Virus record (IMG/VR): IMGVR_UViG_3300035670_013255
Location: 1-39,219 of that record
Length of the DNA: 39,219 bases
Strand: one strand, 5' to 3'
From: a virus
Shown here: in pieces, positions 1 through 39,219 of the stretch
Position numbering within the stretch: the first letter of the stretch is position 1
How the letters are laid out: each line of letters begins with the position of its first letter
The notes under the pieces: model-generated
What the model was told of the DNA's origin: nothing
Databases searched by the model: none
What the model saw: the letters and a program-made list of their open reading frames with translations, nothing else
Made by a program: the position numbers and the translations under genes

Positions 1-345
1 ATGTACCAAATTAGAAAATGTCAAGAAATTGTGACTTATCATTGTTCACCAGTTTCTACAGTCGATCCTGAAAAGTTTAGAAACTTATCAATTGCCTACA
101 CCGGTAACTCAGAAAAGGAATTCTTAGAATATCTAAATAATTTATATCTAGATGATATCTATGACGAATTAGACGAGGATACTCAGATTGAATTGTCTTC
201 TTTTTACGAACCAGAAGAATGGGAAGAATATTTTAACTCAACTAACAAAGGAGAAAACTCTTGGTGTGAAATCGGTGAAGTGAATGAAGAATATAAAAAA
301 ACAGGTGGATTTGACGCAAGACACTCTACATTAGGTGATTACTAA
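1..345 (+). CDS. Hypothetical acidic protein, possibly 5'-truncated
   Basis: 114 codons from an ATG that is the first base of the window, so the true start could lie upstream and the gene may be partial. The product is strongly acidic in its second half (runs of D and E around residues 48-75), with no signal peptide, membrane segment or motif that I recognise. It is followed after about 40 bases by a separate gene with its own late-type promoter. I cannot assign a function. Confidence 0.6.
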   Translation: MYQIRKCQEIVTYHCSPVSTVDPEKFRNLSIAYTGNSEKEFLEYLNNLYLDDIYDELDEDTQIELSSFYEPEEWEEYFNSTNKGENSWCEIGEVNEEYKKTGGFDARHSTLGDY

Positions 346-372
346 ATAATGGAAAAATCACTCATGTAGACA

Positions 373-382
373 TCAATATATA
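373..382 (+). promoter_or_regulatory. Late-type promoter motif (TCAATATATA), 4 bases before ATG
   Basis: TCAATATATA followed by ATTT and the ATG at 387. It belongs to the TTAATATATA family found repeatedly in this window at 4-5 bases from start codons; the spacing implies transcription beginning at or next to the ATG. Confidence 0.6.
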
Positions 383-386
383 ATTT

Positions 387-704
387 ATGTTTGATATTCA
401 TAAATATGATAAACATAAATTTAATAAGAATAAAGCTATTAATGATAAAATAAAAGCACTTTATTTACTATTTGATAAATATGTAGCTGATTCAAAACTC
501 AATTATTTCCAATCACAAAAATTAATCAATATTTGGATTCTAAAATTTATCTCATATGAAGAATATGAAATGGCTGAGGCTTTTAAACAAAGAAAGATTC
601 GGATGTGGAGAGATTGGCGTAAAATTCACAGATTAACATCTGTTAGATTATTTTGGCGTGTTTGGAGGATTCGACTTAAAAAACTATTATATAATAATAT
701 ATAG
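387..704 (+). CDS. Hypothetical basic protein
   Basis: 105 residues, rich in lysine and arginine, with a strongly basic Trp/Arg-rich C-terminus (residues about 75-100, containing WRDWRK and RVWRIRLKK). Residues about 58-68 (YEMAEAFKQRK) vaguely resemble a UVR-type helical motif but not enough to name it. The start is supported by a late-type motif four bases upstream. The gene ends within the promoter region of the next gene. The basic tail could bind nucleic acid or a membrane surface; this is inference only. Confidence 0.65.
   Translation: MFDIHKYDKHKFNKNKAINDKIKALYLLFDKYVADSKLNYFQSQKLINIWILKFISYEEYEMAEAFKQRKIRMWRDWRKIHRLTSVRLFWRVWRIRLKKLLYNNI
694..703 (+). promoter_or_regulatory. Late-type promoter motif (ATAATATATA), 5 bases before ATG
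   Basis: The motif overlaps the stop region of the upstream gene and is followed by GTCAA and the ATG at 709. It supports 709 rather than the upstream in-frame start at 658 as the real start of the oxidase gene. Confidence 0.6.
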
Positions 705-708
705 TCAA

Positions 709-1869
709 ATGAAATGGATTAAACTTTTTGAAAGTTTCAAGGAAATTGAAAGTATTGTTTTAATTGGTGGTGGTATATCATCACTTTATGCAGCTTACTT
801 AATTAAAAAAAGATTTCCAAAGATTAAATATACCATTATCGAAAAGTCCGACAAATGTGGTGGGCGTGTTATTCAAGACGAACTAGACGGAGTGGATGTT
901 CCAACCGGTGCTCAATTTACAAGAATTGATAAAGATATATTATTAAATAAACTCTTAAAAGAACTTGAAATCGATTTAGATGTTTATAATTTAGATATTG
1001 ATTTCACATTCAGAAAGTCCGATGTTGATAGTATGATTTCAAAACTTAAAAAGAGTATGTCAAAATTCGATAGAAGTAAAATTACATTTTCCGAATTCGC
1101 AACTGATGTATTGGGTAAAAAAGAATATGAAAAATTTGTTGATATGATGGGTTATAGTGACTATGAAAATTCAGACTTTGAGGACACTATGACTAATTAT
1201 GGATTGGATGATAATTTACCTGGATATAAAGCAGCAGATGTTCCGTGGAATAAGGTTATTAAAAAGTTAATTTCAGAAGTAGGTCAAAAAAATATTGTTT
1301 TGAATACTGAAATCAAATCGATAAAAAATCAAAAGTCTAATTTTATTATTAACAATAAATGGAAGTGTGATGGTGTTATTATTGGAGTTACTATTAACTC
1401 ATTAAGAAAACTTATGGATGATTCTATTTACAATCAAATAGAGTCTCAGAGCTTCTTAAAAGTATTTGCTAAAACTACAGGAATGGAAGAAGTTGACAAA
1501 TATACAGTAGTAAACTCACCACTCAAAAAGGTTTTACCGGTAAAGAAAGATGTTTTTACAATCGCTTTTGCAGATAATAAAGATGCTACATATCTTAAAT
1601 CTAAAGATAAATCTTATTTTGAAAAGAGTTTATCAGAGCAATTTGATTCAGAAGTAAAGATTAAAAAAATGAAAAAATTCTTTTGGGAAGAAGGAACTCA
1701 TTATTTCAAACCACTACAAAAGAAATGGAAATCGAGAAAAGAGTTTTTAAAAGACGCACAACATCCACAAGACAACATTTGGGTAATTGGCGAAGTCGTT
1801 GCTGAAAAACAAGGTTGGGTGGAAGGAGCTTTAAATTCTGTAGAAAATATTTCTTTATTTAAGAAATAA
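709..1869 (+). CDS. FAD-dependent amine oxidase-like protein with capsid-targeting-like N-terminus
   Basis: 386 residues. Residues 16-53 form an FAD-binding Rossmann unit: the dinucleotide motif IGGGISSLYAA (19-29), an acidic residue ending strand two (E45) and GGR (51-53). The C-terminal GWVEGAL near residue 370 is the second FAD contact typical of the monoamine oxidase / protoporphyrinogen oxidase superfamily. The product is shorter than a typical 450-500 residue MAO. The first 15 residues, with MKWIKLFESF, precede the FAD fold and match the shared N-terminal peptide of this phage, suggesting virion packaging and cleavage after LFE. An upstream in-frame start at 658 would overlap the previous gene and lack the promoter. 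The substrate is unknown. Family call is firm; packaging is inferred. Confidence 0.85.
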   Translation: MKWIKLFESFKEIESIVLIGGGISSLYAAYLIKKRFPKIKYTIIEKSDKCGGRVIQDELDGVDVPTGAQFTRIDKDILLNKLLKELEIDLDVYNLDIDFTFRKSDVDSMISKLKKSMSKFDRSKITFSEFATDVLGKKEYEKFVDMMGYSDYENSDFEDTMTNYGLDDNLPGYKAADVPWNKVIKKLISEVGQKNIVLNTEIKSIKNQKSNFIINNKWKCDGVIIGVTINSLRKLMDDSIYNQIESQSFLKVFAKTTGMEEVDKYTVVNSPLKKVLPVKKDVFTIAFADNKDATYLKSKDKSYFEKSLSEQFDSEVKIKKMKKFFWEEGTHYFKPLQKKWKSRKEFLKDAQHPQDNIWVIGEVVAEKQGWVEGALNSVENISLFKK

Positions 1870-1873
1870 TTAT

Positions 1874-1881
1874 TATCTTTG
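1874..1881 (+). promoter_or_regulatory. Bacteroidota-type -7 promoter element TATCTTTG
   Basis: TATCTTTG fits TAnnTTTG and lies 19 bases before the ATG at 1901. No clear -33 TTTG is visible at the expected distance, so the call is moderate. Confidence 0.45.
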
Positions 1882-1900
1882 TTACTTAAAACATAAAATT

Positions 1901-2017
1901 ATGAATAGAAACGACTTTCAGGGTAAGAGAAAAGACCAATTGGAATTTTCTTATAAAATTACAGGAATTTCAATAGTATTATTAGGTTTAACTATTTTAG
2001 CAATTATTGTAGCATGA
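1901..2017 (+). CDS. Small single-pass membrane protein
   Basis: A 38-codon gene. The first 16 residues are polar and charged (MNRNDFQGKRKDQLEF), followed by one hydrophobic helix (about residues 19-38, ISIVLLGLTILAIIVA) that runs to the C-terminus. Its stop overlaps the next start in an ATGA arrangement (2014-2017), and a TAnnTTTG element lies upstream, both supporting a real gene. Function unknown. Confidence 0.65.
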   Translation: MNRNDFQGKRKDQLEFSYKITGISIVLLGLTILAIIVA

Positions 2018-2586
2018 TAGATAATTTTGAACAAATTTCAGAACTATTGAAATTTGATACTAATGATGATTTCTACCATCTTCAGATTCTTAAGCGAAAA
2101 AAAGAGAATCCCGAAATTGGTTCAAATTCACAAGTAATTAAAACTTATTATGTTTACTCGGTTGATTACCTACATAGTATAAAACCAGAGATTATTAACC
2201 TCTGTGAATTTCATAATGCCAGAGCTTGTATAAATCTAAATGCAAGGTCTTTAGAAAGAGCTGCCTTTCACACTCTTAAAAAAATCACTGATATAATTAT
2301 GAATAAAGATTACAAATCTGTTCATAAAGCATATGACTCTGTTTGTGGAACTTTTTGTACCGACAGAGACAAATCTTGGATAATTGATATTGATGTAAAG
2401 GATTTAAATGAAGTAAGTAGAATTTCTGATATTATTTGTTTGGTTGAACCTGTTGGTAATAAAACCATTTCCGTAGTTGAAACTAAAAATGGATACCACT
2501 TGATTTCTAAACCTTTCAATCTTTCTAAGGTCGATATACATCACGATATACATAAAAACAATCCAACAATTCTTTATATAAAATAA
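2014..2586 (+). CDS. Conserved phage protein, possibly AEP/primase-like
   Basis: 190 residues, translationally coupled to the small membrane protein by ATGA. Visible features are an RxCINLNARSLERAAF segment (about 71-86), a strand with DID (about 125-127) and a GYHLISKPF segment (about 159-167). This order (Arg/Ser-rich helix, DxD strand, G-x-H strand) resembles the core of archaeo-eukaryotic primase-like folds, but no zinc site is present and the protein is short. I treat the primase-like label as a hypothesis. The following gene starts five bases after the stop, so the two are probably co-transcribed. Confidence 0.6.
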   Translation: MIDNFEQISELLKFDTNDDFYHLQILKRKKENPEIGSNSQVIKTYYVYSVDYLHSIKPEIINLCEFHNARACINLNARSLERAAFHTLKKITDIIMNKDYKSVHKAYDSVCGTFCTDRDKSWIIDIDVKDLNEVSRISDIICLVEPVGNKTISVVETKNGYHLISKPFNLSKVDIHHDIHKNNPTILYIK

Positions 2587-2590
2587 CAAT

Positions 2591-2818
2591 ATGGAACAAT
2601 TTACAAACATGATGAATCAATTCATCGAGATGCAACAAAAAACTCAAAACTTTTGGCAAGATGCTTTTAAAACCTCTGGAAAATTAACTGAAGATTACAC
2701 CACCATTATGGATAACTCGATTAAATTCCACCAAGCAGCCATTGAATATCACACTTCTATTGTTAAAATGATGGAGGCTATAAAAGATACTCAGGAAGTT
2801 CTTCTTAGAAAGAAATAG
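2591..2818 (+). CDS. Small helical protein (phasin-like composition)
   Basis: 75 residues, predicted almost entirely alpha-helical, Met/Gln-rich at the N-terminus (MEQFTNMMNQFIEMQQK) and without membrane segments. The heptad-like pattern suggests a coiled-coil or helical bundle reminiscent of phasin-like proteins, but I do not claim that family. It starts five bases after the preceding stop and ends in a hairpin shared with the convergent LamG gene. Confidence 0.65.
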   Translation: MEQFTNMMNQFIEMQQKTQNFWQDAFKTSGKLTEDYTTIMDNSIKFHQAAIEYHTSIVKMMEAIKDTQEVLLRKK

Positions 2819-2835
2819 ATAATTGAAATCTATTT
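2813..2835. terminator. Bidirectional hairpin between convergent genes
   Basis: AAATAGAT (2813-2820) pairs with ATCTATTT (2828-2835) across a 7-base loop. The stop codons of both convergent genes lie within or next to the arms. The stem is AT-rich and weaker than the other terminators here. Confidence 0.5.
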
Positions 2836-3540
2836 TCCAAATCGAGATTTATGAACTTTATAGTTATGTAATATTTCCGAGTCTGTTAGAGCCTTTGAAT
2901 ATATCATCACATTATAAATGTTACCACCAAAGTAACCTTCAAAACTAGGTGTATTATTACCACCAATTCTAACAGAATTTGTAGATATATTAAAACTTGT
3001 TAGTATTAAAGATGATGATTGAACCAATGAGCCATCAACATATATCTTTAGTAACCCATTTATAACATCAATAATAGCAACAGCATTTATTAGTTGATTT
3101 GTATATGATAGTGGTGAGATTATAGACTCATTTGAAAATCCTGTATTACCTATACCAACATTGAGCTCACCAGTCGTTAAAAAAGCAAAAACATATTGCT
3201 CATAATATTGGAGATAATTATTTTGCTTAAATATAAATGGTGCATAAGCTCCATTGTATGTTCCATTATATTCTATCCAAGCACATAAAGTAATTGATTG
3301 TGTAGGATTTAGTGATGGATCGTTTGGTATATCTATAAAATCATCAACTCCATCAAAATAGATATTTCCAAAATTAGAAGTACTAAATGTGGGAGAATTA
3401 TTAAATAATCCGTTATTTTTTTCACTCGTTAGATCATTCCAATTGGAATCATAACCTGAATAAGATTTTTTGTTTGCTCCATCTAGATATAGTACTAAAT
3501 CATCTGTTATTATTCTACCACCACCTTGTAATGTACTCAT
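2830..3540 (-). CDS. LamG/concanavalin-like tail or surface protein
   Basis: 236 residues. The N-terminus (DDLVLYLDGANKKSY, then NWNDL) and the following FDGVDDFIDIP, ITLCAWIEY, LKIYVDGSLV and NVMIYSKALTDSEILHNY segments are the successive landmarks of a LamG-type jelly-roll. Such proteins are common in the tails of Bacteroidota phages, where a role in binding surface glycans is plausible. It is a paralogue of the next gene on the same strand. Its ATG overlaps the stop of a 24-codon upstream gene (TAATG), so translation is probably coupled to it. Confidence 0.85.
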   Translation of the reverse strand: MSTLQGGGRIITDDLVLYLDGANKKSYSGYDSNWNDLTSEKNNGLFNNSPTFSTSNFGNIYFDGVDDFIDIPNDPSLNPTQSITLCAWIEYNGTYNGAYAPFIFKQNNYLQYYEQYVFAFLTTGELNVGIGNTGFSNESIISPLSYTNQLINAVAIIDVINGLLKIYVDGSLVQSSSLILTSFNISTNSVRIGGNNTPSFEGYFGGNIYNVMIYSKALTDSEILHNYKVHKSRFGK

Positions 3541-3614
3541 TATATAAATCTCTTTTTTAATACATCATCTAAATAAAATACATCTAATTTATCGATTACA
3601 AGTGTTTCAACCAT
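3540..3614 (-). CDS. 24-residue leader peptide gene upstream of LamG gene
   Basis: Reads MVETLVIDKLDVFYLDDVLK then KRFI and stop. Its ATG is four bases from a TATATA late-type motif, exactly the spacing seen at larger genes, and its stop TAA shares a base with the ATG of the LamG gene. Promoter, start and coupling together make it more than a chance frame. Function unknown; it may act only to deliver ribosomes to the downstream start. Confidence 0.5.
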   Translation of the reverse strand: MVETLVIDKLDVFYLDDVLKKRFI

Positions 3615-3618
3615 AAAC

Positions 3619-3628
3619 TATATATAAT
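3619..3628 (-). promoter_or_regulatory. Late-type promoter motif, 4 bases before ATG
   Basis: On the minus strand ATTATATATA is followed by GTTT and the ATG at 3614. It is the only clear promoter candidate for the 24-residue ORF plus the LamG gene at 3540. Confidence 0.5.
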
Positions 3629-3648
3629 TTTTGACAAATGTTATAGGA

Positions 3649-4359
3649 CTATAATCCAAATCTTGACTTTGTGGCATTATAGTTCTGAAGAACTTCTGAG
3701 GCTGATAGGGATTTTCCTCTATAAATACGGAAAATTGGAATTCTACCAATAAATGCAACATCACCCTCCGTTCTGTTTCCCAATTTTGCAGTAGTGGATC
3801 CTAAATTCGACCAATTAAAAGTGGTTCGGGTTACGGATGTATATTCAACTCCATTAATTGATAATCTAATATTAGTTCCATTTTTGACCGCAACAAGTTG
3901 ATACCAAGTATTAAAAGATATAGTAGGTGATGAAACAGAGACTACTGGTTCCATAACACCAGTTGCTCCATCTCCACCTATAACAAAGTTTCCACCGGGT
4001 CTTGAAATATACATAGTGGTTGAGTTTACATTTCCACTAACATCAATTCCAAATATATTTGACCTAAAGAGATTAGACCCAAAGGAAGTTTGATATAACC
4101 AAACTTCAATACTCCAATCACTAAAATTATTAAGACTGAGTAAAACATTCTGATTTATTTGAGCATATCCACCATTAAATAATAAACTACCTGAATTACT
4201 AGCAGTATATGATATCGAACCAACTATTGAAAAGTTATTCCTATTTGCGGTGAGGTCTGACCAATTTGTTCCAGTTTCTGGATAAGATTTTATATTTGCG
4301 GAATCTAAACAAACATATAATCCATCAGTAACTATTTTAGGTGAATAGTGAAAAGCCAT
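3649..4359 (-). CDS. LamG/concanavalin-like tail or surface protein
   Basis: 236 residues, the same length as its downstream paralogue. Starts MAFHYSPKIVTDGLYVCLDS, with ANIKSYPETGTNW matching the ANKKSY/NWNDL landmark of the other copy. WSIEVWLYQ, WYQLVAVKNGTNIRLSINGV and IFRIYRGKSLSASEVLQNYN are jelly-roll strands. Expected to be virion-exposed and possibly receptor binding; that role is inferred from family and location. The start is fixed by a perfect TTAATATATA motif four bases upstream. Confidence 0.85.
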   Translation of the reverse strand: MAFHYSPKIVTDGLYVCLDSANIKSYPETGTNWSDLTANRNNFSIVGSISYTASNSGSLLFNGGYAQINQNVLLSLNNFSDWSIEVWLYQTSFGSNLFRSNIFGIDVSGNVNSTTMYISRPGGNFVIGGDGATGVMEPVVSVSSPTISFNTWYQLVAVKNGTNIRLSINGVEYTSVTRTTFNWSNLGSTTAKLGNRTEGDVAFIGRIPIFRIYRGKSLSASEVLQNYNATKSRFGL

Positions 4360-4363
4360 AAAG

Positions 4364-4373
4364 TATATATTAA
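4364..4373 (-). promoter_or_regulatory. Late-type promoter motif TTAATATATA, 4 bases before ATG
   Basis: Minus-strand TTAATATATA, then CTTT, then the ATG at 4359 of a tail-type gene. A good reference example of the class, since the product is structural and the spacing is typical. Confidence 0.65.
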
Positions 4374-4417
4374 TCTAAACCTAGGTCTTTTAATTTCTTT
4401 TGCAATTTTTTTTCATG

Positions 4418-4903
4418 TTATTCATCTTTAAAGGTGAATAGCTCTTTCATAAATTCAATGAAATAGTTTTGATTTTCTATATTATAAGTTTCTATACCTC
4501 TGAATTGAATTTTCTTTGCCTTTTTTCGATGAATTGAATAACTATTCATAATAAATCGATATTCAACATAATTATTGGTATCTGGTTTGGTAGCAGGATA
4601 TAGCAAATCTTTTGTATTATCTTCATAGAATATGGTTATGATGGACTGGTCTGGGTTAATATTTTTGGGATAGTAAGTATAAAGATGAAGACCAACCTTA
4701 TTTGTGTCTAAACTATCAGATACAACACCAACAACAATAAAATCACCATCTTCTAATGGTGACTTGAAATCCATTATTGAATTTTTATATCTTCGAGTTA
4801 ATTCAAAACTATTGACAGAGTCTTTAATATAAAATCTTGAAACAGTAGATTGTGAGAATACCACCTCACTGATTAATAAGATGATTGTGAGTATTTTAAT
4901 CAT
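4418..4903 (-). CDS. Secreted protein with flavobacterial signal peptide
   Basis: 161 residues. Residues 1-18 form a signal peptide (Lys, a hydrophobic core, then VVFSQ) with predicted cleavage next to Gln, typical of Bacteroidota. The mature part is polar and looks beta-rich, with no domain I recognise. Its start overlaps the end of the preceding gene by eight bases, placing it last in a minus-strand operon with a T9SS-tagged protein. It probably acts in the periplasm or outside the cell during infection; the precise job is unknown. Confidence 0.7.
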   Translation of the reverse strand: MIKILTIILLISEVVFSQSTVSRFYIKDSVNSFELTRRYKNSIMDFKSPLEDGDFIVVGVVSDSLDTNKVGLHLYTYYPKNINPDQSIITIFYEDNTKDLLYPATKPDTNNYVEYRFIMNSYSIHRKKAKKIQFRGIETYNIENQNYFIEFMKELFTFKDE

Positions 4904-5162
4904 TGATTAGTTTATTTAGATTTTTATTTCTTAGAAACTCTTGAAAAAGTGTTTTATGAACTGTGCAACTGATATTAGAAAAGTATTTATATTTTTTTAC
5001 TTCACCAATTTTTTTGAAATTGACATTGTGTTTTATAGTAAAGGTCTCATTTTTTTCATCAATCGATAGTATTTCAATAGATGGTGTAGTTTCTTTATTT
5101 GACCAACATAACCTACTCTCTAGGTAATCTTTGTAAATTTGAAAATTATTGTCTAATAACAT
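4896..5162 (-). CDS. Hypothetical protein
   Basis: 88 residues from the ATG at 5162 (MLLDNNFQIYKDYL); an ATG at 5186 in the same frame would add eight residues and increase overlap with the upstream gene. The sequence is charged, has no signal peptide or membrane segment, and contains two cysteines that do not form a clear metal motif. It lies between two genes for exported proteins with short overlaps on both sides, implying co-translation. No function can be given. Confidence 0.6.
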   Translation of the reverse strand: MLLDNNFQIYKDYLESRLCWSNKETTPSIEILSIDEKNETFTIKHNVNFKKIGEVKKYKYFSNISCTVHKTLFQEFLRNKNLNKLIND

Positions 5163-5709
5163 TAAATCTTTTTTCTTTAAGACCATCGTATAAAATTATA
5201 ACATATCTACCAGATTTCAATTCACTAACATCGATTGAATTAGAGGTCAAATTGAACTGATTTACAATCAATCCCAATTCATTAATAATAATTATGTTTT
5301 TGATTGGTCTTTCCGATTGAATAAAAAACTTATCATGAGAGGGAATTGGATATAATTTAGTTTCAATTTCAGTTACAACTTCTTCTTCATTAGTCACATT
5401 ACAGAAAGAAAATGTAAAAATTATGTTTGTTGAAAATTGTGTTTTACATTCTTCAACACAAGGACAAGATTGCTCTGGAGTTAAACAAACAGTGATAACA
5501 TCAGCAGTGTCTGGAAATAAATATTTCCAAGCTACTAAAGCAGAATCATAAGATAAAAGTATTTGACCACTGGAACCAGAAATTGTGTCTGTGTAGGTTC
5601 CACTGAGTGTATATTGACAAACTGGACTTGTAACAAAAATGTTACCTGACCTAAACTGCGCAAAAGTTAAATTTGCAAATAATAAAAGTAATAATGTTAA
5701 TGTTTTCAT
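5146..5709 (-). CDS. Secreted protein with C-terminal type IX secretion (Por) sorting domain
   Basis: 187 residues from the ATG at 5709, which forms an ATGA overlap with the upstream gene; an in-frame start at 5736 is less likely. Residues 1-18 are a signal peptide ending LTFAQ. Residues about 119-187 match the T9SS type A sorting domain: LYPIPSHDKFFI, IKNIIIINELGLIV, IDVSELKSGRYVIILYD and final KEKRFNVIR, corresponding to the family's YPNPaxd, i-i-D-xxGkxv, idlSxLxxGvYiv and k-ix pattern. The central part has several Cys (SCPCVEECKT, 81-90). In Bacteroidota this domain directs proteins through the outer membrane and is cut off by the sortase PorU. A phage gene with it implies use of the host T9SS. 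Confidence 0.8.
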   Translation of the reverse strand: MKTLTLLLLLFANLTFAQFRSGNIFVTSPVCQYTLSGTYTDTISGSSGQILLSYDSALVAWKYLFPDTADVITVCLTPEQSCPCVEECKTQFSTNIIFTFSFCNVTNEEEVVTEIETKLYPIPSHDKFFIQSERPIKNIIIINELGLIVNQFNLTSNSIDVSELKSGRYVIILYDGLKEKRFNVIRQ

Positions 5710-5972
5710 AATAAAAAAAAGTGATTGTCTTCCCATTCTGTTTTAAGTTTATTTTCTGTTTCAGTTGAAACACTAACAGAAACTGGAACTTTTGTTTTTT
5801 CGTGTTTAGAATATCTGAAGAAACAAGTATTATTTAAGTGATACTCAACTTTGATATACAAATCCTCCATAGCACAGTTGATAGAAGTTTTAGAATAGCC
5901 TTCAAGTTCAATCAATCTAAAACATCTTGGACACTTTATAAGTTTTGTCTTATATTTTTTTGTCTCATTCAT
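5706..5972 (-). CDS. Small protein with CxxC, possible zinc binding
   Basis: 88 residues starting MNETKKYKTKLIKCPRCFRL. CPRC (residues 14-17) is a knuckle-like pair; further cysteines lie near residues 33 and 51 but are not regularly spaced. A TAnnTTTG element four bases upstream sets the start at 5972; a non-ATG frame extension to 5999 is discarded. It is the first gene of an operon that continues into the T9SS-tagged and secreted proteins. Function unknown. Confidence 0.65.
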   Translation of the reverse strand: MNETKKYKTKLIKCPRCFRLIELEGYSKTSINCAMEDLYIKVEYHLNNTCFFRYSKHEKTKVPVSVSVSTETENKLKTEWEDNHFFLL

Positions 5973-5976
5973 AGAA

Positions 5977-6007
5977 CAAATATAAAAATTATTTTGCAAA
6001 GTGCAAA
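5977..6007 (-). promoter_or_regulatory. Bacteroidota-type promoter (TTTG-19-TATATTTG), leaderless
   Basis: On the minus strand TATATTTG (5977-5984) lies four bases from the ATG at 5972. A TTTG (6004-6007) is separated from it by 19 bases. This matches the -33/-7 pattern used by the Bacteroidota housekeeping sigma factor and predicts an mRNA that starts at about the ATG. Confidence 0.7.
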
Positions 6008-6642
6008 ATAGAAATTGTAATTAAAAGTAAACTTATTACTATGAAATTAAATTTAGCATGTAGTGAAGTTGCTGAGTCTATAGCTTCATACTCACACTTA
6101 TCAAAAGAAAAAGATTGTTCATAATGTTTATAGAATGAATTTTTATATCTGATTGAAAAAATGTAACCTATGAAACAAAGTAAAATGGCCGCAAATACTG
6201 GAACACCAACTATCATGTGTATAAATCCAAATTTGATAGAACTGATAATCCTATCTTTTACGGAAAATATTTGTGACCTAAAACTGAGCTCTTCCATTTT
6301 AGCCAAATAAGGTAAAATAGCAATCAGACAGAGATAAAATATTATAGTACCGATAAACGCAAAAGTGGATGTTCCTTCTGTTAGACCTGGATTTGCAATG
6401 AGATTTGTTCCAGAACCACCTAAAAGTTTAATCCAAGAAAATTTCAAAAATGATGGGAGTTCTACCATTGATAGTAGAGATAAAGTAGTTATTGTTCCTA
6501 AGAACAGAAGAAAGGCCCAGAAATAATCTTTCAGTTTACCGAAATAGATTTGTTTGAATAATTTTGGTTCATCCAAAAAAAATCTGATACCGTTCCAAAA
6601 TGTCAGACTAACTAGAATAAAAGTGATGATTGATAAAATCAT
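5989..6642 (-). CDS. Multipass membrane protein
   Basis: 217 residues with about five hydrophobic segments (near 1-20, 38-60, 92-112, 135-165 and 198-215). There is a signal-anchor-like start (MILSIITFILVSLTFWNGI) but no recognisable transporter or holin motif. ATGA overlap with the upstream YgjV-like gene shows co-translation. The final codons carry the promoter of the next operon. Inner-membrane location is inferred; activity unknown. Confidence 0.7.
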   Translation of the reverse strand: MILSIITFILVSLTFWNGIRFFLDEPKLFKQIYFGKLKDYFWAFLLFLGTITTLSLLSMVELPSFLKFSWIKLLGGSGTNLIANPGLTEGTSTFAFIGTIIFYLCLIAILPYLAKMEELSFRSQIFSVKDRIISSIKFGFIHMIVGVPVFAAILLCFIGYIFSIRYKNSFYKHYEQSFSFDKCEYEAIDSATSLHAKFNFIVISLLLITISILHFAK

Positions 6643-6848
6643 TTGTTTTGTTTTAACTTAATTAAGTTTATTATTATTACAATTGTGTTCATCAGGACTA
6701 CCGGATAAGCTTCGTGAAAATATCCATAGATTATAAACATTGAACAAGCAATAGAGTTTATGATTCTGAGTTTCCTAATATCTGTCATTAACATGGATAT
6801 AAGAACTATAATCATAGATAAATATCCCCAACTTTCTAAAAGTGTCAT
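6639..6848 (-). CDS. YgjV-family-like small inner-membrane protein
   Basis: 69 residues with three hydrophobic helices. The order ESWGYLSMIIVLISMLMTD, RKLRIINSIACSMFIIYG, and PVVLMNTIVIIINLIKL matches the Imp-YgjV pattern (helix, then RxLRxxN, then YG, then a final N-containing helix). The family has no well-established biochemical role. ATGA overlaps at both ends place it in the middle of a three-gene membrane operon. Confidence 0.65.
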   Translation of the reverse strand: MTLLESWGYLSMIIVLISMLMTDIRKLRIINSIACSMFIIYGYFHEAYPVVLMNTIVIIINLIKLKQNK

Positions 6849-7117
6849 ATAACTGGATAATTTATTTGATATGGTTCAATTAAATCTTTTGTATCTTGTT
6901 TTACAAGTGACTCGTAAATAGGAATTAAATCATCATTCATTTTACTTTCACAACAACTAAGAACGAAAAGATACTGGTCATTTGATAGATGAATGAATCC
7001 AGACCTATCGGGATTTAAGAATTTATTTTTTACATTCTTCATTTTATTAGAGTCTATTGTATCTAATACAAAAACTTCTAATGTCGCAATTTGGTTAGAG
7101 GTTAATTTTAATTTCAT
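6845..7117 (-). CDS. Hypothetical small cytosolic protein
   Basis: 90 residues, mixed helix and strand, no signal or membrane segment, with a vicinal cysteine pair (SCCES, near 54-58). It is the first gene of the minus-strand membrane operon and overlaps the next gene by ATGA. A TATATTTG element lies about 41 bases upstream. No family recognised. Confidence 0.6.
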   Translation of the reverse strand: MKLKLTSNQIATLEVFVLDTIDSNKMKNVKNKFLNPDRSGFIHLSNDQYLFVLSCCESKMNDDLIPIYESLVKQDTKDLIEPYQINYPVI

Positions 7118-7158
7118 AAAAGTGATATTGAAACTTTTCTGTTTTGTTTATATAAAAA

Positions 7159-7166
7159 CAAATATA
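7159..7166 (-). promoter_or_regulatory. Possible TAnnTTTG promoter, 41-base leader
   Basis: Minus-strand TATATTTG lies in the divergent region between 7117 and the clpP-like gene at 7190. Unlike the other cases it is far from the start codon, and no TTTG at 18-20 bases is clear, so confidence is low. Confidence 0.35.
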
Positions 7167-7189
7167 CAAATAAATTTAAATCAAAAATT

Positions 7190-7915
7190 ATGGACTTAGG
7201 AAAAGAATTCAAAAAATACGCAAAAAGTGAAGGCATATCTTCACTTAACTTACATCACTTCGAAAATAGTATGACACCATATATATTAGAAGAAAGAGAA
7301 ATGAGAGTTACTCAAATGGATATTTTCTCAAGATTGATGAGAGATAGAATCTTATGGGTCGCAGGTGCAGTAGACGATAACATGTCTACGATCGTTCAAG
7401 CTCAGTTAATGTTCTTAGATTCGGTTGAAAAGAAAGATATTACAATGCACATCGACTCACCTGGTGGTTCTGTTAAATCAGGATTATCTATGGTAGATGT
7501 TATGAACTATATCAACTCCGATATTTGCACAATCAATACCGGCATGGCAGCATCTATGGGATCGGTTTTACTCTCATCCGGGACTAAAGGTAAAAGAGCA
7601 TCATTGAGATTTTCAAAAGTTATGACACATCAAGTAAGTCACGGAACTCAAGGTAATATTCAAGATACTCGTATAAATCAGTTAGAAGCTGAAAAATACA
7701 ACTACATTCTATTCAAAATATTAGGTGAGAATTGTGGTAAATCTTATAAAGAAGTTATTGAATGGTCGAGAAGAGATCGTTGGTATAACTCTGATGAAGC
7801 TCTAAAGTTTGGCCTTATTGATGAAATCATAGGTATTGATAAAAGTCCATCCATTGAAAAGTTATTAGAAGGATTTGACGAGTACTACAAAAACGAAGTA
7901 TTAGATAGAAGTTAA
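7190..7915 (+). CDS. ClpP-type serine protease
   Basis: 241 residues of the ClpP (S14) family. The catalytic triad is visible: Ser122 in GMAASMGSVLL, His147 in VMTHQVS and Asp196 in RRDRWYNSDEALKFGLID. The DSPGGSV oxyanion-loop motif is at 89-95. The N-terminal 45 residues replace a propeptide-like region and do not show a capsid-targeting pattern. It lies just upstream of a tagged protein. In phages, ClpP-like enzymes may process head proteins or redirect host proteolysis; which applies here cannot be told from sequence. Start is ATG at 7190 after an A-rich leader without Shine-Dalgarno. Confidence 0.9.
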   Translation: MDLGKEFKKYAKSEGISSLNLHHFENSMTPYILEEREMRVTQMDIFSRLMRDRILWVAGAVDDNMSTIVQAQLMFLDSVEKKDITMHIDSPGGSVKSGLSMVDVMNYINSDICTINTGMAASMGSVLLSSGTKGKRASLRFSKVMTHQVSHGTQGNIQDTRINQLEAEKYNYILFKILGENCGKSYKEVIEWSRRDRWYNSDEALKFGLIDEIIGIDKSPSIEKLLEGFDEYYKNEVLDRS

Positions 7916-7932
7916 TTTTAGAAAAATTAGAT

Positions 7933-7942
7933 TTAATATATA
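7933..7942 (+). promoter_or_regulatory. Late-type promoter motif TTAATATATA, 22-base leader
   Basis: Perfect TTAATATATA 22 bases before the ATG at 7965. It belongs to the subclass with a longer AT-rich leader seen also at 11852, 12647, 13069, 31523 and 38564. Confidence 0.6.
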
Positions 7943-7964
7943 CCATTAAATTTAATTTTCTCAA

Positions 7965-9497
7965 ATGATTAAAAGATATTTAGACTTTGTTAATGAATCT
8001 TTAGAACTTCTATTAGAATCAAATGTGGTCTACTCTGACAAACTTAGAACCGTCTTAAATAAGATAGGTGGTCCAATTGCTCAAAAACTAATTGAAATTG
8101 AAAATACTGATTTACCAGTTAGGTCAAACTTTTTTGATATAGTTCCTAAAAAGAACGACTCTATCAACTTTATGCCTGATAGAAAGGCGCAAGAGATTTT
8201 AGCAGATAAAACAGTTAGTGTAAGATTTATTGGATCTGATTCGGGTTGGTTAAAACATTCACCAGCTAATGATGAAATCTTTGCAACACTTGGATATACA
8301 CCACAAGGTGCTAATCCTTATAGACCAAATTCTTCAGACATTGGAACAATAGTATCTAGTTATGTATCACCGACATCCGGTAAGACGTATTGCTATGTTA
8401 ATTTTTCAGACACATCTGGGATCGAATTAGGAAAAGGTGTTTACAATAAAGAAAAGTTAAGAGAGACCACTGACCAAAAGGATAAACTTTGGGGCAAAGG
8501 TCGTCAAGAAATTGGAGTTGGTAGAGGAATTAGAGCTTTACTTTTAACAACTGGTGAAAAGTTTTTAGATAAAGATATAGAAGCATTTGTAAATCTTTAC
8601 AAAGCAACTCTTGATAAGATGAATGATAAATTTTCCTTATTCGAGGTTGTTGATGGAGATGATATATATCATTGGTATCAAAGAGAAAATTACTTTGAGA
8701 GAAAAGGACAGTTAGGTGGTTCTTGTATGGGATCAGCTAGAGAATCTTGGCTTGAGATCTATACCACCAATCCAAATCAAGTAAAATTGATTATTATGAA
8801 ATCCGAACAAGATGATTCTATGATTATAGGTAGAGCTCTTCTTTGGACTCTTAGAGATGGTAAGAAGTTTATGGATAGAGTTTACACTATCAATGATTCT
8901 GATATACAGTTATTTAGAGAATACGCAAAAGAAAATGGATGGTATGCTAAGTATCATAATGGTAGCACATCTAATAATTCATCAATTGCACCTGAAGGTG
9001 GTGTAGTAAATTTAGACCTAACTGTAATTTTAGACAAGAAAGATTACGAACATTTTCCTTATTTAGATACTTTAAAATACTTTACACCAGGAACTGGTAA
9101 GCTAAACAACACTAGTGGTGATTACTTATTGGAAGATACCGGTGGTGATTATGTAAGATGTGATTCTTGTGGTGGAAGTGGAACTCAAGAGTGTTATGAT
9201 TGTGATGGAAGAGGAGAACAAGAGTGTTATGATTGTGATGGTAGCGGAACAGAGGATTGTAATAATTGTGATGGAAATGGAACACAACCTTGCGATAATT
9301 GTGATGGAGAAGGTCAAATAGAAGATGAAGAAGGAAATTCAGAAGATTGTCCAGAGTGTGATGGAGATGGTCATAGAGATTGTGAAGATTGCGATGGTAG
9401 CGGAAAAATGGATTGTTCAACTTGTGATGGTGATGGTAGAAATGAATGTTCGTCTTGTGATGGTCGCGGCGAACATGAATGTCACGAATGTAACTAG
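7965..9497 (+). CDS. SCM/GRALLW-domain protein with ten DnaJ-like zinc-binding motifs
   Basis: 510 residues. Residues 1-20 (MIKRYLDFVNESLELLLES) match the shared capsid-targeting-like peptide with possible cuts after VNE or LLE. A middle domain (about 230-375) has WYQREN, GGSCMG (252-256), IIGRALLWTL (287-296), FMDRVYT (302-308) and FPYLDTLKYF, and is shared with the protein at 14001. Residues 399-510 contain nine CxxCxGxG units and a final CxxC, nearly all spaced 11 residues apart with one 19-residue linker. DnaJ has four such units binding two zincs, so this array could bind about five zincs. No J domain is present. Binding of unfolded protein or nucleic acid is plausible but inferred. Confidence 0.8.
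   Translation: MIKRYLDFVNESLELLLESNVVYSDKLRTVLNKIGGPIAQKLIEIENTDLPVRSNFFDIVPKKNDSINFMPDRKAQEILADKTVSVRFIGSDSGWLKHSPANDEIFATLGYTPQGANPYRPNSSDIGTIVSSYVSPTSGKTYCYVNFSDTSGIELGKGVYNKEKLRETTDQKDKLWGKGRQEIGVGRGIRALLLTTGEKFLDKDIEAFVNLYKATLDKMNDKFSLFEVVDGDDIYHWYQRENYFERKGQLGGSCMGSARESWLEIYTTNPNQVKLIIMKSEQDDSMIIGRALLWTLRDGKKFMDRVYTINDSDIQLFREYAKENGWYAKYHNGSTSNNSSIAPEGGVVNLDLTVILDKKDYEHFPYLDTLKYFTPGTGKLNNTSGDYLLEDTGGDYVRCDSCGGSGTQECYDCDGRGEQECYDCDGSGTEDCNNCDGNGTQPCDNCDGEGQIEDEEGNSEDCPECDGDGHRDCEDCDGSGKMDCSTCDGDGRNECSSCDGRGEHECHECN
9159..9494 (+). repeat. Degenerate 33-bp tandem repeat encoding CxxCxGxG units
   Basis: Nine and a half in-frame copies of a 33-base unit (11 codons, TGT-nnn-nnn-TGT-GAT-GGT pattern) with one longer unit of 57 bases after the fifth. 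Codon choices vary among copies, so the array is diverged rather than newly expanded. Confidence 0.8.
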
Positions 9498-9498
9498 T

Positions 9499-9780
9499 AT
9501 GAAGTATATCAATTCATATAAAGTATTTGAAAGTCATTATAACAAAGAAGAGTTTATCGATGTTGTTTGTAGAGAACTTTCTAAATATCAAATAACACCA
9601 TTAGAGGTAAAAACCCTATTACAAAAATACGATAATCAAATAACTCAAAGTTTAGAATCTGGAATAAACCCTCAGGATTTTTCTAAACAAATTATTAGTG
9701 ATTTAGAATTAGATAACACCGGAGGTGCTTTATCTGTCAACTTTAATAAACCAAATGTTCCTGAGATAAAATATTTGTAA
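9499..9780 (+). CDS. Small protein with capsid-targeting-like N-terminus
   Basis: 93 residues starting MKYINSYKVFESHYNKEEF, a clear member of the shared N-terminal class with a predicted cut after VFE. The rest is helical and polar, without known motif. The ATG lies one base after the upstream stop, so the two tagged proteins are likely translated from one message; a longer in-frame extension upstream overlaps the zinc array in another frame and is rejected. It ends at a strong bidirectional terminator. Confidence 0.7.
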   Translation: MKYINSYKVFESHYNKEEFIDVVCRELSKYQITPLEVKTLLQKYDNQITQSLESGINPQDFSKQIISDLELDNTGGALSVNFNKPNVPEIKYL

Positions 9781-9785
9781 AAAGA

Positions 9786-9810
9786 AAATCCGTTTTAATC
9801 AAACGGATTT
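9786..9810. terminator. Bidirectional terminator
   Basis: A perfect 10-base inverted repeat, AAATCCGTTT and AAACGGATTT, with a 5-base loop. It serves the plus gene ending at 9780 and the minus gene whose stop codon (9795-9797) sits at the stem-loop junction. Confidence 0.8.
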
Positions 9811-10502
9811 ATTGAAATATAATCTTCACAAATTTCATCATCATCGTGATAGTGCCACTCACCATCATCATTGTTAAAATAAATATCTCTACCATCAGAT
9901 CCTCTATAGATAATCTCATCTTCTTCATGTACCAAAGATACTTCTTTGTCAAATCTATCTGTGTAGAGAACACCACAATCATCGCTACCTTCGAGTGAAT
10001 AGGATAATCTAATATCTAAATCAGGAAACTTTTTTTGAAGATTATTTAAGAAATTAGCTGGTGGTGACCAAGCCGTATCAAAATATACATTGAACTCATC
10101 ATCACCTTTGACAAAATCACTAGCATCAATATCCCACTTAGTTCCATAAGTTATGATATTCCAATCATACCAATTATCAGCACCATATTCTTTTTTTAAT
10201 GCTTCACACTTTTCATCAGTATTGTTTTCACACGCAATTAAATTTACTTCAATTTCTGAACCTAACATTTCACTTAAATTAACATCACGTATTTTAGCAG
10301 TATCAGCATTTATCCACTTTTTACCTTTAGCAGAACTAGATGGCGCAATAGTATTTTTTACTTTTTCCGGCATCGGAAATATGTTCGCAAAAGTAAATGT
10401 TATATCACCATTGATGTTTGGTTTAAGAGCAACATCATAAAACTCTTTCATTTTTTCAGGATTTCCTGTGATAGTTAAATTGTTATAAGACCAGTTTGGC
10501 AT
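9795..10502 (-). CDS. Api92/YubB-like ferredoxin-fold protein (DUF1281 type)
   Basis: 235 residues. MPNWSYNNLTITG at the start, GTKWDI near residues 120-126 and FDTAWSPP near 140-147 are hallmarks of the DUF1281/YubB-like family found in phages and plasmids. The C-terminus is very acidic (DDDGEWHYHDDDE-like). No enzyme activity is established for the family. It starts one base after the stop of the lytic transglycosylase, so they form one operon. Confidence 0.75.
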   Translation of the reverse strand: MPNWSYNNLTITGNPEKMKEFYDVALKPNINGDITFTFANIFPMPEKVKNTIAPSSSAKGKKWINADTAKIRDVNLSEMLGSEIEVNLIACENNTDEKCEALKKEYGADNWYDWNIITYGTKWDIDASDFVKGDDEFNVYFDTAWSPPANFLNNLQKKFPDLDIRLSYSLEGSDDCGVLYTDRFDKEVSLVHEEDEIIYRGSDGRDIYFNNDDGEWHYHDDDEICEDYISINPFD

Positions 10503-10503
10503 A

Positions 10504-11064
10504 TTATTCGTTATTTAAGTTTACAATTACAGAGTCAGACCAATTGGGTTCATAATTGAACACCTTTTCCGAGTATTTATTTATAATAGGTTTTCCGGTG
10601 TTATAGGCACCAAAAGCCACTTTCCAATCACCATATTTGGAGTAAAGTTGTTTGAGAAGTAAAGCAGATATTTTAACATTCAGTTGTATATCCTTTAATA
10701 GTTTTTTATTTTGTATTTTTCTACCTAAAACAATTTTAGCAGTTCCAGGCATTATTTGCATCGGACCCAATGCACCTACTGAAGATTTCACACTAGGATT
10801 ATATTTGAAGTCAAAAGGTCCTTGCCAACCCGATTCAGTGGATGCTATTCCATACATATAATTTATAGGTATGTTAAGTGAGTCACTATAGAAATTACAA
10901 TAGTAATAGACTCTAAGTGATGGTGGTAAGTCTTTGTCAATGTTTTTATGGATTTCCAAATCGTGTTTTTTAGGTTTGACAGTAAGATATGTTAAACTGA
11001 CACCAATCAAAAAACAACTTGACATAAGAATCCAATTGTTTTTAAAGTATTGAATTATTTTCAT
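10504..11064 (-). CDS. Membrane-anchored lytic transglycosylase (SLT domain)
   Basis: 186 residues. Residues about 10-28 form a membrane anchor (WILMSSCFLIGVSLTYLTV). The SLT fold follows: ASTESGW with the catalytic Glu77, GALGPMQIMPGTA (about 97-109) and AFGAYNTG (about 150-157). It would cleave peptidoglycan in the periplasm. A TAnnTTTG promoter with a 4-base gap precedes it, so it is likely transcribed by the host polymerase without the late apparatus, an unusual timing for a lytic enzyme; cell-wall remodelling early in infection is one possibility. Confidence 0.85.
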   Translation of the reverse strand: MKIIQYFKNNWILMSSCFLIGVSLTYLTVKPKKHDLEIHKNIDKDLPPSLRVYYYCNFYSDSLNIPINYMYGIASTESGWQGPFDFKYNPSVKSSVGALGPMQIMPGTAKIVLGRKIQNKKLLKDIQLNVKISALLLKQLYSKYGDWKVAFGAYNTGKPIINKYSEKVFNYEPNWSDSVIVNLNNE

Positions 11065-11068
11065 AAAA

Positions 11069-11076
11069 CAAATATA
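11069..11076 (-). promoter_or_regulatory. Bacteroidota -7 element TATATTTG, 4 bases before ATG
   Basis: Minus-strand TATATTTG, then TTTT, then the ATG at 11064. A -33 TTTG is not apparent at 18-20 bases, but the element and spacing are identical to three other sites in the window. Confidence 0.55.
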
Positions 11077-11109
11077 CGAACTATTTTTTAATTTTTAATA
11101 TTTATTTTT

Positions 11110-11119
11110 TTAATAAATA
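11110..11119 (+). promoter_or_regulatory. Late-type promoter TTAATAAATA, 4 bases before ATG
   Basis: TTAATAAATA followed by GATT and the ATG at 11124. This variant is closest to the T4 late promoter box TATAAATA, which links the TTAATATATA family to T4-type late transcription. Confidence 0.6.
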
Positions 11120-11123
11120 GATT

Positions 11124-11855
11124 ATGAGAAAAATTAAAAGATATAAGCAGTTTTTTGAAGATTCAACCTCAACAGCTTCTTCAACATCCGGTAGTGGTGA
11201 TATATCAAATCCAACAGTAGGTACAATTCCTGGAATGCCTGGATTACCAGGTAGTGGAGATTTATCTTTTTATCTGAGAAGTAGGAAAAGAAAAAAAGGA
11301 AAAGCTAATCAAGTCACAGATTTAAGAGATTTAGCACCATCAAAGGAGGTTACTCATTTAAAAGAAAGTTTAGATTTCTCTCATAGAATACCGGAATTAA
11401 ATCCTGATATAAAATCAATAGTAAATGAATGTCTATCGGAATTAACTGACCAAGACTTTGAACTAACTATGTTAAAGTACGATAATAATAGAGAATCAGT
11501 TGAAATTGATGAAGATGAATCTGGTGAGTTTATTCAAGAAGAATTAAGAATATCATTACACAAAGTAATTAATATGATATGGACTGGCAATATGAGTTTA
11601 AGAGGTAATTTTAAAGAGAGTATAGAAGAAATAAAAACATATACATTGAGAGGTACAAAAGAACTCAATGATGAAGAGAAAAATCTAATAAATATAGTTG
11701 AGGTAGCTTCATTAAGGTTAAAAGATTTCTTGGAATATCAGAGTGGAGTATTCAACATTTCTTGGATAGTTGCTGGATCAGCAATGCCTTGGAATAGTGA
11801 AAGAACAGTAAATGTAAATGTTGACTTTACACTATTCAATGATTTAAAGATTTAA
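11124..11855 (+). CDS. Tagged hypothetical protein (capsid-targeting-like N-terminus)
   Basis: 243 residues. MRKIKRYKQFFEDSTS is a clear member of the shared N-terminal class with predicted cut after FFE. Residues 16-55 are low-complexity Ser/Thr/Gly/Pro (including GMPGLPGSG), like a linker, followed by a basic patch SRKRKKGK. The remaining part is mixed alpha/beta with no recognised domain. Likely a virion internal protein. The gene ends inside the late-type promoter of the next gene (its stop TAA is part of that motif). Confidence 0.7.
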   Translation: MRKIKRYKQFFEDSTSTASSTSGSGDISNPTVGTIPGMPGLPGSGDLSFYLRSRKRKKGKANQVTDLRDLAPSKEVTHLKESLDFSHRIPELNPDIKSIVNECLSELTDQDFELTMLKYDNNRESVEIDEDESGEFIQEELRISLHKVINMIWTGNMSLRGNFKESIEEIKTYTLRGTKELNDEEKNLINIVEVASLRLKDFLEYQSGVFNISWIVAGSAMPWNSERTVNVNVDFTLFNDLKI

Positions 11856-11861
11856 TATATA
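11852..11861 (+). promoter_or_regulatory. Late-type promoter motif TTAATATATA, 17-base leader
   Basis: Perfect motif overlapping the upstream stop codon; 17 bases to the ATG at 11879, including an A-rich stretch. Confidence 0.55.
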
Positions 11862-11878
11862 AAAAAAAGCCATTAACA

Positions 11879-12331
11879 ATGAAAAAAACAACTTTCGCAA
11901 AAGCAAATCTTAACGAATTAAAAAATCCACCAGCTAATCATGTAGCTGTATGGGTCGATTCTAATAATGTTTTTACTACTTTAGATCCTAATGGAAATAG
12001 TATTTCACTAGGTTCTTTAATAAATAAAAACACACAAACTGGAACAACTTATAGTTTATTAGCATCTGATGGTGGTAAAATTGTTGAGATGAACAATGGA
12101 TCCACAAACTCAGTAACTATACCTACAAATGCAACCGTTCCATTTCAAATAGGAACACAAATACTAATTTCTCAATATGGTGCAGGTCAAACGGGCTTCA
12201 CCTGGTCTTCAGGAACAGTAACGGTTAGAAGTGTTGGTAACAAAACGAAGTTAAATGGTCAATATGCAGCAGCAACTCTTTTTAAGAGAGACACTAATGA
12301 ATGGTATATCTTTGGGGATATAACTACATAA
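11879..12331 (+). CDS. Phage tail-fibre/structural domain protein
   Basis: 150 residues. The segment TGTTYSLLASDGGKIVEMNN, then VTIPTNATVPFQIGTQILI, QYGAGQTGF and GQYAAATLFKRDTNEWYIFGD is the beta-rich module commonly found in phage tail fibres and appendage proteins. The N-terminus (NPPANHVAVWVDSNN) looks like an attachment segment. It is probably a small virion surface or tail-tip protein. A strong terminator follows 20 bases after the stop. Confidence 0.75.
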   Translation: MKKTTFAKANLNELKNPPANHVAVWVDSNNVFTTLDPNGNSISLGSLINKNTQTGTTYSLLASDGGKIVEMNNGSTNSVTIPTNATVPFQIGTQILISQYGAGQTGFTWSSGTVTVRSVGNKTKLNGQYAAATLFKRDTNEWYIFGDITT

Positions 12332-12352
12332 AAAGATAGAAATTTAAAATAG

Positions 12353-12395
12353 AAAAGACCGAATTAATTGTGTGAATCAATCAATTCGGTCTTTT
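12353..12395 (+). terminator. Strong rho-independent terminator
   Basis: Thirteen-base inverted repeat (AAAAGACCGAATT and AATTCGGTCTTTT) with a 17-base loop and a run of T (12392-12397). It ends transcription of the structural gene and isolates the following non-coding region. Confidence 0.85.
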
Positions 12396-12399
12396 TTAG

Positions 12400-12640
12400 T
12401 TTCAGAATTCACATTTCATTCACTATCATCATACGCCTTTTATTTCGACAGTATCGGTATGACTTGATACTAATCTACTGCGGGACAAACAGTTTTTTCA
12501 TCCCCCTAACCTCGGCAAAAGTTAGCCTGTTATTTGTTGTAATTGCCGTTACTAACTTATTACAGGATATTTGTTGTTTTGGTTTCGGTATAACTTAAAT
12601 ACCTTAATACAAAAGTATGGTTTTTTTCTTAATTTGCCAA
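12400..12640. other. Non-coding region with repeats and paired segments, candidate structured RNA or site
   Basis: No convincing gene lies between 12332 and 12681. This part is visibly richer in G and C than its surroundings. AGTATC/GATACT can form a hairpin (about 12450-12471). CTAAC (12506-12510) can pair with GTTAG (12521-12525), which could instead pair with CTAAC at 12552-12556. CGGCAA (12513-12518) is complementary to TTGCCG (12543-12548), and CCTGT (12526-12530) to ACAGG (12562-12566). Two imperfect direct repeats bracket the block (12451-12474 and 12582-12608). The strand is not determined. It could be a small RNA, a replication or packaging site, or a remnant of foreign DNA; no known RNA family is recognised. 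Confidence 0.45.
12451..12608 (+). repeat. Pair of imperfect direct repeats
   Basis: GTATCGGTATGACTTGATAC at 12451-12470 resembles GTTTCGGTATAACTTAAATA at 12582-12601, with both continuing into similar C/T-TAAT ends. Copies are about 131 bases apart. Each copy is itself partly self-complementary (GATACT/AGTATC; GGTAT/ATACC). Confidence 0.5.
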
Positions 12641-12646
12641 ACTTTT

Positions 12647-12656
12647 TTAATATATA
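12647..12656 (+). promoter_or_regulatory. Late-type promoter TTAATATATA, 25-base A-rich leader
   Basis: Perfect motif followed by a 25-base A-rich leader before the ATG at 12682. The same arrangement (24-25 bases, A-rich) precedes the basic protein at 31557 and the structural gene at 38599. Confidence 0.6.
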
Positions 12657-12681
12657 ATTCTCAAAAAATAAAAATTAAAGA

Positions 12682-13059
12682 ATGAAAGAAGCATTTGGAC
12701 CACACATCACTATTGACCTCAAAGGTTGCCCTAAGGAAGTTTTATCAAATTATGATTTACACTTTGAATATTTGAAGAAATTGCCTGGATTAATCCAAAT
12801 GACTCCTATAACACAACCTTATGTATTTCCTTACTCTGGTTTAGTTCCATCTGATAAAGGCATCACTGGAATTGTAATAATTGCTGAAAGTCACCTTTCA
12901 ATTCACTCTTTCGAAGAAAAGGGATATTCATTTATTGATATATTTTCTTGTAAAGACTTTGATACAGAAAAGGCAATTCAAATTACATTGGAAATGTTTA
13001 AACCAGAATCTTATGAAATCAACACGGTTAAAAGAGGTTTAGATTTCCCAAGAGACTAA
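12682..13059 (+). CDS. speD: S-adenosylmethionine decarboxylase proenzyme
   Basis: 125 residues, the size of class 1B bacterial/archaeal AdoMet decarboxylase. The motif IIAESHLSIHSFEEKGYSF contains the self-cleavage site Glu69-Ser70, whose serine becomes the pyruvoyl group. His75 and Cys90 (DIFSC) have the same spacing as the catalytic Ser63-His68-Cys83 of the Thermotoga enzyme. It makes decarboxylated SAM, the aminopropyl donor for spermidine. No spermidine synthase or other polyamine gene is visible nearby, so it presumably feeds a host enzyme or lowers SAM. A late-type promoter suggests polyamine supply for DNA packaging or the virion; that is inference. Confidence 0.93.
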   Translation: MKEAFGPHITIDLKGCPKEVLSNYDLHFEYLKKLPGLIQMTPITQPYVFPYSGLVPSDKGITGIVIIAESHLSIHSFEEKGYSFIDIFSCKDFDTEKAIQITLEMFKPESYEINTVKRGLDFPRD

Positions 13060-13068
13060 TTTTTGAAA

Positions 13069-13078
13069 TTAATATATA
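13069..13078 (+). promoter_or_regulatory. Late-type promoter TTAATATATA, 18-base leader
   Basis: Perfect motif just after the speD stop, 18 bases before the ATG at 13097. Confidence 0.55.
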
Positions 13079-13096
13079 CAAAAAAGAAATATTTTT

Positions 13097-13960
13097 ATGA
13101 AATATATTGTGAAGTATCATGATTTTGAGTCCGTTAATGAAGAACTTAATTGGTGGCAAAAATTACTATTAGGTGGTGGAATTATTGGATCAATGTTTGC
13201 CCCAAAGGATGTTTCTGGTCAAACAAAAGATGATAGCAAAAGAGTCACAGTACACACTAAAACAAAATCTGATAGAAGTGCTGAAATACTTCAAAAAAGG
13301 GGTTGGTCTTTAGATAGTACTACTATTGATACATTATGGAAAAAAGTTCAAATAGCAAAACCTGATACAGAACTTGTAACAAGTACTTTACAATTTGACG
13401 ATGCTCAGTTTTTTCCATCTGGTAAATTCACACTTACTCAGGAAATGATGGATGGTATCATTGAAGAGTTAAAAAGAATAGATTCTGAAGGTGGCGTTAT
13501 AACAGATGTCATGATTGAGTCTTCAACTGATAAACAAGGACTTAGTCAAAATCTTCAAAGATCATTATCAAATATGGGTTATACTTCAAATAATCAGGGT
13601 TTGTCACAAGCTAGATGTAATGCAATTAAAAGCTATTTAATGAGCTTACAAATAAGTCCCTCAATTATACAAGAAAATCCTCTTTGGGAACAAGGTACTG
13701 CAACAATCGACCAGTCGGCTAGATATGTGTTTGTGAGGTTCGCTTATATAGTTATTGATCAAAATATCACACCAGGTGAATTTGAATACATACCTCAAAT
13801 TAAAAAAACTTACCATCTATCAAAAGAAAGTGAGTATAAGAAAGTTAAAATAAAAAAGAGTTCGTTTAAATGGGGAACTAAAAAAGTTAGAAAACACGGA
13901 CCAATTAAAAATCGTAAACTAAACCTTAAAGGTGTTGAATGTAGAATGCCTGGTGGATAA
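13097..13960 (+). CDS. OmpA-like domain protein with capsid-targeting-like N-terminus
   Basis: 287 residues. MKYIVKYHDFESVNEELNWW carries the shared N-terminal peptide (cut predicted after DFE or VNE). A glycine-rich hydrophobic stretch follows (LLLGGGIIGSMFAP). Residues about 95-220 resemble an OmpA/MotB C-terminal domain: a FPSGKFTL-like start, a central VMIESSTD strand, then LSQARCNAIKSYLMSLQI and a late VFVRFAYIVI strand. The tail (230-287) is very basic. OmpA-like domains bind peptidoglycan, so a cell-wall contact role for a virion protein is possible; the match is by pattern only and the usual NxxLSxxRA motif is altered. Confidence 0.65.
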   Translation: MKYIVKYHDFESVNEELNWWQKLLLGGGIIGSMFAPKDVSGQTKDDSKRVTVHTKTKSDRSAEILQKRGWSLDSTTIDTLWKKVQIAKPDTELVTSTLQFDDAQFFPSGKFTLTQEMMDGIIEELKRIDSEGGVITDVMIESSTDKQGLSQNLQRSLSNMGYTSNNQGLSQARCNAIKSYLMSLQISPSIIQENPLWEQGTATIDQSARYVFVRFAYIVIDQNITPGEFEYIPQIKKTYHLSKESEYKKVKIKKSSFKWGTKKVRKHGPIKNRKLNLKGVECRMPGG

Positions 13961-14000
13961 TTTACCGATCGATTAAAAACAAATCACCTCAAATAATTTT

Positions 14001-15677
14001 ATGTATATAAGGAGATATAGTAACTTTGTAAAAGTTAAAAGAATAAATGAGTCGATTGCCTTATTTGAAGCAGTTCTAAATATTGATAAAAATATTGTAG
14101 ATGTATTAGACCAAATGGTGTCTGATAAAAATGCTGATGAGAAATATAAAATAATTGCTGGCACCATTAAAAGTGGTATAGGTCAAGATTATAAATCAAA
14201 TCGATATGATCAAGTAAGTTTATCATCTGATAATAAAAATTTTAGTGTAAAATCAGGTAAGCAGACAAACACACAGAGCATATCAAAAGTCATTAGAACA
14301 ACTTTAATGGCTATAAATCCTAATTTCTTCAAAGATAATTCACAAATAAAAGATGATACTATTCAGAAATTTGCAGATTATATAATTGGTAAAATGTCTA
14401 TTTCAGCTCCGTCTGGTGATACTGAAACCAAAATAGTTACAGGTGAAGAAATTAAATTCTGGTATGATAGAAAAAACATGAAGAATAAAACAGGTAGCGA
14501 ATTATCTAAATCTTGTATGGCGTCGAATTATAAATTAAATTTCATGGATTTTTATGTTAAAAATAAAAATATTAGTTTAGTTGTTAAATTAGATGCTGAT
14601 AAAAAACTTATAGGTAGAGCTCTACTTTGGAAACTCGAAAGTTCAAGTGAAGGAAATGAATATTTCTTAGACAGACGTTACTGCAATGAGAATTCAGACG
14701 AAGAGTTTCTTTATAATTGGGTTAAGTCACAACCTGGATATTCTAAAACAGGTAAAAGAGAAAGTAAAGCTTTGAGTTCAAATACATCTGATGAAATGGT
14801 TGTAAAACTAGATGTTGCCATTACTAAGACTTATCCGTATGTTGATACGATGAAATATCTTTATATCAAATATGAGAATGGAAATTTAATCAATGAAGGA
14901 TTTTTATCAAATAAAAAAATGGGAGAAGGTAATAAAAATGAATTTGTGGGAATAGTTGAATATCCTGGTCACAAAATTTTTGTTCTTCAAGATACCGAGG
15001 GATGTAGAAAATCACTGGATCCGGAGGATAGACATCTTAACAGCAAAGGTATAACTAAAATTATAACCGGATTGAATAAACAAATTGATGTGAGTGAATA
15101 CGACAAACCACTAGGTGATGCCAAGTCTGTAATTAACTTACTTAATTTTTTCAAGAAATCAGGTGATTTAGCATCAATGTTTGATATAAAGATTACTGAT
15201 GATGATGTTGAGGATGAGGGTTATGAAAAATTTGATAACTCTACACTTGTAAAACCTGGTCTAAATGTAAAAATGGTAAATAGTTATTCAGGAGATAGAG
15301 ACTCGGTCAAATATATGTGTTTAAGAGCATATGATGTGTCTAAGCTAATGGATGATAGAGAATTTGCTGAAATTGTAGAAAAGATTAGCACGATGTATAT
15401 GCTAGAACATAAAAAATTGATGACGGAAATTGACCTAATTATTCTTGGTAGATTAGATGAGGTTAAGTCGAGTGAAGTTTATTACGTCGGCGCTGATAAT
15501 TTACGATACGAAAAAGATAGTGATTCGGATGATTTAGACACAGACAATTTACCAAAACTAACCTCTGAACAAAAAGAAGAAAGAGCAAATGAATTATTAG
15601 TTAAATTATCTAAGAACGATGAAGCTCTTAAATTAAGACAGGAACTAATAAAGTTAGCACCTATGTTAAGAGGTTAA
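14001..15677 (+). CDS. SCM/GRALLW-domain protein, tagged paralogue of the 7965 protein
   Basis: 558 residues. The N-terminus MYIRRYSNFVKVKRINESIA has the shared peptide pattern with candidate cuts after INE or LFE. The region 150-290 matches the 7965 protein: FWYDRKN, SKSCMAS (169-175), LIGRALLWKL (203-212), FLDRRY, and YPYVDTMKYLY. The zinc array is absent; instead there are about 270 further residues with no recognised domain. The invariant Cys of SCM suggests a catalytic or metal role but no partner His can be chosen confidently. No late-type motif is seen close to the start, so it may share the upstream transcript. Confidence 0.7.
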   Translation: MYIRRYSNFVKVKRINESIALFEAVLNIDKNIVDVLDQMVSDKNADEKYKIIAGTIKSGIGQDYKSNRYDQVSLSSDNKNFSVKSGKQTNTQSISKVIRTTLMAINPNFFKDNSQIKDDTIQKFADYIIGKMSISAPSGDTETKIVTGEEIKFWYDRKNMKNKTGSELSKSCMASNYKLNFMDFYVKNKNISLVVKLDADKKLIGRALLWKLESSSEGNEYFLDRRYCNENSDEEFLYNWVKSQPGYSKTGKRESKALSSNTSDEMVVKLDVAITKTYPYVDTMKYLYIKYENGNLINEGFLSNKKMGEGNKNEFVGIVEYPGHKIFVLQDTEGCRKSLDPEDRHLNSKGITKIITGLNKQIDVSEYDKPLGDAKSVINLLNFFKKSGDLASMFDIKITDDDVEDEGYEKFDNSTLVKPGLNVKMVNSYSGDRDSVKYMCLRAYDVSKLMDDREFAEIVEKISTMYMLEHKKLMTEIDLIILGRLDEVKSSEVYYVGADNLRYEKDSDSDDLDTDNLPKLTSEQKEERANELLVKLSKNDEALKLRQELIKLAPMLRG

Positions 15678-15685
15678 TTAAAATA

Positions 15686-16213
15686 TTATCTGACAAACAA
15701 CATTGTTCCAACAATTCTGTAGTTAAGAGAAGATTTAATACCAGTAGGATTTGAAAAATACTGACAATTAACACCAGCAAATACAAAGTCCCCAGTTAAT
15801 AATATCTTATTGTGTTTTGGGGAAGATTTCCATCCTTCAATAATTTCGGTAGACATTTTTTCTAAAATTGTGGTATCATCTACTTTATAGTTTTTACTGA
15901 TAGATAAAGCCACTTCAGCAATGTGAAGATATCTTTTTTTAGGAGCATAAAACTCATATCGATTAGTAAAGTCAACTAAAGTATCTTCAGTATGACCACT
16001 GATAGAATTCGGCCAGATATCCAAATTTTTTCTATAAAGATAAGATGTATGATGTTTAGCCGCTTTGAAAGTAGCAGTATCAAACTTAACTTCTTTTAAA
16101 CCTTTTTCAATTCTATACTGATTTACTTTTGTAAAAACCAAACTATCTAATTTAGTTTGAGAAAAACCTAAAATAGATAATAGTAATATGATAATTGTAA
16201 GTATTTTCTTCAT
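15686..16213 (-). CDS. Secreted CAP/SCP-domain protein
   Basis: 175 residues. Residues 1-19 are a signal peptide (KKILTIIILLLSILGFSQ). The mature part has the CAP signature: VNQYRIEKGLKEVKFD, then AAKHHTSYL, then GHTED, a helix with EIIEGWKSSPKHNKILL and FAGVNCQ. Bacterial CAP proteins are extracytoplasmic and of varied function. A TAnnTTTG promoter with TTTG at 18 bases lies 4 bases upstream of the ATG, so the gene is probably expressed early. It is convergent with the 14001 gene, eight bases apart. Confidence 0.8.
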   Translation of the reverse strand: MKKILTIIILLLSILGFSQTKLDSLVFTKVNQYRIEKGLKEVKFDTATFKAAKHHTSYLYRKNLDIWPNSISGHTEDTLVDFTNRYEFYAPKKRYLHIAEVALSISKNYKVDDTTILEKMSTEIIEGWKSSPKHNKILLTGDFVFAGVNCQYFSNPTGIKSSLNYRIVGTMLFVR

Positions 16214-16217
16214 ACTA

Positions 16218-16247
16218 CAAATATAATAAAAAAATTATAAAAACAAA
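16218..16247 (-). promoter_or_regulatory. Bacteroidota-type promoter (TTTG-18-TATATTTG), leaderless
   Basis: Minus-strand TATATTTG (16218-16225) is four bases before the ATG at 16213; TTTG (16244-16247) lies 18 bases further upstream. It overlaps the end of the preceding membrane-protein gene. Confidence 0.7.
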
Positions 16248-16496
16248 CTATAATTTATCTTTAAATTTCGAGATTTTATCTTGAATACTTTCTGGTGAAA
16301 ATCCAAATATCAATGCCATTAAAAATATAAACAATACTAAAATCAATACGGATAGGGTAAGAGCCACTGGTATCCATAAAGGTGAAGTAACCCACCACCA
16401 AGACCAATCTATATTGTTAGTTAATTTAAGAATTAAAAAGACGATAAAAAGTAAAGTTGGTAAACCGATTCCAGTTGATGTATTTTTAGACTTCAT
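16248..16496 (-). CDS. Small two-helix membrane protein (Fragile-X-F-type)
   Basis: 82 residues. STGIGLPTLLFIVFLILKL is the first helix, NIDWSWWWVTSPLWIPVA the loop and start of the second, and VLILVLFIFLMALIFGF the end. The DWSWWWVxxPLWIP block is the hallmark of short phage membrane proteins often annotated as transmembrane Fragile-X-F. Their role is not established; holin-like or membrane-binding activity has been considered. It overlaps the preceding gene by 11 bases. Confidence 0.7.
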   Translation of the reverse strand: MKSKNTSTGIGLPTLLFIVFLILKLTNNIDWSWWWVTSPLWIPVALTLSVLILVLFIFLMALIFGFSPESIQDKISKFKDKL

Positions 16497-16707
16497 TTAG
16501 TTGATATTGTTTCTTTAGAATTACTATTTCAAAAAGACCATAGACATTATTAAATAATTTATCATTATATAAAATGTCAGATTCACTACACTTCAAATCA
16601 GCGCAATAAGCACCGATATAATCAATGAATTTTTTTAATATTTCGTTGGTAGATTCTATACCATTGAAAAAATCGATTGCTAATTGTCTTAAAGTTTGAG
16701 GTTCCAT
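16486..16707 (-). CDS. Hypothetical small protein
   Basis: 73 residues, helical, with two cysteines (CADLKC) in the middle and no export signal. It starts MEPQTLRQLAIDFFNG and overlaps the next gene. No family recognised. Confidence 0.55.
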   Translation of the reverse strand: MEPQTLRQLAIDFFNGIESTNEILKKFIDYIGAYCADLKCSESDILYNDKLFNNVYGLFEIVILKKQYQLNEV

Positions 16708-16750
16708 GAATTTAACATTAATTTTTTATTAATTATTTATTAAATTTCTA

Positions 16751-16858
16751 TTAAGATTTTGGTCCTAATCCTTTATCACGAATTGCATCTAAGTGTGTAA
16801 ATACAACACTCATGTGAGATTTTAACCTCATAAAAATATTTAGAAAAAAATTATACAT
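16751..16858 (-). CDS. Possible 35-residue coupled small protein
   Basis: Starts at an ATG that overlaps the stop of the RpiB-SiaC gene (AATGTATAA) and reads MYNFFLNIFMRLKSHMSVVF, then THLDAIRDKGLGPKS. Internal ATGs exist, so the true start could be later. Support is only the overlap and a non-random look; no promoter is seen. Confidence 0.35.
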   Translation of the reverse strand: MYNFFLNIFMRLKSHMSVVFTHLDAIRDKGLGPKS

Positions 16859-17654
16859 TTTGTTTTATTATCAAATTTATATTAAAAAACTTTTTCAAAG
16901 TTTCAACGTGTTCAATTAAATCTTCATCCTCATCGTCAACAAACCAATTTATATCTAAATTTTCTATTTTATCTTTTAAATGTTTTAACATTTCAAAAAG
17001 TGTTTTGTTAGAAGATGAGTTAAAATATTCCAAATCAATATTAAGTGTTAGCTTATCAAAATTAAATTTATCAACCTCTTGTATAACTTGTTTATAAAAG
17101 TGAATAGAATTTTCAGGTATAGACCTACCCTCAATTTCCATTTTAGAAATTTCTTTATTTATAGAAACATGTGGTGTTTTATCCGTCTTTGGGATAAAAA
17201 AGAAATTATTAGACTCATCAGTGAGTTTTATTTTATTAATTCTGTTCTGATGTCTACCACCCTCAAAAGCTGTTTTTAGAAAAATATCCACACAAGATAA
17301 TGCATCACTCTCACTAATGTATCTACCCGGTAAAACTAAAACATTAGCATCATTGTGTAATCTAGCCATCTCAGTGATTTCTTTATTCCAACAAAGAGCT
17401 GAACGAATATCATTCCATTTATTTGCTGCCATATTTATACCATTACCAGACCCACAGATTAAAATACCAATATCTGCCTTTTTTGTTGTTACATCTTTAC
17501 AAACAGCATGCGCAAAATCTGCATAGTCACAACTTTCTTTGGATAAACATCCCTTATCAAAAAAGGGTAAGTTTATTTGATTTAAATATGTTTTAATTTT
17601 CTCTTTAATTTCGTAACCAGCGTGGTCAGATCCTATTGAAATATGATTTATCAT
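16851..17654 (-). CDS. RpiB-family sugar-phosphate isomerase fused to a SiaC/DUF1987 domain
   Basis: 267 residues in two parts. Residues 1-148 are RpiB/LacAB-type: SDHAGYE (9-15), LICGSGNGINMAANK (65-79) with Cys67, His100 in HNDANVL and GGRHQNR (132-138), so the catalytic set for ribose-5-phosphate/ribulose-5-phosphate interconversion is present. Residues about 152-265 match the SiaC/DUF1987 family: PKTDKTPHVSI, IEGRSIPENSIHFY, LNIDLEYFNSSS, INWFVDDEDEDLIEHVETL. SiaC proteins are phosphorylation-controlled partners of diguanylate cyclase modules. The two domains are normally separate proteins. The usual YFNTSS is YFNSSS here. The isomerase could raise ribose-5-phosphate for nucleotide synthesis with the regulatory domain sensing a host signal; this is inference. 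A weak motif lies upstream. Confidence 0.85.
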   Translation of the reverse strand: MINHISIGSDHAGYEIKEKIKTYLNQINLPFFDKGCLSKESCDYADFAHAVCKDVTTKKADIGILICGSGNGINMAANKWNDIRSALCWNKEITEMARLHNDANVLVLPGRYISESDALSCVDIFLKTAFEGGRHQNRINKIKLTDESNNFFFIPKTDKTPHVSINKEISKMEIEGRSIPENSIHFYKQVIQEVDKFNFDKLTLNIDLEYFNSSSNKTLFEMLKHLKDKIENLDINWFVDDEDEDLIEHVETLKKFFNINLIIKQNV

Positions 17655-17661
17655 ACTACAT

Positions 17662-17671
17662 TATATTTTAA
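17662..17671 (-). promoter_or_regulatory. Weak late-type motif TTAAAATATA
   Basis: Minus-strand TTAAAATATA, seven bases before the ATG at 17654. Spacing and sequence both deviate from the consensus, so this is tentative. Confidence 0.3.
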
Positions 17672-17674
17672 TTT

Positions 17675-18067
17675 CTACAATAGTTTTAATGAAATAAAAA
17701 AAGACTTTATACTTTGTAATTTTAGACCTTCAAGAAATTCATCATCAGAATGAAACTTTCTATCATAACCACTTGAAGTAAAAGAACTTTCTATGGTGTA
17801 GATATAGTTTATATCAAAATCAAATTCATCTGAAATCATTTTGAATGCTCTATCTATCTCATCAGATATTTCTGACCATAAAAAATTTTTTGAATTGCTA
17901 TAACCATATCTTTCTTGTGTTCTTTCATCTACTGGTTTCCAAATTCTTATTGTTAAGGATTCTTCCTCTTCTCCAAAGTCAACTTTAAATCCAGCATCTA
18001 TAATCCAAGCTAAATAACTTTTCAAGTCATCTTTTAACTGTTGTTTTGATTCATTAATTCTTCTCAT
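17675..18067 (-). CDS. Hypothetical protein with short INES-type N-terminus
   Basis: 130 residues starting MRRINESKQQLKDDL. The INES quartet resembles the cleavage end of the shared N-terminal peptide without the preceding aromatic part. The rest is charged, alpha/beta, with no motif recognised. ATGA overlap with the upstream lysozyme gene implies co-translation. Confidence 0.6.
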   Translation of the reverse strand: MRRINESKQQLKDDLKSYLAWIIDAGFKVDFGEEEESLTIRIWKPVDERTQERYGYSNSKNFLWSEISDEIDRAFKMISDEFDFDINYIYTIESSFTSSGYDRKFHSDDEFLEGLKLQSIKSFFISLKLL

Positions 18068-18873
18068 ATTGAATTTAAAAATAATGCACTTTCTTTTTCT
18101 CTTCTATCTGCTAAACCTGGAAAATCATCTGATAGATTAAATTTTTTTATCTTTTCACCGGCTTTCTTAAAATTACCTTTCTTTAATTCTTGCAAGAATT
18201 GACCCTTTCTAAAGATACCAATACCAGAATTATAAGCTATTGAAACCATGGCATCATACATATCCTGGTTTATCATTGTATTATGATCCTTTTCCTCCCA
18301 TTGATGAAAAACTCTTCTAACGCCATCTTCTGCGGTTTTTAAGTCTTGTCTAAGTAATTCTTCTGCCTCTGCTTCTGTAATCTCATCTCCAATTTTGTAT
18401 TTTGAGACATTTACTGACTCAGCATGTCCATATCCTATAGTAATTTTACCATCACCAATTGAATAAGCTCGTAGTTTTAATTTTTCAGAATCTTTTATGT
18501 GATTAATGCCATTTTGTGAAATAGAAAATTCATATCCCTTTTTAAAGTTTGATTTATTGTCTATTGAAATTGCATCTTTTTTTTCTTGATCTTTAGACTG
18601 TTTTTGTAAAACTTCTATTGCGATTTTTTTTGTATCATCATCTACACTTGATGTATTTACGATATTATAAACAGTTGCGGACGCATTAAAAGTAAGCAAT
18701 GTAGCCATAAGATGTTTAAGAACTCTAACTTTAGCTGACTTAGATAAATTTTGTATTTTTTTAGAAACATTATTCCAAATTGAACCGATACTCATTGATT
18801 CATTTACAGAATAGTTGATATAATCAATTATTTGCTGTTCTAAAAAATATTCATAACTTTTAATCTTTTTCAT
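18064..18873 (-). CDS. T4-type lysozyme (GH24) with capsid-targeting-like N-terminus
   Basis: 269 residues. The N-terminus MKKIKSYEYFLEQQIIDYIN fits the shared peptide with a cut after FLE (a second candidate is VNE-S near residue 25). Residues about 50-72 include a hydrophobic stretch (LMATLLTFNASATVYNIV). The GH24 domain occupies about 115-265: Glu130 in KDSEKLKLRAY, TIGYGHA (145-151) and later MYDAMVSIAYNSG. The position of the usual catalytic Asp (R-D after AY) is Ile139, while Asp141 lies two residues on, so the triad is altered. It would cut peptidoglycan; packaging suggests a role at entry rather than release, by inference. Confidence 0.85.
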   Translation of the reverse strand: MKKIKSYEYFLEQQIIDYINYSVNESMSIGSIWNNVSKKIQNLSKSAKVRVLKHLMATLLTFNASATVYNIVNTSSVDDDTKKIAIEVLQKQSKDQEKKDAISIDNKSNFKKGYEFSISQNGINHIKDSEKLKLRAYSIGDGKITIGYGHAESVNVSKYKIGDEITEAEAEELLRQDLKTAEDGVRRVFHQWEEKDHNTMINQDMYDAMVSIAYNSGIGIFRKGQFLQELKKGNFKKAGEKIKKFNLSDDFPGLADRREKESALFLNSI

Positions 18874-18878
18874 CAGAG

Positions 18879-18888
18879 TATATATTAA
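18879..18888 (-). promoter_or_regulatory. Late-type promoter TTAATATATA, 5 bases before ATG
   Basis: Minus-strand TTAATATATA, then CTCTG, then the ATG at 18873 of the tagged lysozyme. Confidence 0.65.
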
Positions 18889-18928
18889 TTATAAATATTA
18901 AGCTCTAAACTCCTTAAATTATTTAATG

Positions 18929-18934
18929 TATAAT
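18929..18934 (+). promoter_or_regulatory. TATAAT-like element, 4 bases before ATG
   Basis: TATAAT followed by CTAT and the ATG at 18939. It overlaps TTAATGTATA, a degenerate relative of the late-type motif, so its class is uncertain. Confidence 0.35.
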
Positions 18935-18938
18935 CTAT

Positions 18939-19397
18939 ATGAAACTTGCTTTTTTACTTATCATATTTATTTCAACATTTGGGTTTTGTCAAAACTCAGA
19001 GTCCTATTTTGCAATAAGACTAACCGAAGACTTATATGAACATTTTGATAGCTCAGGTGTATTAAGAATGGAGTATCCAGACACGTGCGAATGTGGATTT
19101 GAAATGTCATCAAAGGCTTGGATGTTTGCAAAAAGAATAGATGCTTATGATTCCTTATTATTAAATGAATTGGCAGATGAATGGTTGATTGATGATTTAT
19201 TAAATTCTTTAAAAAAGGAATTTAAGAAAAGAAAATTTGATAGTAAAGAAAGTATTTCTCATATTTACATCAATACCTCAATCATTCCACTGAGTAATAG
19301 ATTTAATATTTTTAGATGGAAGAGAAAAGTTACTTATAGAGTAAAAATGACAATTTATTATAAACCCGTAATTAAAAATGAAAAAAAAGAAAATTGA
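18939..19397 (+). CDS. Secreted protein, unknown family
   Basis: 152 residues. Residues 1-18 (MKLAFLLIIFISTFGFCQ) are a signal peptide; the Cys at 17 might instead indicate a lipoprotein, though the lipobox is not typical. CECGF near residue 50 is a cysteine pair. The C-terminal half is basic. No domain recognised. It overlaps the following gene by 20 bases. Confidence 0.65.
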   Translation: MKLAFLLIIFISTFGFCQNSESYFAIRLTEDLYEHFDSSGVLRMEYPDTCECGFEMSSKAWMFAKRIDAYDSLLLNELADEWLIDDLLNSLKKEFKKRKFDSKESISHIYINTSIIPLSNRFNIFRWKRKVTYRVKMTIYYKPVIKNEKKEN

Positions 19398-19872
19398 AAA
19401 GCTATCAATGTTAATAGCTCACGAACTAAATCACCACAGAGAAACACCAATTAAGATTAGTGAAAATATAGACTGGTCCGAATATGATCCAGAGGTAAGT
19501 GAAAAGTTCAAAAAAATGTTTTTTAATCTTCTATCAAACAGAGATAATATTAGACTAGAGGCTAATGATGAGTTAATTTCTATATCAACAGAAGATTTAA
19601 CATCCATAAAAAAAGCCAATAAAAGAAATTCTATTAGTCCTGAAGAACACTATCTTAGAATTGATATTACAAAAGAAGGATTTCAGATTAATAGAGGATA
19701 TAGACAAAGAACTAATTTTATAGACAAAAATATGTATAGTGATTTGATAGAAAAAGTCAAAAAATCTCAGCGAGATTATAACTCAAAGGTTTTCAATGAG
19801 GTTTGGTCAGAAATTATGAAAGACTCCGGTATTGTTAGAGACCACAATTTAGATGAATTATTCAATGGCTAA
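19378..19872 (+). CDS. Hypothetical charged protein
   Basis: 164 residues, highly charged and mainly helical. It starts MKKKKIEKLSMLIAHELNHH; the HELNHH segment (residues about 15-20) resembles a metalloprotease HExxH only in part (HELNH has His-Glu-x-x-His), with no clear third ligand. Overlaps both neighbours. I do not call it a protease. Confidence 0.55.
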   Translation: MKKKKIEKLSMLIAHELNHHRETPIKISENIDWSEYDPEVSEKFKKMFFNLLSNRDNIRLEANDELISISTEDLTSIKKANKRNSISPEEHYLRIDITKEGFQINRGYRQRTNFIDKNMYSDLIEKVKKSQRDYNSKVFNEVWSEIMKDSGIVRDHNLDELFNG

Positions 19873-20260
19873 AGTTTACATAGTTCGTTCTCACTTTGAA
19901 AACTACGAGTCTACAACTTGGAAGATTATAGGTCTTTTCACAACTAAAAAACAAGCTCAAGAAATAGCAAAGAAGTGGGAAGATTTTTATCTAGAAAAGT
20001 CGAATATTTTCAATGAACCAAAAGGATGGACCTTATCTGAAAAGGATATAGAATACGGTAATGAGAATTGGGAAGAGTCTGAAGAATTAGCTATGCGTAG
20101 AATTAAATACGCTGAAATTATTGAGTTCCATGAGATTGTGATTGAAGAGTTTGAACTCGATAAAGACCGTTCACTGGAGATTGAATTTATTACGGATGAT
20201 ATGTTGAGTTTAATGACTCAATGGGATAGAAATTATAAACTAGAAAAAATAATAAAATAA
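19865..20260 (+). CDS. Hypothetical protein
   Basis: 131 residues from the ATG at 19865 (MAKVYIVRSHFENYESTTWK), chosen over an upstream in-frame start at 19853. Overlaps the previous stop by eight bases and abuts purA directly. It resembles short phage proteins with an N-terminal VYIVR strand followed by TTKKQAQEIA helix, a small ferredoxin-like layout, but no family is firmly recognised. Confidence 0.6.
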   Translation: MAKVYIVRSHFENYESTTWKIIGLFTTKKQAQEIAKKWEDFYLEKSNIFNEPKGWTLSEKDIEYGNENWEESEELAMRRIKYAEIIEFHEIVIEEFELDKDRSLEIEFITDDMLSLMTQWDRNYKLEKIIK

Positions 20261-21588
<1,328 letters not shown>

Positions 21589-21589
<1 letters not shown>

Positions 21590-21810
21590 TGATAACTTTG
21601 GAATTGTTAAATAAATTTTCACATGAATGTCTAAGATGGAAAGAAGATGTAAATGTTCTTTATTACACCTTAAGCAATTTTTCCGGATCTGAAGGTGTTG
21701 ATATCCACCTTACATTTAATAACGGAGGAGGTGAGTTTGTTAGTAAAGAAAGATATGAAGACTGGTTACAATCAAGAAGAGATGAAAAAATAGATAAAAT
21801 TCTAAATTAA
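21589..21810 (+). CDS. Hypothetical small protein
   Basis: 73 residues, start coupled to purA through TAATG. Contains a glycine-rich segment (NNGGGEF, near residue 45) between strands and a charged C-terminal helix. No family recognised. It is followed by the TAnnTTTG promoter of the nucleotidase gene. Confidence 0.6.
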
Positions 21811-21820
21811 TAAAATTCCA

Positions 21821-21828
21821 TATCTTTG
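21821..21828 (+). promoter_or_regulatory. Bacteroidota -7 element TATCTTTG, 4 bases before ATG
   Basis: TATCTTTG followed by TATT and the ATG at 21833. No clear -33 TTTG. Spacing equals that of the other leaderless sites. Confidence 0.55.
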
Positions 21829-21832
21829 TATT

Positions 21833-22273
21833 ATGAAAGATGGTAGAAAAATAGTTTATGTCGATATGGATGATACTCTTTGTGATTTTATAGGGCCATT
21901 CAAATCAGGTGAATATAAAATCAAATTTCCCCAATCAAAGGTTGGATTCTTTTTAGATTTAAAACCTTTGGATTTTGCAATTGAAGGAGTTAAGACATTA
22001 CAAACAAAATACGATGTTTGGATTTTGACTAGACCTTCAATTAAAAATACTCATTGTTATACAGAAAAAGCAGAGTGGATAAAAAAATACTTTGGAGAGG
22101 ATATGTTAAATAAAATGATTCTTTGTCCTGATAAATCTTTAGTCAAAGGTGATTTTCTTATCGATGATGATGTTAAGCACGGACAACCAGAGTTTGAAGG
22201 TGAGTGGTTACATTTTGCCACAGATAAATTTCTTAATTGGAAGTTAGTTGTAGAATATTTAATGAATAAATAA
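21833..22273 (+). CDS. 5'(3')-deoxyribonucleotidase-like HAD phosphatase
   Basis: 146 residues. DMDDTLCDF (11-19) is HAD motif I with nucleophile Asp11 and general acid Asp13. ILTRPS (about 65-70) is motif II with the Thr, and the segment CYTEKAEWIKKYFG then KGDFLIDDDVKHG is motifs III/IV. The arrangement matches the NT5C family, which dephosphorylates deoxynucleoside monophosphates. In a phage it probably salvages host nucleotides or tunes the pool. It sits between PurA and PurN. Confidence 0.85.
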   Translation: MKDGRKIVYVDMDDTLCDFIGPFKSGEYKIKFPQSKVGFFLDLKPLDFAIEGVKTLQTKYDVWILTRPSIKNTHCYTEKAEWIKKYFGEDMLNKMILCPDKSLVKGDFLIDDDVKHGQPEFEGEWLHFATDKFLNWKLVVEYLMNK

Positions 22274-22274
22274 T

Positions 22275-22493
22275 ATGAAAGAATATCAATATCCAAAACC
22301 AGGTGGAATTTACAGACACTATAAAGGTGGCCTCTATGAGGTATTATTTCTTTCAAAACACACAGAGACAGATGAGATTTTGGTCACTTACAAATCGATA
22401 CATTTTGGTTCTTATTATTCAAGACCACTTGATTCCTGGAATAAACCAGTTGATTTAAATACTAATTCAAAAAGATTTACACTAGAGAAATGA
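22275..22493 (+). CDS. DUF1653 protein
   Basis: 72 residues. PKPGGIYRHYKGGLYEVLFL, KHTETDEILVTYKS and YYSRPLDSWNKPV follow the DUF1653 pattern across the whole protein. The family is often found beside nucleotide or repair genes but has no firm biochemical role. It overlaps purN by ATGA. Confidence 0.85.
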   Translation: MKEYQYPKPGGIYRHYKGGLYEVLFLSKHTETDEILVTYKSIHFGSYYSRPLDSWNKPVDLNTNSKRFTLEK

Positions 22494-23035
22494 CAATAGG
22501 AATATTTGCTTCTGGTAAGGGTAGTAATGCTGAAAACATAATAAGGTATTTTCACAACACAAATCATAAAATTATAATTTTCACTAATAATGAAGATGCT
22601 GGAGTTATTGAAATTGCTTGGACTTTTAATGTAAATTGCATCATATTCAATAAATATGAAAAACTAATTAATATATTAGATTTTAATCAAATAGATTTTA
22701 TTGTTCTGGCTGGATATACTAAGATTATACCACCGGATATTATTGAAAAATACGAAAATAGAATTATCAATATACATCCGTCTTTACTTCCTAAATATGG
22801 TGGTAAAGGAATGTGGGGTATGAATGTTCATAAAAGTGTAATAGAAAATAAAGAAAAAGAGTCAGGAATAACCATTCACTATGTTTCGGAAAATTATGAT
22901 GAGGGTCGAATTATTGAACAACATAAATTAGAGGTTTTACTCTGTGACACACCAGAAACTTTAGCAAAAAAAATCTCTCAATTAGAGAGAGAACATTTTC
23001 CCAAATGCATTAAAAGATTAATCTCCTTCTTTTGA
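22490..23035 (+). CDS. purN: Phosphoribosylglycinamide formyltransferase
   Basis: 181 residues. FASGKGSNAENI (6-17) is the ribosyl phosphate loop. NIHPSLLPKYGG (94-105) contains catalytic Asn94 and His96, and NYDEGRII (135-142) includes Asp137, matching the Asn-His-Asp set of PurN. It transfers a formyl group from 10-formyl-tetrahydrofolate to GAR. Insertion GKGMWGMNVHKSV differs from the usual PGLHTHRQA, typical of phage and divergent forms. It is convergent with, and overlaps by 18 bases, the coiled-coil membrane protein gene. Confidence 0.92.
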   Translation: MTIGIFASGKGSNAENIIRYFHNTNHKIIIFTNNEDAGVIEIAWTFNVNCIIFNKYEKLINILDFNQIDFIVLAGYTKIIPPDIIEKYENRIINIHPSLLPKYGGKGMWGMNVHKSVIENKEKESGITIHYVSENYDEGRIIEQHKLEVLLCDTPETLAKKISQLEREHFPKCIKRLISFF

Positions 23036-23704
23036 AGATTTTTCGGAAGCATATTTAACACCCATAATTGTTCCCACAATACTAAATGCGTTAGTCAATA
23101 GTATACCAATGATATTACTCCAGGTTGATCCAATTACTTGCGTATCTGTTCCCATTAACATAGCAAATAGATACATAGCGGTAGTAACAACACCAACTCC
23201 TAAAATCACATAAAGAGCTACTCTTACAATTGTTCCAATAAGTTCAAATTGACTTTTTTTCTGAATTAAATCTAAGTCATTTTCCGCAGACTTTTTTGCA
23301 TTTAAGGCTTCTTCTTTTGCTTTCTCAGCCTCATCTTTTGCTTTCTCAGCTTCAATCATAGAATACTCAGCAGATTCTTTTGCAATTTCAGCTTCTTCTC
23401 TAAGTCTCTGAGCCTGTAACATAGCCTCTTCTGAATTTGCTAAAGATTGTTTAAGTTCTTCTTGAATTTTTTCATTTTCTTCTTTCCATTTAACAAGTTC
23501 GTTATTCTGAGACTGAACTTGTCTTGTTATCTCAAGTCTTTTTCTTCTACTCTCTTTATCCTTTTCTATAGAATCTTGAATATATTTTGAAAATTCATCA
23601 TCGTCATCATTTTCAATAACTTTCAAAATATTTCCTTCTAATGAAACTCTTTTCGTTTTGTAAACTTCAAGAAGTTGCTTTTTTGTTTCTTTATTTAATT
23701 TCAT
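23018..23704 (-). CDS. Coiled-coil membrane protein, operon with two-component system
   Basis: 228 residues. Residues about 50-145 are a long charged coiled coil with alanine-rich heptad-like repeats (AEKAKDEAEKAKEEALNAKK). Two membrane helices follow: about 155-183 (IVRVALYVILGVGVVTTAMY) and about 192-218 (IIGILLTNAFSIVGTIMGVK), with a short basic tail. This could be an effector or sensor at the inner membrane; its last helix is like some holin-type segments but no lysis role is claimed. It starts three bases after the response regulator, so the three genes are probably one transcript. Confidence 0.75.
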   Translation of the reverse strand: MKLNKETKKQLLEVYKTKRVSLEGNILKVIENDDDDEFSKYIQDSIEKDKESRRKRLEITRQVQSQNNELVKWKEENEKIQEELKQSLANSEEAMLQAQRLREEAEIAKESAEYSMIEAEKAKDEAEKAKEEALNAKKSAENDLDLIQKKSQFELIGTIVRVALYVILGVGVVTTAMYLFAMLMGTDTQVIGSTWSNIIGILLTNAFSIVGTIMGVKYASEKSSKEGD

Positions 23705-23707
23705 GAT

Positions 23708-24139
23708 TTATTTATAAACTTTGAACGGCGCTGTTCTATTTTTATAATTAGGAAAATCTTTTTTGAAGTCTTCCAATCTAGGCTCAATATCATCAGACTT
23801 AATAATCCAAAATTGAGCACCAGCTTGTAATGCCTTAGATTGTTCTGTTGGCTCATTTGAAGAAGATATGATACCAATAACAACATGGTTTCCATATTGA
23901 TAGTTGATTCTTCTAATCAATTCAATTCCATCAAAAGATGATCCTACAATGTTCAAGTCTACGAAAACACACTCTGGTTTACCGTCGGAGTTTGCCATCC
24001 ACCCTTTGAATAATTTTTCTGCCTCGTCAGCACTTGTCATACTTTCTAAAGAAAGCGTAATATCTAAAAGACTACAAGCGTCTTCAAAAACTAAATGGAA
24101 TAAATCCTCATCATCGACTAATAAAATTGAATCAATCAT
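23708..24139 (-). CDS. Response regulator receiver protein (stand-alone)
   Basis: 143 residues from the ATG at 24139, which forms an ATGA overlap with the kinase stop (an upstream in-frame start at 24172 would overlap the kinase further). MIDSILLVDDED carries the acidic pair Asp9/Asp10; VFVDLNI gives phospho-acceptor Asp61; GIISSSNE contains the conserved switch Ser (about 92-94) and FWIIKSDD the Lys (114). There is no DNA-binding or enzyme domain, so it works by protein contact or as a phosphate shuttle. Direct coupling to the kinase gene makes it the probable partner. Confidence 0.9.
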   Translation of the reverse strand: MIDSILLVDDEDLFHLVFEDACSLLDITLSLESMTSADEAEKLFKGWMANSDGKPECVFVDLNIVGSSFDGIELIRRINYQYGNHVVIGIISSSNEPTEQSKALQAGAQFWIIKSDDIEPRLEDFKKDFPNYKNRTAPFKVYK

Positions 24140-26292
24140 ATACTTACTTTTATTTTTAATTTTGTCCCACATTCGGGCAATTTTTCTGCTGTTATTTCAA
24201 ATCCATGTTCGTGTAGTATGGATTTACATATGTTAAGACCTAAACCACTTCCTGTTTCTTGCTGCCCCTCTTTTCTAACATAAGGTTTTGATAAATGTTC
24301 AAATTCTTCTTGACTAATTCCCCTACCATTATCTTCGACACATATATAACTTTTTCTCAAACCGAATTGTTTTCTTTCGGCTTCAAAGTAAATCTTTACA
24401 AATTTTGTTGCACTATCATTATACTTAAGACCATTTCTTATCAGATTATCAATTGAGGTACAGAAAAGAGCCTCATTAACTACCAACACCGGTAAATTTT
24501 CATCTAAAATAACTTGTGACTTATAGGAAGTGCTTGATAAATAATCTTCTAAAATTAATTTTATATTACAAGCCGTTTTAGATAGAACTACTTCTTTTTT
24601 TACTAAGTTAGTAAACTCATATACTCCTTTGTAAACTTTCTGAGTATGTTTTAATCCCTCTTTTATCATTTTTAGAGGAGCTTCTATTTTTAGATTTTTT
24701 ATATCTTCCTCGGTTAGTCTTCTTTCTAATGAACTCACACCTCTTGGAATATAAGTGTTAATTCCTGAGTGCATATCATGTCTCAGTATTTTAGCAGCAT
24801 GTTCCAAGTAAGTATTTTTCTTGTCTATTTCTAATGATTGAATAACTTTATCGGTTATATCAGTCGCTATTTTCATTATACTTATAACACTTCCTTTATT
24901 ATCAAATATTGGATTATATGTCGCTTGAATCCAAACTTCTTTTCCATCTTTTGTTAATCTCTTAAATTCAGATGAAACAAATTGACCGGAACTTAATTTT
25001 TCCCAAAGTTCAACATATTCTTTTGTTGATTTATTTTCGATAAAAATACTATGATGTCTTCCAACTAACTCATTGAGTTCATAACCCATGGATTTGCAGA
25101 AGTTATTATTTGCAAATTTTATATCACCATTAATATCAAACTCAATAACCATATTTGATTGATTAATAGCATCCATTCTGTATCTAAAGTCAAGTTCTTT
25201 TCTTTTTAGTTCACTAACATCTTGTCTTATGGATGTAAATCCAATCAACTCATTCGTATCTGAATCAAATTCCGCCTTTATATAAGTATCAACATAATAT
25301 AGTGTTCCATTTTTAGCTTTATTAGTAACTATCATATTCCATATTTTTTTCTCTTTAATAATAGTCTTATACATTTCTTTCCAAAATTCCTTATTGTGTT
25401 GACCAGAGTTTACTATATTATGATCTTTCCCTAAAACTTCCTCCATACTATAACCAGAAACCTCTGTAAATTTTTTATTAACATAAGTAATTTTACCATT
25501 TGAATCTGCTTTAGAAATAAGTGTTGCTTCATCTATAAATTTTTCTATCTCAATCAATTGTTTCTTTTGTTTATTACCTTCTTTTATAGAATGTGCGAAT
25601 GAATAAAGTGTAGATAACATTTGAGAGAAATTTACCTCTAAACTATTCCAAATTCTTTTTTCTAAACTCTCAATACAAATTACACCAATTACTTTTCCAT
25701 CATACATTATTGGAACATCTAACATTGATTTTATTTCAAGTGGTTGTAAATAAGAATCTTTGAAACAACTAGTAGCTGGATGTGATTCAGCATCATTTGC
25801 CACTATTATAGGATCAACTTGTAAGTGATTAAAGTAAGGCTCAAAGTCTTTTTTTAAAAGCTCAGTGCCAGAATACCAATTATCTTCTTTTTTCACATAT
25901 AATTGTTGACAAATTATAGATGTTTTATCTTTATTATAAAGCCAAATTGAACATCTATCAGTACAAATCGAGTTACAAACTTCCTTTGTAAGCGACATTG
26001 CTCCTTCTCTAACTTTTCCATCATAAAAAGATTGATTTTGAGATTGTAGAACAATGACTTCTTTCAGTTTTTTCTGATAGTCAAATTGTTTAATAATTTG
26101 TTTATTTTTATCCAATAAGTCCTTTATCACAAAATAAAATGGTGGCAGAAATGAAAGGAACAAAATATATCCCATAGCTATCCTAAAGTCAGTAGCCTCA
26201 TAAAAATCAAAAACTAAAAGAGTTTGATTAAGAAAAAATAATATCATTATGATAGCTGCTAAATAGCAGGAAAATTTAGTAAGTTTTTTCAT
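24136..26292 (-). CDS. Membrane sensor histidine kinase with GAF and two PAS domains
   Basis: 718 residues. Two membrane helices (about 8-28 and 36-57), a GAF-like domain (about 75-235; DVPIMYDGKVIGVICIES), PAS domains at about 250-365 and 372-485, then the transmitter: HILRHDMHSGIN-type H-box with His505 (KILRHDMHSGIN), N-box Asp615-Asn616 (SIDNLIRNGLKYND), G1 box EDNGRGI (653-659) and G2 box GSGLGL (681-686). The H-box lacks the usual Pro after the His. All ATP-binding motifs are present, so the kinase looks intact. It sits in the host inner membrane with small or no periplasmic domain. A perfect late-type promoter lies five bases upstream of the start. Confidence 0.93.
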   Translation of the reverse strand: MKKLTKFSCYLAAIIMILFFLNQTLLVFDFYEATDFRIAMGYILFLSFLPPFYFVIKDLLDKNKQIIKQFDYQKKLKEVIVLQSQNQSFYDGKVREGAMSLTKEVCNSICTDRCSIWLYNKDKTSIICQQLYVKKEDNWYSGTELLKKDFEPYFNHLQVDPIIVANDAESHPATSCFKDSYLQPLEIKSMLDVPIMYDGKVIGVICIESLEKRIWNSLEVNFSQMLSTLYSFAHSIKEGNKQKKQLIEIEKFIDEATLISKADSNGKITYVNKKFTEVSGYSMEEVLGKDHNIVNSGQHNKEFWKEMYKTIIKEKKIWNMIVTNKAKNGTLYYVDTYIKAEFDSDTNELIGFTSIRQDVSELKRKELDFRYRMDAINQSNMVIEFDINGDIKFANNNFCKSMGYELNELVGRHHSIFIENKSTKEYVELWEKLSSGQFVSSEFKRLTKDGKEVWIQATYNPIFDNKGSVISIMKIATDITDKVIQSLEIDKKNTYLEHAAKILRHDMHSGINTYIPRGVSSLERRLTEEDIKNLKIEAPLKMIKEGLKHTQKVYKGVYEFTNLVKKEVVLSKTACNIKLILEDYLSSTSYKSQVILDENLPVLVVNEALFCTSIDNLIRNGLKYNDSATKFVKIYFEAERKQFGLRKSYICVEDNGRGISQEEFEHLSKPYVRKEGQQETGSGLGLNICKSILHEHGFEITAEKLPECGTKLKIKVSI

Positions 26293-26297
26293 CCGAT

Positions 26298-26307
26298 TAT
26301 ATATTAA
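26298..26307 (-). promoter_or_regulatory. Late-type promoter TTAATATATA, 5 bases before ATG
   Basis: Minus-strand TTAATATATA, ATCGG, then the ATG of the histidine kinase at 26292. Unexpected in class, since the other users are mostly virion proteins. Confidence 0.65.
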
Positions 26308-26360
26308 TTTTGAAACTAAAATTAAAGTCTCTATATAAATATTCTAGATTATCCAAAAAA

Positions 26361-26376
26361 TCATGTAACATCATGA
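26361..26376. promoter_or_regulatory. Small palindrome in divergent promoter region
   Basis: TCATG (26361-26365) and CATGA (26372-26376) separated by TAACAT, just upstream of the -33 element of the phosphoesterase promoter. Could be an operator; five-base arms are short enough to occur by chance. Confidence 0.25.
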
Positions 26377-26393
26377 TAGTATTATTATATTAT

Positions 26394-26424
26394 TTTGCGG
26401 TCTTAAATCTTTTCCTTATATTTG
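26394..26424 (+). promoter_or_regulatory. Bacteroidota-type promoter (TTTG-19-TATATTTG), leaderless
   Basis: TTTG (26394-26397) and TATATTTG (26417-26424) are 19 bases apart, and the ATG (26429) follows after TATT. The best host-type promoter match in the window. Confidence 0.75.
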
Positions 26425-26428
26425 TATT

Positions 26429-27181
26429 ATGAACATAATGTATTTAGGTGATATTCACGGAAACTTCAACTTACTTCATCAGTATTTGAATCTTTATGAT
26501 ATAAAGAACACTCATATCATACAAGTTGGTGATTTCGGTGTTGGATTTAGACCAGTTGATAAGGAAAAGAAAATGCTTGAGATGTTTCATCCAAATTTAG
26601 TGAAACGAAATGTTGTAGTTTATGCAATTAGGGGTAATCATGATTATAAACCTTACTTTGATAATGACCCATTTGAATTTACCAATATAAAATTACTTCC
26701 TGATTACACGGTTCTTAACTTAGAAGATAAAAATATTCTTTGTATAGGTGGCGCTGTCAGTGTGGATAGAATGTATCGCTACACAAAAAAACAACGATGT
26801 GGTATTTATGAAGATACTAAAATCGGAGTTGAAACTTGGTGGCCAGATGAAATATTTAATCTCGAAGTAGATAAATTAAAAGATTTACGAGATATAAACA
26901 TTATGGTTACTCATACTTGTCCGGATTACTGTCCACCGGATAATACTTTTGGATTTGGTCCTTTTGTTGAAGGTATTATTCGAGATACAGGGGATAAAGA
27001 ATTAAAGACAGATTTAATGTATGAAAGAAAGCAAATGACTGATGCCTTTGAGATTGTTAAATTAAACAATAATATAGATTTCCATTACTATGGACACTTT
27101 CACAAAAGCGATACTTTCACAAAAGATTATACTAAGCACAGATTACTAAATGTTGGAGAATTATGGGAAGAGAGATTTTAA
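26429..27181 (+). CDS. Calcineurin-type metallophosphoesterase
   Basis: 250 residues. All metal motifs of the family are present: GDIHGN (7-12) with Asp8 and His10, VGDFG (33-37) with Asp35, RGNHD (68-72), VTHTCPDYC (about 156-164) and YYGHFH (about 221-226). Such enzymes cleave phosphate mono- or diesters; phage relatives act on phosphoproteins, nucleotides or cyclic nucleotides. The substrate is unknown. Proximity to a divergently transcribed histidine kinase raises the possibility of a signalling role. Confidence 0.9.
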   Translation: MNIMYLGDIHGNFNLLHQYLNLYDIKNTHIIQVGDFGVGFRPVDKEKKMLEMFHPNLVKRNVVVYAIRGNHDYKPYFDNDPFEFTNIKLLPDYTVLNLEDKNILCIGGAVSVDRMYRYTKKQRCGIYEDTKIGVETWWPDEIFNLEVDKLKDLRDINIMVTHTCPDYCPPDNTFGFGPFVEGIIRDTGDKELKTDLMYERKQMTDAFEIVKLNNNIDFHYYGHFHKSDTFTKDYTKHRLLNVGELWEERF

Positions 27182-27189
27182 CTCTCTTC
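27167..27189 (+). terminator. Weak hairpin at end of phosphoesterase gene
   Basis: GAAGAGAG (27167-27174) pairs with CTCTCTTC (27182-27189) around a 7-base loop containing the stop codon. There is no real T run, so termination is uncertain. Confidence 0.4.
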
Positions 27190-27205
27190 TCTTAAAATTT
27201 GATAA

Positions 27206-27400
27206 ATGAGAAGTCAAACAATTTTAATAGTTCGTTGGAAATTGACAGGTAGAATGGAAGTATTTGTCAATCTAGGCAAACTTTATACTACATATAGTTC
27301 ATCTAGTCTTGGTGTAAGTCGTTACACTTTGGATAGAAAAAATTTGTTTGAAGGGTTTCAGAATGAAATTGTTGAAATCTTAAAAGCTCCCGTAAAGTAA
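27206..27400 (+). CDS. Hypothetical small protein
   Basis: 64 residues starting MRSQTILIVRWKLTGRMEVF, beta-rich first half followed by a short helix. Lies 24 bases after the phosphoesterase and is convergent with the tagged protein gene (one base between stops). No family recognised. Confidence 0.55.
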   Translation: MRSQTILIVRWKLTGRMEVFVNLGKLYTTYSSSSLGVSRYTLDRKNLFEGFQNEIVEILKAPVK

Positions 27401-27401
27401 A

Positions 27402-28064
27402 TTACTTCTTTGTTGTTAAATCTATTGAAGATTTTTCTTCAAGAGATCTTATAGCCACATAATCACCAGCGTCATAGACTTCATATTCTCTATCTATTTC
27501 ATCTTGTTTTCTAGCAAGTTCTTCTTCAAGCATTCTGGTAAATTCACCTGTCACACCATGGTCTTGTTTATCTAAATAAATATCCAGATCATTTCTTTGG
27601 TTATATTCATCATAAGAACTATCCAAATCCCATTTAGTGACTCTCATTCCTTTAGAATTGAAAAATCTTTCTATTTCATTTTTAAAAATATAAAGTGTTC
27701 TCCATTCATATTTTGATATAAATTCATATTCCTCTTCTCCTAGATCTTTAGGATTGAGTTCAATTCTAAGTTGACTGTGTGCAAAAGACATACTGAAATT
27801 CCAATTTCCCAATCTTTCTTCAGCTGCTAAAACATCTTCTATATTCTCTGTAATTAATTTTAATTTTTGAACCATAGATTTAGCATCTTGTAAATGTGAA
27901 AAGTCCATTTCTAAATTCCATCTAAGAATGTATTTTTTTCCATTACCTATTCTGTAGCTTCCTATGTCTGGATTACCAAAAGCATCATTGATATAAACTA
28001 AGTTTTCTATAATCTCACTTATCTCGTCATCTTTTGATTCAAAGAATTTTTTCAAATGTTTCAT
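27402..28064 (-). CDS. Tagged hypothetical protein (capsid-targeting-like N-terminus)
   Basis: 220 residues. MKHLKKFFESKDDEISE is a textbook member of the shared N-terminal class, cut predicted after FFE. The body is alpha/beta with many acidic residues and no known domain. The start at 28064 (not the in-frame 28100) is set by a late-type motif five bases upstream. Probably a virion internal protein. Confidence 0.7.
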   Translation of the reverse strand: MKHLKKFFESKDDEISEIIENLVYINDAFGNPDIGSYRIGNGKKYILRWNLEMDFSHLQDAKSMVQKLKLITENIEDVLAAEERLGNWNFSMSFAHSQLRIELNPKDLGEEEYEFISKYEWRTLYIFKNEIERFFNSKGMRVTKWDLDSSYDEYNQRNDLDIYLDKQDHGVTGEFTRMLEEELARKQDEIDREYEVYDAGDYVAIRSLEEKSSIDLTTKK

Positions 28065-28069
28065 ATTGT

Positions 28070-28079
28070 TATATATTAA
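28070..28079 (-). promoter_or_regulatory. Late-type promoter TTAATATATA, 5 bases before ATG
   Basis: Minus-strand TTAATATATA, ACAAT, then the ATG at 28064. Faces a plus-strand motif 22 bases away. Confidence 0.65.
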
Positions 28080-28101
28080 ATTTTTCACAAAGAGAATCAT
28101 A

Positions 28102-28111
28102 TTTATATATA
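28102..28111 (+). promoter_or_regulatory. Late-type promoter TTTATATATA, 5 bases before ATG
   Basis: TTTATATATA followed by TGATA and the ATG at 28117; an earlier ATG at 28111 overlaps the motif. Confidence 0.55.
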
Positions 28112-28116
28112 TGATA

Positions 28117-28539
28117 ATGAAGTTTGATATCTACAGTCGTCTTTATTTAGCACATCATAAGTTTAGTTCATCTATTGAAAATGAGATGTTTGACACTTGT
28201 AGTCCAGTAGTTCAGACTCAAATTATCAAATTTGCTAAAAGTTTATTACTCTATGAAATACATGATAAATTAACTATAGTTGCTCTTAACGAAAGAGAAA
28301 AAGAACAATTTGAGAATTTTTCAGAAATGATTGGAGTTGCTTATGATTTAATTGATGTTACTGAAAAGGCAGTTTTAGGTGAATTAAAAACGAGTAGACT
28401 TGCTATGAAAAAAGTTGTCAATCCTTATCTAAAAAGAAATCTAACTGTTGATTTAGTATTGGATAAAATCAATATTAAAGGAATCGAAAGTTTATCATCA
28501 ATAGATAGATTAATTTTAGAAGAAGTATCATCAAATTAG
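28117..28539 (+). CDS. Hypothetical helical protein
   Basis: 140 residues from the ATG at 28117, chosen by the promoter spacing over ATG 28111. Starts MKFDIYSRLYLAHHKFSSSI. Predicted largely alpha-helical with no membrane segment, signal peptide or motif that I recognise. Divergent from a tagged protein gene. Confidence 0.6.
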   Translation: MKFDIYSRLYLAHHKFSSSIENEMFDTCSPVVQTQIIKFAKSLLLYEIHDKLTIVALNEREKEQFENFSEMIGVAYDLIDVTEKAVLGELKTSRLAMKKVVNPYLKRNLTVDLVLDKINIKGIESLSSIDRLILEEVSSN

Positions 28540-28630
28540 GAGCTTTTAAGATTTCAACAACATTTTATAATAAACGGACACTCACATAAACTATTTTTCA
28601 TATGAATTATATAATAAAGAAATTATTTTC

Positions 28631-29452
28631 ATGGGTTCACCACTAATAAATATAATTACTAGAGTAAGTCGTAAAAATTACTTTAAAAGGTGTTATGATT
28701 CTATAAGAAGTCAAACTTATAAAAATATAAATCATATTTGCACTTATCAAAATGATGATTTAGGAAAATTTTTACAAGATTTTACAAATATTGATATTGT
28801 CAAAGTACCAGATACTAAAAGAATACCAAATTTATTTTATAGTTATAATCATCATCCTGTAATGGATAATTTTATACAACCTGACTATGATTTTATGAAC
28901 ATCAAAGGTCATACTGGTAAAGATGAATATGAAAAAACTTCAATTCCCGTCGCTGAACAAAAATTCGAGTCTGGTCCATTTTATTGCACCAGTGTTACTG
29001 GAACATCAAGAGTCACATTCATACATTCACCATATAATTCTTATTTAAAAATAGCTGAGAAATCTGTGAAATATGGTTGGGTTTTTTACTTAGATGATGA
29101 TGATGTTTTTATTGACAATTACTTTTTAGAAAAAATTGTGGAACAAATCAATCAATTTGATGAAGATACTTTACATATATTTAAGATTAAACTGGAATCA
29201 GGAATCTCACCTCCAGAGAAATTCTGGTTACACATGAAATGGGGTCATCCGTTTATTATTCACGTATTCGGAGGTAGTAATTTCATGTTTCATAGTAAGT
29301 ATTTAGAATACACCGCTTGGGATGAATGGTCTGGTGCTGATTACAGGACCGCAAAAAACTTAGAGAGAGTAGTCAAAAATAAAAACTTCATAGATGAAGT
29401 TTCAATTTACGCGGCTAACAATGGGGGTAATATTAATGATTTAGAATATTGA
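28631..29452 (+). CDS. Family 2-like glycosyltransferase
   Basis: 273 residues. PLINIITRVSRKNYFKRCYDSI is the GT-A N-terminal strand and helix, followed by SQTYKNINHI (the family's QTYxNxExI position). YLDDDDVF (153-160) is the metal-binding DxD block. A roughly 80-residue insertion lies between them, which is unusual. The late GGSNFMFHSKYLE matches the acceptor region. It could glycosylate phage DNA, a virion protein or a host surface glycan; nothing here decides between them. An upstream ATG at 28602 is in another frame and ends quickly. Confidence 0.75.
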   Translation: MGSPLINIITRVSRKNYFKRCYDSIRSQTYKNINHICTYQNDDLGKFLQDFTNIDIVKVPDTKRIPNLFYSYNHHPVMDNFIQPDYDFMNIKGHTGKDEYEKTSIPVAEQKFESGPFYCTSVTGTSRVTFIHSPYNSYLKIAEKSVKYGWVFYLDDDDVFIDNYFLEKIVEQINQFDEDTLHIFKIKLESGISPPEKFWLHMKWGHPFIIHVFGGSNFMFHSKYLEYTAWDEWSGADYRTAKNLERVVKNKNFIDEVSIYAANNGGNINDLEY

Positions 29453-29483
29453 CTCTAAATCCAGCCAATTTAATTTCATAATT

Positions 29484-29493
29484 TTTATATATA
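29484..29493 (+). promoter_or_regulatory. Late-type motif with long leader
   Basis: TTTATATATA about 98 bases before the ATG at 29592. In the leader, TACAATTC (29504-29511) can pair with GAATTGTA (29539-29546). The distance is atypical, so this may be a chance match. Confidence 0.35.
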
Positions 29494-29591
29494 GATAATC
29501 AACTACAATTCATTTTTAGGTGGGAAAATTTTTGTTGGGAATTGTAAGTCAAAAAATATTGATTATATGGATTCTGGTCCCAGTATAAAAA

Positions 29592-29834
29592 ATGACAAAA
29601 CAAAAACTAGCAACTCTATTCCTAATGTTAGGAATGTTCTTCAATCCGTTTGGGTTCGACGCGATTCAGATCCTGTTGATCAAATTAACAGGTTCTTATT
29701 ATGGAGCCAATTTGGTTTTGTATTGCCTTGCGGTTTGTTGCTTTGGATTATACTTCTTATTTTCGGGTAATAACCCTATAAATGAAATAGGACAAATAGT
29801 AAAATCTTCTTATAAACGAATTAAGAAGCAGTAG
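29592..29834 (+). CDS. Small membrane protein
   Basis: 80 residues with two hydrophobic helices (about 6-30 and 36-60) and a basic cytosolic tail (SSYKRIKKQ). No motif recognised. A second open frame over the same bases (29567-29770) is less plausible by composition. It overlaps the convergent kinase gene by 14 bases. Confidence 0.6.
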   Translation: MTKQKLATLFLMLGMFFNPFGFDAIQILLIKLTGSYYGANLVLYCLAVCCFGLYFLFSGNNPINEIGQIVKSSYKRIKKQ

Positions 29835-30438
29835 TCATTTTAAATAACCTTTTAACCATCGAGGAAATTCTATCTATATCTTCTTCTTTATCTGGATGGT
29901 ATGAATTTGCACCTATTGAATACTTACTTGATATATTGTAAGAGTCAAACCACTCAGTATATTTTTGATTTAGCCTTTTCCAATATATTTCATCTACTGA
30001 TTGTTCCATTTCTCGACCTCGAGACTTTATCCTTTTCATTGCTGTTTCTAAATCACAATTTATATAGACCAATAGAGTTGGATTTTTGGAATGTTCTAAC
30101 ATATTATCAAGTAGTGTAGAGTAAGTGGAAAATTCATCATCTGTCATATATCCATCTTCATTCAACATAGATGCAAAGATTTTATCTCCAAAAATAGAAC
30201 GGTCTAAAATACCACCTCCATTTTTGTGAATTTCCTTAATCATTCTAAACCTTTCATTTAAAAAATGAATTTGTAAAGTAAAAGCCCATCTTTTTTTGTC
30301 TTTGTAGAACTCTTCTAAAAGATTCATTGTTGATTGATTCTGTAATTCATGAAAAATAGGAATACCTAATTTATCAGATAACTTTTGAGCTAATGTCGAT
30401 TTCCCAGCACCGACTACACCATCTACTACTATCACCAC
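29821..30438 (-). CDS. Deoxynucleoside kinase (dNK family)
   Basis: 205 residues. P-loop GVVGAGKST (7-15), the ERS-equivalent DRS (79-81), Gln56 in FTLQIHFL, and the LID region RIKSRGREMEQ (about 136-146) identify the deoxyadenosine/deoxyguanosine/deoxycytidine kinase family. It phosphorylates deoxynucleosides for phage DNA synthesis. The start is GTG (30438), as an in-frame stop lies just upstream and no ATG is available. Works alongside the nucleotidase and purine enzymes in this window. Confidence 0.9.
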   Translation of the reverse strand: MVIVVDGVVGAGKSTLAQKLSDKLGIPIFHELQNQSTMNLLEEFYKDKKRWAFTLQIHFLNERFRMIKEIHKNGGGILDRSIFGDKIFASMLNEDGYMTDDEFSTYSTLLDNMLEHSKNPTLLVYINCDLETAMKRIKSRGREMEQSVDEIYWKRLNQKYTEWFDSYNISSKYSIGANSYHPDKEEDIDRISSMVKRLFKMTTAS

Positions 30439-30507
30439 TTGAAATTATTTTTATATTCTATTTGTTAAATTGGACTAAGTTTAGTAGCAAGTGGTTAATT
30501 AGATTAA

Positions 30508-30528
30508 AAAGGGAGCTAAGCTCCCTTT
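30508..30528 (-). terminator. Rho-independent terminator of the aaRS-like gene
   Basis: AAAGGGAGC and GCTCCCTTT form a 9-base stem with a 3-base loop directly after the stop at 30531; on the minus strand it is followed by a T-rich run. Confidence 0.85.
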
Positions 30529-30530
30529 CT

Positions 30531-31367
30531 TTATGCCAATTCCTCAACTTGTTTTTTACTTCTCATCATTTCATATGCTCTAGCTAATCTAGTCATTCCA
30601 ATTCCACCACCGAATCTTGGAAAGAATTCATATCCTAAGAATAATTCTAATTCTTTTTCAACTCTCTCTTTACCAAACAATTCGAATAGTTTTGAACAAT
30701 ATTTACCATCTTCTATTGTGTAAAACATTTCTCTCATTTTTTCTACATCACAACTTCTTTCAGCTGATCCAATAGTTTCTTGACCATAAAGAATAACATC
30801 TACTTTATTAAATATCCCATCTTTGTTATGTTGCATATTCCAGAAAGGATTAGTTCTCAGTGGGAAGTTTTGAAGTGACACAACCGCTCCTTTTTCATTC
30901 CACATTTTTTGTTCGTGTTCATTTTCTAAAATTGGAACTCCACCGTATTCTTGACAAACATCTTCATAGTTTACTTCTACTGGTTTATCAAATCCTAAAT
31001 AATCTAAAAGTTCTGATTCTAATTTAAGTAGTTCTTTCATACCACCCTTTGACTCGAACTCAAACATTGGGAAGATTAATTCATGTCTTCCAGGAATTGG
31101 ATTTTTTTCTTGTCTGTAAGAAGTTGAGATACAGAAGCATCCTTCCCAAGTTGGATTCATAAGTAGTTCGTGTTCTAACCACATTTGACCTGTTTGTGGA
31201 AGAGGCCATACTTCACCACAATAATTGTAGGTGGTGATTGAGTGAGGATTTTCACACGCTGCTAAGATTGATAATCTTGATTGTGTTGGTACTTCGATGA
31301 AGTTTTTTTGCAAAAAAAATGCTCGCATCTTTTGTACGAGCTCATGATAAGTTTTTGTGTTTCTCAT
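30531..31367 (-). CDS. Stand-alone class II aminoacyl-tRNA-synthetase-like catalytic domain
   Basis: 278 residues from the ATG at 31367 (MRNTKTYHELVQKMRAFF); an in-frame start at 31475 would add 36 residues without family support. FIEVPTQSRL begins the class II core, STSYRQEKNPIPGRHELIFPMFEFE is motif 2, and FPRFGGGIGMTRLARAYEMM is motif 3. There is no anticodon-binding domain, so it is not a normal AspRS/AsnRS/LysRS; it resembles the group annotated as amino acid-tRNA ligase-related proteins, which includes EpmA-like modifying enzymes. It may activate an amino acid for attachment to a protein or small molecule. Substrate unknown. Confidence 0.8.
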   Translation of the reverse strand: MRNTKTYHELVQKMRAFFLQKNFIEVPTQSRLSILAACENPHSITTYNYCGEVWPLPQTGQMWLEHELLMNPTWEGCFCISTSYRQEKNPIPGRHELIFPMFEFESKGGMKELLKLESELLDYLGFDKPVEVNYEDVCQEYGGVPILENEHEQKMWNEKGAVVSLQNFPLRTNPFWNMQHNKDGIFNKVDVILYGQETIGSAERSCDVEKMREMFYTIEDGKYCSKLFELFGKERVEKELELFLGYEFFPRFGGGIGMTRLARAYEMMRSKKQVEELA

Positions 31368-31522
31368 AGGAAATTTTTTTTTTGATACAGTTTTTACGCC
31401 GTTCCAAAAAAAATAATTCTTTGTATATATCAAAATATTGTTTCTCCTTTTCAAATTTTTTTTAGAAAATTTCACAGATGATTATACAACTACTAATTTT
31501 ATTAGTATTTTCATAATTTTTT

Positions 31523-31532
31523 TTTATATATA
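31523..31532 (+). promoter_or_regulatory. Late-type promoter TTTATATATA, 24-base A-rich leader
   Basis: TTTATATATA within a longer T/A tract, then a 24-base A-rich leader and the ATG at 31557. Same layout as the promoters at 12647 and 38564. Confidence 0.6.
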
Positions 31533-31556
31533 ATTTGTAAAAAAATAAAAATCAAA

Positions 31557-31700
31557 ATGGCAAAAACCACTACATCAACCGTTAGAAATCATCTCTCAAA
31601 ACCTAAGAAAAAAAGAGCTGGTAGACATTCAAAGAAAAAAACATCTAGTAATAAAAATTGTAAAAACTATAAAAAGAAGTATAGAGGACAAGGTAGATAA
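31557..31700 (+). CDS. Tiny very basic protein
   Basis: 47 residues: 18 Lys or Arg, no Asp or Glu. It begins MAKTTTSTVRNHLSK, followed by a PKKKRAGRHSKKK segment and a KKKYRGQGR end. A late-type promoter with a 24-base A-rich leader suggests strong late expression. By composition it may bind DNA or RNA, like small DNA-condensing or capsid-associated phage proteins; this is inference, and no homology is recognised. Single Cys at residue 35. Confidence 0.7.
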   Translation: MAKTTTSTVRNHLSKPKKKRAGRHSKKKTSSNKNCKNYKKKYRGQGR

Positions 31701-31716
31701 AACTAATCTTATCATC

Positions 31717-31726
31717 TTTATATAAA
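31717..31726 (+). promoter_or_regulatory. Late-type-like motif TTTATATAAA, 4 bases before ATG
   Basis: TTTATATAAA, TTTA, then the ATG at 31731. The sequence departs from the consensus at the end but the spacing fits. Confidence 0.45.
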
Positions 31727-31730
31727 TTTA

Positions 31731-32066
31731 ATGGATATTATTTTACAATTTTTTTGGATTAATTTAATTTTATTTTTACACTTTAATACTGATGTGATTT
31801 ATCAATATTTAAAGATAACAAAATTGAAATTATTTAAAATTAAGGAATTTGAGAATTATAAATTAGAAAATCCTAAAGCGGATTATTATTCCTATTTGAG
31901 GATAAAACATAAAAATTTTTTTGTAAACCTCCTTACTTGTAAACCTTGTTTTCTTTTTTGGATTTGTTTATTGATTTGTATTATTTATTCATCACTAATT
32001 CTATTTCCAGTTATTTACCTAACTTCTTATATAATATATAAAATACTTGATAAACATGTCTATTGA
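31731..32066 (+). CDS. Membrane protein with CxxC-containing helix
   Basis: 111 residues, a hydrophobic N-terminus (about 1-25), a charged middle, then FFVNLLTCKPCFLFWICLL and a last helix reaching residue 105. The CKPCxxFW arrangement recalls small DUF1360-type membrane proteins (CxxCxxxW) but the rest does not match clearly. Overlaps the next gene by 11 bases. Confidence 0.6.
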   Translation: MDIILQFFWINLILFLHFNTDVIYQYLKITKLKLFKIKEFENYKLENPKADYYSYLRIKHKNFFVNLLTCKPCFLFWICLLICIIYSSLILFPVIYLTSYIIYKILDKHVY

Positions 32067-32343
32067 AAAAGTAAAAATATCCAGAACATTAGTAGTGAAT
32101 TCACCTATTCATCTTTGGAAATTAATTAAGACGAAGGATGAAATATTGCAATTAAATTCACATCTAAATATATTTTGTTACTATGTTGATAAATATTTAA
32201 ATGGATGTAGGTGTGATGATGAATCAAATAAAGAAACCATAAACAATGAATATCAGATAATTAAAAACACATCGACCTTAGTGGAGTTTATCAAAACTCA
32301 ATTTAATTGTAATACAGTTATTTTTAATGATAATGATTGGTAA
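32056..32343 (+). CDS. Hypothetical protein
   Basis: 95 residues from the ATG at 32056, inside the end of the previous gene (an in-frame extension to 32047 adds only a few residues). CYYVDKYLNGCRCDDESN (from about residue 40) has three cysteines near an acidic stretch, suggestive of a metal site but not a known one. Ends at a bidirectional terminator. Confidence 0.6.
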   Translation: MSIEKVKISRTLVVNSPIHLWKLIKTKDEILQLNSHLNIFCYYVDKYLNGCRCDDESNKETINNEYQIIKNTSTLVEFIKTQFNCNTVIFNDNDW

Positions 32344-32346
32344 TAA

Positions 32347-32373
32347 AAAACCCATACTTTAAGTATGGGTTTT
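32347..32373. terminator. Bidirectional terminator
   Basis: AAAACCCATACTT and AAGTATGGGTTTT are complementary and almost contiguous, with A and T runs on both sides. It lies between convergent genes ending at 32343 and 32378. Confidence 0.85.
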
Positions 32374-32377
32374 ATTT

Positions 32378-32794
32378 TTAGTTAGCCTCTACGACTTCGA
32401 TGTCAAAAACTAGTTCTTCTCCTGCCAGTGGATGGTTTCCATCAACCACCACATGATCTTCGTAAACTTCAGTCACTAAAACTTGAACTGGTTGATTATC
32501 ATCAGCGACCGCTTGTAATGTTTGACCAACCTGAACAGGTCCAGGTAGTTTGTCTAATGGAACTTTAACAATAAGCTCTTCTCTTACAGAGCCATAGGCT
32601 TCTTCTGGTTTGATGTTTATTGTTACTAAATCGCCAACTTTTTTTCCAATTAAAGCATTTTCAAATCCTGGAATGATTTGACCAGCCCCAATCTGGAAAT
32701 AAAGAGGGTCTTTACCTGATGATGTATCAAAAACATCGCCATTTGTAAATCTTCCGGTGTAGTGTACTTTAACTGTACTTCCTTGTTGAATCAT
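32378..32794 (-). CDS. FKBP/SlyD-type peptidyl-prolyl isomerase
   Basis: 138 residues. VKVHYTGRFTNGDVFDTS, YFQIGAGQIIPGFENALIG and VTINIKPEEAYG are the FKBP core; the inserted segment before LVTEVYEDHVVVDGNHPLAG is the SlyD-type IF chaperone domain. The metal-binding His-rich tail of SlyD is absent. It catalyses prolyl isomerisation and may aid folding of virion or host proteins. This family is uncommon in phages. No clear late-type motif upstream. Confidence 0.9.
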   Translation of the reverse strand: MIQQGSTVKVHYTGRFTNGDVFDTSSGKDPLYFQIGAGQIIPGFENALIGKKVGDLVTINIKPEEAYGSVREELIVKVPLDKLPGPVQVGQTLQAVADDNQPVQVLVTEVYEDHVVVDGNHPLAGEELVFDIEVVEAN

Positions 32795-32836
32795 GATATT
32801 TGTTTTTCTTTATTATAGATAAATAAAATTGAAAGT

Positions 32837-33112
32837 TTAATAGGAAGCTTCTATCTCAACTATTTTATTGGTTGAGTTTGACTTTTCTGAAATTCCTTTT
32901 ATTCTTAATGTATGGTGATTTGGAAGCTTTACTGATGTGTCATAATACCATTTGTTACCAACCTTATATTGAAAGGAGTTACCAAGGAAATCATCTATAT
33001 CCCATTCTGTAGAATTAATTGGCACATCAATATTAATGATGTAAGTTTGTGGATTAGTTTTTAATCCACTTAAAAAAAGTTTTTTTAGTTCTTTGAATTT
33101 CAACATATCCAT
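32837..33112 (-). CDS. Hypothetical protein overlapping the Nudix-like gene
   Basis: 91 residues starting MDMLKFKELKKLFLSGL (a second ATG at 33106). The first 59 bases overlap the end of the Nudix-like gene in a different frame, across a run of seven T and seven A (minus strand A7 then C then T7). It may be a separate gene with a large overlap, or the two may be one protein joined by a frameshift or by a sequence error. The body is beta-rich and ends in VEIEASY. No family recognised. Confidence 0.5.
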   Translation of the reverse strand: MDMLKFKELKKLFLSGLKTNPQTYIINIDVPINSTEWDIDDFLGNSFQYKVGNKWYYDTSVKLPNHHTLRIKGISEKSNSTNKIVEIEASY

Positions 33113-33644
33113 CAGGGTTAAATTGTTCTTTAGTTAGGTTACAAGTAAATTGATGTCCTTTATACTTGGCTATAAGTCCAGGATAAGACATCGAACTTCC
33201 ATTAAATTGTATATCTTTATGATCGGTAAGTTGTGATGCGGAAACTTTTATATTTAATTCCTCTTTAATTCCTCTTACACCAGCCACAGATGGTGATTCT
33301 CCAAATTTCATTTTCTCTGAAACAGAAGACAACATCTTTCTTTTTCTTACCCTACCATCATTGAATTCTTGTCTATCCTCAATGAGATGATAAATATTTT
33401 CTTCCTCATCTTTATAGAAAACTTCTACCCCAACAAATTCAATAATTCTATGAAGTGATTCTCCATTCTCTATTAACTGACATTCATTATTCACTAACTC
33501 CTCATATAGATCTTGTAAGTCTTTAGCCTTACCGGTTCCCCAACTTGAAATAGGTATTGAAAATTTTCGCAAGTAATTCTCTAGTTCCTCTACTGACTGA
33601 AAATCTTTTGATTTAAAGTCTTCAAATAGTTTTATAAAACGCAT
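33054..33644 (-). CDS. Nudix-like protein with capsid-targeting-like N-terminus
   Basis: 196 residues. MRFIKLFEDFKSKDF matches the shared N-terminal peptide, with a predicted cut after LFE. Near residues 120-140, GESPSVAGVRGIKEELNI fits the Nudix box E-x7-R-x-U-x-E-E, keeping the paired Glu but with Gly in place of the first Glu after Arg and no Gly at the box start. The last strand and helix (GYVEIQRTKKTFFKW) also fit a Nudix fold. Activity may therefore be reduced or changed. Usual Nudix substrates are nucleoside diphosphates linked to another moiety. A perfect late-type motif lies four bases upstream. Confidence 0.65.
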   Translation of the reverse strand: MRFIKLFEDFKSKDFQSVEELENYLRKFSIPISSWGTGKAKDLQDLYEELVNNECQLIENGESLHRIIEFVGVEVFYKDEEENIYHLIEDRQEFNDGRVRKRKMLSSVSEKMKFGESPSVAGVRGIKEELNIKVSASQLTDHKDIQFNGSSMSYPGLIAKYKGHQFTCNLTKEQFNPDGYVEIQRTKKTFFKWIKN

Positions 33645-33648
33645 AGCA

Positions 33649-33658
33649 TATATATTAA
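33649..33658 (-). promoter_or_regulatory. Late-type promoter TTAATATATA, 4 bases before ATG
   Basis: Minus-strand TTAATATATA, TGCT, then the ATG at 33644 of the Nudix-like gene. Confidence 0.65.
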
Positions 33659-33686
33659 ACTTATCATATTATTATTTAATAATAGT

Positions 33687-34370
33687 ATGAGGGAATCTTT
33701 CACTGAGTATAAAAAAACAATTGAATTAAATGTGATTAATTGTTCTTTCATATATGCCGGTGATGTTATTAACTCTAAAGATGAGTCTTTTCAACAAATA
33801 AAAAATACACCACTAACATCTCCTTCTTTCATAAGAAATTGTATCATTGACATCTATAACAAAAGTTTTCAAGAATTAATTTTAAGAGCCAAAGAGTTTG
33901 TTATAGCAGAAGAGTCATTAGTTGATAATGAGTTTTATAAATCCGACCTCTTAACAAAGATTAGAAATTTAGGAATTGATAATCATTATTGGTTTTTAAG
34001 TGAAAAGAAATCTTTTTTAATTGACACATTTTCAAATCAAACAGATAGAATTATGCCCAATTACTTTTATGAATCAAAAAAGTATGATGGGTTGAACTTA
34101 GATGTTTTGCACTGTCCACTTATTGTGGAAGATGAAGGCGAGACGATTGTTTATGTTACTGACAGACCAATTCAGAGTTTATGTTATGTAATTCAAAATA
34201 TGGACTACACAATAACTAAATGTGAAGAAGATGTTAAAGAACCACATCTAATGACATGGAAACATGAAATAAAATATCCTTTTTATAATTGCGATTATAA
34301 CTCATATAAAATTATTATCAAAAATATATCTCAGATTAGAAATCAAAAAATAAATGAATTACTTAAATGA
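33687..34370 (+). CDS. Hypothetical protein
   Basis: 227 residues starting MRESFTEYKKTIELNVINCS. The opening is slightly like the tagged class but lacks its pattern. There is no signal, membrane segment or motif that I recognise; scattered Cys and Trp do not form a site. ATGA overlap with the next gene shows the two are expressed together. Confidence 0.6.
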   Translation: MRESFTEYKKTIELNVINCSFIYAGDVINSKDESFQQIKNTPLTSPSFIRNCIIDIYNKSFQELILRAKEFVIAEESLVDNEFYKSDLLTKIRNLGIDNHYWFLSEKKSFLIDTFSNQTDRIMPNYFYESKKYDGLNLDVLHCPLIVEDEGETIVYVTDRPIQSLCYVIQNMDYTITKCEEDVKEPHLMTWKHEIKYPFYNCDYNSYKIIIKNISQIRNQKINELLK

Positions 34371-34744
34371 CAATTGATCTAAATGATATACCAATTGGAG
34401 TTGCTGAATCTCAATACCAACTAGATATATTAAAGTCTGGAAAAATTTATAAAGAATTACTTAAAATGAGTGAAAAAAAATATACTTGTATTATAGTTTC
34501 AATGCCGGTTTATAATGTTTTGGTGCACCATGATAAGTTTTATCAGAACCCATTCGATTCAATAGAATCAACTACTGAAGTGGGTATATTCTGTGGATAT
34601 AAAGTTTTTTTGGACCTGACTCTACAAGAAAATTTGATTCAACTCACTTATGATTTTCAAGAGAAGAGAGATAATGTTTTAGATAATCTTCTAGAAAATG
34701 AGGAAATAAAAAAAGACCTTAAAATTAAGGTCTTAAATTGTTAA
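34367..34744 (+). CDS. Hypothetical protein
   Basis: 125 residues, starting MTIDLNDIPIGVAESQYQLD, alpha/beta with an acidic C-terminal helix. It is the second gene of a pair joined by ATGA. Its last seven codons lie in a hairpin that also encodes the end of the convergent DHH gene. No family recognised. Confidence 0.6.
   Translation: MTIDLNDIPIGVAESQYQLDILKSGKIYKELLKMSEKKYTCIIVSMPVYNVLVHHDKFYQNPFDSIESTTEVGIFCGYKVFLDLTLQENLIQLTYDFQEKRDNVLDNLLENEEIKKDLKIKVLNC
34713..34734. terminator. Bidirectional terminator inside both coding ends
   Basis: AAGACCTTAA and TTAAGGTCTT form a 10-base stem with a 2-base loop (effective loop larger). Both convergent reading frames run through it: the plus gene stops at 34744 and the minus gene at 34725. 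Confidence 0.75.
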
Positions 34745-36236
34745 ATTTTTTGAAGTTTATAACTTTCTTTTCCGTTGTTGGTTTTATCACTTTACCATAT
34801 GGATCAAGTTTAGTCACCTGTTCTGTTGGAATAACCTTATAATCTTCTGGTTTATCTTGTTCTCTACTTTCACCCGCTTCGCCCCAAACCGTTTGTATAG
34901 GAAAATTAACACCTGAAAGATCGGTTATGATTTTATTTTTAAACATATCGATGAATCTAACTCCTTCAAAACCTTTACTGTTACATGTACCAAATATATT
35001 TGAAATAGAACCAATTCCACCGTGGCCTCCTGAAACAGTAATTTCATCTTGTCCGATTGAAGTATCTGGATCATAATAACCTAAATGCTGTTGGAAATTT
35101 TTTAATAACTCTGTCATATAAACTCCCAAATCATCAACTGTTTTACCATTCTTTAACACCGGTAGATTCTGAGTCTCAGTCATAGGTTTATAAGAACAAA
35201 CTTGAAGTGTTCCTCCATATTGGAGTAGAATAAATTTAGGTTCTTTTGATAATAGTCCGTTTTTGAAATCTGTTTCAATTATAGAACGAGCTCTTAACGC
35301 ATTAGCCCAAGTTCCAGTAGGAACAAATGCTAAATCACCAATCATTGTATAACCATCTAATCTAATTTTACCAGCTGATAAAAAGTCATTCATAAAGTCT
35401 TGATGTGATTGATAGTTCTTTTTAGCTCCACCTAACTTTCCTCTTGTTTTTTGTTGCATTTGATTCAATCTCCATTCGGAGTCAGAAATAAAGTCTTTTG
35501 ATTGACCTTTCATAGGTCCTGATGGAAACACATTATGTTCACCGTAAACAGTTTTCATCACATTGAAAATTGAATATATTGATGCATCTTTACAATTGTG
35601 AATAACTGATATAAGTGTTTGATGATCAGCTCTTTTTAAGAATTGATTAAAAGCTGCTGCGAATTCAAGTCTTTTATTTGGAGATTTTTTAATTTCAGAT
35701 AAATCAAAATCTAAAAGTCTTGACCAACTAACATTGTATTGTTGATACTTTGCAGCATCAATCATATCTATTACAGACAGAACTAACTCATCTTGTGGGA
35801 CTCCAAGTGATTGACAAATCGCTTCATAAGCTGAAGCTGTTTTTTTCTTTTGAACTGGAGAAGATTTATATTTCTCTAAATCTTCAGCACTGAATGATCC
35901 GTGATGATCTAAGTAATAGTCGATATATTGGTCTCTTTCATCACCTGGCATACTTGCAAAATCTACCACAACATTTATGAGTTTAGGATCTACTGATGTG
36001 TATTTCCAACCATCCATATAATTTAAGATACCATATTTCTCTATTGTAAAACCTTTATTAAGAAGATACTTCTTAACTTCGATTGCTGAAAAAATTCCAT
36101 CCATATCATCATGTGTATATAGAGCTACGACTTTTCCTTTTTTTCCTTTTCTCATCCAATATTCTTGATCTACTGGAAGTCTTGGTGATGCCTCTTCGTT
36201 GAGAGGCATAAAATTATTGAAGTTTCTTATTTTCAT
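34725..36236 (-). CDS. DHH-family phosphoesterase with capsid-targeting-like N-terminus
   Basis: 503 residues. The tag region reads MKIRNFNNFMPLNEEASP, with a predicted cut after LNE. The DHH core follows: THDDMDG (41-47), VVVDFA (90-94) with Asp92, and LDHHG (109-113). GGHGGIGS (403-410) matches the DHHA1 GGH region. Long insertions between them make it larger than NrnA-type enzymes. The superfamily degrades nanoRNAs, cyclic dinucleotides, pAp, or single-stranded DNA. If it is packaged and injected it could destroy cyclic-nucleotide alarm signals; this is inference. Perfect late-type motif four bases upstream. Confidence 0.85.
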   Translation of the reverse strand: MKIRNFNNFMPLNEEASPRLPVDQEYWMRKGKKGKVVALYTHDDMDGIFSAIEVKKYLLNKGFTIEKYGILNYMDGWKYTSVDPKLINVVVDFASMPGDERDQYIDYYLDHHGSFSAEDLEKYKSSPVQKKKTASAYEAICQSLGVPQDELVLSVIDMIDAAKYQQYNVSWSRLLDFDLSEIKKSPNKRLEFAAAFNQFLKRADHQTLISVIHNCKDASIYSIFNVMKTVYGEHNVFPSGPMKGQSKDFISDSEWRLNQMQQKTRGKLGGAKKNYQSHQDFMNDFLSAGKIRLDGYTMIGDLAFVPTGTWANALRARSIIETDFKNGLLSKEPKFILLQYGGTLQVCSYKPMTETQNLPVLKNGKTVDDLGVYMTELLKNFQQHLGYYDPDTSIGQDEITVSGGHGGIGSISNIFGTCNSKGFEGVRFIDMFKNKIITDLSGVNFPIQTVWGEAGESREQDKPEDYKVIPTEQVTKLDPYGKVIKPTTEKKVINFKKFNNLRP

Positions 36237-36239
36237 ATC

Positions 36240-36644
36240 TTATATATTAATTTTACAGATGGAAATATTTATATGGTCAAGTTCTTTTCTAATATGATTT
36301 ATTTTCCAACCATAATCTTTCAATCTTAAACTTGATATGTTGATAATATCATTGAATTCATCTGAGTCAACTAATTGCTCTAAATCAAATTCCACCATTC
36401 TTTGACTCATATTTTGGTAATTCTTCTTTCCAATATTTACTGATATATATGGTTCTAAATCAAATTTTAAATTTGAATAATCTGATGACTTTGTTATAAG
36501 TTTTTCTGTGAATTTTACATTTATATAGTAATCTTTTTCTTCTAAATCATAAAACATATCCTTTATATCCTCAGGATAAAGACCATATTTTTCGAGATAA
36601 TCTATCTCTTCATTATTCTCAAAGAATGGTTTTAGATATTTCAT
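36240..36644 (-). CDS. Tagged hypothetical protein (capsid-targeting-like N-terminus)
   Basis: 134 residues starting MKYLKPFFENNEEIDYLEKY, with FFE at the predicted cut. The remainder is acidic alpha/beta without a recognised domain. ATGA overlap with the upstream amidoligase gene, and its stop codon lies inside the promoter of the DHH gene, so the three genes are tightly packed. Confidence 0.65.
   Translation of the reverse strand: MKYLKPFFENNEEIDYLEKYGLYPEDIKDMFYDLEEKDYYINVKFTEKLITKSSDYSNLKFDLEPYISVNIGKKNYQNMSQRMVEFDLEQLVDSDEFNDIINISSLRLKDYGWKINHIRKELDHINISICKINI
36241..36250 (-). promoter_or_regulatory. Late-type promoter TTAATATATA, 4 bases before ATG
   Basis: Minus-strand TTAATATATA, AGAT, then the ATG at 36236 of the DHH gene. 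It overlaps the last bases of the upstream coding region. Confidence 0.65.
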
Positions 36645-38032
36645 TTTTTTGGTATAAATTTTCCGTAACCTTTCATCACTCCTTTATCGGTTCCTTTCTG
36701 ACCTTCTTCCTCAAATTTAGTATCAAAGAAATTATCATTATCTGTTACTACTTTAACATCACTATCCATAGATGCATAAGGTCCTAATTTACCACTTCTA
36801 AATACACCACCAAACATATCACCGTTAAGATATCCATCCATGAAATAGCAAGAATGCAATTGACTATCTTCAACCCTACAGTTAAGAACTTTAGAATTTT
36901 GAACATCGGTAAATTTTAACTTACATTTGGTTAGTTGTGAATTATCAATTTCTGAACCAACTATAAAACAATCTTCTAATATACCTTCCACTTTGCAGTT
37001 TATTAACTCTACTGATTTTAGTGTTGAATTTGTTTTAATTTGAGCATCCACTAATTCTATTGTTTGTGTATTGGTAACATAATTTATCATACACTCTTTT
37101 AAAGAATCAACAGAGTCAATTATATTGAACAAATTAGTAAAAATTTTACTATAATATGCGGATACAACATCATAATTACTATTCTGATCTATTTGAATTT
37201 GAACATTTGGAAAATCAATTATAAAGTTATCATATTTAGAAAAGTTTTTAAAAGTAGATATATTTGTTTCCAAATACTCTTCAAGTTTATTTATATCCTC
37301 TGAATTGAATCCTACATCTATACAATCATGTAGAGTTATAATAAATCTGTCTAAGAAATAAATAAGTTGACCAATATTTTTCTCATAGTCCTTACCACCT
37401 ATGTACCTAAATTCTAGCCTTTGTGAATTTTTATCATTGTTTATATGAAGAAAGTTTATACCATAATATTTGTCTGATGGTAGCCTTAGATTATTTTTTA
37501 CTACCTCAACTGGTATGTTGAAAAAGTCATATTCTTTATATGGAATTATCTTTTTAACTGTTTTAGCATAAACATTATTTTTTCTTGATGGAAAAACTCT
37601 GTAAATTTCATTTTCATCTATATTTAAAATCAATTTTAATACATTTAAATCATTAAGGTTTTTTTCTCCATCAAATGATATATTAAAATGTATCGATGAT
37701 TTTTCATTTGTATATCCATAGTTTTGGATAAATTTTATAATTTTTACCAAATAATATTTTGCATCGAAGTAGTTTAATGGACCAGTTACTAACTCAACCA
37801 TATTAGAACCACCTGATAAATCCGGTTCTATTTTGAAGTTTTTAGAATCAGGTGTCATATCCGAGTGGTATTGCCTAAACCCCCAGACCTTTACAGGATT
37901 CAGTTCTTGATTTAGCAATTCGAGTGTTTTATAGAAAGATAGTTCTTTCAGGTAAAATTCGAACTCAAATCCTATTTTTGAATTTTTTAATTTATTGGTT
38001 TGATTGAGAAACTTCTCAGAATATTTTTCCAT
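36641..38032 (-). CDS. Amidoligase-like (COOH-NH2 ligase) protein with pentapeptide-like beta-helix tail
   Basis: 463 residues from ATG 38032, set by the promoter rather than an in-frame 38077. KIGFEFEFYLKE (about 19-30), EPDLSGGSNMVELVTGPLNY (about 69-88) and SIHFNISFD match the first landmarks of the Amidoligase_2 / glutamine-synthetase-like fold (E-x-E metal residues, DxS...ElvS, HxHxS). The usual HVHxS is HFNIS here. The C-terminal part (about 330-430) has successive short units such as LKSVELINCKVEGILEDCFI, NSQLTKCKLKFTDV and CRVEDSQLHSCYF, like pentapeptide or right-handed beta-helix repeats. Such ligases join amino groups to carboxylates of peptides or proteins. A tag is not clear at the N-terminus (MEKYSEKFLNQ). 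Confidence 0.7.
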   Translation of the reverse strand: MEKYSEKFLNQTNKLKNSKIGFEFEFYLKELSFYKTLELLNQELNPVKVWGFRQYHSDMTPDSKNFKIEPDLSGGSNMVELVTGPLNYFDAKYYLVKIIKFIQNYGYTNEKSSIHFNISFDGEKNLNDLNVLKLILNIDENEIYRVFPSRKNNVYAKTVKKIIPYKEYDFFNIPVEVVKNNLRLPSDKYYGINFLHINNDKNSQRLEFRYIGGKDYEKNIGQLIYFLDRFIITLHDCIDVGFNSEDINKLEEYLETNISTFKNFSKYDNFIIDFPNVQIQIDQNSNYDVVSAYYSKIFTNLFNIIDSVDSLKECMINYVTNTQTIELVDAQIKTNSTLKSVELINCKVEGILEDCFIVGSEIDNSQLTKCKLKFTDVQNSKVLNCRVEDSQLHSCYFMDGYLNGDMFGGVFRSGKLGPYASMDSDVKVVTDNDNFFDTKFEEEGQKGTDKGVMKGYGKFIPKK

Positions 38033-38037
38033 GTCTT

Positions 38038-38047
38038 TATATATTAA
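38038..38047 (-). promoter_or_regulatory. Late-type promoter TTAATATATA, 5 bases before ATG
   Basis: Minus-strand TTAATATATA, AAGAC, then the ATG at 38032. Faces the plus-strand motif at 38101. Confidence 0.65.
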
Positions 38048-38100
38048 AAATCTATTTTTAAAACCTAAATACAACAAATACTTGAGGAGGTAGATTTGTT

Positions 38101-38110
38101 TTTATATATA
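38101..38110 (+). promoter_or_regulatory. Late-type promoter TTTATATATA
   Basis: Lies nine bases before a 14-codon frame and 59 bases before the ATG at 38170, in the divergent region after 38047. Confidence 0.5.
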
Positions 38111-38119
38111 ATTTCAATT

Positions 38120-38164
38120 ATGATAGGTAATAAATTAGTGGACATTCCACAGATAAGTAATTGA
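38120..38164 (+). CDS. Possible 14-residue leader peptide
   Basis: ATG nine bases after a late-type motif, reading MIGNKLVDIPQISN and stop, six bases before the next ATG. Could be a leader for the downstream gene or chance; no other support. Confidence 0.25.
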   Translation: MIGNKLVDIPQISN

Positions 38165-38169
38165 AATTA

Positions 38170-38559
38170 ATGGAGTTCTTCTGTGTATATTGCAAAACCC
38201 GTAAGAAATTTGATAAGTTTGTCAAAGTCAATCGTATTAAGAATAAGTATATTATTGATTTGAAAAAAATAATGGACGAAGAAGAAATAAATTTTTCCAA
38301 TGATAAGACTTATTTGAAAATTTTAGTTTTTAATAAAATACAACAAGCTATAGATAAAAAGAAAGATATTTATTACATTCCTGATTTCGATAATGAATTT
38401 TCGATAGAAAAATTACTCAACTTGAAAAAAATACTTGCTGAGAATAATTTTAATGTTTTAATTTTTTATAATGAATTTAGAAAAAGTCCAGAAGTAATTG
38501 ATGATGTTTTTTCAAATCTGTCGAAATTTTCCAACTCGCAAATAATAAGAGATTACTAA
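38170..38559 (+). CDS. Small protein with N-terminal CxxC
   Basis: 129 residues starting MEFFCVYCKTRKKFDKFVKV. CVYC is a possible zinc knuckle half, as in short phage proteins with a single-site zinc ribbon, but no second pair is present. The rest is charged and helical. A late-type motif lies upstream. No family recognised. Confidence 0.6.
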   Translation: MEFFCVYCKTRKKFDKFVKVNRIKNKYIIDLKKIMDEEEINFSNDKTYLKILVFNKIQQAIDKKKDIYYIPDFDNEFSIEKLLNLKKILAENNFNVLIFYNEFRKSPEVIDDVFSNLSKFSNSQIIRDY

Positions 38560-38563
38560 CCTT

Positions 38564-38573
38564 TTAATATATA
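38564..38573 (+). promoter_or_regulatory. Late-type promoter TTAATATATA, 25-base A-rich leader
   Basis: Perfect motif, 25-base leader, then ATG at 38599 of a probable structural gene. Same layout as at 12647 and 31523. Confidence 0.65.
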
Positions 38574-38598
38574 GCTGTATAAAAATTATAATTAAAAA

Positions 38599-39219
38599 AT
38601 GGCTATTTTAGGTGGATCACCACTCGGTCTTATTGGTTCTAGAAGTAGACCAGAAACTTCCGGTAAATCTAGTTTTCCATTTGATGGTGCATCAATAGGG
38701 GTTCAAAGATATAATCAGTCTAATGACGTTTTCAGAACCTATACTCCCAGTAAAACTGTAAAAGATAATAAAGAAGAAAGATTCGAACCAAGCGCCCCAG
38801 GGCCACAAAATAAGTCAAGTATTTCTATATTTTCAAGTACTACTAGACCAAATAGGTTCACACCATTTCCAAATTTTGATAAAAAAGCCGCACCAAAAGA
38901 TGATCTTCCAAATATATCCGAAAATGGACTTTCACCATCAAGATTACATAGAGATGATCTATATGATACAAGTATATTGAATATATTAAATCAACTTAGA
39001 GGAACAAGAGCTGAATTAAGAGCCTCACACTTTGCTTATCTTAAAAATGTTGGTGTTTTTCCAAATAACAGACTCATGATAGCTCGAAGGTTTGAGTCAT
39101 CGGGAGCTTCTGTAACAAATATACTCAGAAAGGGTTCACCTGCTATGTCAGTTATGATTAGTTGGGTTCCACAAGACGCAGACTTTTTTACAATAGGATT
39201 TGGAGAGGAGTGGATGGCT
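38599..39219 (+). CDS. Probable phage structural protein, 3'-truncated by window end
   Basis: 207 codons open to the end of the window, no stop. It starts MAILGGSPLGLIGSRSRPE, then a Ser/Pro/Gly-rich low-complexity region (residues about 10-120), then a folded part with ELRASHFAYLKNVGVFPNNR, LMIARRFES and ISWVPQDADFFTIGFGEEW. The pattern (an RxSHFAYLKNxGVxPNNRLxIARRF core) recalls large virion proteins of Bacteroidota phages whose place in the particle I cannot name with confidence. The A-rich leader and late promoter agree with high expression. Confidence 0.65.
   Translation, partial: MAILGGSPLGLIGSRSRPETSGKSSFPFDGASIGVQRYNQSNDVFRTYTPSKTVKDNKEERFEPSAPGPQNKSSISIFSSTTRPNRFTPFPNFDKKAAPKDDLPNISENGLSPSRLHRDDLYDTSILNILNQLRGTRAELRASHFAYLKNVGVFPNNRLMIARRFESSGASVTNILRKGSPAMSVMISWVPQDADFFTIGFGEEWMA

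Follow-up and report, generated by a model that had tools for sequence, protein, structure and literature searches.

The window analysed here, the whole of a 39,219-base fragment that forms an IMG/VR virus record, encodes about a dozen proteins that begin with similar short peptides, which raises the question of whether these peptides form a genuine module and, if so, where they may direct the proteins that carry them. An earlier note, listing twelve such genes, had read the peptides as capsid-targeting sequences of the kind found on T4 internal proteins.

An N-terminal peptide module

All twelve listed frames proved open, with the starts as given (ORFs were called mechanically throughout). 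To avoid circularity, an 11-position motif PWM was trained by EM on LR756502 N-termini alone and calibrated on a null of 10,829 internal-Met windows, the line being set to exceed 99% of these. By this measure, 9 of the window's 61 ORFs qualified where 0.6 were expected, rising to 11 of 62 when 9499 and 28064 were added with corrected starts (binomial P ~3e-11). Nine of these eleven are on the earlier list (709, 7965, 9499, 11124, 13097, 18873, 28064, 33644 and 36644), and the other two, 10504 and 36641, are borderline and were left out of the tag count. Among the remaining listed genes, 14001 and 36236 present the aromatic pair and the site with a shifted spacing and miss the fixed-spacing PWM, the 36236 tag being retained in orthologues (10-row alignment), and 18067 (MRRINES) falls below the line and is doubtful. 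The literal motif first put forward was too strict, fitting 3 of the 12. The tags are listed below, with an arrow at the predicted cleavage position.

709..732, plus strand: tag MKWIKLFE↓S, FAD amine-oxidase-like protein (709-1869); PWM 17.8; tag kept in orthologue
7965..7997, plus strand: tag MIKRYLDFVNE↓S, 510-aa protein with C-terminal CxxC repeats; PWM 12.2
9499..9531, plus strand: tag MKYINSYKVFE↓S, 93-aa protein; PWM 16.2
11124..11159, plus strand: tag MRKIKRYKQFFE↓D, 243-aa protein; PWM 14.7; G010 and LR756502 orthologues tagged
13097..13141, plus strand: tag MKYIVKYHDFESVNE↓E, OmpA-like protein; PWM 10.2; OmpA E=1.3e-5
14001..14051, plus strand: tag-like MYIRRYSNFVKVKRINE↓S, 558-aa paralogue of 7965; YxxF and INES site
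18050..18067, minus strand: doubtful tag MRRINE↓S; NES present, aromatic pair absent
18799..18873, minus strand: tag MKKIKSYEYFLEQQIIDYINYSVNE↓S, GH24 lysozyme; PWM 14.5; lysozyme domain from residue 117
28038..28064, minus strand: tag MKHLKKFFE↓S, 220-aa orphan; PWM 19.7, exceeding all null windows
33621..33644, minus strand: tag MRFIKLFE↓D, 196-aa protein; PWM 16.2; LR756502 orthologue (55% identity) tagged
36195..36236, minus strand: tag MKIRNFNNFMPLNE↓E, DHH phosphoesterase-like; FNxF and [IL][NK]E conserved in orthologues; AlphaFold2 residues 1-20 at pLDDT <50 in a modest overall model (mean 61)
36618..36644, minus strand: tag MKYLKPFFE↓N, 134-aa protein; PWM 16.2

The short N-terminal peptide is common to otherwise unrelated proteins. 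That the bodies are unrelated holds for many distinct proteins and not for 7965 and 14001, which are paralogues (31% identity); of the labels first given, Nudix-like at 33644 has a match at E=0.009 as its sole basis, and OmpA-like at 13097 a match slightly under the Pfam cut-off. Modularity is seen in RNA ligase 1, of which four huge phages have tagged versions (MKLFKYIEFINE↓N, MKKLHRYNSFIKE↓S, MKLKKYLEFIKE↓E and MKIYTFNQYLKE↓S) whereas LR756504 and G008 have untagged ones, in which the protein begins at the enzyme, like T4-type RnlA. Similarly, of two GH24 lysozymes in LR756502, one bears the tag and the other does not. In the FAD protein, Rossmann homology starts at residue 14 and the viral orthologue retains the tag; a scan of genome contigs found no cellular relative. 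As read from the sequences, the tags have no hydrophobic stretch of the secretion-signal type.

Tag codons track genome usage, with AAA and TTA somewhat raised, and identical tag peptides are encoded by differing DNA; together, these observations point to selection on the peptide, and a nucleotide-level signal was rejected because synonymous codons follow genome usage. Two further candidates were set aside: the extension that PMC7162821 describes at the N-terminus of ribosomal protein S21 in huge phages is not this tag, since S21 in LR756502 and LR756501 begins at its domain, and a pterin dehydratase (L191) has a tag-plus-enzyme look, the FEW end of which may be coincidence. A C-terminal copy of the tag, looked for after inspection of the DHH protein, showed no enrichment.

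Scale across a clade of huge phages

The window is a piece of a genome related to LR756502 and its kin, huge phages of 642-735 kb. Its DHH protein has 15 viral relatives (identity 63-70%) on contigs of up to 204 kb, and its 34.7-39.2 kb region follows the gene order of G006 and also that of LR756502, except for a different tagged DHH-like gene. LR745206, LR756501-504 and LR756500 are the nearest huge-phage genomes for the relatives' capsid protein and protease, and the hosts of genomes >634 kb in the huge-phage set were predicted by its authors to be Bacteroidetes (PMC7162821).

In these genomes, some of which are fragments, the shared peptide is real and far more widespread than the earlier note had reported, marking ~10-23% of ORFs in the clade, a count that contains false positives amounting to ~1% of all ORFs. 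Over the null line were 213 of 925 ORF N-termini in LR756502 (9 expected), 36/176 in G006, 30/155 in G010, 47/249 in G011, 21/220 in G003 and 55/508 in the first 400 kb of LR756500, a share of about one in five proteins in this group of giant Bacteroidetes phages. Three cultured Bacteroidetes phages were near background (Tenacibaculum phage PTm1, 9/287; PAU, 7/287; Flavobacterium phage MaF61, 5/186), and Lak pieces gave 11/230 ORFs (>=90 aa), a weak excess over 1% with mostly un-tag-like examples. When bodies were compared without their first 25 residues, 321 clusters had at least one tagged member (226 singletons), a figure that overstates independence since BLAST misses diverged paralogues. 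The exact version MKHLKxYKIFE, followed by S or W, was found in a collection scan at 20 viral loci with ~12 distinct bodies; at these loci, 62 of 184 ORFs were tagged.

Among 140 tagged representatives, Pfam matches included PPK2, RNA ligase 1, PNK3P, NUDIX, methyltransferases, GH24 and GH108 lysozymes and a DUF2201 metallopeptidase/VWA protein. A 2H phosphoesterase was among them too; it exceeds the Acb1 cut-off as well, although the 2'-5' RNA ligase model scores higher. HAD, DHH and FAD oxidase bodies are likewise tagged. Untagged controls matched portal, DHFR, IMPDH, tRNA synthetases and glycosyltransferases. We infer that the tagged set suits early-acting or anti-defence cargo. Most tagged proteins have no Pfam match, and several large ones have weak, uninformative matches. 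One tagged representative matched the PQ-loop family, which would be odd as cargo and is possibly a false positive.

Head machinery, predicted cleavage sites and a shared promoter box

The earlier note had suggested a search for a prohead protease of the T4 gp21 type. A gp21-type (S77) domain is present in several named records as well as in five relatives from IMG/VR; the 39-kb window, being a fragment, has neither protease nor capsid genes, and a Pfam search of it with PF03420 gave no match, as expected. In the relatives, the protease is fused to the scaffold, which consists of repeats (YSEYIAENLDKNI) matching the T4 capsid-targeting core: in G006 and G010, the S77 domain lies within a protein of 730-732 aa, with repeats such as NIAYSEYIAENLDK making up the second half. 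When the core pattern [YF]xx[FY][ILV]xE[SNAGD] was searched outside the N-termini of 2,295 ORFs, most internal copies fell in four protease-scaffold fusions (8, 8, 8 and 6), the next highest protein being the LR756500 protease protein with 2, and a control pattern with shifted spacing had zero matches in the fusions. Since this pattern was composed after seeing the T4 capsid-targeting sequence (CTS), the tags and the scaffold repeats, the independent part of the result is the ranking and not the pattern itself.

The tags carry an aromatic pair at i, i+3 followed by hydrophobic-x-E, and they terminate as hydrophobic-x-E↓S/N. In the relatives, the capsid protein has INE↓N (or MNE↓N) conserved near residue 43, which the T4 gp23 case leads us to regard as its probable maturation site, and the scaffold bears the same predicted cleavage motif (xNES, IAEN); the tag ends match the predicted capsid-protein site in form. 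The sequence hydrophobic-x-E-[SNADGT] within residues 5-24 occurs in 65% of tagged and 13% of untagged ORFs, and Ser follows the E in 17% versus 7% (P=2e-21); the PWM itself accounts for part of the preference at P3 and P2 and for much less of the Ser enrichment. The strict consensus site is absent from one third of the tags.

Tagged and structural genes have a late-promoter-like box in common. Counting only genes with >=40 bases of upstream space, the box T[TA]AATATATA or TTTATATATA precedes 80/122 tagged and 149/701 untagged genes (P=2e-21), and 10 of 14 structural genes picked by hand have it too; LR756500, which is more distant, makes hardly any use of it. In the window, the boxes are positioned as follows.

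7933..7942, plus strand: box upstream of 7965 (-32)
13069..13078, plus strand: box upstream of 13097 (-28)
18879..18888, minus strand: box TTAATATATA upstream of 18873 (-15)
28070..28079, minus strand: box TTAATATATA upstream of 28064 (-15), read from the upstream sequence
33649..33658, minus strand: box upstream of 33644 (-14)
36241..36250, minus strand: box upstream of 36236 (-14)

A proposed route into the head

In the T4 IPIII CTS, residues 4 and 7 target the protein and residues 8 and 10 permit processing (PMC9026906). In MKTYQEFIAE, these positions correspond to Y, F, I and E, the part common to tags and scaffold repeats, so that the proposed likeness to T4 extends to the residues known to matter there. 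Because these targeting and processing residues are shared, we propose scaffold docking by mimicry and subsequent cleavage. Late in infection, a tagged protein would be drawn into the prohead core, its aromatic pair [YF]xx[FY] docking on, or imitating, the YSEY[IL]AEN units repeated along the scaffold. The scaffold-fused gp21-like protease would then cut tags after hydrophobic-x-E↓S/N, and likewise scaffold and major capsid protein, and the freed proteins would stay inside the head and pass into the next cell along with the DNA. We assign a probability of about 0.8 to the reading that the tag is a T4-type CTS used on a very large scale, with docking, cleavage, packaging and ejection as its presumed steps.

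The T4 IPI, IPII and IPIII CTS (MKTYQEFIAE↓A, cut by gp21) resembles the tag in being an N-terminal stretch of 10-25 residues on unrelated proteins, with a YxxF core, a hydrophobic-x-E end and a gp21-type protease (here in relatives, with cleavage predicted). T4, however, has three internal proteins plus Alt, whereas roughly 150-200 proteins in one genome are tagged here; the tag, unlike that of T4, mostly opens with an added basic/hydrophobic lead M[KR]x[LI][KR], and protease and scaffold form one fused protein in this clade. With their shorter tag, the T4 internal proteins do not pass the fixed-spacing matrix. In phiKZ and SPN3US (PMC10052503), the prohead protease likewise cleaves a large number of head proteins behind an E, with a preference for Ser at P1' in SPN3US, and cargo is ejected. 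The difference lies in their 9 (SPN3US) to at least 19 (phiKZ, 201phi2-1) substrates; the SPN3US propeptides are mostly long, and the passages considered report no shared short tag. For P1 DarB, the first 30 residues suffice for packaging of an anti-restriction cargo, but Dar N-termini lack a consensus and a separate scaffolding system is absent (PMC9024508). Set against the 3-4 processed cargo or head proteins of T4 (PMC9026906) and the numbers for SPN3US and phiKZ, ~200 tagged proteins far exceed any reported head cargo. No published tag of comparable scale was found in a literature search covering few subscription journals, and the literature yielded no virion proteomics for this clade.

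Could the tag instead sort or process proteins for another destination, such as the phage replication compartment, a membrane site or the tail? The tagging of ~20% of the proteome would fit a general sorting signal, but the core recurs in the prohead scaffold more than in any other protein, the tag ends match the capsid-protein site, tagged genes have the promoter box of structural genes and the tags are without a secretion-like hydrophobic stretch, so that we regard such a destination as unlikely. Less probable still is a single expanded family of small proteins, from which most tagged proteins would have diverged as paralogues and whose N-terminus would simply be the best-conserved part. Many small tagged proteins do have an ILxELxDxGF-like stretch, and the paralogy of 7965 and 14001 points the same way; yet the bodies span Rnl1, GH24, GH108, NUDIX, HAD, PPK2, methyltransferases, 2H phosphoesterase, DHH and FAD oxidase, and Rnl1 and the GH24 pair of LR756502 occur both with and without the tag. 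Common descent is thereby refuted as a full explanation, and part of the small orphans may fit it. Selection at mRNA starts or AT-rich codon bias, to which we give hardly any weight, would agree with the GC content of 29%, the Lys-rich tags and the raised AAA and TTA; it is refuted by synonymous codons otherwise at genome usage, by the same peptides arising from different DNA and by PTm1, PAU and MaF61, which lack the tag although PTm1 and PAU have 30-31% GC.

Taken together, what the sequences establish is a modular tag conserved at the protein level, the relatives' protease and scaffold repeats, the matching sites and the shared box. The earlier reading gains partial support: the features it leads one to expect in the sequence (a gp21-type protease in relatives, a matching predicted site in the capsid protein, a portable N-terminal module and likeness to the T4 targeting sequence) were all found, with presence in virions, cutting at the E and delivery alongside DNA as its predicted further steps. 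Beyond a capsid-targeting role, we lean slightly towards a broader model in which the largest known phages load >100 different proteins, RNA-repair, nucleotide and cell-wall enzymes among them, into the head by a tag that imitates the scaffold repeats, so that infection would start with a delivered enzyme kit. If true, packaging would be predictable from sequence in the biggest phages, hundreds of orphan genes would gain first functional hints, and the tag might be used for loading proteins into phage heads. It would also partly explain the large size of such genomes and heads, and would suggest how anti-defence and takeover enzymes act ahead of phage gene expression.

Proteases and a tagged 193-aa protein

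The ClpP-type protease of the window has relatives in 6/6 comparison genomes, and the viral relatives G006 and G010 each encode a prohead protease-scaffold fusion, in which numerous 14-residue repeats, almost identical to one another, make up the scaffold.

window 7190-7915, (+): ClpP-type protease (E=9e-53)
G006:160745-162937, (-): prohead protease-scaffold fusion
G010:14242-16440, (+): prohead protease-scaffold fusion

Tagged ORFs of the viral loci L184 and L193 encode a 193-aa protein with LYHG...GAIFLTSN...A.DFAG, a sequence reminiscent of ADP-ribosyltransferase folds, a likeness for which Pfam gave no support.

Metabolic, tRNA-synthetase-like and two-component-like genes

Purine and polyamine genes and one for a tRNA-synthetase-like protein are also found in the window, together with a histidine-kinase-like protein adjoining a response-regulator receiver protein, with orthologues in G010 and G011. 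The two make a two-component-like pair carried by phage genomes.

12682-13059: S-adenosylmethionine decarboxylase (polyamine)
20261-21589: adenylosuccinate synthetase (purine)
22490-23035: formyltransferase, PurN-like (purine)
23708-26292, (-): PAS/GAF histidine-kinase-like protein (HATPase_c)
30531-31367, (-): short (278 aa) class II (D/K/N) tRNA-synthetase-like protein

Spacing of the late-promoter-like box

As read from upstream regions of G003, G006, G010, G011 and the huge-phage genome LR756502, the TTAATATATA box lies ~13-15 bases upstream of the start codon in many tagged genes and ~30 upstream in most others, suggesting that the leaders of the former are very short.

Follow-up and report, generated by a model that had tools for sequence, protein, structure and literature searches.

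The window analysed here, a 39,219-base IMG/VR virus contig, encodes a small protein, P0001, which carries a Sec signal peptide at one end and a C-terminal sorting domain (CTD) of the type IX secretion system (T9SS) at the other. We regard it as fairly probable, taking the explanation as a whole, that P0001 is a host T9SS cargo encoded as an accessory gene of a Mahaphage-type huge phage and has a role at the cell surface. This overall grading is a loose mean of the gradings of its two parts: routing of P0001 through the T9SS is, from its sequence, highly likely, and a surface-remodelling or exclusion role is put forward tentatively. The features on which the argument is built are collected in Table 1.

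Table 1. Coordinates of P0001, its parts, its neighbours and the core phage gene within the window.
Feature	Position	Strand	Basis or remark
P0001, T9SS-tagged protein, 187 aa	5146..5709	(-)	ORF list and HMM matches
Sec signal peptide of P0001, residues 1-17, cleavage A17/Q18	5659..5709	(-)	Sequence, heuristic scan, Q-rule (PMC5837995)
N-terminal beta domain of P0001, residues 18-112, Cys-containing	5374..5658	(-)	Profile search, AlphaFold
Type A T9SS C-terminal sorting domain, residues 119-187; G146 glycine, G167/Y169, basic C-terminus	5149..5355	(-)	HMMs, alignment, PDB 8glk_D/5ag8/5y1a
Gene upstream of P0001, apparently in the same operon, 88 aa, CxxC pair	5706..5972	(-)	ORF list
Gene after P0001 in the operon, 96 aa	4896..5186	(-)	Overlaps the P0001 3' end by 41 nt
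Last operon gene, 161 aa, Sec-exported type, Q-rule signal peptide VVFS/QST	4418..4903	(-)	ORF list, heuristic scan
TATATTTG, Bacteroidota-type -7 box, 4 nt before the ATG at 5972	5977..5984	(-)	Motif scan
ClpP-like head maturation protease, core phage gene, places the window among huge phages	7190..7915	(+)	PHROGs, Pfam, homology

The 187-aa reading of P0001 begins at the ATG at 5709; an alternative ATG at 5736 would give 196 aa. Its signal peptide, MKTLTLLLLLFANLTFA followed by QF, comprises Lys2, a hydrophobic core, an alanine at -1 and a glutamine at +1, as scored with a heuristic predictor of our own making and not with SignalP. A glutamine directly following the signal peptide is known as the Q-rule of Bacteroidetes (PMC5837995), and it is encountered in P0001, in its neighbours and in nearly all of the phage CTD proteins. 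An earlier note, made from the letters alone, had read this minus-strand ORF as a protein with a signal peptide; the heuristic scan bears this out, and the three motifs that it had listed (LYPIPS, GRYVIILYD and RFNVIR) are all present in P0001. Sec-type proteins with a glutamine at or near +1 are also encoded at 15686-16213 (-), with a CAP/SCP domain, at 18939-19397 (+) and at 4418-4903 (-).

P0001 belongs to a series of overlapping minus-strand genes (5972-5706, P0001, 5186-4896 and 4903-4418), in which its start codon overlaps the stop of the upstream gene within an ATGA at 5709-5706. Pfam searches yielded no match for the 96-aa product and no CTD in the 161-aa protein. The TATATTTG box ahead of the series recurs in the window at 16218-16225 (-) and 26417-26424 (+), as well as in relatives (L033, L065, L072, L080 and others); among the occurrences listed for the window and its relatives, a spacing of 4 nt to the ATG accounts for 15 cases, the next best spacing for 3. 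At this distance the box looks like a Bacteroidota-type promoter that would yield leaderless mRNAs. A scan for sigma-70 consensus promoters gave matches no commoner than in shuffles.

The earlier note had further proposed a C-terminal Por-type sorting domain, with an HMM search as its check. In this search, P0001 lies above the curated cut-offs of both PF18962 (Por_Secre_tail; E=1.3e-7, 32.2 bits with a cut-off of 27, residues 119-177) and TIGR04183 (23.6 bits, just over the cut-off of 23), the latter match covering residues 119-185 of 187 and hence the very C-terminus. For a window of some 80 ORFs, an E-value of ~1e-7 indicates that the match is not due to chance, and P0001 was the single match when all six frames of the record were searched for the sorting domain. 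In an alignment of 12 phage CTDs, G146 is invariant and K181 nearly so. The glycine of the Lbeta3beta4 motif is required for secretion of RgpB, and CTDs can be species-specific (PMC11285876). G146, at the start of strand 4, is matched to this glycine, and the P0001 CTD carries both features of the type A motif, the strand-4 glycine and a basic strand-7 residue, the equivalences being judged by eye.

The predicted fold points in the same direction. An AlphaFold alignment of ten rows (the window and phage contigs) led to a mean pLDDT of 61, which rose to 74 when two bacterial relatives were added, with values of about 71-90 over the N-domain (residues 21-100) and of 73-81 over the CTD. The latter is predicted to form an Ig-like 3+4 beta-sandwich, as judged against 8glk_D and 5ag8. 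Searching the PDB with Foldseek retrieved 8glk_D, the NucA CTD in the T9SS translocon (TMt 0.80, 2.4 A, 25% identity, 75 columns), together with the RgpB CTD 5ag8 (probability 1.00) and HBP35 (5y1a), chain D of 8glk being the most specific PDB match of the P0001 model. The bulk of the Foldseek matches are generic tandem Ig proteins, as would be expected since P0001 is modelled as two small beta sandwiches.

With regard to the cargo, the N-domain is shared with chromosomal Bacteroidota T9SS cargos (L251 and L252) and, more weakly, with the phage proteins L128, L131 and L135. A profile made from the N-domain and the similar phage domains retrieved two proteins, L251 (G241) and L252 (G097), from a sample of 295 genomes of the bacterial class, and one weak match when sampling was widened to 396 genomes across the phylum. 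The two proteins are of the same length as P0001 (195-199 aa) and show a signal peptide, a Cys-containing beta domain and a type A CTD in the same order; unlike P0001, they are chromosomal, their neighbours being housekeeping genes (recG and pyruvate dehydrogenase; trpS and mnmG; names assigned by eye), and BLASTP aligns L251 with P0001 over its full length at 27% identity (E=4e-18, 183 residues). Compared with the phage MopE/PKD family alone, the N-domain shows a weak similarity (rank 2 against 2000 shuffles, one shuffle scoring higher), so that its kinship rests on the L251/L252 profile match and the full-length BLASTP alignment. No close homologues were found by a pattern scan of IMG/VR and GTDB genomes, by tblastn in INPHARED or in 21 related records, and no phage orthologue with the same architecture; PHROGs gave no match and a sequence search of the PDB nothing meaningful. 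Since its full-length relatives reside on Bacteroidota chromosomes, P0001 appears to have been captured, long ago, from a rare family of host T9SS cargos.

Judged by homology and synteny with complete Mahaphages of >630 kb, the window is a fragment of a Mahaphage-type huge phage. Its ClpP shows 72% identity to that of the nearest named genome, the 634,780-bp uncultured phage LR745206, within one 50-kb stretch of which several more window genes have counterparts; a DHH-like protein of the window matches LR756501 (735 kb) at 40% and also IMG/VR contigs of up to 204 kb. The four largest complete huge phages used for comparison (LR745206, 634.8 kb; LR756504, 636.4 kb; LR756502, 642.4 kb; LR756501, 735.4 kb) correspond in length to the four largest genomes in Al-Shayeb et al. 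2020, which were placed in the Mahaphage clade and have a predicted replication in Bacteroidetes (PMC7162821). As to the host, the nearest sequences to the adenylosuccinate synthetase (PurA) of the window are from Bacteroidota, and the T9SS translocon protein SprA is present in 12/12 tested Bacteroidota genomes that are near by PurA.

Several other products of the window may be noted. The 510-aa protein at 7965-9497 (+) ends in tandem CxxC(D/G)GxG zinc-finger-like repeats as in DnaJ, with no match to a J domain; at 16851-17654 (-), a ribose-5-phosphate isomerase B domain is fused to a SiaC regulatory domain; and a GAF-PAS-PAS histidine kinase (24136-26292, (-)) adjoins a likely receiver-domain protein (23708-24172, (-); by eye). 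In addition, an N-terminal leader of the MK-x-[IY]-x-x-[FY]-x-x-F-x-E type was found by a loose pattern in 11 of 49 window proteins (3.2 expected), which are unrelated and start at 709, 7965, 11124, 13097, 18873 (-), 33644 (-), 36236 (-), 36644 (-) and other positions. The capsid-targeting sequence of T4 resembles this leader, and by analogy the leader may mark proteins that are packaged in the head.

T9SS tags are a recurrent feature of the related phages. PF18962 matches above the cut-off were obtained in each of the four largest complete phages and in two further records, G003 and G013 (21 related records searched), as well as in 10/50 further IMG/VR records (10/30 of the nearer ClpP group), and in none of 20 IMG/VR records of the sister ClpP group. 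PF13585, the type B domain, was detected in 14 of 42 records, with four copies in LR745206 and three in LR756502, and up to six tags of types A and B are found in one huge-phage genome. Neither type was detected in nine large control phages (G, P-SSM2, Atu_ph07, phiKZ, BF, RaK2, SCTP-2, XacN1 and Tenacibaculum phage PTm1), and Lak-B5 and LR756508 are devoid of a type A CTD. The trait is accordingly patchy, as a type A CTD is lacking in Lak-B5, LR756508, PTm1 and the 20 records of the sister group. Taken together, the HMMs, the fold, the signal-peptide rule, the related phages and the controls lend good support to the phage origin and T9SS address proposed in the earlier note, and use of the host T9SS by the phage would, for P0001, follow from sequence only.

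The tagged proteins vary widely in cargo. Beta domains, MopE/PKD, Kazal, propeller and cohesin cargos are all encountered among these phages, and some cargos are of 500 aa and more. At the other extreme, L028 is a CTD protein of 117 aa, and in L157 (LR756502, 597571-597774; 116 aa) a type B CTD comes immediately after the signal peptide, without a cargo in between. L026 and L027 exceed the PF18962 cut-off in the six-frame search, but fall below it when scored over the entire protein (23.1 and 26.9 bits). L025 was not counted as a clear sorting signal, its CTD-like domain being internal (residues 84-154 of 446). A gene cluster conserved in G018, G029 and G003 (f19-f20-f21; L142, L150, L151) encodes a T9SS protein of ~640 aa with a cohesin domain, a small single-TM protein and an exported protein, and lies in part near a GH19-like endolysin.

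Exchange of cargo can be followed at one locus of the relatives, where a tagged gene (f0) is located between f11 (87 aa) and f1, a peptidoglycan-binding, GH19-like endolysin (family assigned by eye), in five contigs. The cargo is an N-domain with MopE and PKD-like parts in four of these and, by Pfam, a Kazal-type domain in one. Comparison of L131 and L132 at the DNA level revealed 90-100% identity in the 300 bases upstream, 94% in the signal peptide and 87-100% in the last 240 bases, and between the two tags 17-40%, as for unrelated DNA. The allele is empty in another two contigs, G039 and G032: here the endolysin is directly followed by f11, ~125 bases off, with no tagged gene. Moreover, a hairpin/T-run lies just upstream of L128, L133, L135 and L136, with a promoter-like box at least in L136 (by eye). 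The exchanged cargos and the empty alleles indicate that phages gain, lose and re-fill f0 while keeping both address labels, and f0 of the relatives, as judged from these alignments, is a moron in its behaviour, with exchangeable cargo. No locus orthologous to the P0001 gene of the window was found in the relatives, and P0001 lacks the promoter and terminator of its own that would characterize a moron. Being an operon gene and not placed behind its own promoter, it is less moron-like than its relatives, and the history of gain and loss holds for the latter and not for P0001, which is situated elsewhere, inside an operon.

On the basis of the known pathway and of the tags read from the sequence, the following course may be proposed. 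P0001 would be transcribed as part of a short phage operon and directed through Sec by its signal peptide, signal peptidase I would cut before Gln18, and Gln18 would probably be cyclised to pyroglutamate. The SprA translocon would then recognise the folded Ig-like CTD, a host sortase would remove it, and the ~95-aa beta domain would end up attached to the cell surface or released. There, in what is a guess at its function, the displayed domain would most likely bind or shield some component of the infected cell's surface, for instance against superinfection. Exclusion or shielding is favoured in view of the marked variation of the cargos from one related phage to another, no particular enzyme being maintained among them. 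The swappable cargo and the moron-type presence and absence in the relatives fit superinfection exclusion and receptor masking, both raised in the earlier note, but do not prove them. Polymer degradation, its third suggestion, is rejected for P0001, as no catalytic domain was found.

A different view would be that P0001 is a captured host cargo which is still exported by the T9SS and of no use to the phage, that is, a neutral or slightly useful passenger. The location of its full-length relatives on Bacteroidota chromosomes, the patchy presence of the trait and the empty alleles at a syntenic locus of the relatives are all in line with this view; we nevertheless hold it to be rather unlikely, given that ORF, signal peptide and CTD are intact at only 27% identity to the chromosomal relatives, that the start codon is coupled to the upstream gene, that as many as six tagged proteins occur in one huge-phage genome and that the tags were kept while the cargo was exchanged. 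It is very improbable that P0001 acts as a decoy, with abundant small CTD proteins saturating the translocon or sortase and thereby blocking host surface proteins such as phage receptors and gliding adhesins: several phage CTD proteins are indeed very short, as exemplified by L157 and L028, but the ~95-aa beta domain of P0001 is well formed and conserved with host cargos, and other phages carry far longer cargos.

We likewise consider it improbable that the CTD is a mere Ig-like module of a periplasmic or virion protein without a working T9SS signal. Such a reading could draw on the generic tandem Ig proteins that make up most Foldseek matches; against it stand the specific HMM matches over the cut-offs, the agreement with 8glk_D, the placement of the domain at the extreme C-terminus of a protein that begins with a signal peptide, and the absence of such domains from the nine control phages. 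Finally, bacterial relatives of P0001, and surrounding genes (658-7117) that are almost without counterparts in the regions of the relatives searched, might point to bacterial contamination or a chimeric contig. This is scarcely credible and was rejected by synteny, as P0001 is overlapped at its start and stop by other genes of an operon of phage style, at a distance of ~1.5 kb from the core gene for ClpP, the window has homologues in LR745206 and many IMG/VR contigs, and tagged genes recur in complete huge-phage genomes.

Returning to the reading of P0001 as a phage-encoded T9SS cargo with a surface role, the relatives with several tagged proteins and swapped middles suggest a remodelling of the infected-cell surface. 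It is conceivable, although we advance it with caution, that huge phages of Bacteroidota possess a modular surface display, in which a conserved signal peptide and T9SS tag enclose a middle part swapped by recombination, so that a phage-specific coat on infected cells or lysates would alter who infects, attacks or binds. These observations carry the use by phages of a secretion machine of the Bacteroidota type, reported so far in a few cases, over to a clade of huge phages, and define particular tags and exchangeable cargos. Surface remodelling via hijacked secretion is directly testable, since T9SS genetics exists in Flavobacterium johnsoniae, and superinfection exclusion, if this is the role, would represent a new route to exclusion.

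Among known systems, NucA of F. johnsoniae (PDB 8glk) shares the CTD fold with P0001 and was resolved as a bound substrate of the T9SS complex. In its cargo part NucA is a nuclease, unlike P0001, which is without a recognised enzyme domain. In BFVD, one Caudovirales protein is annotated as being of the T9SS sorting-domain type. Phages of Porphyromonas gingivalis encode Q-rule signal peptides, as does the window, but no T9SS sorting domain is mentioned for them (PMC10367356). Phage-encoded T9SS cargo was reported for crAss-like phages in 2019 and for Cryophage in 2020, and the kind is thus already known; a report of T9SS-tagged proteins in huge phages was not found in the open literature, outside which most subscription papers lie. 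The crAss-like cluster 2 phages resemble the window in encoding T9SS sorting domains, there near structural genes, and differ in that their tagged proteins are BACON-domain proteins (PMC6949934). Cryophage, a 76-kb Bacteroidetes phage, encodes proteins with type A tags, as does the window phage, and its cargo varies between phage variants, as in the relatives; competition or superinfection exclusion was proposed by its authors (Bellas et al. 2020, PMC7468147). Its cargos are an enzyme or PA14, and P0001 is by comparison a small non-enzymatic beta domain in a huge-phage fragment. What is new here is the occurrence in phages of the Mahaphage type, the number of tagged proteins that one genome carries, the type B tags, the exchange of cargo between conserved tags and the empty alleles, and it is the Kazal, MopE/PKD and cohesin cargos, along with the type B tags and empty alleles, that set the relatives of the window apart from Cryophage.
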